DNA of 64,000 nt, taken from Azorinus chamasolen (taxonomy: Eukaryota; Mollusca; Bivalvia; Cardiida; Solecurtidae). Under the pieces are notes generated by a model, which saw only the letters and a program-made list of their open reading frames with translations, was not told where the DNA came from and did no database searches. Shown piece by piece: positions 1 through 64,000 of this stretch; position 1 is the first letter of the stretch; every line of letters starts with the position of its first letter. Location: positions 71,354,371 to 71,418,370 of the forward strand of contig OY755246.1 of assembly GCA_963576725.1 (NCBI GenBank), in the 5' to 3' direction. Made by a program: the position numbers and the translations under genes.

Positions 1-1099
1 TTAGAAAAATTGAGAGGAAAATTATGCATTACCATGTGCCCTATGCCTCTCCTGTAACACCATTGAAAGACTTTCGAAAAACTGTATCCTGCCATGTAAT
101 TTTGGGGTCAAAAGACAGATATTTCTGTGTTACCATGGAAACTAAATGCAGCTCCCATGGTTTTGTTTTCCCATATTGCCTCAGCTGACAGCAAACTCCT
201 GTAGTAAAGTGTAAGAGAAAGTTGAGAGTGATTGTGTTACACAGAGTCAATTGAATTATCCCAGGCCAATCAATAGTCACACTTGAAAAAGTACAACAAT
301 TACCATGTAAATGTTACCTTAGAAACGTAAAACCCTTGTAATTAGCTCTTTGCACTCTAATTAATTATCATTTGCCAGTCTTGTCACTGGCATACTGGGG
401 TAAATGCTAGATTTGTCTACATTTAGATAATTTCTTTTCAGAAAACACCATCTGACAGTGTTAGATCCAAACTACTTGAGAGTGTGTATGGATCCACATT
501 TGTTTTACCTATAGTTTGCATAAGTAGAAAGCGAAAAATAACATATTAAAAAAAAATATTAGTGGAATTAACAATCTTAGCTACAGAATGCTAATACATG
601 TAGGTAAAAAAGCATAATCTGGGCTTCGCAAACAGCATAGACACAGATCAGACATTGTAGTGAAAATTTCCAGTTTGTCAGATTTTTCACTGTCACATGA
701 GAATCCATAATCAATTTGTCCACATCCTCTGCAAAGAGTGCAGACCCTGATCAGACCACTGCATTTTCAAAGTAGCTGCTAATGTAGGTCTACACTCAGT
801 TTGCATATATAAACCAGCATGTATCTCTTATCTACTGTAGTAATGCTGGTGACCACATTCTCCTGAATTAAAAAAGAGTTAACTATCAAAGCTCAAGTTT
901 CACTCTTTTACATTCCCCTGCAGATTCGTTTTCTTCGACTTTCTGTCTAAAAACCTGTGCCAGTTTCAAATGTACTGGCAGATGGCAAACCAATCCATTG
1001 ATAAACTGCAGAAACTGGCCATGTTTATTCAACAAAAGTCTTCGTGGATTTATTGGATTTGATACGGCAGTTTGAAATCAAATTTGAAATCTAAAATTT
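1..1099. other. non-coding stretch without recognised gene
   Basis: No exon-like open frame or RNA gene is visible. Two short pieces, about 627-654 and 729-758, resemble the palindromic core arm of the TTAA-A element (CAAACAG, CAGACCCTGATCAGAC) and are probably decayed fragments. Confidence 0.6.
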
Positions 1100-1364
1100 T
1101 GTGAGCTGGTGAATGGAACATACCAGTACAGTAAAATGTGTTTTAACTTTTTGCACGCTAGCGGAGAAACCGAACTAGCCTACGCAAACAGGATGGATCC
1201 AGATGAGATACTGCATTATACGACTTCTCATCAGGATCCAAACTCAGACATTTTGACCATATTTTTGCCAAGAAATGAGAAGTTTTTTTCAAGAATAAAA
1301 TATTTTAAGCAAACGACAACTGTCGCAGACAAAATTATATTACTTTAAGTATGTAAAGAGTTAA
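1100..1364 (+). mobile_element. TTAA-B family MITE-like element (copy 1)
   Basis: Dispersed element seen again in fuller form at 49011-49229. The diagnostic core is a BamHI-like palindromic pair, GGATCCAGATGAGAT at 1195-1209 and its inverse CTCATCAGGATCCAAACT at 1228-1245. It is followed by TTTTGACCATATTTTTG and a CAGAC-rich tail, and ends GTAAAGAGTTAA at 1353-1364. The left end is unclear. No transposase frame is present, so it is non-autonomous. Family name is mine. Confidence 0.5.
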
Positions 1365-1370
1365 GGAACT

Positions 1371-1520
1371 ACTTACTGAATAAATGTAAAAATTAGCTGG
1401 CTGCTTACTGAATAAATGTAAAAATTAGCTGGCTGCTTACTGAATAAATGTAAGAGTCTTAAAAATCAGCAGGCTGCTTACTAAATAAATGTAAGAGTCA
1501 TAAAAATCAGCTGGCTGCTT
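1371..1520. repeat. short tandem array, ~33-41 bp unit, 4 copies
   Basis: Four copies of CTGCTTACTGAATAAATG followed by AAAAATCAGCTGG. The phrase GCTGGCTGCTTTATTCAGGGTAAAAGTAATAC just downstream (given here only as a location, 1510-1540) resembles one arm of the foldback family at 11566 and 37463, so the array may be an expansion of that arm. Confidence 0.8.
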
Positions 1521-1737
1521 TATTCAGGGTAAAAGTAATACTGTTTGCAGTTTTTTGCATTACTATTTCTTTTTTTGTAATTAAGTTTTTGAATTAATAA
1601 TTTGTTTTAAATCATTATTTGGAAATTTTTTTTAATGAAATACATTTTCAAACTTTGGTATGAGCTTGATAACTTGATTTGGATGAAAATTGTGATATTG
1701 TCTTTCAAGACTAGAAATGGTAACAATTATCTTTAAC

Positions 1738-2199
1738 CTCACCAGAGCACAAAGTACTCAGGGTGAGCTTTTGTGATGGCCTGATGTTCATCGTCTGTCG
1801 GCGAGCATTGTCAACAATTTGAATCTTTAAAAATCTTCTCCTCTGAATCTACAGAGTTCTCAACTTTCATCTTTGGCACATAGCATCATACATACCTTAG
1901 GTCCTCTACAAAATTATATAAATTATGTCCCTGGGGTCAAAATTTGCCCTGCCCCAGGGGTGGCCAGATTTCTATAGAAACATATAGTGAAAAGTTTGAA
2001 AATCTTCTCCTCTGTAACTGGAAGGTTCTCAGCTTTCATATTTGGCATATAGCATCATGTTCAGGTCCTCTACAAAAGTTATAAATATAAGTTATGCCCA
2101 AGGGGTGACCAGTTTTCTATAGAAAAATATAGTGAGAATCTTCTCCTCTGATTGTCTGCATGGTGAGCGATATTAGGGCCATCATGGTCCTCTTGTTTT
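1738..2199 (+). mobile_element. pearl-like element, AGCTCACC family, short copy
   Basis: Starts CTCACCAGAGCACAAAGT and reads into GGTGAGCTTTTGTGATGG, a short terminal hairpin also present at 39150. It then has two imperfect core units (ATCTTCTCCTCTG... TTTGGCA.ATAGCATCAT... CCTCTACAAAA... CCCTGGGGTCAAAATT) and ends GGTGAGCGATATTAGGGCCATC near 2161. This is a compact relative of the large copy at 39086-42160. There is no coding capacity. Confidence 0.7.
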
Positions 2200-2263
2200 A
2201 ATTAATAGTGGGTTGGGATAGAGGTGGGGGTGTGGGGTTGTATATTCATCGGGCATTAAACTC

Positions 2264-2496
2264 TTAACCTCATAGAAACACCTTTTGATGCCTTAACAGA
2301 GTAGACCAAGACCAGACGGCTCCCGTAGAGTCTGCTGTTTTCTTATAAATGGAATAATACAGATTTGATTATACGGTTTCTGCCACAAATAAAAAACATC
2401 CTATGTTGATATGCCATTATAAAAATTCAGCAAATAAATATTCATGATGTCATTAAATTTATTTCTTACATGAATATTCATCAGGTATTAGATTAA
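2264..2496 (-). mobile_element. TTAA-A MITE copy 1
   Basis: Flanked by TTAA at 2264-2267 and 2493-2496. In this orientation the palindromic core (AGAGTAGACC... at about 2299) comes first and the AATATTCATGATGTCATT arm second (about 2440). The core is decayed on its right side. Family features: TTAA target, CCCTTTAC-type ends, no open frame, about 230-270 bp when intact. This points to a piggyBac-type MITE. Confidence 0.7.
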
Positions 2497-2724
2497 GGCA
2501 ACCACCTGTTTCCAAGACCTGCAATGAAACATCTTACATTATTGTCTCATATGAGAGGTCTTACCATAGTTAAGAACAAGAAGTATGTCCTAAATCCTGA
2601 CCATCTTCATATCAAGGTTGTTCATCTTTGAAGTAAAATCCTCCCATTGGTGTATGAGGAGTTGGACACAAGAATTTGCAGGATATTCATGTACATACAG
2701 ACAGATGTATGGATGGGCACAGAG

Positions 2725-2884
2725 TTAACCCATTACTTGATAATCCTCCCCCTTTGTCCAGCTTTGCAAACAGAACAGACCCTGATCAGACAGCTCGATC
2801 CTGTAGGAACTGTCTGCTCAGTTTGTTTACAGAGCTGCCTCTACTTTTGTCTTGGATTATAAACATTATTTGAATACAAGAATT
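2725..2884 (-). mobile_element. TTAA-A MITE fragment (copy 2)
   Basis: Begins TTAACCCATTACTTGAT at 2725 and includes the core pair GCAAACAGAACAGACCCTG and CTGTCTGCTCAGTTTG. The AATATTCAT arm is missing. It runs directly into the terminal-repeat array at 2888. Confidence 0.55.
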
Positions 2885-2887
2885 TAC

Positions 2888-2999
2888 TTAACACTTTACC
2901 TCAAATAACACTTTACCTCAAATAACTCAAATAACACTTTACCTCAAATAACACTTTACCTCAAATAACACTTTACCTCAAATAACACTTTACCTCATA
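2888..2999. repeat. 17 bp array made of a MITE terminal repeat
   Basis: About six copies of AACACTTTACCTCAAAT. The unit matches the element end TTAACCCTTTAC(C/T)(T/C)CA, and the last copy is continuous with the body of copy 3. So the array is an expansion of a terminal inverted repeat. Confidence 0.85.
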
Positions 3000-3236
3000 T
3001 AAATGCCTTTTTCATACCTTTGCAAACACAGTTGACCCAGATCAGATGGCTCGGAGCCTCCTATAGGAGCCGTCTGATCAGTCTGTTCTGTTTGCTTTTG
3101 ACATGATATAGATCGGATTCTACAGCTTTTGTCAAAATGAAAGATTTCCTTGAAAAGTTTACATTATAAAATGCAGCTAACAAATATTCATGATGTCATT
3201 ATTTCTTACATGAATATTAAACAGGGAAAGTGTTAA
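2888..3236 (-). mobile_element. TTAA-A MITE copy 3 with amplified end
   Basis: Full-length copy bounded by TTAA at 2888 and at 3233-3236. The core hairpin lies at about 3022-3093 and the AATATTCATGATGTCATT arm at about 3185. Its left terminal inverted repeat is not single: it is repeated in tandem at 2888-2999 before the element continues (TCATATAAATGCC). Confidence 0.75.
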
Positions 3237-4513
3237 TTACCATTCATCATGGGAGGTCAGTTTTCAACGGCTATTCAGGAAGAAAAGAGTTTAATTTTTA
3301 CATACTTTTCCCTATGTGTAGCTGTAAAAAAAATAATTTAATATTCATTTTTCCCCATGTACCAGTAGTTCTGAGAACTTTTTGTAAGAAAAGCTTCCGG
3401 CTAGACTATTCACACAGTGTCTGTAGGTGTACTGAAAATATCTTTGTTGTATGTTGGATAATGATAAATAATTATTCGGTGAGTTTTTGCCATTGGCCTA
3501 TTCCATTGTCGTTATCTACCACTATCCCCAGAACATGCAATTAACTGTAAGTCTGCCACAATGGAATTAGTGGTAACCGATGTAACCAGTGTGGATCTGT
3601 ATCAGTGAATGAGTCACTCAGTGAGAACATCATTATTTAAAATGTTTCACATACTGATTGCTGTTTCAGAGTAGACGGTTAAGAATACTCTTCAAAATAA
3701 ACTTCCAAAACGTAAACCAGATGAAAACGTTGGCAGACATTTATTTAGTGGGTAAAGTGTTAAAACAGAATCAAAAGCAAGGCTGGATCATCGGAAATCA
3801 GTGTTTTAATGATGCCAGATTAGATTTCCCCAAAGTATAACAAATTTTCATTCTGCTTAGTAATTGTTCTCTGCAGAAACTGTTATCTGCTTCAGTTTTA
3901 AAGGAACATTAGACATTTCTTTTTAAAAACAAATGATCAGAGTCTCAAACAGCTTTGATCTTTATGAGATCGTCAAAAATGTTTGCATTTGTAATGACAA
4001 ATTTGCATAGAATGGTGACAGGTAATGGACTAGATTTACTGTCCTCTCTGTCTCGTTGTATATTGATTACTTGATCACCTGTCCTTCGCCTTGCTTATAA
4101 TCCAGGGAAAATGCCTCCATAAATTTCCAGCCTTACTCCGCTGTACTCTCAGGAGAAAAAAAATCACCTAAAGCTGTCAACAAAGAGTGAAAAGACAAAA
4201 TGTAAAATCTTAGCGAGAAATCCATGACAGACAATTGACCCGTTCTGCTAGACTAAACTGATGAGACTTGACAATCAATGTATATCGATACATCTCCGTA
4301 ATATTGAGAAACTTAATCTGCAGAGAAGCCAGTTCTGTAAACATTCCGTACAATAATTGGTTTACTGACTACAATGGATTTCACTTTATATTGAGTTTCG
4401 ATTGTTTGTGTTGTTGCCCATTTCAATTGCAGTGTTGTGTATCTACTCACCAACAATGGTGAACGCAACACGTAGAAAGCTGATTGAAATGTGGTCATGA
4501 CAGCTTAGGTTGT
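3237..4513. other. unique sequence, nothing recognised
   Basis: About 1.3 kb without clear repeats, RNA genes or convincing exons. Short open frames (for example 3230-3544 and 3658-3840) have no supporting splice or compositional signal. Confidence 0.5.
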
Positions 4514-4752
4514 GACCCTTTACCTGTTGAATATTCATGTAAGAAATTAGGACATAATGAATATTTACTGGCTGAAGTTTTATGATGTAAATGTTTCAAG
4601 GAATTTTTTGCTTTTTCAAAATACTGTATAATCATATCTATGTCATGTCATAAGCAAACAGAGCAGACCCTGATGAGACGGCTCCTGATCTGGGTCTACT
4701 CTGTTTGCAAAAGTGCAAAAAAGCATTTAGACAAAGGAAATACGGTAGTTAA
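4514..4752 (+). mobile_element. TTAA-A MITE copy 4
   Basis: Starts GACCCTTTACCTGTTGAATATTC (within 4514-4536). The core palindrome is at about 4651-4714 (GCAAACAGAGCAGACCCTG ... GGTCTACTCTGTTTGC), and it ends in TTAA at 4749-4752. The palindrome centre is shortened compared with other copies. Confidence 0.75.
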
Positions 4753-4807
4753 TGTTTACCATGCAGTGGAAAAAGTTAATATTTTTCTTGATATGTTTTT
4801 AAAAAAA

Positions 4808-5801
4808 TATTTATAATGGGCATACTGGCATAAATATTCATGATAGGCAGGTTGGCATAAATATTCATGATAGGCAGACTGGCATAAATATTCATGATAG
4901 GCAGACTGGCATAAATATTCATGATAGGCAGGCTGGCATAAATATTCATGAGGGGAATGCAGAGACTGGCATAAATATTCATGATAGGCAGGCTGGCATA
5001 AATATTCATGATGGACATACAGAGACTGGCATAAATATTCATGAGGAGAATGCAGAGACTGGCATAAATATTCATGATAGGCAGAGACTGGCATAGATAT
5101 TCATGATGGACCTACAGAGACTGGCATAAATATTCATGATGGGCAGGCTGGCTTAAATATTCATGATAGGCAGACTGGCATAAATATTCATGAGGGGAAT
5201 GCAGAGACTGACATAAATATTCATGATGGACAGGCTGGCTTAAATATTCATGATAGGCAGACTGGTATAAATATTCATGATGGGCAGACTGGTATAAATA
5301 TTCATGATGGGCAGATACTGGCATAGATATTCATGATGGACCTACAGAGACTGGCATAAATATTCATGATGGACAGGCTGGTATAAATATTCATGATGGA
5401 CAGGCTGGCATAAATATTTATAATGGGCATACTGGCATAAATATTCATGATAGGCAGGCTGGCATAAATATTCATGATAGGCAGGCTGGCTTAAATATTC
5501 ATGATAGGCAGGCTGGCATAAATATTCATGATGGGCAGGCTGGCTTAAATATTCATGAGGGGAATGCAGAGACTGGCATAAATATTCATGATAGGCAGAT
5601 ACTGGCATAGATATTCATGATGGACCTACAGAGACTGGCATAAATATTCATGATGGACAGAGACTGGCATAAATATTCATGATGGACAGAGACTGGTATA
5701 GATATTCATGATGGACTGAGACTGGCATAGATATTCATGATGGACAGAGACTGGCATAAATATTCATGATGGACTTGAAGAGACTAGCATAGATATTCAT
5801 A
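4808..5801. repeat. minisatellite array with AATATTCATGA unit
   Basis: About 35 irregular copies of a unit of roughly 26-41 bp built on GGCATAAATATTCATGAT plus a short variable linker (AGGCAGGCT, GGACCTACAGAGACT or GGGAATGCAGAGACT). It is flanked by TTAA-A copies on both sides, and the invariant part equals the TTAA-A arm motif (CATGAATATTCATG), so it probably grew from that arm. Open frames reading (HEYLCQ.A)n on the minus strand are by-products. Confidence 0.9.
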
Positions 5802-5874
5802 ACGTATCGGTTAAATTCTCCATTTGTAACTGTTGAAAATTATTATTTCAAATTCAACATTTAGTTTTTTGTTC

Positions 5875-6062
5875 TTAATCCTTTACTTCATGAATATTCA
5901 AATAACAAACAGTGACACTATGAGTATTGAATGAATTCTTGTAATGGCACATAAACATAGGAAATTTTGGCTAAGACAGAAACTGTAGAATCAGATCTAT
6001 ATTATTCCATTTATAAGCAAACAAAGCAGACCCTGATCAGACAGCTCCTGCATGGGGAAGTG
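5875..6062 (+). mobile_element. TTAA-A MITE copy 5, 3' truncated
   Basis: TTAA at 5875, then TCCTTTACTTCATGAATATT, the AGAATCAGATCTATATTATT middle and the left core arm CAAACAAAGCAGACCCTG. The sequence leaves the family after CAGACAGCTCCTGCATG, so the right half is missing. Confidence 0.65.
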
Positions 6063-6372
6063 TTTGCCTTGCAGAGAAGAGAAAGCTGCAATACTGTTCT
6101 ACTAATAAAACTTTTAAATGAATGTTTGTTAAATCTGAGTTCAATTCCTATACCACAAGAAATTAACTTCCTTTTCACTCATAATGACATTATTGGACAT
6201 CACTCGCTGATGTCATCTCTGTGACTAGATGCTTACCTTCAACTGTACACTTATATTATTGTCTATTTTCATGAAGTGTCACAGGTGTGTCAATTTAAGA
6301 TTCAGATCCAATGCATAGTGTGTCTCCACTTAAGCCAAACTGTTGCTATGATTGCCGATACAGCACAATGGG

Positions 6373-6527
6373 TTAACCCTTTACTGTGTACGCCTGGCCT
6401 TTGCAAGCAGTGCAGACTTATTCAAAATCCTCCTACAAACTATACCTTTCCATACTGAATTGACTCTATCATTAAACATAATGGACCATTCCACTAGTCT
6501 TTTAAAGTTTAGCATTCCAAGGGTTAA
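6373..6527. mobile_element. TTAA-C family element (short copy)
   Basis: Bounded by TTAA at 6373 and 6524, with CCCTTTAC at the left and GCATTCCAAGGG at the right end. The inner part (TTTGCAAGCAGTGCAGAC, GGACCATTCCACTAG) resembles the element at 10116-10324. It has no coding capacity. Confidence 0.5.
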
Positions 6528-6804
6528 CATTATACTGATCCTTCTAGACAATGCTGAATTTACTGTAACAACTACTGACAACAGACACATGATGATAAAG
6601 ACTGACAGACAAAATGACTGTCATTTGTCTATCAGAATAAATGTAAGTTATTTCCATATCTCGCGGGAGACACATAGGTGAACCATGCCAGACAAAAAGC
6701 TTCTAGATGCTTTTAATAATTCAACAGTCCATTTCAGAGATTCAGTATTTGAAGCCCTGCCTGTTGGCCCTGTACCTAATTGTAACTAACTTAGACAAAT
6801 TCAG

Positions 6805-6880
6805 ACAAACAGTGCATACCCAGATCAAACTGTTCCTGAAGGAGTAGTTTGATCAAGGTCTACATTGTATTCTACTGTCA
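6805..6880. repeat. orphan palindromic core fragment
   Basis: CAAACAGTGCATACCCAGATCAAACTGTTCC at 6806-6836 is followed by its approximate inverse up to GTCTACATTGT. It resembles the hairpin core of the TTAA families without their ends. Confidence 0.45.
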
Positions 6881-6903
6881 GTCTGACCAAATGGTGCCAT
6901 ATT

Positions 6904-7411
6904 TACAAACCATGGTGATGGGAGATTGGGTGTCTGTCACAAACCATGGAGAGGGAAGATTGGGTGTCTGTCACAAACCATGGAGAGGGGAGATTGGGTG
7001 TCTGTCACAAATCATGGTGATGGGAGATTACCATAGAGAGGGGAGATTGGGTGTCTGTCACAAACCATGGCGATGGGAGATTGGGTGTCTGTTACAAACC
7101 ATGGCGAGGGGAGATTGGGTGTCTGTTACAAACCATGGAGATGGAAGATTGGGTGTCTGTTACAAACCATGGCAATGGGAGATTGGGTGTCTGTTACAAA
7201 CCATGGCGAGGGGAGACTTTGTGTCTGTCACAAACCATGGCGATGAGAGATTGGGTGCCTGTCACAAACCATGGAGAGGGGAGATTGGGTGTCTGTTACA
7301 AACCATGGAGAGGGGAGATTGGGTGTCCGTCACAAACCATGGAGAGGGGAGATTGGGTGTCTGTCACAAACCATGGAGAGGGGAGATTGGGTGTCTGTCA
7401 CAAACCATGGT
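6904..7411. repeat. 34 bp minisatellite array, ~15 copies
   Basis: Unit of 34 bp containing GAGATTGGGTGTCTGT and CACAAACCATGG. Because 34 is not a multiple of three and the unit lacks stops, all forward frames stay open and produce a 34-residue repeat. I treat the frames at 6849-7418 and 7051-7413 as non-coding. Confidence 0.9.
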
Positions 7412-7416
7412 AATAT

Positions 7417-7587
7417 GATAAACAGTGCAGACCCTGATACTGCTTCTCTTGGAGCCCTCTCATCAGGGTCTACACTGTCTGCAAAGTTTTTGCCATGGCC
7501 AAACTTTTTTGTGCCAAAAAAAAAAATCTAATGAATATTCATGATGTCATTATTTCTTACATGAATATTCATGCAGTAAAGGATTAA
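7417..7587 (-). mobile_element. TTAA-A MITE copy 6, internally short
   Basis: Core palindrome at about 7422-7483, then GCCATGG, an A10 run and AATATTCATGATGTCATT at about 7535. It ends GTAAAGGATTAA at 7576-7587. The left terminal repeat is missing and its place is taken by the 34 bp array. Confidence 0.65.
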
Positions 7588-7735
7588 GAACAGAGCTGTA
7601 CATAAGATGCATACTGATCTATTCAACTCTCTTTTTCTCAACCCAAACCTACATGTATCTTGCTGCTCTGTGTCTTGCAAATGGCCCCAAGTGTGACTTG
7701 AAATGATCTTGGAATACTAGGAAGGTGAATGAAGT

Positions 7736-8262
7736 GGACACATTCTAGATAGGTGGTGTTGCTTCTCTTGGCAAATTCTAGATAGGTGGTGTTGCTTCTC
7801 TTGGCAGATTCTAGATAGGTGGTGTTGTTTCTCTTGGCAAGTTCTAGATAGATGCTGTTGTTTCTCTTGGCAAATTCTAGATAGGTGCTGTTGTTTCTCC
7901 TGGCAAATTCCAGATAGGTGCTGTTGTTTCTCCTGGCAAATTCCAGATAGGTGCTGTTGTTTCTCCTGGCAAATTATAGGTAGGTGGTGTTGTTTCTCTT
8001 GGCAAATTATAGGTAGGTGGTGTTGTTTCTCTTGGCAAATTCTGGATATGTGCTGCTGTTTCTCTTGGCAAATTCCTGATATATGGAGTTGTTTCTTTTG
8101 ACAAATTCCAGATAGGTGCCGTTGTTTCTCTTAGCAAATTATTGATAGGTGCTTTTGTTTATCTTAGCAAATTCTTGATAGGTGGTGTTGTTTCACTTAG
8201 CAAATACTAGGTATGTGGTGTTGTTTCTCTTGACAATTTCCAGATAGATGCTGTTGTTTCTC
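7736..8262. repeat. 33 bp minisatellite array, ~16 copies
   Basis: Unit of 33 bp with TTCTAGATAGGTGGTGTTG and TTTCTCTTGGCAAA. The minus strand reads as an 11-residue repeat (NLPRETTPPTY-like), an expected by-product of a 33 bp unit. Divergence between units is moderate. Confidence 0.9.
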
Positions 8263-8659
8263 ATTGCTTGTCTGTCTCATGTTTTGCCTTCACTGTATCT
8301 CCTGTTGTTTGCTCTATAATTTCCCATCAACTCCAATTGCTGCTACATAATTGTACAATTTACAAAACTCTTATTTTCAAATGCAAGTATCTTTGATAAT
8401 GTAAGTATTGTGATTTCTTGAGAAGACACTGATAGTTTCCATGGCAACTAAATTAAAACATCTAAGAGTAACTAGATTGCTCTGAGAGTCTAATACCTCA
8501 ATTTTCCCCTACTGTAGAATGTCATAAATTAGCTACCAACTATTTGCATAATGGACAGGACAGTTTACACATACTGAAAGTGTATGTCTGCAGGCAGGTT
8601 TGTCAAAAATATCAACTAAACAACAACATTTCCTTTAATTCCTGCATAAATCTGCTTGT
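8263..8659. other. unique sequence, nothing recognised
   Basis: Short spacer between two arrays with no exon-like frame, hairpin or dispersed repeat that I could identify. Confidence 0.5.
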
Positions 8660-9190
8660 TTGTCAGATGGATAGATGACTAAGAAGTGATCACTACGTAT
8701 GACAGACAGGTGAACAAATGATTGAGAAGTGATCACTACGTATGACAGGCAGGTGAACAAATGATTATTGAGGACAGGTGAACAAATGATTGAGAAGTGA
8801 TCACTACGTATGACAGACAGGTGAACAAATGATTGAGAAGTGATCACTACGTATGACAGACAGGTGAACAAATGATTGAGAAGTCATCACTACGTATGAC
8901 AGACAGGTGAACAAATGATTGAGAAGTGATCACTACGTATGACAGACAGGTGAACAAATGATTGAGAAGTGATCACTAAGTGAAGACAGATGGACAGATG
9001 ACTGAGAAGTGTTCACTATGTCTCAGACATATGGACAGATGACTGTAAAGTGATTACTAAGTGTGACAAACATACAGATGGACTGAGAAGTGATCACTAA
9101 ATGTCAGACTGATGGACAGATGACTGAGAAGTGATCACTATGTGACAGTCAGATGGACATATGACTGAGGAGTGATCAGTAAGTGTGACT
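8660..9190. repeat. 43 bp minisatellite array, ~12 copies
   Basis: Unit of 43 bp: GACAGACAGGTGAACAAATG then ATTGAGAAGTGATCACTACG. The first eight units are nearly identical. From about 8985 they degrade (GATGGACAGATGACTGAGAAG), so the array has a young core and an old right edge. Confidence 0.9.
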
Positions 9191-9204
9191 GACAGGCATT
9201 TTGT

Positions 9205-9353
9205 ACCATGGCAGAACTATAGAATCATATGTAAATAATTTCATATAGAAACACAGCATACCCTGTTTAGAAGGCTCCTACAGGAGTCATCTGATCTGGA
9301 TCTACTCTATTTGCAAATATATTAAAAGGCTTATCTATTGAGTACAGGGTTAA
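9205..9353 (+). mobile_element. TTAA-A MITE copy 7, right half
   Basis: Contains CCATGGCAGAACTATAGAATC, the core pair around GGCTCCTACAGGAG (9271-9284), and ends in GGGTTAA at 9347-9353. The AATATTCAT arm is absent. Confidence 0.6.
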
Positions 9354-9449
9354 GCAGAAACAAGTGTTACAATTTATGATTGTTAATGATAAACCTCTTT
9401 CATCCTAAAAATACCCTGTTGTAAAAACCCATGTCTGCTATAGAAACTA

Positions 9450-9531
9450 TACAACGAGTGTCAAACAGCTTCCATCTTGATGAGATGGGAAGTTACTCGG
9501 CATTTGATCTGGATCAATGCTGTTTGCAAAC
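9450..9531. repeat. TTAA-B-like core fragment
   Basis: Contains a CATCTTGATGAGATG/GATCTGGATC motif pair and ends GCTGTTTGCAAAC. This matches the palindromic core type of TTAA-B, without identifiable ends. Confidence 0.4.
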
Positions 9532-9559
9532 CTGTGCAAGTAAGGTGGCACTTAACAGA

Positions 9560-10115
9560 ATAAGTGTTACAAATTTCCTTTCACACTTTGAGTGTTAGAA
9601 ACCCCCACTTGCTACAATAATAATTTCTGTGATTGTTTGCAATATAATTTGTTCATGATATAACCCCAATAAATTTCAAATGCTCCAATCAATAGGATGG
9701 TGCTAGCTATAAAACTCATTCTGATACCCATTCTAAAACAGCTTTCTGTACATTTCTTTCCGATTGATGCTACCTATTTCAGATTCACATCAACAACTGC
9801 TGTACAGTGAAGCTTTCTGTTCAATTTACACTAAAGAGTCAAGTCTTGTTTTATTAGTTTTCAGTTCATATATATACCAAAAAGACTGGCGCAATCTGCC
9901 GGGGTTGCCTGTACGCTAAAGGTAGCTATACAGATTGCTCCGTGATACAACAGTGATACCGAGAAATTCTGCTAGAACGGTATTGATTAGTCGCAAATAG
10001 CAATACGTTATACTTAATAAAGTCAACTAATTTTGTGTGACAGAATTATTGTCATCTGTATCAGCTGTTGTAGTCTCTAGTAGAATTTGATATTTTATTT
10101 CACATCTGTATCTGC
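9560..10115. other. unique sequence, nothing recognised
   Basis: No gene-like signal is visible. A short inverted pair, GCAATCTG at 9891 and CAGATTGC at 9930, could form a small stem but has no recognised identity. Confidence 0.45.
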
Positions 10116-10324
10116 TTAACCTTTGAATACATGAGCCGAGTAAACTGGCAAATAACGTTGACCCAGATCAGAGGGCTTCTAACTTATATTCCTCTAATCA
10201 GGGTCAGCACTGTTTGTTATTCAAAATAATTTCAGCCAATTTTACCGATCTATACAAAATGAACTTTTTTGTTTAACCAACAGCGGAATATTCCACTTTG
10301 AAAATTTAGTATTCAAAGGGTTAA
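10116..10324. mobile_element. TTAA-C family element, complete copy
   Basis: TTAA at 10116-10119 and 10321-10324 flank 11 bp inverted ends CCTTTGAATAC and GTATTCAAAGG. The interior carries a GACCCAGATCAGAGG / CCTCTAATCAGGGTC stem and GGAATATTCCACTTTG. It is about 200 bp without an open frame: a MITE with a piggyBac-like target site. Confidence 0.7.
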
Positions 10325-10479
10325 ATGGGAGATTGATTTGTGTATTTGAGAACTGGTTTTGTGATGTTTATAGTGGTAACTTAGAGGAACAGGCTGTTGG
10401 AAAAAAAGCCCGATCATCTTGGTATGCACTGTTGATAATCTGCTTCTTGCAAAGCATTGAAAAGTTTCTGGAAAGAACA

Positions 10480-10719
10480 TAAACCCTATATCTTATGAAT
10501 ATTCATGTAAATAAGAAATAATGACATCATAAATATTAAATAGACACATTTTTATATTGGAATATGAACATTGCAATGTTCCGAGATGGTAGAATTGTAG
10601 AATTAAATCTTATATTATTACATAAGCAAACAGAGCAGACCCTGATCAAGAGCAGTCTGGTCTGGGTCTACTCTGTTTGCAAATGTATTTAAAGGTACAT
10701 GTACAGTGTAAAGGGTTAA
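10480..10719 (+). mobile_element. TTAA-A MITE copy 8
   Basis: AACCCTATATCTTATGAATA at the left, the AAATAATGACATCATAAAT arm, core palindrome at about 10624-10680 and TTAA at 10716-10719. The palindrome centre is deleted (CAAGAGCAGTCTGGTC). Orientation is arm first. Confidence 0.75.
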
Positions 10720-10744
10720 CTAGTGAACTAAAACCATTGCATGA

Positions 10745-10808
10745 CAGACCTAACACATACAGACCTAACACATGACAGACCTAACACATACAGACCTAAC
10801 ACATACAG
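10745..10808. repeat. short tandem array, ~13-19 bp unit
   Basis: Five copies of CAGACCTAACACAT with or without a GA spacer. It is adjacent to the larger 28 bp array. Confidence 0.75.
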
Positions 10809-10849
10809 ACCTTCATCAGAGTTTGTAGAACACATACAGTAGAACCTAA

Positions 10850-11556
10850 CTGTATTGATATACAGTATTGATATACCGTAGTCTCTCGAACAGTATTGAT
10901 ATACCGTAGTCTCTCGAACAGTATTGATATACCGTAGTCTCTCGAACTGTATTGATATACCGTAGTCTCTCTAACTGTATTGATATACCGTAGTCTCTCT
11001 AACTGTATTGATATACCGTAGTCTTTCGAACTGTATTGATATACCGTAGTCTCTCTAACTGTATTGATATACCGTAGTCTCTCTAACTGTATTGATATAC
11101 CGTAGTCTCTCGAACTGTATTGATATACAGTATTCTCTCTAACTGTATTCATATACTGTAGTCTCTCTAACTGTATTGATATACCGTATTCTCTCTAACT
11201 GTATTGATATACCGTATTCTCTCTAACTGTATTGATATACAGTATTCTCTCTAACTGTATTGATATAACGTATTCTCTCTAACTGTATTGATATACAGTA
11301 TACAGTATTCTCTCTAACTGTATTGATATACAGTATTCTCTCTAACTGTATTGATATAACGTATTCTCTCTAACTGTATTGATATACTGTATTATCTCTA
11401 ACTGTATTGATATACAGTATTCTCTCTAACTGTATTGATATACAGATACCGTATTCTCTCTAACTGTATTGATATACAGTATTGATATACAGTATTCTCT
11501 CTAACTGTATTGATATACAGTATTCTCTCTAATAACCTCTCTAACTGTATAGATAT
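10850..11556. repeat. 28 bp minisatellite array, ~25 copies
   Basis: Unit CTCTAACTGTATTGATATAC followed by CGTAGTCT or AGTATTCT. Two subtypes occur in blocks: CGTAGTCT before about 11110 and AGTATTCT after. The block order suggests successive local amplifications. It abuts the foldback element at 11566, whose terminal repeat (ACAGTAAAAAACCTCTAAAC) resembles the unit. Confidence 0.9.
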
Positions 11557-11565
11557 ACCGGTTTT

Positions 11566-11756
11566 TACTACAGTAAAAAACCTCTAAACTTGAATTTTAG
11601 TAGGCAGGTGGCTGCTTAAGACAGGGTGAAAGTCATACAGAAAGCTCCCAGAGGAGCTTTCTGCATGACAATCACCCTGCATTAAGCTGCCACCTGTCTC
11701 CAAGACCAATAATTAAACTAACTTGAAACTCCAATTTGGTGGGGTTTTGCTGTATT
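11566..11756. mobile_element. foldback element (family I)
   Basis: Outer inverted ends are ACAGTAAAAAACCTCTAAAC (11570) and GGGGTTTTGCTGT (11740-11752). The inner stem has GGCAGGTGGCTGC ... GAAAGCTCCC against GGAGCTTTCTGC ... GCTGCCACCTGTC. It has the same architecture as 37463-37592 and no open frame. The duplex could form a long hairpin transcript. Confidence 0.65.
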
Positions 11757-11981
11757 TTTTGCCTTGCTGCACAGGTTCCAAACCAACGCACTGATAAATG
11801 TTCTTCTCTTCCTAAAGTCAGGTTTCATATCCCCCTCCAGTGTCTGTTCGAAGTCTATGTACAACTCTGTTAGCTTTCTGCGTGACACCCTAGTGGGTCT
11901 GATTCGTGTATTTATGACAGGACGATCATCCTTACTGTTTTCTGCATGCAATGAATTATCGATTGCCAGTGAAGGTAACAA
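11718..11981 (-). CDS. candidate exon, unknown protein
   Basis: An 87-codon open frame on the minus strand with protein-like composition: a charged core containing RPVINTRIRPTRVSRRKL, then DFEQTLEGDMKPDFRKRR and TFISALVWNLC. A possible 3' splice site ends CATTGCATGCAG (minus strand, near 11947-11958), which would start the exon at AAAACAG. No clear GT donor follows WNLC. The last residues lie in the foldback element at 11566-11756, so the true end is probably upstream of them. The opposite strand has its own splice-like signals (TTGCTGCACAG acceptor at about 11766-11776, GAAG/GTAAC donor at about 11975). Its frame is rich in F, L and S, as expected for the complement of a charged protein. I do not recognise the family. 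It is either a real exon or a gene fragment. Confidence 0.35.
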   Translation of the reverse strand: MLPSLAIDNSLHAENSKDDRPVINTRIRPTRVSRRKLTELYIDFEQTLEGDMKPDFRKRRTFISALVWNLCSKAKNTAKPHQIGVSS

Positions 11982-11989
11982 AAAGATTG

Positions 11990-12418
11990 TGCCAGTGGAT
12001 TAGCCTGAGACATGTTGTCATTCAGTGGCTTAAGTATCAAATAATCTGGGTGGAATTCAGATATGGCAAAATTACATGTCAGATCAGGATCTAAAACACT
12101 TGCTGTTTAAATGAATAATCATTCCAAATACAGATACAAACATTTTCCTTTCAGCGGTGACCAGAGCAAAGCTTTTACGTTAACAGCGACCTTGCGGACT
12201 CAGAGTTGCTGGGAAGCTGATCAATAGTCGCTCATAGACCTTTGTATCAATTTTAATTAAGGTAAATAAAAAACAACCTATGTGAATCACTGAGACCAGA
12301 TTGACTCTTTCAAGGCCTTTCTGTTCCTGTGGGTGACATTAGGATTGATAATGTGAAGTTAGCTGCAGGTCAATGATGATTAGCACTGATCAGCTTTGAA
12401 AAAGGTTTATGTCAATGC
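11990..12418. other. unique sequence, nothing recognised
   Basis: It could be intronic or intergenic next to the candidate exon. No repeat or RNA signature was found. Confidence 0.45.
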
Positions 12419-12643
12419 TTAACCCTTGGAATGCATACATACGCATTTCCACGCATTTACAAACAGAGTAGACCCAGATCAGACAGCTCCTAAAGGACCC
12501 GTCTCAGATCAGGGTCTGCTCTGTTTGCTTATGGTCTAATATAGATATGATTTATAGCTTCTGCTTGAGTCAATACAAATTAATGTAATTAATATTCATG
12601 ATGTAATTATTTCTTGCATGAATATTCGACAGGGAATGGTGAA
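12419..12643 (-). mobile_element. TTAA-A MITE copy 9
   Basis: TTAA at 12419, then CCCTTGGAATGC. The core pair (AACAGAGTAGACCCAGATC ... GATCAGGGTCTGCTCTGTT) lies at about 12465-12528 and the AATATTCATGATGTAATTATT arm at about 12592. The right TTAA is lost (GGTGAACC). Confidence 0.75.
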
Positions 12644-12708
12644 CCCCTGGCATCTTTGTCAAAGTACACTCATCCATCATGGTTTGAAAGGTAATGCAAA
12701 ATCAGTGT

Positions 12709-13802
12709 GTAACTAGAGGTTTGTTTTTGTCACAAAAACAGAATGATGTCTCCCCCTCCCATCCTCTTTCCAATACACAAGTGTAATGTCTGTAACTCCA
12801 AACTTATCAGGGTCTATTTTTTAGTCATCAGGGGCAATAACTCGAACATTATCAGGGGGATACAATTCAAAAAACCCGGGTACACAACAACTCATGCTGG
12901 TGAACATTCCTGTGAAGTTTGGTGACTCTAGTCCAAGTGGTTTTAAAGATATGCATCACACAAAGATACGCAGAGATACGTGCAGCACAAAGTTTCTCTA
13001 ATTTTAAGTTATCATATCAGGGGCAGTAACTCAAGAATTATCAGGGGGAGACAATTAAAAAACCAAGGTGCACAACAACTCATGCTGGTCAACATTCCTG
13101 TGAAGTTTGGTGACTCTAGCCCAAGTGGTTTTAAAGATATGCATCACACAAAGTTTCTCTAATTTTAAGTAATCATATCAGGGGCAACAACTCAAAAGTT
13201 ATCAAGGGGAGACAATTCGAAAACCTCAGGTGCACAACAACTCATGCTGGTCAACATTCCGGTGAAATTTGGTGACTCTAGCCCTAGTGATTTCAGAGAT
13301 ATGCACGACACTAAGTAAAGTTGTCTAATTTTAAGTCATCAGGGGCAGTAACTCAAATGTTAACAAGGGGAGACAATTCAAAACACCCAAGAGCAAAACA
13401 ACTCATGCTAGTGAGCAATCCTGTGAAGTTTGGTGACTCTAGCCCTACTGGTTTCAGAGATACGCACGACACAAAGTTTGTATAAATTTAAGTATTCATA
13501 TCAGGGGCAATAACTCAAGAATTATCAGGGGGAGACAATTCAAAAACCATAGATGCACAGCAACTCATGCTGGTGAACATTCCTGTGAAGTTTTGTGACT
13601 CTAGTACTAGCGGTTTCAGAGATACGCGCGACAAAGTTTTTCTAATTTTAAGTCATCAGGGGCAATAACTCCAAAGTAATCAAGGGGAGACAATTCAAAA
13701 AACCCAGGTGCACAACAACTCATGCTGGTGAACATTCCTGTGAAGTTTGGTGACTCTAGCCCAACTGGTTTCAGAGATACGCGCGACACAAGTTTGTGAC
13801 GG

Positions 13803-13836
<34 letters not shown>

Positions 13837-13882
13837 AACTCTGGCAAAAACAATATGTCTCCCCATAAATGGGGATGACATA
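12709..13882 (+). mobile_element. pearl-like element, GGGGCAATAACTC family, copy 1
   Basis: Starts ACTAGAGGTTTGTTTTTGTC with a CACAAAAACAGAATGATGTC lead and TCTCCCC. About seven imperfect core units of roughly 150-170 bp follow, each with TCAGGGGCAATAACTC, GGGGAGACAATTCAAAA and CAACAACTCATGCTGGT. It then has an ACAG/ACGG microsatellite at 13800-13836 and a 3' end AACAATATGTCTCCCC ... GGGGATGACATAAT. The 5' TCTCCCC and 3' GGGGA parts form short inverted ends. The architecture matches bivalve pearl/Helentron-associated elements. Confidence 0.8.
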
Positions 13883-14009
13883 ATTATCCAATTTGCTAGT
13901 GGATTTTGAATGACAAACATTGCAGACCCTGAACACAGGCTTCCTATAAGAGCCCTCTGGGTTTGTACTGTGTGTCTATGTCAATCAAATTATTTTCCTA
14001 TTGGATAAT
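13883..14009. mobile_element. 127 bp MITE with ATTATCCAAT ends
   Basis: Perfect 10 bp inverted ends ATTATCCAAT (13883-13892) and ATTGGATAAT (14000-14009). The interior carries a GCAGACCCTGAACACAGG / AGCCCTCTGGGTTTGTACTG stem of the same style as the TTAA families. It sits exactly between two pearl-like elements. Confidence 0.6.
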
Positions 14010-14021
14010 ATTATGTTGGAA

Positions 14022-15186
14022 AACAAGAGATGTCACAGTCACGTGACAAATGCCCCCAAAAATTGTACCCTGTGACATTGACCTTTGACCCATGGGCCAG
14101 GGAGTTGACACATTGTCTTTGTGTGGTGAACATTTGTGCCAGGTTCCTTTGAAATCCATTCACAGATAAACAAGTAATTGTACCCTGTGACCTTGACCTT
14201 TGACATATGGACCAGGGAGCTGAACGCGACACATCGTCTTTGTCTGGTGAACATCTGTGCCAAGTTATATTGAAATCCTTTGATATATAAAGAAGTTACA
14301 GACCGGACACCAAATTTGTGACAAAGTAATTGTACCCTGTGACCTTGACCTTTGACCCATGGACCAGGGAGTTGAAAGCAACACATCATCTTTGTCTGGT
14401 GAACATTTGTGCCAAATCATATTGAAATCCATTGATATATAAAGAAGTTACAGACCGGACACGAAATTTGTGACAAAGTAATTGTACCCTGTGACCTTGA
14501 CCTTTGACCTATGGACCTGGGAGATGAAAGCGACACATCGTCTTTGTGTGGTGAACATTTGTGCCAAGTTATATTGAAATCCATTGATAGATAAAGAAGT
14601 TACAGACCGGACACGAAATTTGTAACAAAGTAATTGCATCCTGTGACCTTGACCTTTGACCCATGGACCTGGGAGTTGAACGCGACACATCGTCTCTGTC
14701 TGGTGAACATTTGTGTCAAGTTATATTGAAATCCATCGATAGATGAAGAAGTTACAGACCGGACACGAAATTTGTAACAAAGTAATTGCACCCTGTGACC
14801 TTGACCTTTGACCCATGGACCTGGGAGTTGAACGCGACACATCGTCTCTGTCTGGTGAACATTTGTGTCAAGTTATATTGAAATCCATCGATAGATGAAG
14901 AAGTTACAGACCGGACACGAAATTTGTAACAAAGTAATTGCACCCTGTGACCTTGACCTTTGACCCATGGACCTGGGAGTTGAACGCGACACATCGTCTC
15001 TGTCTGGTGAACATTTGTGTGAAGTTATATTGAAATCCATCGATAGATGAAGAAGTTACAGACCGGACACAAATTTGGGACGGACGGAAGGACGGAAGGA
15101 CGGACGGACGGACGGACAGACGGACAGACGGAAGGACGGAAGGACGGACAATGCGACTACTATATGCCCACCGTTGGGGGCATAAA
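14022..15186 (+). mobile_element. pearl-like element, GTGACCTTGACC family (152 bp core)
   Basis: Lead AACAAGAGATGTCACAGTC and ATGCCCCCAA. Seven core units follow, each with CCTGTGACCTTGACCTTTGA, GGTGAACATTTGTGCCAA and TTACAGACCGGACAC. A (GGAC/GGAA)n microsatellite lies at about 15077-15148, and the end is ACCGTTGGGGGCATAAAA, inverse to the lead's TGCCCCCAA. The rightmost units have an exact 152 bp period and are nearly identical, a sign of recent unit conversion or amplification. The minus strand stays open through the cores, but this is not coding. Confidence 0.85.
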
Positions 15187-15194
15187 AATAATGA

Positions 15195-16516
15195 AACTAG
15201 AGGTTTTTGTCACAAAAACGGATGTCTCCCCTCTAATAAAAACAATATGTAAAGGGAAATCACTAAAAATGTTATGGTCTTGATGAATGATACTTCCCCT
15301 CATTATGCGTTTTCCACACTACATTTTTCAAGAAGAAAATGACAACAGCTAATAACTCCAAAAATACTGATACCAGATTTATGGCCCTAATGTGCATGAC
15401 ACTTACTTTCATCATGCTCTTTCCAAAAATAAAATGTCATTCCAATAGCATCAGTCGAACAGGAGTTATTGATCGGCCAAAAAATGTAACAAAGGGCAAT
15501 AACTCCAAAAGTATTGAAGCCAGAATTATGGCCCTTGTTCATGACACTTTCTCTCATCATGCTCTTTCCATGTATGAAGTTTCAATACGATGGCAAGAGC
15601 CATGTAGGAGTTATCGTCCGGACAAGAAAGAATTAAACAAATGTACAAGGGGCAATAACTCTAAATTTATTGAAGCTCGAGTTAAGGATCTTATGCATGA
15701 CACTTTCTCTTATCATGATCGTTCCATGCATGAAGTTTCACTCCAATGGCATGTGTCACATAGGAGTAATCATCCGGACAAAAAATTGTGATTTTTTTTA
15801 CAAAGGGCAATAACTCCAATATTAGTGAAGCCAGAGTTATGGACCTTGTGCATGACACTCCCTCTCGTTATGATCTTTCCATATATGAAGTTTCAATCCA
15901 ATGGCATGAGCCATATAGAAGTTATCGTCCGGACAAAAAAGTGTGATTTTTTTTTACAAAGGGCAATAACTCCTATAATAGTGAAGCCAGAGTTATGTAC
16001 CTTCTGCATGACACTTCCTCTCATTATGCTCTTTCCATATATGAAGTTTCAATCAACTGGCATCAGACATATTGAAGTTATTGTCCGGACAAAAAATTAT
16101 GATATTTTTTACAAAGGGCAATAACTCCAATATTAGTGAAGCCAGAGTTATGGACCTTGTGCATGACACTTCCTCTCGTCATGATCTTTCCATATATGAA
16201 GTTTCAATCCAATGGCATGAGCCATATAGGAGTTATCGTCCGGACAAAAAAGTGTGATTTTTTTTTACAACGGGCAATAACTCCAATATTAGTGAAGCCA
16301 GAGTTATGGACCTTGTGCATGACACTTCCTCTCATTATGCTCTTTCCATATATGAAGTTTCAATCAACTGGCATCAGGCATATTGAAGTTATCGTCCGGA
16401 CAAAAAGTGTGACGGACAGACGGACAGACGGACGGACCGACGGACAGACTGACAGACAGACAACTCTCACGAAAACAATATGTCTCCCCCATATAAATAT
16501 GGGGGGAGACATAATG
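15195..16516 (+). mobile_element. pearl-like element, GGGGCAATAACTC family, copy 2
   Basis: Same ends as the copy at 12709 (ACTAGAGGTTTTTGTCACAA; AATATGTCTCCCCC ... GGGGGGAGACATAATG), but a different core variant. About seven units carry GGGCAATAACTCCAATATTA, GCATGACACTTCCTCTC and TATCGTCCGGACAAAAA. An ACGG/ACAG microsatellite lies at about 16412-16462. Ends conserved with a replaced core suggests core exchange between family members. Confidence 0.8.
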
Positions 16517-16569
16517 ATAATAGGATCTAGTTACTCTTTGCAGACTAGTGGCAAATTTGTAATAACATA

Positions 16570-16664
16570 TGCAAACAGTTGTGGATCCAGATTAGATGTC
16601 GTGTAACTAGAGTCTCAACAGTTGTGGATCCAGATTAGATGTCGTGTAACTCAGAGTCTCAACA
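16570..16664. repeat. TTAA-B core fragment, duplicated
   Basis: Two copies of CAGTTGTGGATCCAGATTAG plus ATGTCGTGTAACT..GAGTCTCAA, the left core arm of TTAA-B. This is an early tandem duplication of a MITE arm. Confidence 0.6.
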
Positions 16665-16878
16665 GAAACCTAACTGATATACACTCTGACATCACTGGGG
16701 AAGAGAAACCTAACTGATATACACTCTGACATCACTGGGGAAGAGAAACCTAACTGATATACACTCTGACATCACTGGGGAAGATATACACTCAGACATC
16801 ACTGGGGAAGATATACACTCTGACATCACTGGGGAAGAGAAATTATCTGATATACACTCTGACATCACTGGGGAAGAA
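16665..16878. repeat. 40 bp minisatellite array, ~6 copies
   Basis: Unit AACCTAACTGATATACACTC then TGACATCACTGGGGAAGAG, with two internally shortened copies. It directly follows the duplicated TTAA-B arm. Confidence 0.85.
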
Positions 16879-16938
16879 AAATTATAGTTAATATTAACTT
16901 ATTAATTATATCAGCAGCATCATGGGAAAAGGGTTAAT

Positions 16939-17186
16939 TTAATCCTTTACTCCATAAATACGCCTTTCTACCTTTGCAAATAGAGTAGACCCAGATCAGA
17001 CGACTCCTTTAGGAGCTGTCTGATCAGGGTCTGCTCTGTTTGATAATGATATAATATAGATATGATTCTACAGTTTCTGCCATAGCCAAAACACTCTTGT
17101 GGCCATGTGCTATTATAACAATTAATCTAAATAATAAATATGTAGTTATTATTTCTTACATGAATATTCATGGCGGAAAGGATTAA
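16939..17186 (-). mobile_element. TTAA-A MITE copy 10, near intact
   Basis: TTAA at 16939 and 17183. The left end TCCTTTACTCCATAAATACG and the palindrome 16975-17042, centred on GACTCCTTTAGGAGCTGTC, are well kept. The AATATTCATGGCGGAAAGGA end lies at 17163. It shares its right TTAA with the next copy. Confidence 0.85.
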
Positions 17187-17353
17187 CATGTTTCCTCATA
17201 TGTGTACACCCTTGCAAACAGAGTAAACTCAGATTTGTCTGATCAGGGTCTGCCTTGTCTACCTATGAAGTAACATAGAGATGATTCACTATCTTTTTCC
17301 ATACCATAAAACTTCAGTTATTTATTTCCTCCATAAATAGGAAGGGATGTTAA
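17183..17353 (-). mobile_element. TTAA-A MITE copy 11, truncated inside
   Basis: Begins at the same TTAA (17183) that ends copy 10 and closes with GATGTTAA at 17346-17353. The core arm CTTGCAAACAGAGTAAACTC is present but the palindrome centre and AATATTCAT arm are deleted. Confidence 0.65.
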
Positions 17354-17483
17354 CAGATACTCCTTCGAATGCTACATATTCAACATGGAATGACCCATCA
17401 CAGTGTTTAACTATACACGAGTCCATTCAGTATGAAAGCCTTGAAATTGCTAGGGGAATTGGAATGATCAATAGTGCAGACAC

Positions 17484-17948
17484 TGATCTGAGGGCTAGGA
17501 GTCCTCTCATGTGGAGACCAGGAGTCCTCTCATGTGGGTCTGAGGGCTAGGAGTCCTCTCATGAGGGTCTGAGGGCTAGGAGTCCTCTCATGAGGGTCTG
17601 AGGGCTAGGAGTCCTCTCATGAGGGTCTGAGGGCTAGGAGTCCTCTCATGTGGGTCTGGGGGCTAGGAGTCCTCTCATGAGGGTCTGAGGGCTAGGAATC
17701 CTCTCATGTGGGTCTGAGGGCTAGGAGTCCTCTCATGTGGGTCTGAGGGCTAGGAGTCCTCCCATGAGGGTCTGAGGGCTAGGAGTCCTCTCATGAGGGT
17801 CTGAGGGCTAGGAGTCCTCTCATGAGGGTCTGAGGGCTTGGAGTCCTCTCATGTGGGTCTGAGGGCTAGGAGTCCTCTCATGTGGGTCTGAGGGCTAGGA
17901 GTCCTCTCATGAGGGTCTGAGGGCTAGGAGTCCTCTCATGTGGGTCTT
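17484..17948. repeat. 30 bp minisatellite array, ~15 copies
   Basis: Unit GTCTGAGGGCTAGGAGTCCT then CTCATG(A/T)GGG. It is preceded by GTGCAGACACTGATCTGAGG, which looks like a MITE hairpin arm, so the unit may come from such a core. Sequence identity between units is high. Confidence 0.9.
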
Positions 17949-18046
17949 CACTTATTTCCTATTCCCTCCTAGACTATGTTTAGGCCCAATCTATTTGAAT
18001 ACATCTATTGAAAAGGAGCATTTACTAGAGAAAAAGAAAATAGTTA

Positions 18047-18560
18047 ATCAAGATGTTACAAATAGTGTATACCCAGAATAGTCATTATCAGTCTGAGACC
18101 CAAGATGTTACAGATAGTGTAGACCAAGAATAACCACTATCTTAGAGAACCTGGATGTGACAGTATAGACCCAGAATAGTCACTACTTTAGAGAACCACT
18201 GTGTTATGAACAGTGTAGAACCAGAATAGTCACTATATGAGAGAACCAGCATGTGACAGTGTAGATCCAGAATGGTCACTATGTTAGAGAACCAGGATGT
18301 GACAGTGTAGATCCAGAATAGTCACTATGTGAGAGAACCAGCATGTGACAGTGTAGATCCAGAATAGTCACTATGTGAGAGAACCAGGATGTGACAGTGT
18401 AGATCCAAAATAGTCACTATGTGAGAGAACCAGGATGTGACAGTGTAGATCCAAAATAGTCACTATGTGAGAGAACCAGGATGTGACAGTGTAGATCCAG
18501 AATGGTCACTATGTGAGAGAACCAGCATGTGACAGTGTAGATCCAGAATGGTCACTATGG
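18047..18560. repeat. 46 bp minisatellite array, ~11 copies
   Basis: Unit TGTGACAGTGTAGATCCAGA then ATAGTCACTATGTGAGAGAACC. The last unit is followed by GGGTCTACACTGTCAC (18558-18573), the inverse of the unit start, so the array lies in one arm of a former palindrome. Confidence 0.9.
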
Positions 18561-18649
18561 GTCTACACTGTCACATTAGATAGTAAAGTACTCCAGATGT
18601 TTATGAATGTTATATACACAGTGTGGTTTAAACCTTTCTCATAATCTAT

Positions 18650-19262
18650 ACTGTAACACTCATGGAGTCTCTCAGATATCAGTATGACATATCTAAACTA
18701 TGGCACTTAAACACACTCATGGAGTCTCTCAGATATCAGTATATCATATCTAAACTATGGCACTTAAACACACTCATGGAGTCTCTCAGATATCAGTATG
18801 ATATATCTAAACTATGGCACTAACACACTCATGGAGTTCTAAGATATCAGTATGATATATCTAAACTATGGCACTAACACACTCATAGAGTCTCTCAGAT
18901 ATCAGTATGACATAACTAAACTATGGCACTTACACACTCATAGAGTCTCTCAGATATCAGTATGACATATCTAAACTATGGCACTAACACACTCATGGAG
19001 TTCTAAGATATCAGTATGATATATCTAAACTATGGCACTAACACACTCATGGAGTCTCTCAGATATCAGTATGACATAACTAAACTATGGCACTTACACA
19101 CTCATAGAGTCTCTCAGATATCAGTATGATATATCTAAACTATGGCACTTACACACTCATGGAGTCTCTCAGATATCAGTATGACATATCTAAACTATGG
19201 CACTTACACACTCATAGAGTCTCTCAGATATCAGTATGACATGTTTAAACTATGCACTAACA
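18650..19262. repeat. ~55 bp minisatellite array, ~11 copies
   Basis: Unit CACTCATGGAGTCTCTCAGA, TATCAGTATGACATATCTAA and ACTATGGCACTTA. Variants (TTCTAAGA for TCTCTCAGA; CATAGAG for CATGGAG) recur in a patterned order, which suggests amplification of multi-unit blocks. Confidence 0.9.
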
Positions 19263-19680
19263 CACCAACTCATCTTATACACATGTACTGTGTTTTGTGA
19301 TCAATTCAAACTATATATTGATTACGATCACACTTGAAATAATCACTTGGCTATGGCTGATGTGAAATTAAAAAGCATTTTACATTCAGATAGTGTTTCA
19401 AGGGTATCTATTACACTAAATTTCCTGTTCTGTGAGTTTTCGCTGCCAAAGCTGCAAGGAAAATGTTGCTTCACTGAGAGGAATTATATCAGTTGTCACA
19501 GCCAGCCTTCTAAACACATCGACTTTTCAAATAAAATCATACAGAACAAAACTAGATTCATTTTACTTTCATTAAAATACGTGATTTGATTTCAGTAACA
19601 CACTTAAAGAGTAGTTTCAGATTTCAAAGGCTGTATAACTAGTAGCTGTCGCTGACTAAATGATGCCACTGCATGTTTGC
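19263..19680. other. unique sequence, nothing recognised
   Basis: Includes an 80-codon frame at 19347-19589 that starts ATGGCTATGG-like, without splice or domain support. Confidence 0.4.
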
Positions 19681-19826
19681 TTATGTCACCTTGTACGTGA
19701 AAAAACCTCTTACAGGCTATACAAGATACAGTTTATGTCACCTTCTACTAGAAAAACCTCTTACAGGCTATACAAGATACAGTTTATGTCACCTTCTACT
19801 AGAAAAACCTCTTAAAGGCTATACAA
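19681..19826. repeat. ~51 bp tandem repeat, 3 copies
   Basis: Unit TTATGTCACCTTCTACTAGA then AAAACCTCTTACAGGCTATAC. The second and third copies are almost identical. Confidence 0.8.
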
Positions 19827-20015
19827 GCTTAATGAATTAATGAATTATTTATAACTAGGTAACTAGGGTAAGTCTCCCTGGTCATGTCTAACTATTTATC
19901 ATGCAAAGTCACGAAATACAGTCACTTCCTACTAGCATAATATTTTCCACGTCGACGCTGTATTTTGTGAGGTATAGTGCATGTGTACTGACCCCACTGG
20001 AATGCAAGTTTGGTT

Positions 20016-20190
20016 CAGCCAATAGGAAGAAAACAGAAGGAAGAAAAAGGCATAATTAAACATAAACATCAAATTGACACATTTTCTCACCTTTGTCTCA
20101 ACTATATGTCCATATAAAAGGATTAAATCAAGTTTGTTTATGTTGTAAAAGTCGATGACGTCACTGCATGCCAACATGACGTCACGTAAT
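20016..20190. promoter_or_regulatory. promoter-like patch with paired CRE sites
   Basis: Two perfect TGACGTCA palindromes (20156-20163 and 20177-20184) lie 21 bp apart, about two helical turns. A CCAAT motif (AGCCAATAGG) lies at about 20017 and TATAAAAG at 20114. TGACGTCA is the consensus cAMP-response element bound by CREB/ATF proteins. No transcript start or adjacent exon can be confirmed and orientation is unclear. Chance co-occurrence is possible in AT-rich DNA, but two exact 8-mers this close are unusual. Confidence 0.3.
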
Positions 20191-20286
20191 ACGTACTTGC
20201 ATGTATTTTCATTCAGGGGACGAAACCGCTTTAGCAATCTTTCTTTTTCTTCATTTTCTCCTTTTTTCTTGGAGTTGCATGATAAA

Positions 20287-20432
20287 AGAATTACTATGCT
20301 AGTAGTTTGGAAGTTAAGCTGTATTTTGGCTCGTCAGAAAAGTAGTTAAATGCTCGCCAAGGCTCGCATTTAACAACTTTTCCAACTCGCCAAAATACAG
20401 CTGAACTTCCAAACTACTAGCATAGTAATTCT
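20287..20432. mobile_element. 146 bp foldback (inverted repeat)
   Basis: Outer arms AGAATTACTATGCTAGTAGT (20287) and ACTACTAGCATAGTAATTCT (20413-20432) match perfectly. The inner arms (GTATTTTGGC ... GCCAAAATAC; TAAATGCTCGCC / GGCTCGCATTTA) match with a few mismatches around a centre near 20359. No spacer longer than a few bases separates the arms. Confidence 0.8.
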
Positions 20433-20460
20433 TATATACCAGGCACAAATAGCCAGTTAT

Positions 20461-20620
20461 ACGGTGTATATGAATATTCATGTATGAATCATGACATCAT
20501 GAATATCTTATTATCTGAATTCCAAGAAATAAACAAACAGAGCAGACCCAGATCTGACAGCTCCTACTCTGTTGTTTGCAAAGGCGGTAAAAGGCGTATA
20601 TATATTATGTAAAGTAATAT
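20461..20620 (+). mobile_element. TTAA-A MITE copy 12, internally deleted
   Basis: TATGAATATTCATGTATGAA and CATGACATCATGAATATC on the left are joined directly to AACAAACAGAGCAGACCCAG. The right core arm is cut to TACTCTGTTGTTTGC, and the end is poorly kept. Confidence 0.65.
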
Positions 20621-20776
20621 ATTTGTATTCCATTTTCACAAACGCTACAATTCAAAACAAAGCAAGAGCTAAAAAAATCCACTAATACACAACCATCCAT
20701 ATACATGTATGACAAGTCACCAACTTTATGAAATTAGAAGTGGTGATTACAGTGACATCGGATATCTCTGAGCTAG

Positions 20777-21790
20777 TTAATGAGACACGTTTCATGCCAA
20801 CTGAGTAGACCCAGATCAGACAGTTTTTACAGAGACGTCTGTACAGGGTCTGCTCTTTTTGCTTCTGGAATACTATAGATCTCATTCTACAGTTCATACT
20901 ATAGATCTCATTCTACAGTTCATACTATAGATCTCATTCTACAGTTCATACTATAGATCTCATTCTACAGTTCATACTATAGATCTCATTCTACAGTTCA
21001 TACTATAGATCTCATTCTACAGTTCATACTATAGATCTCATTCTACAGTTCATACTATAGATCTCATTCTACAGTTACTATAGATCTCATTCTACAGTTA
21101 CTATAGATCTCATTCTACAGTTCATACTATAGATCTCATTCTACAGTTCATACTATAGATCTCATTCTACAGTTCATACTATAGATCTCATTCTACAGTT
21201 CATACTATAGATCTCATTCTACAGTTCATACTATAGATCTCATTCTACAGTTCATACTATAGATCTCATTCTACAGTTCATACTATAGATCTCATTCTAC
21301 AGTTCATACTATAGATCTCATTCTACAGTTCATACTATAGATCTCATTCTACAGTTCATACTATAGATCTCATTCTACAGTTCATACTATAGATCTCATT
21401 CTACAGTTCATACTATAGATCTCATTCTACAGTTCATACTATAGATCTCATTCTACAGTTACTATAGATCTCATTCTACAGTTACTATAGATCTCATTCT
21501 ACAGTTCATACTATAGATCTCATTCTACAGTTACTATAGATCTCATTCTACAGTTACTATAGATCTCATTCTACAGTTCATACTATAGATCTCATTCTAC
21601 AGTTACTATAGATCTCATTCTACAGTTCATACTATAGATCTCATTCTACAGTTACTATAGATCTCATTCTACAGTTCATTCCATGACCAAATATTCCTGT
21701 GTTCATAATTATGCAATTATAAAATTTCACGTAATTAATATTCATGATATCATTATTTCTTACATGAATATTCATGAAGTAAATGGTTAA
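20777..21790 (-). mobile_element. TTAA-A MITE copy 13 with internal array
   Basis: TTAA at 20777 and 21787-21790. The core palindrome (CTGAGTAGACCCAGATCAG ... GTCTGCTCTTTTTGC) lies at 20800-20861. The sequence then enters the normal middle segment ACTATAGATCTCATTCTACA and stays in that segment for about 32 copies. It exits at 21678 into ATTCCATGACCAAATATTCC and the usual AATATTCATGATATCATT arm. The element is therefore complete, with one internal segment expanded from about 26 bp to 808 bp. Confidence 0.9.
20871..21678. repeat. 26/23 bp array inside a MITE, ~32 copies
   Basis: Unit ACTATAGATCTCATTCTACA plus GTTCAT (26 bp) or GTT (23 bp). About 24 long and 8 short units; the short ones cluster near 21075-21120 and after 21465. 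Units are otherwise almost invariant, so expansion is recent. Each unit carries an AGATCT palindrome. Confidence 0.95.
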
Positions 21791-22605
21791 TATTTTCAAA
21801 CTTTCTCACCACCAATATCCTTATGCAATATTCAGCCAATACTCTGCAATAACGTTCTAACTGAAATAGCTATTTTCAATACTCATTCTGACAATGGGCT
21901 TTAAAAGCATTTAAAGAGAAAGAATGAGAGACAATACGAGATAATTTATTTCTTTAATAGAGCTAGTTGTTCAGCAAAGATATTAGTAACATTTTACAGT
22001 TCATTTGAGATTCCCTATGCTCAAAAGAAAAGTTTTCAAACTACAAGCAGTAATAGATCAGCTGCATGTCTGATCTGGATCTTAACTCTTTCTAGTGGAA
22101 GTTGACACCACTTTACCTGCTGAAGAGTAACACAGTTGATCTAGATCAGTTTGCTGCATTTCCCATATGGCAGCCCATGGATCAACAGTGTTTGCATAAT
22201 GTATTATGATGTTGTTCAACTACATTGAAATGAAGTATTTGATGCTAAATTTGTACAGAACATAATAATTCTATGGTTATACAATTTACTTGGCAAAGTT
22301 TGTGAAATTTATATTCTGATTAATTCATTTTTAAAGGACATTTAATTGAACAATATTCATTATTACAACAAATGGATGAAAACTTTTAGCAAAGTATTAA
22401 GATCAATTAAGTCCTCTTTAGACCAAGGCTAGATAGAACTAGTGGTTTAGTGCATAACACTCATATATATGCATGCCAAGGAACCTAAGGCCAAGTAAAA
22501 CCTTTCAAACACCCAGTCTCCCCTCGCCACCAGTTTGTGAAACTTCACAATTAAATTTGGCACCATTTTGATCACTTTAAATTTAACTAGACTGATATGT
22601 AGCAA
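21791..22605. other. unique sequence, nothing recognised
   Basis: Only a short palindromic fragment is visible, at about 22130-22196 (CAGTTGATCTAGATCAG and ATGGATCAACAGTGTTTGC). No exon-like frame was found. Confidence 0.45.
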
Positions 22606-22735
22606 ATAGTGTAGACTCAAATAAAACGGCTCCTCCAGGAGCTGACTGATCTGGGTCTGCCTATTTGCAATAAAACGGCTCCTCCTAGAGCTGATTGATC
22701 TGGGTCTGCCTATTTGCCTAAGTTTGTCTGAATAC
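22606..22735. repeat. family D hairpin element, duplicated core
   Basis: AGCAAATAGTGTAGACTC leads into two copies of AAAACGGCTCCTCCAGGAGC plus TGATCTGGGTCTGCCTATTTGC. The end GTCTGAATACTAAGGTAATTAG recurs at 25445, 43985, 26270 and 62205, which defines a small dispersed family. Confidence 0.55.
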
Positions 22736-22774
22736 TAAGGTAATTAGTGTAGTGACAAAAAATGTCTTTTCTTT

Positions 22775-22860
22775 CCCTGTCTGTATCTAACTTTTTTTCC
22801 CCTGTCTTTATCTAAATTTGTTTTTTCCCTGTCTTTATCTAAATTCTGTGTTTTATTTGT
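22775..22860 (+). repeat. pyrimidine-rich triplication with TAG
   Basis: Three copies of a CCCTGTCTTTATCTAAATTT-like unit end in TTTTATTTGTAG at about 22851-22862. It resembles an intron 3' end (polypyrimidine tract plus AG), but no clear exon follows on the plus strand. Confidence 0.4.
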
Positions 22861-22922
22861 AGGTCTTTTACATCCATAAAGCCCAGGTCATTCTGAGTGT
22901 CCAGATGTCGGTCTTTTGTTTC

Positions 22923-23135
22923 CTATCTCAGATATCCCTGTCCCAATTCCCTCTGTGCTTTTGTAATGTCCCATGAAATTGGAACAAACCTAGACAGTAC
23001 AGAGAACAAGATGGTATCAGATATTTCCTCATTATTCCTGGGAATAATACCGTCACATAAATCACCGCCTGATAGAGCCTTATTAATATGTTTACAGAGT
23101 TCAGTCTTGGACCGCAACCTATTTGGTCTTGACAA
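22923..23135 (-). CDS. weak candidate exon, unknown protein
   Basis: A 70-codon minus-strand frame with coding-like composition (KTELCKHINKALSGGDLCDG, then NEEISDTILFSVLSRF and ISWDITKAQRELGQGYLR) and a stop. No ATG; the frame could begin after an AG at about 23108 or 23120. It abuts the 32 bp array, which may have destroyed the upstream part. The opposite strand is also open (22897-23193), so strand choice is uncertain. Family unknown. Confidence 0.2.
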   Translation of the reverse strand: MSRPNRLRSKTELCKHINKALSGGDLCDGIIPRNNEEISDTILFSVLSRFVPISWDITKAQRELGQGYLR

Positions 23136-23145
23136 TGTGTTCTTA

Positions 23146-24385
23146 AGCTTTAAGGTGCTAACAAGGACAATCTCTGGAGCTTTAAGGTGCTAACAAGGAC
23201 AATCTCTGGAGCTTTAAGGTGCTACTAAGGACAATCTCTGGAGCTTTAAGGTGCTACTAAGGACAATCTCTGGAGCTTTAAGGTGCTACTAAGGACAATC
23301 TCTGGAGCTTTAAGGTGCTAACAAGGACAATCTCTGGAGCTTTAATGTGCTACTAAGGACAATCTCTGGAGCTTTAAGGTGCTACTAAGGACAATCTCTG
23401 GAGCTTTAAGGTGCTACTAAGGACAATCTCTGGCTTTAAGGTGCTACTAAGGACAATCTCTGGAGCTTTAAGGTGCTACTAAGGACAATCTCTGGAGCTT
23501 TAAGGTGCTACTAAGGACAATCTCTGGAGCTTTAAGGTGCTACTAAGGACAATCTCTGGAGCTTTAAGGTGCTACTAAGGACAATCTCTGGAGCTTTAAG
23601 GTGCTACTAAGGACAATCTCTGGAGCTTTAAGGTGCTACTAAGGACAATCTCTGGCTTTAAGGTGCTACTAAGGACAATCTCTGGAGCTTTAAGGTGCTA
23701 CTAAGGACAATCTCTGGAGCTTTAAGGTGCTACTAAGGACAATCTCTGGAGCTTTAAGGTGCTATTAAGGACAATCTCTGGAGCTTTAAGGTGCTACTAA
23801 GGACAATCTCTGGAGCTTTAAGGTGCTACTAAGGACAATCTCTGGAGCTTTAAGGTGCTACTAAGGACAATCTCTGGAGCTTTAAGGTGCTACTAAGGAC
23901 AATCTCTGGAGCTTTAAGGTGCTACTAAGGACAATCTCTGGAGCTTTAAGGTGCTACTAAGGACAATCTCTGGAGCTTTAAGGTGCTACTAAGGACAATC
24001 TCTGGAGCTTTAAGGTGCTACTAAGGACAATCTCTGGAGCTTTAAGGTGCTACTAAGGACAATCTCTGGAGCTTTAAGGTGCTACTAAGGACAATCTCTG
24101 GCTTTAAGGTGCTACTAAGGACAATCTCTGGAGCTTTAAGGTGCTACTAAGGACAATCTCTGGAGCTTTAAGGTGCTACTAAGGACAATCTCTGGAGCTT
24201 TAAGGTGCTTTAAGGTGCTACTAAGGACAATCTCTGGAGCTTTAAGGTGCTACTAAGGACAATCTCTGGAGCTTTAAGGTGCTACTAAGGACAATCTCTG
24301 GAAGCTTTAAGGTGCTACTAAGGACTAAGGTGCTACTAAGGACAATCTCTGGAAGCTTTAAGGTGCTACTAAGGACAATCTCTGG
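23146..24385. repeat. 32 bp minisatellite array, ~38 copies
   Basis: Unit CTTTAAGGTGCTACTAAGGA then CAATCTCTGGAG. It is extremely homogeneous. The first few units carry CTAACAAGG instead of CTACTAAGG, a few lack GAG, and the last ones have GAAGC. Divergent units sit at the edges and identical ones in the middle, as expected for ongoing expansion. Confidence 0.95.
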
Positions 24386-24820
24386 AATCCCATTAACAGT
24401 TGCAACCTACAGACTTGATGCTACATAGCCTACACCATAATCAGCATGGCAACTATCTCATGCACAGATCATTGTTCTGTACAACAACACAGACAATCTC
24501 ATACATAAATTGGCTGAGCAAAAGTCACTTTCTTCCATATACAGTTTAAGAAGTTTGTGGAGCGATTTATGGTTATCAATCCTTATACTAAAGTCCAACA
24601 GCCAACTACAAACAATACATGATAGCTTATACGATCCCAGGAACTTAATGGGTCGGAAAGGACATGAAATGGCCTTTATCACTTTACAATTACTTACTAA
24701 GAATTCTCCTTGTATTTACCCTAATAACCTGAAGTATTCATCAACCTAGTCTTCCCTCTCTACCAGTTTGTACAGCTGAGTTCTGCTCCAGTTTTCCAGC
24801 TATAACCCTGTATTCATTAG
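24386..24820. other. unique sequence between two arrays
   Basis: Open frames exist on both strands (24510-24749 plus, 24458-24682 minus) but neither has splice signals or a recognisable motif. Confidence 0.4.
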
Positions 24821-25325
24821 AAACCCTTTAAATGCCTTTGCAAACAGAGTAAATCCAGATCAGACAGCTCCTGTAGAAGTCACCGAGATCAGACAGCTCC
24901 TGTAGAAGCCACCCAGATCAGACAGTTCCTGTAGAAGCCACCCAGATCAGACAGTTCCTGTAGAAGTCACCCAGATCAGACAGCTCCTGTAGAAGCCACC
25001 CAGATCAGACAGTTCCTGTAGAAGCCACCCAGATCAGACAGTTCCTGTAGAAGTCATCCAGATCAGACAGTTCCTGTAGAAGCCATCCAGATCAGACAGT
25101 TCCTGTACATATCAGACAGTTCCTGTAGAAGCCACCCAGATCAGACAGTTCCTGTAGAAGCCACCCAGATCAGACAGTTCCTGTAGAAGCCATCCAGATC
25201 AGACAGCTCCTGTAGAAGCCATCTGACCAGGGTCTGCTCTGTTGTTTAATGAATAATATAGATTCCATTCTGTGTTCAGATGCTATAATAATGTCACAAT
25301 GTTATTTCTTACACGAAAAGGTTAA
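24821..25325 (-). mobile_element. TTAA-A MITE copy 14 with expanded core arm
   Basis: Begins AAACCCTTTAAATGCCTTTG. The core arm AACAGAGTAAATCCAGATC enters a 29 bp array, and the element resumes with ATCTGACCAGGGTCTGCTCT at about 25218. The middle is TAGATTCCATTCTG, and it ends with TTAA at 25322-25325. The AATATTCAT arm is partly lost (TGTTATTTCTTACACG). Confidence 0.85.
24858..25215. repeat. 29 bp array from a MITE palindrome arm
   Basis: About 12 copies of ACCCAGATCAGACAGTTCCT plus GTAGAAGCC. The unit is exactly the left arm and centre of the TTAA-A palindrome (CCAGATCAGACAGCTCCTGTAG). Confidence 0.9.
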
Positions 25326-25463
25326 ATTAGACAGCCATAGTAGCAAATAGCCTAGACTGTGAGCAGGAGGGTTTTGATAGCCTAGACTGTGAGCAGGAGG
25401 GTTTTGTAGCAAATAGTCTAGACTGTGAGCAGGAGTGTTTTGATTTGTCTAAGTTAGTTTGTC
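25326..25463. repeat. family D fragment with tandem duplication
   Basis: Three copies of TAGACTGTGAGCAGGAGGG plus TTTTGTAGCAAATAG, followed by TTTGTCCAAATACTTCAGG, the family D end. Confidence 0.55.
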
Positions 25464-26232
25464 CAAATACTTCAGGTAACTAAGGTAACTCTCCTTCACA
25501 GGTCATGTCTAGCTATATAGCAGGTAACTAGGGTGTTTTATTATTATTAACTCTCCCTGGTGATGTCTAGCTATAGCAGGTAACTAGGGTAACTCTCCCT
25601 GGTGATGTCTAGCTATAGCAGGTAACTAGAGTAACTCTCCCTGGTCATGTCTAGCTATAGCAGGTAACTAGGGTAACTCTCCCTGGTCATGTCTATATCT
25701 ATAGCAGGTAACTAGGGTAACTCTCCCTGGTCATATCTATATCTATATAGCAGGTAACTAGGGTAACTCTCCCTGGTGATGTCTAGCTATAGCAGGTAAC
25801 TAGGGTAACTCTCCCTGGTCATGTCTATATCTATAGCAGGTAACTAGGGTAACTCTCCCTGGTCATGTCTAGCTATAGCAGGTAACTAGGGTAACTGTCC
25901 CTGGTCATGTCTAGCTATATGGCAGGTAACTAGGGTAACTGTCTCAGGTCATGTCTAGCTATATGGCAGGTAACTGTCTCTGGTCATGTCTAGCTATATG
26001 GCAGGTAACTAGGGTAACTGTCTCAGGTCATGTCTAGCTATATGGCAGGTAATTGTCCCTGGTCATGTCTAGCTATATGGCAGGTAACTGTCTCTGGTCA
26101 TGTCTAGCTATATGGCAGGTAACTGTCTCTGGTCATGTCTAGCTATATAGCAGGTGACTAGGGTAACTGTCTCTGGTCATGTCTAGCTATACGGCAGGTA
26201 ACTAGGGTAACTGTCCCTGGTCATGTCTGTCT
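25464..26232. repeat. ~42 bp minisatellite array, ~18 copies
   Basis: Unit CAGGTAACTAGGGTAACTCT then CCCTGGTCATGTCTAGCTATA. Units of 28-47 bp occur after about 25970, where the TAGGGTAACT part is skipped in alternate copies. It starts in the family D end sequence (ACTTCAGGTAACTAAGG), so it may be seeded there. Confidence 0.9.
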
Positions 26233-26319
26233 ATACAACTGAAGAATGTCTACACTATTTGCATAGACTTGTCTGTCTGAATACTTCAGGTACTCTCTGG
26301 TCAATTGAAGTATTATAAC

Positions 26320-26387
26320 AAATTAATCTCATTCATATTCATGACATCATTATTTCTTACCTGAATATTCATGGCAGAAATGGTTAA
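26320..26387 (-). mobile_element. TTAA-A solo terminal arm
   Basis: CATATTCATGACATCATTATT and CCTGAATATTCATGGCAG end in TTAA at 26384-26387. Core and other end are absent. Confidence 0.6.
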
Positions 26388-26400
26388 TGCAATTTTACCC

Positions 26401-26533
26401 TTAATTTCCTGAATATTCATGTAAGAAATAATGTCTTTATGAATATTATAACTCACAGGATTTTTATATCATCTAATTAATATTCATGATGTCGTTATTT
26501 CTTACACTAATATGTCATAGTGTAATTGGTTAA
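26401..26533. mobile_element. TTAA-A two-armed palindrome without core
   Basis: TTAA at 26401 and 26530 enclose two AATATTCAT arms in opposite orientation (CCTGAATATTCATGTAAGAA ... TTAATATTCATGATGTCGTT). A normal copy has this arm on one side only, so this is a rearranged element with two left ends. Confidence 0.7.
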
Positions 26534-26639
26534 ATGCTCTCTCATCATGCAATGGCCTATTATTATCTACTAATATAGAATACATGTTAGTATGAAAACC
26601 TGCGCAGACCAATTCCTCTGGAGGAGCCTTCTACAGTGT

Positions 26640-26890
26640 TTGGCAATACCAGTCTATAACCTTATACCTGCTGTGGGTGAATCTTTGGATCCAGATGGCA
26701 TCTCATCTGTGGATCCACAGATGGCATCTCATCTGTAGATCCAGATGGCATCTTATCTGATCCAAACTTTTTGACACTCAGATCATATTTTTGAAAAGGA
26801 ATTTGAAAAGTGAAGCAGACAACATAGCAATATTGTCAAAATTTTGCTTAGCAGACCAAAGATTAAATCATTGTTTGATTCTAAGTGCAG
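26640..26890. repeat. TTAA-B fragment with triplicated arm
   Basis: Three copies of GGATCCAGATGGCATCTCAT, then CTGATCCAAACTTTTTGACA and the AAGTGAAGCAGACAACATAG tail of TTAA-B. Confidence 0.55.
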
Positions 26891-27129
26891 GCAATTATAA
26901 ATGTAACAATAAATTTGTCTTGTAATAGTGAGACACCCAGCTGGATTTGGCACTTTTGAACAGCCATTTATACAACAACGGCCACTCAGCTACCAACAAT
27001 ACAATACTTATATAACCTTAAGCTCACTTCAAGCTATATTGATCATCTGAAATAACTATTATGGTCAATAGCAGAAAGACATCTGTTTCACACAAGTTTG
27101 AAGTTCTCAGGGCTCCATTCAGATGGAGA

Positions 27130-27537
27130 AAACAATGTCTGAGGGCTGTAGATAAACAATGTCTGAGGGCTGTAGATAAACAATGTCTGAGGGCTGTAGA
27201 TAAACAATGTCTGAGGGCTATAGATAAACAATGTCTAAGGGCTATAGATAAACAATGTCTGAGGGCTATAGATAAACAATGTCTAAGGGCTGTAATAAAC
27301 AATGTGTGAGGGCTGTAGATAAACAATGTGTGAGGGCTGTAATAAACAATGTGTGAGGGCTGTAATAAACAATGTGTGAGGGCTGTAATAAACAATGTGT
27401 GAGGGCTGTAGATAAACAATGTCTAAGGGCTATAGATAAACAATGTCTAAGGGCTATAGATAAACAATGTGTGAGGGCTGTAGATAAACAATGTCTAAGG
27501 GCTGTAGATAAACAATGTGTGAGGGCTGTAGATAAAT
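27130..27537. repeat. 24 bp minisatellite array, ~17 copies
   Basis: Unit AAACAATGTCTGAGGGCTGT plus AGAT; some copies are 23 bp (TAAT). The 24 bp period yields an eight-residue repeat (KQCLRAVD) on the plus strand and HCLSIALR-type repeats on the minus strand. Frame changes at the 23 bp copies break both, so neither is a gene. Confidence 0.9.
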
Positions 27538-27618
27538 TCTCTTATTTCTCAGCCAAACCCTATCTTGTGGCTAGTCAGTACAATTAGAATCACTTTAGAG
27601 AATGATAGAGTCTCTTCC

Positions 27619-27889
27619 TTAATCCTTTACTCCATGAATATTTATGGAAGATCTAATGTTTGTATGAATATTTATGTAAGATCTAATGTTTGTATGAATA
27701 TCAATTAGTTTAATATTTAGTATAGCATAAAAGCAAGAAAAAATGGTGAAAACTATAGAATAAGAGCTATACTATATCATGAGCAAACAGAGCAGACCCT
27801 AATCAGAAGACTCCTATAGGAGCCGTCTGATCTGGGTCTACTCTGTTTGCAATGGTAGAGAAAGGCGTATTTATGGAGGAAAGGGTTAA
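27619..27889 (+). mobile_element. TTAA-A MITE copy 16, reference-quality
   Basis: Perfect TTAA at 27619-27622 and 27886-27889. The left end TCCTTTACTCCATGAATA and right end TATTTATGGAGGAAAGGG match at 15 of 18 positions as inverted repeats. The core palindrome 27782-27851 (GCAAACAGAGCAGACCCT ... GGGTCTACTCTGTTTGC) is nearly complete around GACTCCTATAGGAGCCGTC. A 37 bp duplication (GAATATTTATG.AAGATCTA) lies in the left arm. Confidence 0.9.
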
Positions 27890-27930
27890 TTATCCACAGT
27901 TCTATCATCTGTATTTCATGATATGACCTT

Positions 27931-28175
27931 TGACCCTTTACTCCAACAATATTCAAGAAAGAAATAATGACATCTTGAATTAATTTAGATTAATTTTTAA
28001 AATGGCATATTAACAGGAAATATTTACCAAGGGAGATTCTGTAGAATCAGATCTATAGTATTCCATTAGCAAACAGTGCAGAGCCTGATCAGACAGCTCT
28101 TACAGGAGCCATCTGATCTGGGTCTACTCTGTTCACAAAAGCATAAAATGGCATATTTATGGAGTAAAGGGTTAA
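27931..28175 (+). mobile_element. TTAA-A MITE copy 17
   Basis: GACCCTTTACTCCAACAATA at the left and ATTTATGGAGTAAAGGGTTAA near 28155-28175 at the right. The core palindrome lies at about 28069-28136, with the centre CAGCTCTTACAGGAGCCATC. It lies only 41 bp from copy 16 in the same orientation. Confidence 0.85.
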
Positions 28176-28544
28176 GGCAATTAGTTTGAATTCAGATGAG
28201 CTATCAAGTAACCTTCAATCTGTAAATAAGATCCCCACACACAGATGCCGTTACAAATGTTTGTTAGAGTGTAGAACTTGTGACTGTTGAACAAGTGTAT
28301 GGAGTTTTTAAGATTTGCATGAATAGTAAAGAAGTACCAGCCAATGTTAAAGTTTCCAGACAATTAGAACGACAATGACTACAATGGCGATGAGGAAGCT
28401 GGAGTTTAACAATAACAACAGACGAGCTAATAACAGAGTATATGTCAAATACTGAAATCCTCCTTTCTCTTCCAAACCCTGTATTGCCACCACTTATTTG
28501 ACAGTCATCTCAAAGAAAAAATATTTATTCCTTTTGCTGCCATA
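28176..28544. other. unique sequence, nothing recognised
   Basis: No repeat or coding signal that I can support. Confidence 0.45.
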
Positions 28545-28727
28545 GTGAACCAATGTGATAAAAGTTACAAAAAGTCTGGATCCAGATCCAGATAAAATGC
28601 CAAATTATACTCAGTCTCATCAGGATCCAAACTGTTTGGCATTTTGACAATATTTGGTATGAAATTGAAGGAACTCCACGTTGCCACCTAACACTGTAGA
28701 TAATTATAGCTAACAGTGATGGAAGGA
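28545..28727. mobile_element. TTAA-B family copy
   Basis: Core pair TCTGGATCCAGATCCAGAT (28575) and CTCATCAGGATCCAAACT (28616), then GTTTGGCATTTTGACAATAT and a long tail. The right end is replaced by the 29 bp array. Confidence 0.55.
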
Positions 28728-29217
28728 TTAATATACCCATATGCATCTTAGTGTTATTAATATACCGATATGCATCTTAGTGTTATTAATATACCGATAT
28801 GCATCTTAGTGTTATTAATATACCGATATGCATCTTAGTGTTATTAATATACCCATATGCATCTTAGTGTTATTAATATACCGATATGCATCTTATTTTT
28901 ATTAATATACCCATATGCATCTTAGTGTTATTAATATACCCATATGCATCTTATTGTTATTAATATACCCATATGCATCTTAGTGTTATTAATATACCCA
29001 TATGCATCTTAATGTTATTAATATACCCATATGCATCTTAGTGTTATTAATATACCCATATGCATCTTAGTGTTATTAATATACCCATATGCATCTTAGT
29101 GTTATTAATATACCCATATGCATCTTAGTGTTATTAATATACCCATATGCATCTTAGTGTTATTAATATACCCATATGCATCTTATTGTTATTAATATAC
29201 CCATATGCATCTTATTG
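28728..29217. repeat. 29 bp minisatellite array, ~17 copies
   Basis: Unit TTATTAATATACCCATATGC plus ATCTTAGTG. The first copies carry ACCGATATG and later ones ACCCATATG, so two subtypes are arranged in blocks. Confidence 0.92.
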
Positions 29218-29900
29218 TTTTTCCAGAGTACTTTTTAGCAAGACTGTGAAATAATATGCTGGAAGTTATTAGAAATTGAGACTGTGATCTGAATCAAAAC
29301 TTTTAACTGGTTTAAATTTCACTCTGATTAACAGGAATGTTTTGTTGTCTGTATTTCATTATCAAATGCCTACCAAAACAAAGCAGTTTGATTGAAAGAG
29401 ATTTGTTTTCGTACTAATTAAGCTAGGAGAAATCCTCCCATCTTCTGCTTTAGTTTTTATTGGCATGGTCTTCCAGAGAACTGAGGAATCCTAGTTAGCT
29501 GTGATACGATATGTCATAACTAATATGTCAACCTGGGAGAAACCCATTCAACCACTTAGCTTAGCCTGTCGACTATGCATTGCAAGGTAACAATCAAGAC
29601 AAGCATCCAGGTCAAATACCAACCAAACATGCTTAAGTTGTAAACAAGCTCTTTATCCCCAATTAGACTATAGATATTTCAAAGCAAAATAGAAATAGGT
29701 TTTTATCAAGACATAAACCAGACCTTACATATCAAAGGTGTAACAGTGTTATTCAGCAGATGGTGGGTTAGTTTTCTTATCTGTAGATGTCAAAATACAT
29801 CAAAAACAAGACCCTGTTTGTTGTGAGCAAATATTTATTATGTCAAGTTCCAGCATGGCCAATAACATTGGGTCTAATTCGAGGATAAATATAGTTTCTC
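29218..29900. other. unique sequence, nothing recognised
   Basis: Nearly 700 bp without repeats. No frame stands out, and it may be intronic or intergenic. Confidence 0.45.
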
Positions 29901-30115
29901 TTAACCCTTTAGTTGATAGAGACACATGTAGGAACCATCTGAACAGGGTCTGCACTGTTTGCATATCATCGGGAATTACACATATACCAGTATTGGATGC
30001 TACAGTTTCTGCAAAACATAAAATCCTATGTTCATACATTTTGCATATTGTTCTGCAACTAAATATTCATGATGTGATTATTTCTTACATGTATATTCAT
30101 TAGGTACAGGGTTTA
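29901..30115 (-). mobile_element. TTAA-A MITE copy 18
   Basis: TTAACCCTTTAGTTGATAGA at 29901. The core is reduced to its right arm (GAACAGGGTCTGCACTGTTTGC near 29940-29961). The AATATTCATGATGTGATTATT arm is at about 30063, with a degraded right end. Confidence 0.75.
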
Positions 30116-30191
30116 CAGCTAACAAACATGTAGTCAATGTCTACCGTTGACCTCTTTCATGCCTTACATCAACACATATATATATTTACCC

Positions 30192-30464
30192 TTAACCCTT
30201 TCCTCCATGATTATAAATTGGAGAATTAATACTGCATGAATATTCGTGGGCTGAACGTTTATAATTACACACTATCAAGGAAATGTTTGCCTGTGGAAGA
30301 AACCTCATAATCAGATCATCAGGCAGCTGACCCTGGGGTCACACAGCTCCTACAGGAACTGTCTCATCAGGCAGCTGACCCTGGGGTCACACAGCTCCTA
30401 CCGTCTCATCAGGGTCTACTCTGTTTGCAAAGGTGCCAAAAGCTGTCTGTGAGGGAATGGGTTG
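30192..30464 (+). mobile_element. TTAA-A MITE copy 19 with duplicated core arm
   Basis: TTAACCCTTTCCTCCATGAT at 30192. The core segment CAGGCAGCTGACCCTGGGGT plus CACACAGCTCCTAC is present twice (30320 and 30368), followed by GGGTCTACTCTGTTTGC. This is a two-copy early stage of the kind of expansion seen at 24858. Confidence 0.8.
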
Positions 30465-30530
30465 ATATTCAAGCAAAGAAACCTGAAGGAACAATTTGAT
30501 CCTGGTCTACTTTGTTTGCTACTTCATTAT

Positions 30531-30781
30531 TTAACCATTTACCTGATGAATAATCATGTGAGAAATAAGGATTGTATCAATACTGATTGATTAGCTGAAT
30601 TTTTATTTTCAAATCATGAACCCAGGAATGTTTGGTCAAAACAGACACTGTAGAATCTCATCTATATTATTTCATAAACAAGCAGCAGATCATGATCATG
30701 ATCCGGCTCCTAGAGGAGCTGTCTGATCCGAGTCTTCTCTGCAAAGGTGTTAAAAATTGTTCCTATGAGGTAAAGCATTAA
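30531..30781 (+). mobile_element. TTAA-A MITE copy 20
   Basis: TTAACCATTTACCTGATGAA at 30531 and ATGAGGTAAAGCATTAA at 30765-30781. The core centre CGGCTCCTAGAGGAGCTGTC is preserved; the left core arm has decayed (AAGCAGCAGATCATGATC). Confidence 0.8.
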
Positions 30782-31257
30782 CCCAAATATAACTTATTCA
30801 AGTACATTATTGTTAGCCAATTTACATTGTTGAAATGTTTTGGATCCAGATCTGGCGATGATCTGCTTATGTTTTGTTAGCTAATCTAGCTGCAGCATGT
30901 AAGTAGATACTCATCAGTGGACTCCCATCAGAACAGTGAAAAGACTATTGGACTTCACGATGCTTCAATGGACCTACCAGAGAAAAATAAACAATGCCCA
31001 TTGATCTGTTCTGATCTCTAAATTAGATTTGTGTAATTCCCTGGAGAGACTTGTTGGGAAACTGCTATAAAGTCATTTTTTATTTACATGCAAGGGGAAT
31101 ATTCGCACATACCAATTATTAATGGAATTCCTGCAATCCATGTGAGCAATCGGCAAAAAAACAATTTAGGCAAAGTCAATATCTCGACAAACTGGAATGA
31201 GATAATCATAATCATGTAAATGGAGATGACTGTAAATGTAAATTACTGAATACTACT
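30782..31257. other. unique sequence, nothing recognised
   Basis: No supported features. Confidence 0.45.
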
Positions 31258-31902
31258 TTAACCGTTTTCCTCATGAATATTTTTGGCAGACTCCGCCCAT
31301 TATAAATATTATTTAACTAAGTTCTTACATTGTTATATAAAACAAGAGCCACGTGCAGCGCCAACGCTCGTCTGATCTGGTGCTTGTGTCTCCTCAAAAG
31401 ATCTACCAACCTATGAAGTTTCATGTTGATACCTCTTATACTTTTTGATTAATCAGCTGCATTAAAGTTTTTGCATGCAGATGCCAACAACTACACCAAC
31501 ACCGACGATCCAGTGATCACAATAAATTAAAACTTTTTGAAAAAAATAAATGCACATAACTCCAAAATTTTGAAATCAAGAGTTATGGTTCTTATGTAGG
31601 GACCTCCTCCTCAATGAGATCTACCCACCTATGAAGTTTCATGTTGATACTTCTTATACTTTTCGAGTAATGAGCTACATTAAAGTTTTTGCACACCACC
31701 GCCGATGACAACGCCTACGACCCAACGATCACAATAGCTCGACATTTCTTCAAAACAGACAAGCTAAAAAAGGAATACATTGCTATGACAAATAGTATAG
31801 AATCAGATCTAAGATATTCTATAAGCAAACAGAGCAGACCATCTTGATCATCTCTGCTTCCAAAGGCGTAAAAAAAAACATGTGTATCAGGCAAAGGGTT
31901 AA
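31258..31902 (+). mobile_element. TTAA-A MITE copy 21 split by an insertion
   Basis: Left part 31258-31340 (TTAACCGTTTTCCTCATGAA, then AATATTATTTAACTAAG) and right part about 31765-31902 (AGTATAGAATCAGATCTAAG, AGCAAACAGAGCAGACC, GGCAAAGGGTTAA) are the two halves of one element. The intervening ~420 bp belong to another repeat family. Confidence 0.7.
31343..31760 (+). mobile_element. pearl-like repeat nested in a MITE
   Basis: Begins AACAAGAGCCACGTGCAGCG. Two imperfect units carry TCTACCAACCTATGAAGTTT, CATGTTGATAC.TCTTATAC and CATTAAAGTTTTTGCA, and it ends CGATCACAATAGCTCGACA. It resembles other AACAAGAG-starting bivalve repeats. Insertion into the MITE makes it the younger of the two. Confidence 0.6.
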
Positions 31903-31919
31903 GACTTTAGCTGATAGAT

Positions 31920-31975
31920 ATTCCTACATGTCCCTACCCTACATGTCCCTACATCATGTCCCTACATGTCCCCTC
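31920..31975. repeat. ACATGTCCCT short tandem repeat
   Basis: Four imperfect copies of CTACATGTCCCTAC. Confidence 0.7.
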
Positions 31976-31981
31976 ACTAGT

Positions 31982-32219
31982 GTTAAATCAGATCTATAGA
32001 TCATTCTACAAACAAACAGAGCAGACCCTGATCAGACATCTGTAAAAGTCACTTTCTGAAACCATTCTGATAAATAGAGCATTTTCTGCTCTATTTATCA
32101 CAATGATTTCAAAACTACGCAATTCTTAACTTTTCCTTTTATCTAGTAAATGCTCGTTTTCGGTATATTTATTCAAAGAGGTAGGATCTAAAAATAGCCT
32201 ATATGAGGTAATGAGTTAA
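31982..32219 (+). mobile_element. TTAA-A-type copy 22 disrupted by a foldback
   Basis: TTAA at 31982 and 32216. The left core arm CAAACAGAGCAGACCCTG (32015) is present, but the other arm is replaced by an unrelated inverted repeat at 32058-32110. The sequence ends ATATGAGGTAATGAGTTAA. Confidence 0.55.
32058..32110. repeat. 24 bp-arm hairpin
   Basis: Perfect 14 bp arms TGATAAATAGAGCA (32068-32081) and TGCTCTATTTATCA (32087-32100) around the loop TTTTC. They extend outward with two mismatches (GAAACCATTC / GTGATTTC-type). Confidence 0.8.
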
Positions 32220-32339
32220 TAACATGGCATCCAGAAACAATCAAGGTATACTATTTCTGACAGGAAAGGCTTCGTAATGTTTAGCTTTGGTTTAGTATGC
32301 GCAAAAACATCCACAAAATAAAGCAATGTGTATTTGATT

Positions 32340-32425
32340 TTCAACCCATTGATCCCATGCAAAGAATACTGCAGTGTCTGCAAGGCTTTCATTATTGAAA
32401 AGGGCCATTTTGTGTTAAAGGGGTA
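32340..32425. repeat. TTAA-C fragment
   Basis: TCAACCCATTGATCCCATGC and GAAAAGGGCCATTTTGTG resemble TTAA-C ends and interior. Both boundaries are degraded. Confidence 0.35.
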
Positions 32426-32458
32426 ATGTGAAATGGAACTTCAACAAAACTTTCAGGT

Positions 32459-32689
32459 TTAAACGCTTTTTCACACCTTTGCAAAGACCCAGATCAGGCA
32501 GCAGCTCTTGTACGAGTCATCTCACAGATCAGGGTCTACTCTGTTTCCTTAATAAATTATACTAGATATCACTCTACAGTTTCTACCAATACCAAGCAAT
32601 CCTGTGTACATAAGCCATTATAAAAATTTAGCTAATAAATATTCATGGTGTCATTATTTCTTATATATATTCAACAGAGAAAGGATTAA
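32459..32689 (-). mobile_element. TTAA-A MITE copy 23
   Basis: TTAA at 32459 and 32686. Core pair GCAAAGACCCAGATCAGG ... GATCAGGGTCTACTCTGTTT, middle TATCACTCTACAGTTTCTAC, arm AATATTCATGGTGTCATT. The left core arm has lost AACAGAGTA. Confidence 0.8.
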
Positions 32690-32696
32690 AACTGCA

Positions 32697-32800
32697 ATAG
32701 GTAATTTGAGTAGAATAATAAGATTTACATTGTTTCAGTGTCAGTAGAATAAGATTTACATTGTTTCAGTGTCAGTAGAATAAGATTTATATTGTATCAA
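32697..32800. repeat. ~31 bp tandem repeat, 3 copies
   Basis: Unit AGTAGAATAAGATTTACATT plus GTTTCAGTGTC, immediately outside copy 23. Confidence 0.75.
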
Positions 32801-33611
32801 TGTAATCCGTAAAATTCCCTCACAAAGTCATGGATCAAAATATGCCCCTATAAATGTTGATGAAAAATTATCAATTTTTCAACATGCCATTATGTTTGAA
32901 TGACAGAAATCCACTCAGAAATCTCCTACCATACGCCATAGCTGTCTTTTGTTTGCTTTCAAATGAAATGATTTATTTGTGCAAAACAATTTCAAATGCT
33001 TTGCCTCTTTAAAGAATAATATTCTTAAGACTATCCCCTTTTGTAAAATGATTCTCTCAGACTTTCCCGATTTATCAGAGATAATTCTGAGGTTATGATG
33101 TTAATACCAATTAGCCTTGTGTCATGATATTTATAAGATGGTGGTCCTTGAAATTATTCTTTCCTGATCAACAAAAGAATTTTCTTCGTCAATTAATCAG
33201 AAGTTTTGCCATCTTTGTTTGGCAGTCATTTTAGGCTGATTACTTCCACCGAAGACCAGTGCTTTTCAATAAAAAATATCACGTACACTAATAGCCCACG
33301 TATTGCAAAGGACAGCACAAGCCAGCAACAAAACAACACAGCATTGTGCCACCAACAAAACAATACAGCATTGTGGTATTTATTCCGCCCTATTAAACTG
33401 CTTACTGTTTTTAATAACCATAATATCAAGCTTCCAACTTCAGTATTAAAAATAAAACACTACAATTTCTATGTTGCAACGTGAAATGAGGATTTCCAGG
33501 CCATGAAATGACACGATTTGGTGTACTGGGATTTAATACCATCTGTTACAAGAATTTGATTTGCAATGAAACTGTCATTTTCTAATTCTTCTAAGCCAAC
33601 ACTTTCTCTAT
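32801..33611. other. unique sequence, nothing recognised
   Basis: Two short frames on opposite strands at 33206-33484 and 33226-33429 overlap a CACCAACAAAACAA duplication and have no coding support. Confidence 0.45.
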
Positions 33612-33828
33612 GAGAGATACTAGAACTATATGGTACATGAACAAAGATATCTGACAGAGATACTAGAACTATATGGTACATGTACAAAGATATCTCACAG
33701 AGATACTAGAACTATATGGTACATGTACAAAGATATCTCACAGAGATACTAGAACTATATGGTACATGTACAAAGATATCTCACAGAGACACTAGAACTA
33801 TATGGTACATGTACTAAGATATCTCACA
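33612..33828. repeat. 43 bp minisatellite array, 5 copies
   Basis: Unit AGAGATACTAGAACTATATG, GTACATGTACAAAGATATCT and CAC. Units are nearly identical. Confidence 0.9.
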
Positions 33829-33838
33829 CAATGTTTCC

Positions 33839-34010
33839 TTAGCCCTTACTCCATGAATATTTATGTAAGAAATAACGACATCATGAATATTAATTAGATG
33901 CACTTTTAAAAAGTCAAACTAACACAGGAACTTTTTGCCATGGCAGAAACAGTTACTGTAGAATCATATCTTTATTATTCCATAAGCAAACAGAGCAGAT
34001 CCTGATCAGA
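33839..34010 (+). mobile_element. TTAA-A MITE copy 24, interrupted by an array
   Basis: AGCCCTTACTCCATGAATAT, ATAACGACATCATGAATATT and GCCATGGCAGAAAC lead to the core arm GCAAACAGAGCAGATCCTG. Just after CAGACGGCT, where the palindrome centre should be, the sequence enters a 22 bp array. The right half is lost. Confidence 0.75.
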
Positions 34011-34158
34011 CGGCTACCAAGTTTGATACACATGGCTACCAAGTTTGATACACATGGCTACCAAGTTTGATACACATGGCTACCAAGTTTGATACACATG
34101 GCTACCAAGTTTGATACACATGACTACCAAGTTTGATACACATGACTACCAAGTATGA
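34011..34158. repeat. 22 bp array starting at a MITE palindrome centre
   Basis: Seven copies of GGCTACCAAGTTTGATACAC plus AT. The GGCT at the unit start is the last part of the MITE arm AGACGGCT. Confidence 0.85.
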
Positions 34159-34286
34159 CCACAGACATTCAGTGACCCTAAAAGCTCACCTTGAGCACTT
34201 TGTACACACATGAAAGGAAAGACGTTGTATGTTCAGATGTACCCAATCACATTTAGTATCGGGAAGGTTGGCAAACATAAGACCTT

Positions 34287-34410
34287 TAACCCTTTCCCAG
34301 TTTGGTATTCATGCAAGAAATGATAACGTGAATATTTATTAGCTCAAGTGATAGACAGTTTGGATCCTGATGAAACACCGAGTATTCAATGAGTTATACC
34401 TGATCATCAA
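34287..34410 (+). mobile_element. TTAA-A / TTAA-B chimera
   Basis: TTAACCCTTTCCCAGTTTGG and GATAACGTGAATATTTATTA are TTAA-A. At about 34338 the sequence switches to CAGTTTGGATCCTGATGA, the TTAA-B core. Either a B element inserted or the ends were exchanged. Confidence 0.5.
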
Positions 34411-34449
34411 ATTGTTGAACTTGTGCATTATGTAAACAATATAAAAACA

Positions 34450-35525
34450 AGCAAAAAATGCGGAAACCGAATTAAAGCCGGATTTTTTTGTGTTGACCTT
34501 GACCCAATTTGATGTATCCTTGTATCAACTGAAAGGCCTTCACCCAAGCTATCTGCATACCAAATATAAATTGTCTAGCCCATGTAGTTCAGAAGTTACA
34601 GCAACATTTTAATGACAGTCAATGTTTCAAAATAGTAACCTTGACATGATTTCAGGTATCTTTAAGTCATCCGTAAGGTCCATACCAAAGCTATCTGAAT
34701 ACCAAAGGTGAATTGCCTAGCACTTGTGGATCAGAAGTTGTAGCAAAATGTTAAAGTATATTAAAAACAGTAAAGTTTTCAAAATAGTAACCTTGACCCA
34801 ATTTCATGTATCCTTGTATCAACTGAAAGGCCTTCACCAAAGTTATCTCCATGCCATATATATATGAATTGTCTAGCATATGAGGTTCAGCAGTTAAGAA
34901 AAAATGTTGAAGTTTTTCAATGATGTCCAATTTGTCTAAATAGTGACCTTGACCTTAATCTAATTTCAAATATCATTATATCAACTGAAAGGCCTTTTAC
35001 CAAAGCCATTTGTATACCAAAGATGAATCACCTAGCATTTGTATTTCAGTAATTATAGCAATGTTAAAGTTTGTTAAAAATGGCATAGTTTTGGAAATAG
35101 TGACCATGACCTGATTACATGTATCCTTATATTAAGTGAAAGGCCTTCACCCAAGCTATCTGCATACCAAATATGAATGGTCTAGCTTAAATAATTCAGA
35201 AGTTATAAGCAATGTTAAAGTTTTGTTAACAACAGCAAACTTTTGGAAATAGTGACCTTGACCTGATTTCATGTATTCTGTATCAAGTGAAAGGCCTTCA
35301 CCCAAGCTATCTGTATACCAAAGATGAATTGCTTAGCATTTGTAGTTCAGAAGTTATAGCAATGTTAAAGTTTGTTAAAAACGGCAAAGTTTTCGGAATA
35401 GTGACCTTGACCATGACCTGAGTTCATGTATACTTGTATCAAGTGAAAGGCCTTCACCCAAGCTATCTGCATACCAAATATGAAAGGTCTAGCTTAAATG
35501 AATTATAAGCAATGTTAAAGTTGTT
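34450..35525 (+). mobile_element. pearl-like element, GACCTTGACC family, six to seven cores
   Basis: Lead CAAAAAATGCGGAAACCGAA, then about 150-170 bp units with AGTGACCTTGACCTGATTTC, GTATCAAGTGAAAGGCCTTC, ACCCAAGCTATCTGCATACC and TCAGAAGTTATAGCAATG. No 3' microsatellite remains, so it is 3' truncated near TTAAAGTTGTTAACCC. Confidence 0.75.
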
Positions 35526-35684
35526 AACCCATCACAAAAATGAGCATTAAATCAACAAAGTAAAAGCAATGTTTATTTCATTTAGGGTAATCTCATGCAA
35601 GTTTTTTATTCAAAGAAAAAACTTGTACATTATCAGAAGTGGTCTCAAACTGAATTTAACCATTTTTATTCTATAAAGTATGCT

Positions 35685-35912
35685 TTAATAGCCTTTTAAT
35701 GGCCTTTTAGTGGCCTTTGCAAACAGAGTAGACGTAGATCTGCTGATTCTGGTAGGAGCTGTCTGATTTGGTTCTACCCTGCTGGCTTATGAAATACTAT
35801 AGATGTGATTCTACAGTTTGTGCAATGGCTGTTTCTGTGTTCATTTATACCAATGCTTCTAATGACTATTCAAGATCTCATTATTTCTTACAGGAATATT
35901 CATGAAGTAAGA
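35685..35912 (-). mobile_element. TTAA-A MITE copy 25
   Basis: Core pair GCAAACAGAGTAGACGTAG ... TTGGTTCTACCCTGCTGGC, middle ACTATAGATGTGATTCTACA, arm GGAATATTCATGAAGTAAG. The ends are degraded; TTAA motifs at 35685 and 35695 mark the left side. Confidence 0.7.
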
Positions 35913-36129
35913 AACTCCATTTCCAACTGTTGCTGAACTATCTTTTTAATTCTGAGTGTTTTGTTGATGCTGACCTGTAATGCCAAGGTTTGATATATTA
36001 AACATGCTTATTTTCCTAACAGTGAGCTGACAAAAAAGGCTTCTATTCCCCTGGCGCTTCATCTTTCCTGAACTCTTAGACTGCTATGAAACAGATTTCC
36101 AATAACATTTGCAAAAAAATCTGATTCAG
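35913..36129. other. unique sequence, nothing recognised
   Basis: No supported features. Confidence 0.4.
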
Positions 36130-36286
36130 ACTAAACTCTAATCTGCCTGAGAGTATCACAACGATCCAAACTGTTGGACTTTTAAATTGTGTTTTTTAAA
36201 AATATAATTGAAGAATAAAACAACTGGGTAGATGCAGCAGACAAACAAATCGTGCAGACGACAATTACAAATAGTACAAAGAGTTA
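36130..36286. mobile_element. TTAA-B right part
   Basis: GAGAGTATCACAACGATCCA, AACTGTTGGACTTTTAAATT and the GCAGACAAACAAATCGTGCA tail end in AAAGAGTTAA at 36277-36286. The left part is degraded. Confidence 0.45.
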
Positions 36287-36649
36287 AGTGAAACTGAATG
36301 AGCCCCGGTGAGACCTGGAGTCAGTGAATGTGTTGTTTCTTGAATAAAAGATGGCATTTTACTGTTTCTTCATTTCCCATCAAGTTTTATGGATTCTGTA
36401 ATCTTATGAGGAGCCTAGATTGAACTTGGTTCATTGTAAATTTACACATTTCATTTTTTTAATACACATCTAAATTTTGGGGCTTTGCACCATTTGTTTT
36501 ATTTTGTTGATAATTGATCATCATGTAATGGAGTTGGTAGTGGTGAACACTGATCAAAGTGTTTTGCTCTTTCCCTGTTCTATGTTTATTCCAAATTTCA
36601 ATACCTACAGTAGCTATTATATAGTAAATAGTAGCTATTTTAGAAAGTA
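36287..36649. other. unique sequence, nothing recognised
   Basis: A 76-codon minus frame (36459-36689) runs into copy 26 and has no coding support. Confidence 0.4.
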
Positions 36650-36778
36650 AAGAAACAGTTCTATCAAATTCCATTAGCAAACAGAGCAAACCTTGATCAG
36701 ACAGCTGAGCTGTCTGATCTGAGTCTACTTTATTTAATGCAATTTTGTGAAAAAGTGTTCACATGAAGGAAAGGGTTA
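36650..36778 (+). mobile_element. TTAA-A MITE copy 26, right half
   Basis: AGCAAACAGAGCAAACCTTG and CTGATCTGAGTCTACTTTAT form the core around the minimal centre CAGACAGCTGAGCTGTCTG. It ends GAAGGAAAGGGTTA. Confidence 0.65.
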
Positions 36779-36896
36779 CCATAACTCTCTCAGATCCAGA
36801 TCTGTCAACTGAAAAAAATAACCAGAGTTGTGCTTACAAAGACTTTTTCTGAATTATTTCAGACGGGATAGAATATTTCTTCTTTAAAGCCTTTGT

Positions 36897-37133
36897 CTTT
36901 CATACAAATGTTTTTCACACCCTTGCAAACAGTGTAGACCCAGATCAGACAGCTCCTCAAGGAGCCATCTGAATTCCGGGTCTGCTCTGTTTGCTTATGC
37001 AATACTATAGATGCGAGTCTACAGGTTCTACCAGTATATCAACACTCCCCGTGTACATTTGCCATTATAACATTTCAGTTAATACATATTCATGATTACT
37101 TTTTTCATGAATATTCAACAGGTAAAGCGTTAA
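36897..37133 (-). mobile_element. TTAA-A MITE copy 27
   Basis: CCCTTGCAAACAGTGTAGACC, core centre GCTCCTCAAGGAGCCATCTG, middle ACTATAGATGCGAGTCTACA, arm CATATTCATGATTAC and AATATTCAACAGG. It ends TAAAGCGTTAA at 37123-37133. Confidence 0.8.
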
Positions 37134-37462
37134 TCTTTAGCAAACTTACTGTCTCATCCAAAAAAATGTTGTCTGCATTGTTTCTAGAGATGGACATTTT
37201 TTCTGTTTTTCAGAAACAAGATGAGAGACAGTTATTTAACATGTTATTTGGATGGGTTATTTTACATGTTATTTGGATGAGTTATTTTACAGTATGTTAT
37301 TTGGATCCAAACTGTTTGCAAGGGATTGTAAAGTTTAACCTTTTGCTTACTTATGTAGATCTGGGTGACAAATAGTTTGGCTCTGATACAAGTGTCTCAG
37401 CTTGACTCAACTACAATAAACTCATCTTAACCCGAATATTTTAATAAAGAAGAAATGATTTT
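37134..37462. other. mostly unique sequence
   Basis: Holds a three-fold TTATTTGGATGAGTTATTTT-type duplication at about 37230-37300, running into a TTAA-B fragment (TTTGGATCCAAACTGTTTGC, 37301-37320). Confidence 0.45.
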
Positions 37463-37592
37463 TTTAGGCAAGCGGCTGCTTAATGCAAGGTAAAAATCAT
37501 ACAGAAAGCTCCAGAAGGAGTTTTTTGCATTACTTTTGCACTGCATTAAGCTGCCACCTGTCTTTAAGACCGCCAAAGATACAAATTTGACT
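37463..37592. mobile_element. foldback element (family I), second copy
   Basis: Stem GGCAAGCGGCTGCTTAATGC ... AGAAAGCTCC against GGAGTTTTTTGCATT ... GCATTAAGCTGCCACCTGTC, then AAATTTGACTGCAGGTTTGA, the right terminal repeat. This repeat is the start of the adjoining 36 bp array. Confidence 0.7.
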
Positions 37593-38394
37593 GCAGGTTT
37601 GAGGGGTTTGACTGTAGTGTTGGACCGTGCAGGTTTGAGTGTTGGACCGTGCAGGTTTGAGGGGTATGACTGTAGTGTTGGACAGTGCAGGTTTGAGGGG
37701 TTTGTGTTGGACAGTGCAGGTTTGAGGGGTTTGTGTTGGACAGTGCAGGTTTGAGGGGTTTGTGTTGGACAGTGCAGGTTTGAGGGGTATGACTGTAGTG
37801 TTGGACAGTGCAGGTTTGAGGGGTATGACTGTAGTGTTGGACCGTGCAGGTTTGAGTGTTGGACCGTGCAGGTTTGAGGGGTTTGTGTTGGACCGTGCAG
37901 GTTTGAAGAGTTTGACTGTAGTGTTGGACCGTGCAGGTTTGAAGAGTTTGACTGTAGTGTTGGACAGTGCAGGTTTGAGGGGTATGACTGTAGTGTTGGA
38001 CAGTGCAGGTTTGAGGGGTATGACTGTAGTGTTGGACCGTGCAGGTTTGAAAAGTTTGACTGTAGTGTTGGACAGTGCAGGTTTGAAGAGTTTGACTGTA
38101 GTGTTGGACAGTGCAGGTTTGAGGGGTATGACTGTAGTGTTGGACAGTGCAGGTTTGAGGGGTATGACTGTAGTGTTGGACAGTGCAGGTTTGAGGGGTA
38201 TGACTGTAGTGTTGGACAGTGCAGGTTTGAGGGGTATGACTGTAGTGTTGGACAGTGCAGGTTTGAGGGGTATGACTGTAGTGTTGGACAGTGCAGGTTT
38301 GAGGGGTATGACTGTAGTGTTGGACAGTGCAGGTTTGAGGGGTATGACTGTAGTGTTGGACCGTGCAGGTTTGAGGGGTATGACTGTAGTGTTG
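37592..38394. repeat. 36 bp minisatellite array, ~24 copies
   Basis: Unit TGCAGGTTTGAGGGGTATGA then CTGTAGTGTTGGACAG. Shorter 21-24 bp units that lack the GACTGTAG part occur near 37620-37770 and 37850. The unit is the terminal repeat of the family I foldback (CAGGTTTGAGGGGTTTGACTGT). A 327-codon minus frame (37427-38410) reads as a 12-residue LQSYPSNLHCPT repeat and the plus strand is also open; both follow from a stop-free 36 bp unit. Confidence 0.93.
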
Positions 38395-38986
38395 TAAAGG
38401 TTATCATCAAGTCTCCTGTACTACTCTAAAGGGTACAAAAGGCTATCAGGAGAAACTGAGCACATTGTATTTGGATTGGAATCCCTGGTGGAGGCGAGGT
38501 ATCGGAGACATCGGCTAATTTCTCGGCTTTATTCCGCTTTTCTTGTTATCAAAGACATATCGATTCAAGATCAAGTTGTTTGAATCTTTTGAAAATTTCA
38601 ATCCCATGAGAAGAAAAGTACAGTTTACATAATTTAAGTTGTCAGAGACAGGCAACGAAAAACTGGCAATCCTTAAGAACCCTCTCAATGCCTTAGAATG
38701 AAAGAGCTTTCACAACAAAATAACTTTAATTAGAAAAGAGATTGTTTTACTGAATGTTGTTTGGACAAAACAGCAAGAGACTTCACTGTGAGTTCTGTGG
38801 TGGTAAAACATTACACAAAATTTCAATGCTGCTAATAAAAGAAGTAGTATAAGGCCAGTGTTAAGTTTTAAGTTGAACATTACAAGTCTTTACTTGGGTT
38901 GGTATAAACCTTCAGCCATATATAAGCAAATGTAGACTGACACTGATCACTAACATTTTCAGAGTAGATTTTTGTTCAACTTCTTT
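38395..38986. other. unique sequence, nothing recognised
   Basis: About 590 bp without repeat or coding signal. Confidence 0.45.
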
Positions 38987-39085
38987 CAACCATTTCCCAG
39001 CTGAATAGTCATGTTAGAAATAATAACATCATGAATAGTCATTGGCTGATTTATTATAATGGTATAATTATGTACATACTGCATT
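38987..39085 (+). mobile_element. TTAA-A left arm, truncated
   Basis: CAACCATTTCCCAGCTGAAT, AATAACATCATGAATAGTC and GGCTGATTTATTATAATGG. The AGCTCACC-family element begins where the middle segment should be. Confidence 0.6.
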
Positions 39086-39235
39086 TTTAGCTCACCTGGC
39101 GCAAAGTAACACGGTGAGCTATTGTGATCGCCCCGTGTCTGTGGTTGTCCACATTTTTAGCTCACCAGAGCACAAAGTGCTCAAGGTGAGCTATTGTGAT
39201 ACCCCTGTGTCCGGCGTCCGTCTGTCCGCACTCAC

Positions 39236-39478
39236 CAATGGGTAGTTGTGTGACTTTTTCTAACTAGTCGCACAAGTAAAATCATTAACCTGGCCATCTC
39301 TTGTGACATTAACCTGGCCATTTCTTGTGACATTAACCTGGCCAGTTGTGGGACATAGGGTTAGGGTTAGGGTTAGCTTCCAGATCATTCTATTCCAAAG
39401 TTAGAGCCAAAAATAGTTTTACTTGTGGGACTAGTCCCACAAGAAAAGATCAAAGGAAAAAGTCACACAACTACACAT
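39236..39478. mobile_element. foldback insertion carrying telomere-like repeats
   Basis: Arms GGTAGTTGTGTGACTTTTTC (39241-39260) and GAAAAAGTCACACAACTACA (39456-39475) are inverted. Between them lie three copies of CATTAACCTGGCCATTTC at about 39283-39350, a telomere-like run, and a perfect 22 bp palindrome 39422-39443 centred on GGACTAGTCC. Confidence 0.65.
39357..39376 (+). repeat. interstitial (TTAGGG)n, ~3 copies
   Basis: AGGGTTAGGGTTAGGGTTAG, the metazoan telomere repeat, inside the foldback insertion. It is too short for a telomere. Confidence 0.85.
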
Positions 39479-41310
39479 TTGTTAGTGCGTCCGTCTGTCC
39501 GTCCGTCTGTCCGTCCGTCAACAATTTCAAACGACTTCTTCTCTGAAATCGACTGCCCAATTGTAACCAAACTTGGTCAGATACATACTGTGGGTGGGTG
39601 CTTCAAAAGTTGTTAAAAGATAGTGGGCGGGGCCATCGGTCTTGTTGCCATGGCAACTGTACACAATATCTATAAAAACCTTCTTCTACAGAATGACTTG
39701 TCCGATTTGAATATAGTTTTCACCAAAATGTTTCTCAGTTGATAGACTTTAAAAGTTGTTAAAATAATTTTGATCGGGCAAAAAACATGGCCGCCAGAGG
39801 GCGTGGTCTTTTTTTCCATATAAGGTAATATTGGAAAATCTTTAAAAATCTTCTTCTCTGAAACTGTAAAGCCTAGACCTTTGATATTTGGTATGTAGCA
39901 TGATCTTATGGTCCTCTACAAAGATTGTTCAAATTATGACCCCCGGGCCAAAAATGGCCCCGCCCAAGGGCTTGTCAGTTTTTCATAGGAAAATCTTTAA
40001 AAAAATTCTTCACTGAAACTGTAAGGCCTAGAACTTTGATAATTGGTATATAGCATGATCTTATGGTCCTCTACAAATTTGTTCAAATTATGACCCCCGG
40101 GCCAAAAATGGCCCCGCCCAAGGGCTTATCAGTTTTTCATAGGAAAATCTTTAAAAATCTTCTTCTCTCAAACTGTAAGGCCTAGACCTTTGATATTTGG
40201 TATGTAGCATGATCTTATGGTCCTCTACAAATATTGTTCAAAGTATGACCCCCGGGCCAAAAATGGCCCCGCCCAAGGGCTTATCAGTTTTTCATAGGAA
40301 AATCTTTAAAAATCTTCTTCTCTCAAACTGTAAGGCCTAGACCTTTGATATTTGGTATGTAGCATGATCTTATGGTCTTCTACAAATATTGTTCAAATTA
40401 TGACCGCCAGGCCAAAAATGGCCCCGCCCAAGGGCTTATCAGTTTTTCATAGGAAAATCTTTAAAAATCTACTGAAACTGTAAGGCCTAGACCATTGATA
40501 TTTGGTATGTAACATGATCTAATGGTCCTCTACAAATATGTAGCTGTGGCTTGTGGTCCTCTGCCAAAAATGTTTAACTGACGACCCTGACCACTGGGCG
40601 AAACTTGGCCCTGCCTCAGGGCTTATCAGTTTTTCATGGGTAAAATATAAAATATTATTTTTCTCTGAAACCATAAGGCTTAGACCTTTAATTAATGGCA
40701 TACTGCTTTGCCTAGTGGTTCTCTACCAAGGTTGTACACATGATTTCTTATGGTCAAAAATGGGTCCGCCCCTGGGGTTATCTCAGGTGAGCGCTTCAGG
40801 GCCTCATGGCCCTCTTGTTCTTAAAATGAAATCTCCTCCTAAACTACTAGCTGGATTTTTACTAAACTTGTCAGAAATGTTCCTTGGATCAACTTCTTCC
40901 AAATTTGTTCAAATAATTTGATACCATGCAGAATGCTGGTTGCCATGGCAACCAATGTCCAAAAAGAAATAAAAACTTTTAAAAAATTATTGTCAAAAAC
41001 TGTAAGGCCTTAGGGCTACCAAATTTGGTATGTAGAATCATCTAGTAGACCTCTATTTAGATTTTCAAATTTTGTCCCTGGGATCAAAATTGGCCTAACC
41101 CTAGGGGTCACAAGTTTTACATTGAATTATATGGTAAAAAATTAAAATATCTTCTTGTCCGAAAATGAAAAGCTCAGAGCTGTGATATTTGGTATGTGTT
41201 ATCATCTAGTGAACCTTTACTAAGATTGTTCAAATTATGCCCCTGGGTATAAAGACAGCCACGCCCTGGGTCACAAGTTTTACATAGGATTATATAGTAA
41301 AAACTTAAAC

Positions 41311-41597
41311 AAGAGTGTTCGGAGTAACACATGATTGTGTCACCTGCTCGCAGCTGACACAAAAACTTATTGTTAATATGAAAAAGGGGAATAACTAAAC
41401 AATATTGATGCTAGAGTTGTGGCCCTTGTGCATCATGCTTTCATCATGCTTGTTCCATGTGTGAAATTTGAAAGCTCTATAATGATTAGTTTAGAAATGA
41501 CAGCCAAAAAAAGGAAAGTGTGATGGACAGACAGACAGACAGACGACGGAAAAGTGATCCCTAAGTGACACACTGCCTCTCGGCAGGTGACACAAAA
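41311..41597 (+). mobile_element. nested pearl-like element with TGTCACCTGC ends
   Basis: AACAAGAGTGTTCGGAGTAA, then TGTGTCACCTGCTCGCAGCT. It has one core unit (GGGGAATAACTAAACAATAT ... CATGCTTGTTCCATGTG) and a GACAGACAGACAGACGACGG microsatellite at 41525-41544. It ends TCTCGGCAGGTGACACA, the inverse of the lead. The host element resumes with AAAATCTTCTTGTCC. A related end lies at 54950-54965. Confidence 0.75.
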
Positions 41598-42184
41598 ATC
41601 TTCTTGTCCAAAACAGAAAAGCTTAGAGCTGTGATATTTGGTAAATAGCATGATCTAGTACACTTTTACCAAGATTGCTCAAATTAAGCCCTTAGGGTCA
41701 AAATTGGCTCTGCCCCGGGGTCACAAATTTTACTGAAAACTAAAAATCTTATTGTCAAATTACATATTAAAGGCCTAAGAGCTACCAAATTTGGTATGTT
41801 GTATGATGGACCTCTACAAAGATTGTTCAAATTTTGCCCCTGGGGTCAAACTGGCCCCACCCTGGGGGTTACAAGTTTTACATAAGATTATACATGTATA
41901 GTAAAAACTTAAAATGCCTCTTGCCTGAAACCCAAAGGCTTAGATCTGTGATATTTGTTTTGTAGTATTATCTAGTAGACCTCCTCAAAGATTATTCAAA
42001 TTTTGCCCCAGGGTAAAAGTGACCCTGCTCTTTGGGTTGTCGGTTTACATAGAGTTATATATTGAAATCTTCAAACATCTCTGAAACTAATATGGTCAGA
42101 GCTTTGTTATAGAAAACATAGCAAACCGGGTGAGCACTACAGGGCCATCATGGCCCACGTGTTGGTTTTAGTAGAAACTGTAAT

Positions 42185-42260
42185 TTTAGTCAGATATATT
42201 GTAATTTCATTTGCAAACAGGACAGACCCTGAAAAAAGCATTTGTATGAGGGAAAGAGTG
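42185..42260. repeat. TTAA-A right-end fragment
   Basis: TTTGCAAACAGGACAGACCC joined to GCATTTGTATGAGGGAAAGA; the palindrome centre is deleted. Confidence 0.45.
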
Positions 42261-42345
42261 AAAAAATCAGATTAAAAGTTATCAAGCAGCTTGGATTGTG
42301 AGTTACTGCTCATCTCATGTGTATCCAAACTGTTTAATGTTATCA
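42260..42345. repeat. TTAA-B core fragment
   Basis: AAGCAGCTTGGATTGTGAGT and CTCATGTGTATCCAAACTGT form a degraded core pair. Confidence 0.4.
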
Positions 42346-42621
42346 TAAAGTGATTTAGGTACTGACTGAAGCAAGTTGGTAACACCATGTAAGAAGCAAT
42401 GACTGTACTGGCACTTGTAAACAGTGCAGATGTCGGCTTTACTCGGTTTTACAAAGACATCAAATGGTGTCTCTTTACGACAAGGGGTTTTAGAGACAGT
42501 TTTGTAGAAATATTACTACAGAATAAAATTACGTAATGAGCAATTAAGGCAGCTCTTATAAATGTTCACGATATAATTTGTTCATGTCATTTTCTCCTAG
42601 CCTAATTAACCTAAGTATTCG

Positions 42622-43202
42622 GGCACCAAATTCCACCTCTCCACTGGCTTGTATTGCTGACAATATGGCACCCAATCCCACCTCTCCACTGGCCTGTATA
42701 GTTGACAATATGGCCCCCAATCCCACCTCTCCACTGGCTTGTATAACTGACAATATGGCACCCAATCCCACCTCTCCACTGGCTTGTATAGCTGACAATA
42801 TGGCACCCAATCCCACCTCTCCACTGGCTTGTATAACTGACAATATGGCACCCAATCCCACCTCCCCACTGGCTTGTATAGTTGACAATATGGCACCCAA
42901 TTCCACCTCTCCACTGGCTTGTATAGTTGACAATATGGCACCCAATCACACCTCTCCACTGGCTTGTATAGCTGACAATATGGCACCCAATCCCACCTCC
43001 CCACTGGCTTGTATAGCTGACAATATGGCACCCAATCCCACCTCTCCACTGGCTTGTATAACTGACAATATGGCCCCCAATCCCACCTCTCCACTGGCTT
43101 GTATAACTGACAATATGGCACCCAATCCCACCTCTCCACTGGCTTGTATAACTGACAATATGGCACCCAATCCCACCTCTCCACTGGCTTGTATAACTGA
43201 CA
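42622..43202. repeat. 45 bp minisatellite array, ~13 copies
   Basis: Unit CCCACCTCTCCACTGGCTTG, TATAACTGACAATATGGCAC and CCAAT. The 45 bp period and lack of stops leave plus and minus frames open; the plus frame 42578-43390 reads as a 15-residue DNMAPNPTSPLACIT repeat. I regard these as non-coding. One further unit lies at 43810-43866, beyond an insertion. Confidence 0.93.
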
Positions 43203-43809
43203 TTATCTTACCTCCTACAAAATTCTTGTCATTCCATTGGTCAATAGAGGTCACGAGAAACCCCCATAGATTCCTTATGGGGGTACTAAAATCCTTATCA
43301 TGGCTTTACAAGAGTTACTTCCCTTATTTGACAGTCATATGCTTTTCTGTTACTTATAATAATATTTTATGTTTATCACTACAGTTTTAAAAAATGCATA
43401 CATATAATTTATGCTTTAATTGGAGTTGACATATAAACATTAATTAGTTTTACAATGATAAAAAAGAAAAAACAAAATATATAAACGAGATTTGAGGCAA
43501 ATACAAAATATTTTATTTAATTCTATTAAAGGGAGGTAATTCCCTTGCTTCCCTACGGCAAGCCATACACGTAATCCTATGATGCAAACATGCGTGTAAA
43601 TACGTAATCCTATGATGCAAACATGCGTGTAAATACTTGAAATTAAAGGTAGTCGGTAAGATAAATTCGTTATGCAGTGCTTAGTGTCCCTAATATGGAC
43701 CATACACTGCCAGCAAATATTTATATGGGACTCGGCTTCGCCTCGTCCCATATAAATATTTGCTGGCAGTGTATGGTCCATATTAGGGACACTAAGCACT
43801 GCATAACTA
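43203..43809. mobile_element. ~600 bp insertion splitting the 45 bp array
   Basis: The array stops at ACTGACA and resumes at TAATATGGCACCCAATCC. The insert starts TTATCTTACC (43203-43212), and the inverse GGTAAGATAA occurs at 43655-43664, a possible terminal pair for a 462 bp element. The remainder, 43669-43807, is a long hairpin. A 35 bp duplication (GTAATCCTATGATGCAAACA) lies at about 43570-43636. There is no transposase frame. Confidence 0.55.
43669..43807. repeat. perfect hairpin with 63 bp arms
   Basis: Arms 43669-43731 and 43745-43807 are exact inverse copies (GTTATGCAGTGCTTAGTGTC ... ATATTTATATGGGAC) around a 13-base loop, TCGGCTTCGCCTC. Perfect arms mean a very recent origin or active correction. 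As RNA it would give a 63 bp duplex, suitable for Dicer processing. Confidence 0.95.
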
Positions 43810-43879
43810 ATAATATGGCACCCAATCCCACCTCTCCACTGGCTTGTATAGCTGATAATATGGCACTATTTCTCTAACT

Positions 43880-44010
43880 ATAAAATACACAGACAAAATA
43901 GCAAAATAGGGTCGAGCCTGATCAAATTGATCCTTCAGGAAGTGTCTGATCTGGGTCTGCACTATTTACCTAAGTTATCCTGCCTGAATTCTTACGGTAA
44001 TTAGGATTAT
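43880..44010. repeat. family D element
   Basis: AGCAAAATAGGGTCGAGCCT, hairpin centre TGATCCTTCAGGAAGTGTC, TGATCTGGGTCTGCACTATT, and the end CTGAATTCTTACGGTAATTA. Confidence 0.5.
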
Positions 44011-44526
44011 ACAAATTATTCCACAGTAATCACTTTTCAAGTTTGTCGTAAATTCAGTTATATTTCACCTTTGTTTCAAGATGTTTGATAAATGGGTTAA
44101 TTTTTTGTCATCAGCATTTTCATTGCGTAACTATTGGCCAATATACATGTAATTATCTGATCTTGACTAATAATCGTTTTAGAGACAACTGGTACTGCCA
44201 ATTGAGTTTGACATCAAAACCCTTTAATATCACCTAGAGGAGTTTACATAGAGCCAATCTAACCAACAGCGGAACCAGCAGTAAGCAGTTTTACCTGTAA
44301 TGAGCTTCAGTGCACTATAATCATGAAAGTTAGCATGAAAGTTATATAAAACGTTCCAGTCCAATGCATAAGCAGGTCAAAAGGAGCTAAAAATAGATTT
44401 TTAAAAAAAATAATTTAAAGAATAATTTCTCTAAAAGACAACTCCTAAACCAAATAAAGGATTTCAAGCCAATTCACAGAAATTATCCTCAGATTACCCT
44501 CCATGAAATTTATATAAATCATTCCG
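44011..44526. other. unique sequence, nothing recognised
   Basis: Contains GAAAGTTAGCATGAAAGTTA-like short duplications only. There are faint pearl-like core echoes (TTCAAGCCAATTCACAGAAA) before copy 28. Confidence 0.4.
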
Positions 44527-44672
44527 GTCAACCCTTTACCTAATCAATATTCATGTAAGAAATAATGTAAACGTTTCAAGGGCATTTTTTGATCTGATAA
44601 AAACTGCAGAATCAAATATACAGGAGCCCTCTGATCTGGGTCTATAGGTGTTTATATGAGGAAAAGTGTTAA
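44527..44672 (+). mobile_element. TTAA-A MITE copy 28, core shortened
   Basis: TCAACCCTTTACCTAATCAA, the AATATTCATGTAAGAAATAA arm, then ACTGCAGAATCAAATATACA joined straight to the right palindrome half GGAGCCCTCTGATCTGGGTC. TTAA at 44669-44672. Confidence 0.7.
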
Positions 44673-44727
44673 ATGACATTTCCTCCTGAACTTTTGAATG
44701 GATTTCAACAAAATATCACAGAAATAA

Positions 44728-45090
44728 TCTCTCATTTAGACCTCAACAAAGTCAAGCCTGAGTGAAACAAGTTTGCATCTCTCGTTTAGACCTCAACAAA
44801 GTCTAGCCTGAGTGAAGCAAGTTTGCATCTCTCATTTAGACCTCAACAAAGTCAAGCCTGAGTGAAACAAGTTTGCATCTCTCATTTAGACCTCAACAAA
44901 GTCAAGCCTGAGTGAAACAAGTTTGCATCTCTCATTTAGACCTCAACAAAGTCAAGCCTGAGTGAAACAAGTTTGCATCTCTCGTTTAGACCTCAACAAA
45001 GTCTAGCCTGAGTGAAACAAGTTTGCATCTCTCATTTAGACCTCAACAAAGTCTAGCCTGAGTGAAACAAGTTTGCATCTCTCATTTAGA
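44728..45090. repeat. 50 bp minisatellite array, 7 copies
   Basis: Unit CTCATTTAGACCTCAACAAA, GTCAAGCCTGAGTGAAACAA and GTTTGCATCT. It is nearly perfect. The unit start is a fragment of a GACCTC.ACAAAG pearl-like core (compare 41965-41990). Confidence 0.92.
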
Positions 45091-45097
45091 CCCCATG

Positions 45098-45150
45098 TTT
45101 TTTGGAGCCTGATTTGGATCCAAACTGTTTGCATAGGTCATAAATGGCAT
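45098..45150. repeat. TTAA-B core fragment
   Basis: GCCTGATTTGGATCCAAACTG then TTTGCATAGGTCATAAATGG; only the right arm is present. Confidence 0.4.
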
Positions 45151-45242
45151 GAATCTGCTGTTAACATACAAAATGGCTATTCATAGGGAAATAAGAAATC
45201 AGTAGAGGGACATGTGAATCTGTCATCAGAAATTTCACAGGA

Positions 45243-45421
45243 ATGGCACATGAACACAGGAATGGCACATGAACACAGGAAATATTTTCAATGGCAGAAA
45301 CTGCAGAATCGTGAGCAAACAGAGCAGACCCTGATCAGACGGCTCCTACAGGACTGGTCTGATCTGGGTCTACTCTGTTTGTAAAGGCATCGAAAGGCTC
45401 ATTTATGGAGGAAAGAGTTAA
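45243..45421 (+). mobile_element. TTAA-A MITE copy 29, left arm missing
   Basis: Duplicated GGCACATGAACACAGGAAT, then CAATGGCAGAAACTGCAGAA. The core palindrome is at about 45313-45381 with centre GACGGCTCCTACAGGACTGGTC, and it ends TTATGGAGGAAAGAGTTAA (45403-45421). Confidence 0.75.
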
Positions 45422-45470
45422 ACACTGATGGGCCATTTGACTTTAAATATTAAATGTTCAAAGGGCTAAA

Positions 45471-45732
45471 CCACTAAGCAACCCGTAATTATGTATTCAT
45501 AGGTCATCATTTTCTCATTCCATTCAATTCACTACTGGATATGCTGCTCTATAAATTCTTTGACCATCTGTCACTATTACAAACAGCTAACCAGGGAAAT
45601 GAAAATAATAAAATGAAAAACATGAAAATGATGAAAAAAAGTGAATATTGAGATGAATAAAAATGAAATAATGAATAAATGAATTTATGAACAAATAATT
45701 TACCAGATCAAAAGCATCACATAGCAGACCAG
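45471..45732. other. unique sequence, nothing recognised
   Basis: A run of AATGAAAA-type short repeats lies at 45597-45690; otherwise featureless. Confidence 0.4.
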
Positions 45733-46098
45733 AAGTACTGCATAATGCAAGTACATCACTTAACAGAACAAAAGTACTGCATAATGCAAGTACATCACTT
45801 AATAGAACACAAGTACTGCATAATGCAAGTACATGTACATCACTTAACAGAACAAAAGTACTGCATAATGCAAGTACATCACATAACAGAACAAAAGTAC
45901 TGCATAATGCAAGTATATCACATAACAGAACATAGTACTGCATAATGCAAGTACATCACATAACAGAACAAAAGTACTGCATAATGCAAGTACATCACTT
46001 AACAGAACAAAAGTACTGCATAATGCAAGTTTCACATAGCAGAACACAAGTACTGCATAATGCAAGTATCACATAGCAGAACACAAGTACTGCAAGTA
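45733..46098. repeat. ~37 bp minisatellite array, left part
   Basis: About 10 units of AAGTACTGCATAATGCAAGT then ACATCACTTAACAGAACA. It stops at GCAAGTA, where a transposon is inserted, and continues at 47349. Confidence 0.92.
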
Positions 46099-47348
46099 CA
46101 GTCTAATCACGATACTACGAATCACGTTCGAACGAAATACCGGTTTGCTACGAATAACACCCAGGTCCCGGCAGATTTTGTTCTTGTTTCAATTGCAAAA
46201 AGATGCAAAAGTACGAAAATGCGAAACTACGAAAAACACGTTATTGCGAGAGGTTTTCGTAGTCCCTCAAACACAAAAACAGTGGCAAAAAGATGCATTT
46301 TTACGAATCTCACCCGTGCGATGTTTTCACACTTCTGAGAGACATTCGTCGCTCCAGTCAGCATAATTATCTATTGTTGACACATCTGACCTGCCCGATA
46401 CGCTTTAATGATCAGCACCCGTGTTTGTTTGTGAAAGGATTAGACTAACTACATATCAAATGTCGCAAATGATTAAAGCTTGTATAGTGCAATTATGCAC
46501 AATTACGTTTTCACACACATCGTGTTATAAATGATTACCATACAGGCATACTGACGTGTTTGTTTGTAGCATATAAAACTTATATGCCAAACTTATAAAA
46601 CCAGTTACACTGGTCATCAAACCTGTGTCTACACTGCTTTTATACGCATATAAACGATATCACAGTTTTCTATGCATTTTGTTTTTATTCCTGAATAAAA
46701 ATATGAATGTATTGATTCGTTTCTTATTTTATACATAACCCTTATGGATTGCTAGAAAGTTCGAGTTCATGTCTCTAGTTAAAGGGAGAATTTAAATACT
46801 AAAATCCTTATGCTGTCACCAAATTCTAGGTTGTCACTTCACGTTCGAAAGAATAGTCACAGAATATGGTTTGATGACAAAGAACGAACAGAATCTTTGG
46901 AAATGACTCGTTTACTCCCTCCTATCTAGAGTTTGATGAGATGGCATTGCGCGGTTCGTGTTTTTTACATAACCCGTTATGCACTGGCATATGACATTAC
47001 ACATTATGATTTGACCACCTCTTGCATGAGGCGTGTGATACAAAATCATTAATGTACACTGTAGTAAGCGGGAATGTGAGTAGATTGTCAAACCAGGCAT
47101 AAAATATATTAAATATAACACAAACATGTACAGGAATATCTTTATTATGCAACAGTAAATTGCGACAATATTATTACATATAATGACCAATACAATAGCG
47201 ATGTATGGTATGTGTATGCATTCACTACGAAACCGAGAAAAGGTTTGTGGAAATTAGTTCGTATCCTAAAGATGCATTAATACGAAAATGCGAAACTACG
47301 AAAATTCGGCCCGACCCGGTCCCGATTCGTAGTATCGCGATTAGACTG
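46099..47348. mobile_element. 1250 bp pogo/Tigger-like element in a minisatellite
   Basis: Terminal inverted repeats of 25 bp (46099-46123 and 47324-47348) beginning CAGTCTAATC and differing at one base. They are flanked by a TA duplication (46097-46098 and 47349-47350). Subterminal TACGAAAATGCGAAACTACG motifs occur on both sides (about 46211 and 47281). CAGT-starting ends, TA targets and CGAA-rich subterminal repeats are typical of pogo/Tigger-group Tc1/mariner elements. No transposase frame remains, so it is a non-autonomous derivative. Removing it restores a continuous array (GCAAGTA then TCACA). Confidence 0.85.
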
Positions 47349-47586
47349 TATCACAAAGTCATAGCAGAACAAAAGTACTGCATAATGCAAGTACATCACA
47401 TAACAGAACAAAAGTACTGCATAATGCAAGTACATCACTTAACAGAACAAAAGTACTGCATAATGCAAGTATCACATAGCAGAACACAAGTACTGCATAA
47501 TGCAAGTACATCACATAGTAGATTTCAAAAATACTGCATAATGCAAGTTTCACATAGCAGAACACAAGTACTGCATAATGCAAGTA
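47349..47586. repeat. ~37 bp minisatellite array, right part
   Basis: About six units of the same repeat as 45733-46098, starting TATCACAAAGTCATAGCAG. The phase is consistent with one array split by the transposon. Confidence 0.92.
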
Positions 47587-47659
47587 CCAAAGCCTTATCT
47601 AGTAAAAATGTATAGTTTGTTTCAAAAAGTAATTTTTTCAAAGAGATGAAAATCTAACA

Positions 47660-48097
47660 ATGTCTACAACAATAAGAGTTTCAATCTTTTATCAAATGGT
47701 GACCTTTGTGCTCTTGAACTTGACTGGGCTGTCTTTAAAGATACTGTGCAAGATCTATGACAATCAAAGTGTTGCAAACACTGCAGTATTCTTTGCATAC
47801 ACTGTGCATGGATTAATGTGTTTAAATGGAATAAGTTTGCTTTGGCATGAAATTGCGTATCATTGCGTATCTATAAAGGAAAGGATTCACTCTCTCTGTG
47901 TGGGTCCCGTATCTATAACGGAAAGGATTCACTCTCTCTGTGTGGGTCCCGTATCTATAAAGGAAAGGATTCACTCTCTCTGTGTGGGTAGTTCAGTTGC
48001 AGCCGACACTTTAGCTGTTTCCCCCTATGCTTATTATCAAACGGACCACTCAAAGGTTATGAAAAAAACTATGTCTGCTCAATCTCAGATCTGCTGA
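47660..48097 (+). CDS. candidate coding frame with hydrophobic segments
   Basis: A 145-codon frame from ATG at 47660. Residues 1-75 hold two hydrophobic stretches (VSIFYQMVTFVLLNLTGLSL; SVANTAVFFAYTVHGLMCLN) that could be membrane helices. Residues about 70-112 are a 14-residue VSIKERIHSLCVGP unit repeated three times, from a 42 bp tandem repeat at 47870-47990. The frame closes with SAQSQIC and stop. No family recognised; a receptor-type C-terminal exon is conceivable but the usual NPxxY motif is absent. The in-frame expansion could be tolerated or simply chance. Confidence 0.2.
   Translation: MSTTIRVSIFYQMVTFVLLNLTGLSLKILCKIYDNQSVANTAVFFAYTVHGLMCLNGISLLWHEIAYHCVSIKERIHSLCVGPVSITERIHSLCVGPVSIKERIHSLCVGSSVAADTLAVSPYAYYQTDHSKVMKKTMSAQSQIC
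47867..47990. repeat. 42 bp tandem repeat, 3 copies
   Basis: Unit GTATCTATAAAGGAAAGGAT then TCACTCTCTCTGTGTGGGTCCC. It keeps the surrounding frame open. Confidence 0.85.
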
Positions 48098-48112
48098 AAT
48101 TTTTACTGACTT

Positions 48113-48310
48113 GGATTCTAGTCTTTTAGTAACCACTGAATAGATTCTCATTCTAGTCTTTTAGTAACCACTGAATAGATTCATTCTAGTCTTTTAGTAA
48201 CCATTGAATAAACTGATTCTTAAGTATTTTAGTAACCACTGAATAGATTCTCATTCTAGTCTTTTAGTAACCACTGAATAGATTCATTCTAGTCTTTTAG
48301 TAACCACTGA
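48113..48310. repeat. ~31 bp tandem array, 6 copies
   Basis: Unit ATTCTAGTCTTTTAGTAACC plus ACTGAATAG, with optional ATTCTC. Confidence 0.85.
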
Positions 48311-48311
48311 A

Positions 48312-48395
48312 AGAGCTTGGATGCTGATCAGTTTCTCGACATCTCATCTGGATCCCAAGCTGCGTGCAAATGTCAGATTGTGTTTAGCATGAAAA
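48312..48395. repeat. TTAA-B core fragment
   Basis: GAGCTTGGATGCTGATCAG and CTCATCTGGATCCCAAGCTG form an imperfect core pair. Confidence 0.45.
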
Positions 48396-48454
48396 TTCAA
48401 AAAGGTCAAGCTTACGACGAATATTTCGGGTTTTTTCTAAAGAAAAGTGTTACA

Positions 48455-48530
48455 TGACCAACAGTGCATACCCTGATGAGACGGCTCCTCTAGGAATCCT
48501 CTCATCTGGGTCTATGCTGGTTGCAAATGA
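48455..48530. repeat. orphan MITE palindrome
   Basis: CCAACAGTGCATACCCTGATGAGACGG at 48459-48485 and its inverse up to CTATGCTGGTTGCAAATG form a stem around GGCTCCTCTAGGAATCC. Ends are not recognisable. Confidence 0.5.
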
Positions 48531-48654
48531 CGTTAGTTACTCGTGTCCTGCGCTGTAAGGGTAAATACAAATTAGCTATGGTCTTGTGTCCTGAGGGATA
48601 AGTTCATATTTATGATGTTTTTTGGATGACTTTCTTCCCAACAAGTGCGCATAC

Positions 48655-48745
48655 AGCCTGGATCAGAATCAGGTAGAAAGTATCACTATCAGTAATCAGG
48701 ATCCAAACTATTTTAATCAGTCACAACATTGCTCTACCAAAGTGT
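48655..48745. repeat. TTAA-B core fragment
   Basis: AGCCTGGATCAGAATCAGGT and AATCAGGATCCAAACTATTT. Confidence 0.45.
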
Positions 48746-48755
48746 GGAATGCTTG

Positions 48756-48990
48756 TTAACCCTTTACTCCATGAATATTCATGAAAGAAATTATGACATC
48801 ATGAATTAGATTAATTTTTAAAATGGTATATTAATACATGATATTTTTGCAAAAGCAGAAACAGGAGAATCAGATCTATATTATTCCATAAGACAATAGA
48901 GCAGACCCAGATAAGATGGCTTCTTTAAGAGCTGTCTGATCTGAGTCTACTCTGTTTGCAAATGTGTAGAAAGGCGTATCTATGGATACA
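48756..48990 (+). mobile_element. TTAA-A MITE copy 30
   Basis: TTAACCCTTTACTCCATGAA at 48756-48775 and a good left arm. The core is AGACAATAGAGCAGACCCAG ... GAGTCTACTCTGTTTGC around ATGGCTTCTTTAAGAGCTG. The right terminal repeat decays after GGCGTATCTATGGATAC. Confidence 0.8.
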
Positions 48991-49010
48991 CTTGTGATGT
49001 TCACAACATT

Positions 49011-49229
49011 TTCAACTCATTCACTGCCAATGTCTGTGATCAGCTGTGGCATAGTGTGCAAGCAGTTTGGATCCTAATGAGATGCTATGTAACTCAGTGT
49101 CTCATCAGGGTCCACACTGTTTGTAATTGTGATAATGGTTTTTGAAAGAAAAGAAGAAAAAATAACAATAAAAACTGAAGCAGATGACAAATGTTTTACT
49201 GATGACAATGTCTGCATCGAAAGAGTTAA
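49011..49229 (+). mobile_element. TTAA-B MITE, most complete copy
   Basis: Left end AACTCATTCACTGCCAATG (TTCA flank) and right end GCATCGAAAGAGTTAA (TTAA 49226-49229) are weak inverted repeats. The core pair is AGTTTGGATCCTAATGAGA (49072) and CTCATCAGGGTCCACACTG (49102). The tail ACTGAAGCAGATGACAAATG is shared with copies at 26820 and 36230. About 215 bp without an open frame. Confidence 0.65.
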
Positions 49230-49368
49230 ACAATTCATCATACTTTTTTACAAAACTATTTAGCATCTATTTACAGAACTATACAGAACTGTATCCTTAG
49301 TCTTTTCAACATTATAATGGACAACTGTGCAATGAACCTGCAAACAAATTTGACAGCATAGTCATCTT

Positions 49369-49603
49369 TTACCCTTTCTCTCCTCAGTGTTTATGTAAGA
49401 AAAAAAATACATCATGGCTATTTATTAGCATAAGGTTTATAGTGTAAACTTTTCAAGGGAAAGTTTTGCTTTGGCGAAACTGTAGAATCAGATCTATACC
49501 ATGTCAAAAGCAAACAGAGCAGACACTAATAAGACGGCTCATATAGGAGCCATCTGATCTGGGTCAACTCTGTTTGCAATGTGTTTATATGAAGGAAAGG
49601 TTA
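49369..49603 (+). mobile_element. TTAA-A MITE copy 31
   Basis: TTTACCCTTTCTCTCCTCAG, arm ACATCATGGCTATTTATTAG. The core GCAAACAGAGCAGACACTAA ... GGGTCAACTCTGTTTGC is around GACGGCTCATATAGGAGCCATC (49530-49551). It ends GAAGGAAAGGTTAA. Confidence 0.8.
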
Positions 49604-49627
49604 AGGAAGAACATGAATTCCTTCTAG

Positions 49628-52050
49628 CATGGAGAGTAGAATACTACAGAGAAATGCCATTACTGGGGCATGGAGAGTAGAATACTGCAGAGAAAGGCCA
49701 TTACTGGCATGGAGAGTAGAATACTACAGAGAAAGGCCATTACTGGCATGGAGAGTAGAATACTAAAGAGAAAGGCCATTACTGGGGCATGGAGAGTAGA
49801 ATACTACAGAGAAAGGCCATTACTGGGGCATGGAGAGTAGAATACTGCAGAGAAAGGCCATTACTGGGGCATGGAGAGTAGAATACTGCAGAGAAAGGCC
49901 ATTACTGGGGCATTGAGAGTAGAATACTACAGAGAAAGGCCATTACTGGGGCATTGAGAGTAGAATACTGCAGAGAAAGGCCATTACTGGCATGGAGAGT
50001 AGAATACTACAGAGAAAGGCCATTACTGGGGCATGGAGAGTAGAATACTGCAGAGAAAGGCCATTACTGGCATGGAGAGTAGAATACTGCAGAGAAAGGC
50101 CATTACTGGGGCATTGAGAGTAGAATACTACAGAGAAAGGCCATTACTAGCATGGAGAGTAGAATACTGCAGAGAAAGGCCATTACTGGCATGGAGAGTA
50201 GAATACTACAGAGAAAGGCCATTACTGGGGCATTGGGAGTAGAATACTACAGAGAAAGGCCATTACTAGCATGGAGAGTAGAATACTGCAGAGAAAGGCC
50301 ATTACTGGCATGGAGAGTAGAATACTACAGAGAAAGGCCATTACTGGGGCATGGAGAGTAGAATACTACAGAGAAAGGCCATTACTGGCATGGAGAGTAG
50401 AATACTGCAGAGAAAGGCCATTACTGGGGCATGGAGAGTAGAATACTGCAGAGAAAGGCCATTACTGGCATGGAGAGTAGAATACTACAGAGAAAGGCCA
50501 TTACTGGGGCATGGAGAGTAGAATACTACAGAGAAAGGCCATTACTGGCATTGAGAGTAGAATACTGCAGAGAATGGCCATTACTGGGGCATGGAGAGTA
50601 GAATACTACAGAGAAAGGCCATTACTGGCATGGAGAGTAGAATACTGCAGAGAAAGGCCATTACTGGGGCATGGAGAGTAGAATACTGCAGAGAAAGGCC
50701 ATTACTGGGGCATGGAGAGTAGAATACTGCAGAGAAAGGCCATTACTGGGGCATTGAGAGTAGAATACTACAGAGAAAGGCCATTACTGGGGCATGGAGA
50801 GTAGAATACTGCAGAGAATGGCCATTACTGGGGCATGGAGAGTAGAATACTACAGAGAAAGGCCATTACTGGCATGGAGAGTAGAATACTACAGAGAAAG
50901 GCCATTACTGGCATGGAGAGTAGAATACTACAGAGAAAGGCCATTACTGGCATGGAGAGTAGAATACTAAAGAGAAAGGCCATTACTGGGGCATGGAGAG
51001 TAGAATACTACAGAGAAAGGCCATTACTGGCATGGAGAGTAGAATACTACAGAGAAAGGCCATTACTGGCATGGAGAGTAGAATACTAAAGAGAAAGGCC
51101 ATTACTGGCATGGAGAGTAGAATACTACAGAGAAAGGCCATTACTGGCATGGAGAGTAGAATACTAAAGAGAAAGGCCATTACTGGCATGGAGAGTAGAA
51201 TACTACAGAGAAAGGCCATTACTGGGGCATGGAGAGTAGAATACTGCAGAGAAAGGCCATTACTGGGGCATGGAGAGTAGAATACTGCAGAGAAAGGCCA
51301 TTACTGGGGCATTGAGAGTAGAATACTGCAGAGAAAGGCCATTACTGGGGCATTGAGAGTAGAATACTGCAGAGAAAGGCCATTACTGGCATGGAGAGTA
51401 GAATACTACAGAGAAATGCCATTACTGGGGCATTGAGAGTAGAATACTGCAGAGAAAGGCCATTACTGGGGCATGGAGAGTAGAATACTGCAGAGAAAGG
51501 CCATTACTGGCATGGAGAGTAGAATACTACAGAGAAAGGCCATTACTGGGGCATGGAGAGTAGAATACTGCAGAGAAAGGCCATTACTGGCATGGAGAGT
51601 AGAATACTACAGAGAAAGGCCATGCCAGTAGAGTAGAACACTACAGAGAAAGGCCATTACTGGCATGGAGAGTAGAATACTAAAGAGAAAGGCCATTACT
51701 GGCATGGAGAGTAGAATACTACAGAGAAAGGCCATTACTAGCATGGAGAGTAGAATACTACAGAGAAAGGCCATTACTGGCATGGAGAGTAGAACACTAC
51801 AGAGAAAGACCATTACTAGCATGGAGAGTAGAATACTACAGAGAAAGGCCATTACTGGCATGGAGAGTAGAATACTACAGAGAAAGGCCATGTCATTAGA
51901 ATAGAATAGAATACTAAAGAGAAAGACCATTACTGGCATGGAGAGTAGAATACTACAGAGAAAGACCATTACTGGCATGGGGAGTAGAATACTAAAGAGG
52001 AAGGCCATTACTGGCATTGAGAGTAGAATACTGCAGAAAAACGCCATTAC
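49628..52050. repeat. 39/41 bp minisatellite, ~60 copies (largest array)
   Basis: Unit CATGGAGAGTAGAATACTAC then AGAGAAAGGCCATTACTGG (39 bp), or with an added GG (41 bp). Two further polymorphisms, ACTACAG/ACTGCAG/ACTAAAG and CATGG/CATTG, segregate in blocks. 39-mers dominate 50850-51200 and 51600-52050; 41-mers dominate 49790-49990 and 51200-51360. Edges are more divergent (ATGTCATTAGAATAG near 51890). Open frames in it are by-products. Confidence 0.95.
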
Positions 52051-52755
52051 AGGCTGTTGAATTCAGAGTTGCAAAGAGACCTTACCCTGGGGAAAAACAT
52101 GCTGAGAATTGTTCCTAGATAAACCCGTCATATTTTTTGGCAGTTGTTCCCATCTTATGCAAATCAGTCAATTGATTACTGGTTGTATTGGGCTTAGTGC
52201 TGATGGCTGATGATAATGTGAATGAACACATTGTTTCACGGTGATTTAATAATGTCAAGGAAGTCATACAAGTTGATTACTGTGAAAATTCACTCATCCA
52301 ATCTCTTAGCATGCAGTAGGTGGATAATATTAACTAGTTCCAATAGTCGGGATAGGCATAAGAACTATTAACTAACTGTGTATCTCTTTAGGAGCCAAAC
52401 TGATTGAAATATTAAAAGTAATTGTTTACAACAAAAAAACAAACAAGGAGAAACAGATCCCAGTTGTTGCAGAAACCAGCGTGGCTGACAGTACAGGGTC
52501 AATAGCAGACCTGAATGAAAGTATGAATCATTGGTTCCTGGCAAGATGATGCCGCAGGGGACAAACTGTGTCTGTTCCTTGATAAAAACTTTATGGGTTT
52601 TTATCACTTTGCTCGCTAAATTATTTTAATCTGCCAGAATTGTTGCATAATCCTTTTAAAAATAGATTTCACTTTTTCTCTTAAAAGATGACAAGACGTT
52701 TCAAACAGTTTGATGTATACACTGATATTCGTTAAAGTCTACTTTGAACTTAAAT
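52051..52755. other. unique sequence, nothing recognised
   Basis: A 79-codon minus frame (52368-52607) is present without splice or domain support. Confidence 0.4.
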
Positions 52756-52845
52756 GACATAGCTACTATTGCACATCTCTTGTAAAACTTCCACCGTCAC
52801 TGTTCACCTAATAACATAACTACTATTGCACATCTCTTGTAAAGA
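52756..52845. repeat. ~46 bp direct duplication
   Basis: Two copies of ACTACTATTGCACATCTCTT plus GTAAA within 52760-52845. Confidence 0.7.
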
Positions 52846-52914
52846 ACCTCTGCTTCTGTGGATATCAAACCCTTTCACAGCTCACTCATACTTGGAAATG
52901 AAACAACAGAAACA

Positions 52915-53185
52915 AGAGCCCCGTGTGTCGTAACATTATACGCCCAAAGTATGTGCCGTCGTAACATGCACAATATTAATTTTCACTGTGACCTTGACCT
53001 TTGACCCCACTGACCTCAAAATCAATAGGGGTCATCTACCGGTCATGACAAACCTACCTACTAAGTATAAAGACAGCATGCCTTATCAAGTTATTAAGCG
53101 GACATGTTTTGCTACTGATCATTTCAGCGGTTCTAGAGATCAAGTTGTAGACAAGCCTCCAAGGCTTAGTGCTTTAGTATATAAA
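52915..53185 (+). mobile_element. single-core GTGACCTTGACC pearl-like element
   Basis: Lead ACAAGAGCCCCGTGTGTCGT, ATTATACGCCCAAAGTATG, one core (GTGACCTTGACCTTTGACC, CTAAGTATAAAGACAGCATG), and an end near TATATAAAGGTGTATAATAG. It lacks the ACGG microsatellite; a short (ATAG)3 follows at 53198-53212. Confidence 0.65.
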
Positions 53186-53314
53186 GGTGTATAATAGATA
53201 GATAGATTTATTTCATAACCTGTCTAAAATAATCATAGTGGAATGTGCTGACAATATTTGACAATTTTTTAGGTATAGAGTTAAAGAAGGATGGAGTACT
53301 GCTAGAAGACTCAT

Positions 53315-53445
53315 AAAGTCTTGTAATGCAGAAAGCTCCTTAAGTTTTGTAATGAAGAAAGTTCCTTCTGTTTTGTACTTTAGACTACTTTTTAAGTCTG
53401 ATAATGCAGAAAATTCCTCATGGCTTGAAATTTAGAAAGCTCCTT
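53315..53445. repeat. degraded family I arm repeats
   Basis: Three imperfect copies of AAGTCTTGTAATGCAGAAAG plus CTCCTTA, similar to the AGAAAGCTCC arm of the foldbacks at 11566 and 37463. Confidence 0.4.
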
Positions 53446-53567
53446 AACCCCTTCCTTCATACAAACGCCTTTTCAAGCCTTTGCAAACAGCATAGACACA
53501 GATTAGAGGGCTCCTTTAGGTCATGATGTCATTACTTCTTACAGGAATATGAATCAAGAAAAAGGTT
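53444..53567 (-). mobile_element. TTAA-A MITE, deletion derivative
   Basis: TTAACCCCTTCCTTCATACA, CCTTTGCAAACAGCATAGAC and GAGGGCTCCTTTAGG are joined directly to TCATGATGTCATTACTTC and the right end. The second core arm and middle are lost in a clean deletion of about 110 bp. Confidence 0.7.
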
Positions 53568-54008
53568 GAAGAACTTGCTGCATTACTTTTGTGCTTTATA
53601 AGACTTCAATCTCTCTTGTGAAGTTGAAAGTTGACAGACTTCAAATTGCCATAGAGAGGATTCATTGTATCAGAATGATATGATTTAAGTCCCACCTAAA
53701 GTGCATTAATTTTGTGCTCTCTTATTTGTGTTTTGTCTAAATGGAATGGAGATGTCCTCATTCTACCTCAGTCGGAGTTCTAAAGGATAGAGATGAGATT
53801 TCATCACATTTGCTGAGATTGCCAAACAGTGAAATATTACTGAATATGGTCTGATAAATTGTTTGCTTAACCAAATATGTGGTTCCTGAATAATTCACTA
53901 AAATGAAATTTCATATGGCTCTATGTGATTAATTCAAATATTGAATCCTAAAAGCATTTTGTACATGATGCCAATCAACTAGTCGTCTATTATTAGTTAT
54001 TGTCATTC
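53568..54008. other. unique sequence, nothing recognised
   Basis: No supported features. Confidence 0.4.
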
Positions 54009-54276
54009 TTAACCCTTTAATCCATGAATATTCATGCAAAAAAATAACGAAATCATGAATATCAATTTCATCATACATGTATTTTAAAATAGAATATGAG
54101 TACAGGAATGATTGGCCATGGCAGAAACTGTAAAACCTGATCTATATTATGCATCATGAAACAGTAGAGCCTGATAAGATGACTCGTACAGGAGCTGTCT
54201 GATTGTGGTCTACTTGTGGCCTACTCTGTTTGCAAAGGTGTCAAGAGGTGTAGGTATATGGAGTCTAAAGGCATAA
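54009..54276 (+). mobile_element. TTAA-A MITE copy 32
   Basis: TTAACCCTTTAATCCATGAA, arm GAAATCATGAATATCAATTT, GGCCATGGCAGAAACTGTA. The core centre GACTCGTACAGGAGCTGTCT is followed by a GGTCTACTTGTGGCCTACTC duplication. It ends ATATGGAGTCTAAAGGCA. Confidence 0.75.
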
Positions 54277-54894
54277 ACAGGATTGATTATCAAGTAAAGT
54301 TTAATTATTTGAAAGTAGAAAGCAAAACTATTATCAGATACAAATAGTAGATTGGTAAACCATAGTCCGGGGTCATCAGTGGGAATCCTCTAATAAACAT
54401 CTGTGCATTGTTTACCATTTAAAATTCTTTCAATAAACTTAACCTTTTCAGAATAAAATGGCCCACCTTTATATCAGGGAATTTAGTCAGTATCAGAAGA
54501 GTTCATCTGATATAAAATATGGATGCCCCCGCCAGGTTTTTTTTAAATTGCATCAAAATTGACTGACTTAAGGTTTGCATGTTTGCCTCTTGCAGATTTT
54601 TTTCTATCATTTAATATGATCTCTATGGCTGGATATAATGCGGTAACAAATTTAGTTTTATTCTGTCAATGACCTGTAAATATAACAGTTCACAAAAATA
54701 CTTTGTGGTAACTCTCACAAGGAAGACATTTTTTTCTCTATCTAAAATTTCCATTTCTAAATTCCGTCAAAAAGGAAGTGGACATGTGGCAAATTCGAAA
54801 CTTTCTTACACGATACAGTTCTCCATACTAATGCTTAGTGCTAAATATCAGAAAGCTGGCATGTGTGGTTCCTGAGAAAAATGTGATAGATTTG
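54277..54894. other. mostly unique sequence
   Basis: Possibly the lead of the next element: ATGGATGCCCCCGCCAGG at 54520 resembles the 'GCCCCC' lead of pearl-like elements. A 68-codon plus frame at 54669-54875 is unsupported. Confidence 0.35.
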
Positions 54895-55545
54895 GTGACG
54901 ACAATGACGATGCAAGACGGATAGTGATCCCTATATGTTGCGTCTGCGAAACGCAGGCGACACAATAATTTACTATAGACTAATATTTTGATAATTCTGT
55001 ATATACTACAATTACAAATTACTAATAATATAACCATAAACAGGAAGAAGACTGTTAAACAATCATCAGAATTCAATCAAAGTGTTGGCAAACAGGAAGT
55101 ATATATAGATGGAAGACAGACCTGAAAAGGGGGAATAATGTTTGATGAAAATTTTTGTCATTAAACAATCACCAAAATTCAATCAAAGTGTCGACAAACA
55201 GGGAGTAGACAGACTACAGACCTGAAAAGGTGAGACAAAATACAACTCCCTATGATTATACTTCAAAAAAAAATATTAAATCATTCCAGCACAGACATGC
55301 CAAGAAATCTTTCATGAAAATTTTTGCCATTAAACAATCACCAAAACTCAAAGTGTCAGCAAACAGGAAGTAGATGAATGACAGACCTGAAAAGGGGAGA
55401 CACGATACAACTCACTATGATTATGCTTCAGACCAAATATCAAATCATTCTAGCATACACAAGCCAGGAAATCTTTGATTTTTACTGGACGGACATACAG
55501 ACGGACAAGGGTTAAACTTAAATGTGCCCATCGCCTATATTTATT
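54895..55545 (+). mobile_element. pearl-like cluster, AAACAATCACC family
   Basis: An end fragment TGCGTCTGCGAAACGCAGGC with GACACA at 54938-54965 precedes about three cores of roughly 110-170 bp (ATTAAACAATCACCAAAATT, AGTGTCAGCAAACAGGAAG, AGACCTGAAAAGGGGAGACA). A GACGGACATACAGACGGACA microsatellite lies at 55490-55509, and the end is TTAAATGTGCCCATCGCC. Confidence 0.65.
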
Positions 55546-55632
55546 TTCTATGCTCCAGATAAAATTGATTACTCTGTAGTAGCATAGTATAGAAATTTTT
55601 ATTAGCACACAAAATCACCACTCTCCACTGGT

Positions 55633-56068
55633 TTAACCCTTTCCCGGTTGCATATTAATGTAAGAAATAATAACATCAGATTAATCTTTACAATAGCATA
55701 TGAACATGTTAGCTCAGGCAAAAACTATAATATGGGGTGTATATCATACCACAAGCAAATAGAGCAGACCCTGTCTACTCTGTTTGCAAAGGTGTAGAAA
55801 ATCAGACCCTATCTACTCTGTTTGCAAAGGTGTAGAAAATCAGACCCTGCAAAGGTGTAGAAAAGCAGACCCTGTCTACTCTGTTTGCAAAGGTGTTGAA
55901 GAGCAGACCCTATCTACTCTGTTTGCAAAGGTGTAGAAAATCAGACCATGTCTACTCTGTTTGCAAAGGTGTAGAAAATCAGACCCTGCAAAGGTGTAGA
56001 AAAGCAGGCCCTGTCTACTCTGTTTGCAAAGGTGTTGAAAAGTGTATTTTATGGAGTAACGGGTTTAA
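55633..56068 (+). mobile_element. TTAA-A MITE copy 33 with expanded right core arm
   Basis: TTAA at 55633 and 56065, ends CCCTTTCCCGGTTGCATA and TTTATGGAGTAACGGGT. The left arm and middle are normal. From AGAGCAGACCCTGTCTACTC the element becomes an array to about 56035, then continues into its normal right end. Confidence 0.85.
55764..56035. repeat. ~41 bp array from a MITE core arm
   Basis: Units CAGACCCTGTCTACTCTGTT then TGCAAAGGTGTAGAAAAT, some shortened to CAGACCCTGCAAAGGTG. The unit joins the left arm (CAGACCCTG) to the right arm (TCTACTCTGTTTGCAAAGG), so the palindrome centre was deleted before expansion. Confidence 0.9.
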
Positions 56069-56215
56069 CAACACTTTTGGATTCAGATGAGACAATTTTA
56101 ATCCCAAAATGGTTGACACTCTGTGTGATTCTGCTTTCAGAAAAAACTAAAACAAATGAAAATATTTGCAGATGAAACTTTGGTGTTGAACCAGTTAGGA
56201 CAGTAAAGTCATTGA
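56069..56215. repeat. TTAA-B copy
   Basis: CTTTTGGATTCAGATGAGAC, CCCAAAATGGTTGACACTC and the TGAAAATATTTGCAGATGAA tail, lying against the right end of copy 33. Confidence 0.45.
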
Positions 56216-56320
56216 GATTTTTCAAGAAGACTTTCAGCTTGTACTGTAGATTTACAGTTAAGAGTTAAGACAATATCCTTTGGAATTCTTGTGTGTGTGT
56301 TTTTTTCATTTTCTTTAAAG

Positions 56321-56601
56321 TGAGCTCCACAATGGTTTGTGCCATGCGGGTGATTAATGTTTTGCACAACTACTATTGTCAAAGGCACGGGACCAAAGCT
56401 AATATGATGCGAAGGGCATCAAATATTTATGGGGATCTTACAGGCATGAAGCCAGCCCGTATGATATTGACTTTACTAAGCCTACTAGCTCCAGCAATTT
56501 CAACTGTTATCCTTTATCTCCAGTCCCTACTAGCTCCAGCAATTTCAACTGTTATCCTTTATCTCCAGTCTTTTGAGATTCATTATGATCTACCATTTTA
56601 A
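56321..56601 (+). CDS. candidate terminal exon, unknown protein
   Basis: A strong 3' splice site precedes it: a GT/T-rich tract at 56291-56316 and TTTAAAG ending 56320. The frame then reads SSTMVCAMRVINVLHNYYC, RHGTKANMMRRASNIYGD and LTGMKPARMILTLLS. A hydrophobic 15-residue unit (LLAPAISTVILYLQS) follows, present twice because of an in-frame 45 bp tandem duplication at 56478-56567. The frame ends at 56601, and AATAAA follows at 56604-56609, inside the start of a MITE. The duplication and the MITE suggest a fragment or pseudogene, but the first 50 residues look coding. Family unknown. Confidence 0.35.
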
Positions 56602-56602
56602 A

Positions 56603-57000
56603 TAATAAACCATTTACCTCATGCATATTCATCTCAGAAATAATGACATCATGTCACCAATTAGCTGAATGTTTATAATGACATCATGTCACCAATTAGC
56701 TGAATGTTTATAATGACATCATGTCACCAATCAGCTGAATGTTTATAATGACATGTCACCAATTAGCTGAATGTTTATAATGATATCATGTCACCAATTA
56801 GCTGAATGTTTATAATTATATCATGTCACCAATTAGCTGAATGTTTATAATGACATCATGTCACCAATTAGCTGAATGTTTATAATGGTGTACAAATGTA
56901 TGTATAAACACAGGGATTTGGGGCTATGGTAGAATCCATATGACTTCATAAGCAAACAGAGCAGAACCTGCTTAGATGGCTGTTCTGTTTCAAGTTATTC
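56603..57000 (+). mobile_element. TTAA-A MITE copy 34 with expanded left arm
   Basis: AACCATTTACCTCATGCATA leads into the usual arm AGAAATAATGACATCATG, which becomes an array. After it the middle ACACAGGGATTTGGGGCTAT and core arm AGCAAACAGAGCAGAACCTG follow, and the copy is then lost in a TCTGTTTCAAG duplication. Confidence 0.8.
56639..56885. repeat. 35 bp array from a MITE arm, 7 copies
   Basis: Unit TGACATCATGTCACCAATTA then GCTGAATGTTTATAA. It corresponds to the segment TGACATCATG....AATTAGCTGAAT...TATAA of intact TTAA-A copies. Confidence 0.92.
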
Positions 57001-57137
57001 TGTTTCAAACAGCCAGTATCCAGCCAGTTTCTGTATTCTTACATTGGACTCTTATGTCCTTAGTTTGTTTTCACTCTTCAAAACTCAATGTCAACCAAAT
57101 TATGAAAAAAACCTGCATAATGAAAGTACAATCCAGA

Positions 57138-57270
57138 TTGCTATATTCTGATCTAGGTTTACACTGTCTGTTGCTATATTCTGATCTAGGTTTACACTGT
57201 CTGTTGCTATATTCTGATCTAGGTTTACACTGTCTGTTGCTATATTCTGATCTAGGTTTACACTGTCTGT
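57138..57270. repeat. 33 bp array, 4 copies
   Basis: Unit TTGCTATATTCTGATCTAGG then TTTACACTGTCTG. The TCTGATCTAGGTTTACACTG part is a MITE-type right core arm. Confidence 0.88.
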
Positions 57271-57282
57271 CACATGATGCGT

Positions 57283-57703
57283 TTAACCCACTACTCCATA
57301 TATATGCAGTTTAATGCCTTGCAAACACAATAGACTCAGATCAGACAGTTCCTGTAGGAACACCTGTTCAGAGTGTACTCTGTTTAGGAAATAATATAGA
57401 TCTTGTTCTGCAGTTTCTGTCATTGGCAAAATATGTCATTACATATATATAAAACATGCATTCATTTATAATCTGGATATCATTATTCTTTATTCCCTGT
57501 TGAATATGCATGTAAAAAATAATAGCATCATGAATATTGGATAGCTGTCTTTTTAAAATGATACATGTACACAGGATGTTTTGGTAGTCAGATCTATTTC
57601 ATAAGTAAACAGAGAAGACCCTGATCCTGCAGGAGCCATCTGATCTAGGTCTACTCTGTTTGCAAAGACATGAAAAAAATGTTTAGATGAAGGAAAGGGT
57701 TAA
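57283..57703. mobile_element. two TTAA-A MITEs joined arm to arm
   Basis: TTAA at 57283 and 57700. A minus-orientation copy (CCCACTACTCCATATATATG, core at 57318-57387) ends its AATATTCAT arm near 57480. A plus-orientation copy starts at CCCTGTTGAATATGCATG (57496), with its own core at 57605-57663 and right end GAAGGAAAGGGTTAA. No TTAA separates them. Confidence 0.75.
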
Positions 57704-57716
57704 AAAGGTTTTAGCA

Positions 57717-58830
57717 GTCAGTGTAAAGTCCTTGCTGCAGTTGCCTTGTTTATCACTATAGACTGTTCTACTGACTGTTCTGTTGTGTTAATCACAATAG
57801 ACTGTTCTACTGACTGTTCCAGTTGCCTTGTTTATCACAATAGACTGTTCTACTGACTGTTCCAGTTGCCTTGTTTATCACTATAGACTTCTACTGACTG
57901 TCCCAGTTGCCTTGTTTATCATTATAGACTGTTCTACTGACTGTTCCAGTTGCCTTGTTTATCACTATAGACTGTTCTACTGACTGTTCTGTTGTGTTAA
58001 TCACAATAGACTGTTCTACTGACTGTTCTGTTGTGTTAATCACAATAGACTGTTCTACTGACTGTTCCAGTTGCCTTGTTTATCACAATAGACTGTTCTA
58101 CTGACTGTTCCAGCTGCCTTGTTTATCACTATAGACTGTTCTACTGACTGTTCCAGTTGCCTTGTTTATCACTATAGACTGTTCTACTGACTGTCCCAGT
58201 TGCCTTGTTTATCACTATAGACTGTTCTACTGACTGTTCCAGTTGCCTTGTTTATCACTATAGACTGTTCTACTGGCTGTTCCAGTTGCCTTGTTTATCA
58301 CTATAGACTGTTCTACTGACTGTTCTGTCGTGTTAATCACAATAGACTGTTCTACTAACTGTTCCAGTTGTCTTGTTTATCACTACAGACTGTTCTACTG
58401 ACTGTTCCAGTTGCCTTGTTTACCTTTATATAAACTGTTCAACTTACTGATGCAGTTTCCTTGTTTATCACTATAGACTGTTCTACTGACTGTTCTGTCA
58501 TGTTTATCACAATAGACAGTTCTACTGACTGTTCCAGTTGCCTTGTTTATCACTACAGACTGTTCTACTGACTGTTCCAGTTGCCTTGTTTATCACAATA
58601 GACTGTTCTACTGACTGTTCTGTCGTGTTTATCACAATAGACTGTTCTACTGACTGTTCCAGTTGCCTTGTTTATCACAATAGACTGTTCTACTGACTGT
58701 TCCAGTTGCCTTGTTTATCACTATAGACTGTTCTACTGACTTCTGTCGTGTTTATCACTAGATAGACTGTTCTACTGACTGTTCCAGTTGCCTTGTTTAT
58801 CACTATATAGAATGTCATACTGACTGTTCC
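57717..58830. repeat. 43 bp minisatellite array, ~26 copies
   Basis: Unit CTATAGACTGTTCTACTGAC then TGTTCCAGTTGCCTTGTTTATCA. A second subtype, TGTTCTGTTGTGTTAATCACA, alternates in places (57780, 57990, 58020, 58325, 58620), showing multi-unit amplification blocks. Confidence 0.93.
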
Positions 58831-59426
58831 TGGCATTACAGAGAACTATACTACTACTAGTTTTATGTACCAAAAAGTTGCATCAGCACATTTTGCTGAT
58901 TATCATCATTTACGACAAACTCTAAAAGGTTGCAGTTGGTGTTGGACAGTCATAATCCCTTATTCTCCGGATCCATATTTGTTACAGATAAGAGGAAAAC
59001 TTAGATCACTGCAAGTTTTTGTTTTACTCATTCATAAAACTGTTTTAAACATTATGCCATAACAGTAAAAAAAAAGATAAACAATTCTTACAAAATAGGA
59101 AGGATGTGTTGGCTGTTATGTGATTCAGGGCAAATAAGGTAGAGATTTATTATGCTGATATACTTAATACATTTAGAAATTCATTATCTCTAATACGGAG
59201 TTATTAGTCTCAGAAGAATTACAGAAAATATGATATTGGATGCATTATCCTTTGCACGTGATCTCAGTTGAAGCCTTACTCTATAAATGCTGGAAACAAG
59301 AAAATTGGCTTGTTATAGATTCAGAATGTGGCAAACCTCTGTTCAGGGTGCACATGTCTATCCCAGTTTGACATTATATTGTATCTTAATTTAGTCTTAC
59401 TGGATTGTACAGTTGAGGAGAAAGGT
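58831..59426. other. unique sequence, nothing recognised
   Basis: A 65-codon plus frame (58865-59062) has protein-like parts (YHHLRQTLKGCSWCWTVIIP) but no splice signals. Confidence 0.4.
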
Positions 59427-59602
59427 TTAATCCTTTACCTGATGAATATTCATATAAGAAATACTGACATCATGAATATTTATAAGCTGAATTTTTATTA
59501 TGGCAATAGAACACCGGATGTTTTGGATGTCACAAAAACTGTATAATCAGATCTCTATTATTTCATTAGAAAGCAAAGCAGACCCTAATCAGACAGAAAT
59601 CC
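59427..59602 (+). mobile_element. TTAA-A MITE copy 35, 3' truncated
   Basis: TTAATCCTTTACCTGATGAA, arm CTGACATCATGAATATTTAT, GGATGTCACAAAAACTGTAT, left core arm AGCAAAGCAGACCCTAATC. It leaves the family after CAGACAG. Confidence 0.7.
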
Positions 59603-59974
59603 ATTTAAAGTTTAAGATGAGATGTTTAAAATCAGTTAAAATTTATTTTTTAGCACTTGTTACCCTAGCTACGCAACTGATTTGTATATAAATCTGTGAA
59701 ATTGTTGACAACAAACATGACAAACACAGGGTGATTCCAATATCTCACCATGGCACTTATTGCCAGATGAGCTAACAAAGCATAAATAATAGTCTTGGTT
59801 TTTTGCACCTTTATTTCCCATTTCCAGTTTGGTTGTTTCACATAAACCTTGTATGATGAGCTAACAACTGCTACATGTGATGGCATCAGTGTGTGTGCTT
59901 GTTGTAAATTGATGCTGTAAATTGCTGTCTCAACAGGAGCTGAACTCTAAGCAAGCTATTGGTGAATTAGTATA
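59603..59974. other. unique sequence, nothing recognised
   Basis: No supported features. Confidence 0.4.
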
Positions 59975-60130
59975 ATGTCTGCAAACAGTTTGGATCCTCG
60001 TATGTTAAGTAACTCGGCTTCTATATAAACATCCAAAACTGTATGAGAACTTGGTCAGTATTTTAGAAATGTAAGATTAATATCTTCAGACATGAAACAG
60101 GTTATCATTTTTCAGAAAAACAAGTGATTT
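59975..60130. repeat. TTAA-B fragment
   Basis: GCAAACAGTTTGGATCCTCG and AACATCCAAAACTGTATGAG form a degraded core pair, followed by the CATGAAACAGG tail. Confidence 0.45.
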
Positions 60131-60276
60131 AGATTGTTAAGAGTTCCCTGGATTTGAGTTATTTTCCAGGTGAGGTTTCATGTTTGTTCCACATTAATTA
60201 TTATCTCTGCGACACTGAACAGTATGGCACACTGTTTGAACAATTATTCTTAGATCCTTGGTTCTCAACTGAGAAC

Positions 60277-60420
60277 TAAGGCTCTTGGGTGACACTTTAT
60301 ATTACACAGCTGAGAACCAAGGCTCTTGGGTGACACTTTATATTACACAGCTGAGAACCAAGGCTCTTGGGTGACACTTTATATTACACAGCTGAGAACC
60401 AAGGCTCTTGGGTGACACAG
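60277..60420. repeat. 41 bp tandem repeat, 3.5 copies
   Basis: Unit CAGCTGAGAACCAAGGCTCT then TGGGTGACACTTTATATTACA; copies are identical. Confidence 0.88.
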
Positions 60421-60663
60421 CTGAATATCCACCATCTTAATGATAAACTTCTGATCACATTTGAGAATCTAGGATCTGGCCATTTGCATTAAGAATACTG
60501 AAAACCTAGGTTCGTGACACAAACCTAGAATTTCAGTTAGGAACATAGGTTTTTGATAACTTAAAGTTCTTGGTAACCATTTGCACAATTCCAAGTACCT
60601 AGGGCTTTACATATAATTCAAACACAAAATACATTGAAATATCATCACATTACAAACATATGC
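60421..60663. other. old repeat decay
   Basis: Degenerate echoes of GAGAATCTAGG / AACCTAGGTTCGTGACAC suggest an ancient extension of the adjacent 41 bp repeat. Confidence 0.35.
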
Positions 60664-61510
60664 TAGTGTACTCATAGAGTTACTATGATACAAAGTACCC
60701 ATAGAGTACCTGACTATGATATAGAGTACCCAAAGAGTATGATATAGATCCATTGAGTACCTATGATATAGCGTACCCATAGAGTGCCTGACTATGATAT
60801 AGCGTACCCATAGAGTGCCTGACTATGATATAGCGTACCCATAGAGTGCCTGACTATGATATAGCGTACCCATAGAGTGCCTGATTATGATATAGCATAC
60901 ACATAGAGTGCCTGACTATGATATAGCATACCCATAGTGTGTCTGACTATGATATAGAGTACCCAAAGAGTATGATATAGATCCATAGAGTGCCTGACTA
61001 TGATATAGTGTATCCATAGAGTGCCTATGATATAGTGTATCCATAGAGTGCATGACTATGATAAAGAGTACGACATAGATCCATAGAGTGCCTGACTATG
61101 ATATAGCGTACCCATAGAGTGCCTATGATATAGTGTATCCATAGAGTGACTATGATATAGCGTACCCATAGAGTGACTATGATATAGCGTATCCATAGAG
61201 TGACTATGATATAGCATATCCATTAGAGTGACTATGATATAGGGTATCCATAGAGTGACTATGATATAGCGTATCCATAGAGTGCCTATGATATAGCGTA
61301 TCCATAGAGTGCCTATGATATAGCGTATCCGTAGAGTGCCTATGATATAGCGTACCCATAGAGTGCCTATGATATAGCGTATCCATAGAGTGCCTATTAT
61401 ATAGGGTACCCATAGAATGCCTGACTATGATATAGCGTACCCATAGAGTGCCTGTCTATGATATAGAGTACCCATAGAGTGCCCGACTATGATATAGAGT
61501 ACCCATTGAG
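60664..61510. repeat. 27/31 bp minisatellite array, ~29 copies
   Basis: Unit CCATAGAGTGCCTGACTATG plus ATATAGCGTAC (31 bp), or without CTGA (27 bp). Irregular GAGTACCCAAAGAGTATG units occur at 60727 and 60960. Minus frames give HSMDTLYHR repeats and are not coding. The array continues for about two units at 61822-61870, beyond a SINE. Confidence 0.92.
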
Positions 61511-61818
61511 TAAAGTAAAGTATCTAGTTATAGTCTACTTATAGTCCGAATGACCGTTCAGCCGACTGTACATTTACTCCCCTGGTCATTGAGCCATTCG
61601 CCTACAATATTGAGCACTGCTAACATATGGAGCAATCATGCAGCCGCAGTACCGGCTAGTGACCCTGACAGGTACCCATTTTAATCCCTGGGGGGGAGAG
61701 GAGGTGCGGATGGGAGACACTGAAAAGTGTCTCTGAAATTTTCGGGAGGGACCGGGATTTGAACCCCAGACCTCTGGACTGGTAGTCAAGCGCGTTACCA
61801 CTAGACCACCACACACCA
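61508..61818 (-). mobile_element. tRNA-derived SINE
   Basis: On the minus strand the 5' head is tRNA-like: A box TGGTCTAGTGG (61798-61808) and B box GGTTCAAATCC (61755-61765), 33 bp apart, with GGTCCCTCCCG after the B box. These are the internal RNA polymerase III promoter elements. The body (CAGAGACACTTTTCAGTGTC, GGGATTAAAATGGGTACCTG, CTGCGGCTGCATGATTGC) extends to about 61515, with a short ACTTTACTTTACTC tail. The parent tRNA is uncertain because the anticodon stem is degraded. It is inserted in the array, which resumes on the other side. Confidence 0.8.
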
Positions 61819-61859
61819 CACTAGTACCAGACTAAAATATAGCGTACCCATAGAGTACC

Positions 61860-62167
61860 GGACTAAGATATGGTTCGAACCAAATTTAGTAGCCCTAGGC
61901 CTTACAGTTTTTGACAAGAAGATTGTTAAAGTTTTTACTTCTTTTTGGACATTGGTTGCCATAGCAACCAGAGTTCTGCATGGAATCACATTCTTTGAAC
62001 AACTTTGGAAGAGGTTGACCCAAGAAACATTTCTGCCAAGTTTGGGAAAAGTCCAGCAAGTAGTTTAGGAGATGTCATTTTAAGAAAAAGTTTGACGACG
62101 GACAACAGACGACGGACACAGGGCGATCACAATAGCTCACCTTGGCACTTCGTGCCAGGTCAGCTAA
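61860..62167 (-). mobile_element. pearl-like element, AGCTCACC family, single core
   Basis: On the minus strand: AGCTGACCTGGCACGAAGTG, AGGTGAGCTATTGTGATCGC, a short CGTCGTCCGTTGTCCGTCGTC region, then a core (GGTTGCCATAGCAACCAGAG in plus sense reads as its own near-palindrome). Confidence 0.7.
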
Positions 62168-62225
62168 AAAGTTCACCAACGACTGAACAGGAGACATTGG
62201 TTGTCTGAATACTTAGGGTAATTAG

Positions 62226-62882
62226 GGTATTCCTAAATATAATAACACATCACTGTATTCAGTTATGGACAGATATTTTCAAGTTCACTCAACCACTCAT
62301 TCATTCATTTTTTTCAAAGAAATGTTTTATAGATTATCTCTATGGGGATTACATCTGTGTGAATTTTGCCTATAATTCTCTGTGTTAAGTTGGAGCTCTT
62401 TGGTCTGAGGCAGCATCATTATTTCCTCGCTGCTTGCCCTTCCCGAGATGTCACCATTTCCTTTGAGGGCATAATCAAATTGACACCCATCTTGATTGGC
62501 ACAAACCATTGCAAATGTTTCATCAATAACGCAATTATTAGGTCCATTTAGTCATAACAAAGGGATTTTGCCACAAATACGTTAGGCTTGGACATATATT
62601 ATATCCGGATAAAATCTCTAAAGCTCGATTTGAGCTTGTTTCTCAGATTATGGTGACAAATTATTGCATTTGTCAAGAGAAAAATAAACAATAAAAGCTG
62701 AAAATGGAATCGGAAATGTTTTAGACATGACAGAGCAACCATTGTAGTCTTAATCGACCTAGTGAGAAAAGCACTTACATTTATGATTTCTACTGAAATA
62801 AAACATTGATTTGACTTTCTGTGATATTTTTGTAGTACAATAGATTCAAAGGTATCTTCTAGAGTGATTATAAATCCTCATC
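62226..62882. other. mostly unique sequence
   Basis: Holds the weak candidate frame below; the remainder has no recognised repeat. A family D end fragment (GTCTGAATACTTAGGGTAAT) lies just before it, at about 62200-62225. Confidence 0.4.
62327..62509 (-). CDS. weak candidate exon
   Basis: The minus frame reads about 75 codons between stops (VIDETFAMVCANQDGCQFDY, ALKGNGDISGRASSEEIM, QTKELQLNTENYRQN). Composition is protein-like and charged. An ATG is at 62509. No good splice acceptor is visible upstream, and the plus strand is also open. Family unknown. Confidence 0.18.
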   Translation of the reverse strand: MVCANQDGCQFDYALKGNGDISGRASSEEIMMLPQTKELQLNTENYRQNSHRCNPHRDNL

Positions 62883-63190
62883 TCCAATAAACTGTAATAT
62901 GCCTTTAAAAACAGCACGAGTACCGTAACCCCAATAAACTGTAATATGCCTTATACAAAATGAGTACCGTAACCCCAATAAACTGTAATATGCCTTATAC
63001 AGCATGAGTACCGTAACTCCAATTAACTGTAATATGCCTTATACAGCATGAGTACCGTAACCCCAATAAACTGTAATATGCCTTATACAGCATGAGTACC
63101 GTAACTCCAATTAACTGTAATATGCCTTATACAGCACAAGTACCGTAACCCCAATAAACTATAATATGCCTTATACAGCACGAGTACCGT
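62883..63190. repeat. 44 bp minisatellite array, 7 copies
   Basis: Unit CCAATAAACTGTAATATGCC, TTATACAGCATGAGTACCGT and AACC; an AACTCCAATTAAC subtype alternates with AACCCCAATAAAC. Confidence 0.92.
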
Positions 63191-63590
63191 TAAATAACTT
63201 GTATTTCTTACGTTTTAATTTAAGGGACTGTGATACAATAATTGTGTACCCATTTTTGTCTGTGACTGTGATAGTATTTATAAATGTAACTGCTTTTGAT
63301 GCCAATTTTAATATTCTATTTAATAATATGACTTACAATTTAATTCATGTGATATAGCATCCGCTTGTGATAGTATTCATATTATATATTAAGCCTCTCT
63401 ATGTCATGCCACCTGTGATAAGGACCACAATGGAAATAAGAGCATGCTCTTTATTGTGTAATCCTTGGTATAGAAAGCATGCCATGGTTTTTCACTATGC
63501 ATCATTTTACAAATTATTATTTATTATGATGTGATACATGTTTGTGAACCATATTATGTTTTCTGTTTGTCGAAATCTATCTATCTATCT
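63191..63590. other. unique sequence, nothing recognised
   Basis: Ends in a short (CTAT)4 microsatellite at 63576-63591, immediately before the next MITE. Confidence 0.4.
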
Positions 63591-63850
63591 AAACCCTTTA
63601 CTGCTTGAATATTCATGTGAGAATTAATGACCTCATTATTATTAATTAGCTGAACTTCAACACATGGGCATTTAGCAATGGCAGAAACTGTAAAATCAGA
63701 TGTATATAATTCCTTAAGCAAACAGAGCAGCCCCTGATCCGACTGCTCCTACTGGAGCTATCTGTTCTGTGTCTAACAAACAGAGCAGCCCCTGATCCGA
63801 CTGCTCCTACTGGAGCTATCTGTTCTGTGTCTATTCTGTTTGGACTCTCT
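63591..63850 (+). mobile_element. TTAA-A MITE copy 36 with duplicated core
   Basis: AAACCCTTTACTGCTTGAAT, arm AATGACCTCATTATTATTAA, AATGGCAGAAACTGTAAAAT. The whole palindrome (CAAACAGAGCAGCCCCTGAT ... GTTCTGTGTCTA) is then present twice with a 58 bp period (63719 and 63777), before TTCTGTTTGG. This is an incipient tandem expansion of an entire hairpin. Confidence 0.82.
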
Positions 63851-64000
63851 ACATGTTAGCCACAAATTCATGATAATGTACGCACTGACTAGCTCATGGT
63901 ACACAGAGTAACTTGTCTATTTCTCAACTATATCACACTATGATTAATGTTTTTGAAAAACAATGCAGAAATTTGCAGTCTACAATTATTTAGCATGCCA

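Follow-up and report, generated by a model that had tools for sequence, protein, structure and literature searches.

Minisatellite arrays born within copies of an abundant TTAA-type MITE in Azorinus chamasolen: the element mainly as a marker of array birth

The window, which is the whole 64,000-bp stretch of DNA analysed here, lies on contig C12 (bases 71,354,371-71,418,370) of a 1.72-Gb assembly of the bivalve Azorinus chamasolen and shows 65 tandem arrays after merging, which occupy 24,213 bases, or 37.8% of its length. Arrays were called with Tandem Repeats Finder, and microsatellite-like runs were excluded. The window also contains 21 open frames of at least 130 residues, most of which overlap arrays, as judged by eye. 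The arrays related to one MITE family, here named TTAA-A, are listed in Table 1. Those named in the original prediction start at 2889, 20870, 24855, 55761 and 56640, with two further two-copy loci at 30320 and 63719. The program calls the arrays at 2889, 20870, 24855, 56640 and 63719 with the limits given in Table 1, and the remaining one as 55765-55988, a call that was merged to 55761-56041 and whose unit was set by hand to 38. The 30320 locus is absent from the Tandem Repeats Finder list, and its two element matches overlap on consensus 149-192.

Table 1. Arrays of the window that match the TTAA-A family, with their positions in the window and their host element (consensus positions refer to the 245-bp consensus)
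Array	Position	Strand	Host element or remark
17-bp unit, terminal repeat (consensus 227-244)	2889-3002	-	Host to 3236; array at the element's end
27-30-bp unit	4824-5800	-	Doubtful as MITE-hosted: E 9.5e-12, seed unplaced on consensus
29-bp unit	17487-17947	+	Doubtful: weak core palindrome match, E 6.7e-05, seed unplaced on consensus
26-bp unit, 32 copies, element middle (consensus 104-131)	20870-21679	-	Host 20794-21790
49-bp unit, two copies, core palindrome without element ends	22620-22717	-	Element match
29-bp unit, 13 copies, core palindrome arm (consensus 162-191)	24855-25223	-	Matches 24803-25303
30-bp unit, at the CATGAATATT direct repeat of the element	27634-27701	+	Matches 27620-27888
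Two-copy repeat spaced by 48 bp, 38-bp exact run from 30316, core	30316-30401	+	Matches 30192-30463
11-bp unit, at the element's AAAGGCGTA direct repeat	35684-35718	-	Host match 35699-35910
19-bp unit (consensus 69-89)	45236-45281	+	Host match 45261-45421
38-bp unit, fused core arms (read from the sequence)	55761-56041	+	Host 55633-56066
35-bp unit, 7 copies, left arm (consensus 35-72)	56640-56887	+	Host 56608-56981; ATAATG flanks
58-bp unit, two copies, most of the core palindrome (consensus 140-196)	63719-63833	+	Host 63592-63844

The consensus of the family is 245 bp long and derives from 13 copies that lie outside the window; it begins and ends with TTAA, and shows exact inverted ends of 17 bp and a central imperfect palindrome of 68 bp. 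Its TTAA ends and terminal inverted repeats mark it as a TTAA-type MITE, which we take to belong to the piggyBac or Kolobok class. A second subfamily has a consensus of 250 bp, also built from 13 copies. The core 26-mer of the family shows 33,578 forward and 33,574 reverse exact matches in the 1.72-Gb genome, and the same 26-mer written backward, used as a control, shows none. Both element ends are within the search range in 49 of 104 core matches, overlapping loci being counted twice. The profiles of the two subfamilies cover 14.3% of the window, a share that becomes 20% after collapsing the arrays, and 16.7% of the 195,695 non-N bases of 20 stretches taken at fixed positions, from which the profiles were in part built. 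One of these 20 stretches (L028, with 3905 N and the remainder a single array) is included in this coverage figure and excluded from the placement tests described below.

When each of the six called arrays is cut by script to one copy, a single element match spans the seed in all six, with E-values from 5e-21 to 2e-47. The consensus spans after the cut are 1-246 for 2889, 1-210 for 20870, 114-246 for 24855, 1-245 for 55761, 3-170 for 56640 and 3-208 for 63719. The cut adds little at 2889: this array occupies one end of its host, which already gives a single match before the cut. The element continues on both flanks of the arrays at 20870, 24855, 27634, 55761, 56640 and 63719, and on one side only at 2889; at 4824 and 17487 a continuation on both flanks is unconvincing. 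In the named arrays the units consist of host-element sequence, as in a TE-derived minisatellite; at 4824 and 17487 this is doubtful. The consensus matches and the collapse confirm that the named arrays and both two-copy loci lie within copies of a TTAA MITE of about 245 bp, and that their units come from different segments of it: terminal repeat, middle, palindrome arm, left arm and fused core arms.

It is extremely improbable that the arrays are older than the MITEs and that these inserted into or beside them: 47 of the 59 window arrays with units below 100 bp are not element sequence, as such an order would allow, but the units of the named arrays are element sequence, and an element match spans the seed after the cut. 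At up to one mismatch in the 1.72 Gb, the junction of 20870 shows 23 matches, that of 56640 four, that of 55761 five and that of 24855 seven, and none of the four has a match outside its own array. Since these junctions are private to their own locus, these four testable arrays arose in place after insertion and have not been spread. An array shared between copies as a module, as in tandem-repeat-containing MITEs of the pearl or miDNA4 type, was not found, all four tested junctions being private.

The two longest direct repeats inside the consensus offer possible start points: CATGAATATT, of 10 bp and spaced by 30, and AAAGGCGTA, of 9 bp and spaced by 10. The arrays at 27634, L013:7743 and, by eye, L023:6394 match CATGAATATT, and the array at 35684 matches AAAGGCGTA. 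In the whole genome, the duplication junction of the 10-bp pair occurs at 46 exact sites, which fall into 39 loci; six of these loci have matches spaced by multiples of 30 bp. The 9-bp pair yields 40 exact three-copy sites, which a manual count groups into 34 loci. The CTGATC pair of 6 bp, proposed as a second hot spot, failed, with three matches at two loci at up to one mismatch, and a single repeat-free control junction gave none at the same threshold. Seven of the 39 loci of the 10-bp junction are in the first 10 Mb of contig C16, an interval picked post hoc, against 0.23 expected; for the exact sites of the 9-bp pair that interval holds none of the 34 loci, so that the cluster is not repeated. 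A larger count of the 10-bp junction (264, at up to one mismatch) was set aside, since TACATC stands in many of the matches listed, and these may simply be normal ends of the element. The unduplicated left end of the element has 24,069 sites at up to one mismatch. Extrapolation from the first 100 matches listed, which are all exact and extend to 25.3 Mb of contig C1, suggests about 7,000 exact left-end sites genome-wide, and on the same basis the duplication would be carried by roughly 0.5% of such arms.

Some of the recurrent 39 and 34 loci may descend from a small number of founder elements that transposed, or may be segmental duplicates. Such loci could also result if arrays were modules of particular MITE sublineages spread by transposition, as in tandem-repeat-containing MITEs, an explanation that we consider improbable given that each of the four window arrays tested is confined to a single locus and that the consensus carries no array, only the 9-bp repeat with its spacing of 10. 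At the edges of the 14 mapped seeds, direct repeats amount to 68, against 48.6 at random positions (P = 0.0014), and to 38 against 36.5 (P = 0.38) in the 11 seeds other than the three CATGAATATT arrays. Most seeds therefore show no useful direct repeat, as the excess of the 14 seeds is due to those three arrays, and microhomology as a general cause was dropped as unsupported beyond them. The fused array 55761, the doubtful 4824 and 17487, and the MITE-hosted arrays of stretches L029-L033 were left out of this test, and the seed starts of 30320 and of L023:6394, the latter left unplaced by the mapping to the consensus, were set by eye. Among 77 exact two-copy runs, many of them inside larger arrays, the excess lengths range from 0 to 77 and show no clear pattern.

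The original prediction held that the MITE repeatedly seeds minisatellites; to see whether it does so preferentially, hosting was compared with coverage by setting array seeds at random on the collapsed stretches. In the window, 12 of the 59 arrays with units below 100 bp are in the MITE family, two of them doubtful, and 12.0 are expected; with all arrays the figures are 12 of 65 and 13.2. In 19 other stretches the family hosts fewer arrays than expected: four of 57 against 9.5 for units below 100 bp (P 0.02-0.03) and four of 76 against 12.4 for all arrays (P 0.002-0.003). In six stretches near the window it hosts 10 of 34 against 7.6 (P = 0.21), and in all 26 stretches 26 of 150 against 29.2. 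This last total includes a stretch that is half N and has few arrays (L034), which is excluded from the group that represents the region. For units of 12-99 bp with at least two copies, a set that excludes units below 12 bp and arrays below two copies as well as units of 100 bp or more, 25 of 140 arrays are MITE-hosted, with a ratio of 0.89 (95% CI 0.57-1.31); over three E-value cut-offs on these 140 arrays from all stretches, the ratios are 0.89, 0.85 and 0.91, and every interval includes 1. Other dispersed repeats show no enrichment as hosts either, with five of 59 arrays against 7.6 in the window and 10 of 57 against 13.0 in the 19 stretches. In these 19, arrays lie in DNA without repeats in this sample in 43 of 57 cases against 34.3 (P = 0.011). 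Proportionality between hosting and coverage is thus inexact, because the 19 distant stretches show both a deficit in the MITE and a surplus in DNA without repeats.

Matching of units to the consensus, the check proposed with the original prediction, covered the window and the 19 stretches rather than the genome and gives a similar picture. At p<=0.01, 10 of 57 window units match the consensus and 0.57 are expected from shuffled units; those of 2889 and 56640 match only at p<=0.02, which raises the count to 12 of 57. Length-matched pieces of non-array DNA of the same stretch predict 9.0 matches at p<=0.01 and 10.4 at p<=0.02, so that the window units show no excess over them, and in the 19 other stretches four of 52 units match against 8.4 predicted from non-array pieces. 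The excess over shuffled units is therefore real, but non-array DNA passes equally, and shuffled units were rejected as the wrong control. That the MITE is a preferred seed, by way of its palindrome or its terminal repeats, is consequently improbable: such a preference could account for the 12 arrays in MITE copies of one window, for unit matches far above shuffles and for the 10 of 34 arrays near the window, but hosting does not exceed coverage either in the window or overall and falls below it in the 19 distant stretches, and the matching test is passed just as well by DNA outside arrays. The family hosts window arrays because it is common. Neither does it explain much of the minisatellite load, as had been proposed, since MITE-seeded arrays make up at most 15% of the array bases in the window (14.9%, 3622 of 24,308; 2184 bases if the two doubtful ones are excluded) and 1.9% of those in the other 19 stretches. 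The conversion of MITE sequence into arrays is confirmed as an observation, and the interpretation first given to it is partly supported; the element serves chiefly to mark the place and manner in which such arrays originate.

The density of arrays, first described as unusual for a single window, is common to neighbouring stretches and to non-MITE DNA. The window and five neighbours, all between 70.3 and 71.6 Mb, show 27-38%; the 19 stretches elsewhere average 11.0%, with a median of 8.2% and a maximum of 33.7%. Further stretches of C12 show 17% at 20 Mb, 20% at 40 Mb, 7% at 60 Mb, 3.8% of non-N bases at 72.4 Mb and 24% at 76 Mb, and since densities vary further along the contig the edges of the array-rich region are undefined; stretches L035-L037 were used for array density only. 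Among MITE copies, 21 of 101 carry arrays in the region and four of 196 elsewhere (Fisher P 1e-7, which assumes independent copies). The median identity to the consensus is 0.839 in the region (62 copies of at least 120 bp) and 0.841 elsewhere (125 copies), and with this equal divergence copy age is no explanation for the contrast. We tentatively propose, as a possibility at somewhat less than even chance, that megabase-scale regions differ about tenfold in the gain of arrays by the same element at the same divergence. That the richness reflects sampling or assembly, and not biology, seems rather unlikely: the data are one assembly and few stretches, the window was picked by a reader who saw the arrays, the 72.4-Mb stretch among six neighbours taken by position has only 3.8% of its non-N bases in arrays and distant stretches reach 34%, but the other five of the six neighbours show 27-38%, against a median of 8% in the 19 stretches. 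If the regional difference is true, tens of thousands of near-identical MITE copies would serve as reporters, mapping how often minisatellites are born and how this rate depends on the length of direct repeats.

The explanation that we favour, and hold to be probable, is that duplications arise in all DNA at a rate that depends on the region and is raised by direct repeats of 9-10 bp, and that the MITE hosts them by coverage. Short tandem duplications of about 10-60 bp would arise in all kinds of DNA of this genome, with strong differences in rate between regions and a local boost from long (9-10 bp) direct repeats, and a subset of them would later grow into minisatellites. About a fifth of the window arrays start in the MITE because the family is about a fifth of the non-array DNA. 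The duplications may come from error-prone repair of breaks, by template switching or microhomology-mediated joining; the breaks are perhaps meiotic, and later growth may proceed via unequal exchange or slippage. Repair that leaves short duplications, sometimes via microhomology, is consistent with the data. The starts of minisatellites are hard to study, their ancestor being usually unknown, and here it is known for every clearly MITE-hosted array; therefore a single assembly gives direct access to start points, flanking repeats and regional rates. A lesson for annotation is that a match to a repeat consensus is to be judged against the genome share of the repeat and not against shuffled units. 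A limited literature search found no precedent for using a MITE family to report on the birth of minisatellites by region, which does not imply absence from print.

TE-derived minisatellites of the human genome were reportedly surveyed by Ahmed and Liang in 2012. According to the cited part of such a human study, 23% of minisatellites and satellites are TE-derived, with TEs forming at least 44% of the genome, most of these arrays are without flanking repeats, and the known starting mechanisms (an incomplete end unit or flanking direct repeats) account for only 6% (PMC3389668). The arrays described here are like them in having arisen where segments of element copies were duplicated locally, and unlike that survey, as far as its cited part goes, this analysis concerns one MITE family, whose hosting is tested against coverage and by region (PMC3389668). 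At human meiotic break hotspots, the cited part of another report describes short side-by-side duplications, in which the microhomology is mostly 1-10 bp long (PMC7615360). The duplications here are likewise short and raised in particular regions; unlike at those hotspots, their link to breaks or recombination is one that we infer (PMC7615360, cited in part). MITE-derived minisatellites are an already known kind, and in TE-derived minisatellites any region of the element is possible (PMC9659126, cited in part). Tandem repeats are described in the MITEs Xstir and miDNA4 of Xenopus and in DTC84 and other pearl elements of bivalves, and microhomology has been proposed for miDNA4 (PMC12628747, PMC9659126, PMC5139131, all cited in part). 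As in Xstir, miDNA4 and DTC84/pearl, the tandem repeats come from or lie in the internal part of a MITE; in the cited descriptions of Xstir, miDNA4 and pearl the array recurs as a component of the element, whereas here each of the four arrays tested is confined to a single copy.

One MITE group, comprising the TTAA-ended element of about 245 bp (TTAA-A) and a second subfamily of 250 bp, occupies about 17% of the bases in 20 sampled stretches, which also contributed to the coverage profiles, and its share after array collapse is 18% (26 stretches). The 68-bp core palindrome is common to MITE subfamilies with unrelated left arms: in the subfamily comparison, the left-arm score is 25, against a shuffled maximum of 31, and the core score is 126. 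This core is also present without matches to the ends of the element and inside other TTAA elements, and it looks like a module swapped among MITEs.

The almost identical 30-bp unit duplicated at L014:6188 and L027:6489, sampled loci on different contigs, hints that this duplication is carried by a dispersed element. The first 10 Mb of contig C16, an interval chosen after the locus list was seen, contains seven of the 39 loci of the recurrent 30-bp duplication vs 0.23 expected, a cluster which may come from segmental duplication.

Location of the core palindrome and of the longer arrays
Feature	Window positions	Elsewhere
Core palindrome	10140-10229, 13904-13981, 22600-22720, 43899-43972	L010, L026 (sampled stretches)
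Longer arrays, 150-160-bp units	12971-16412, 34494-35504, 39833-40539	

Arrays make up 27-38% of the bases in C12 70.3-71.6 Mb (window and neighbours L029-L033), and the corresponding median for 19 stretches elsewhere is 8%; window 1-64000 and these neighbours form one minisatellite-rich stretch. The arrays with 150-160-bp units, some of which contain GGGCAATAACTC or TGACCTTGACC motifs, differ from the minisatellites.
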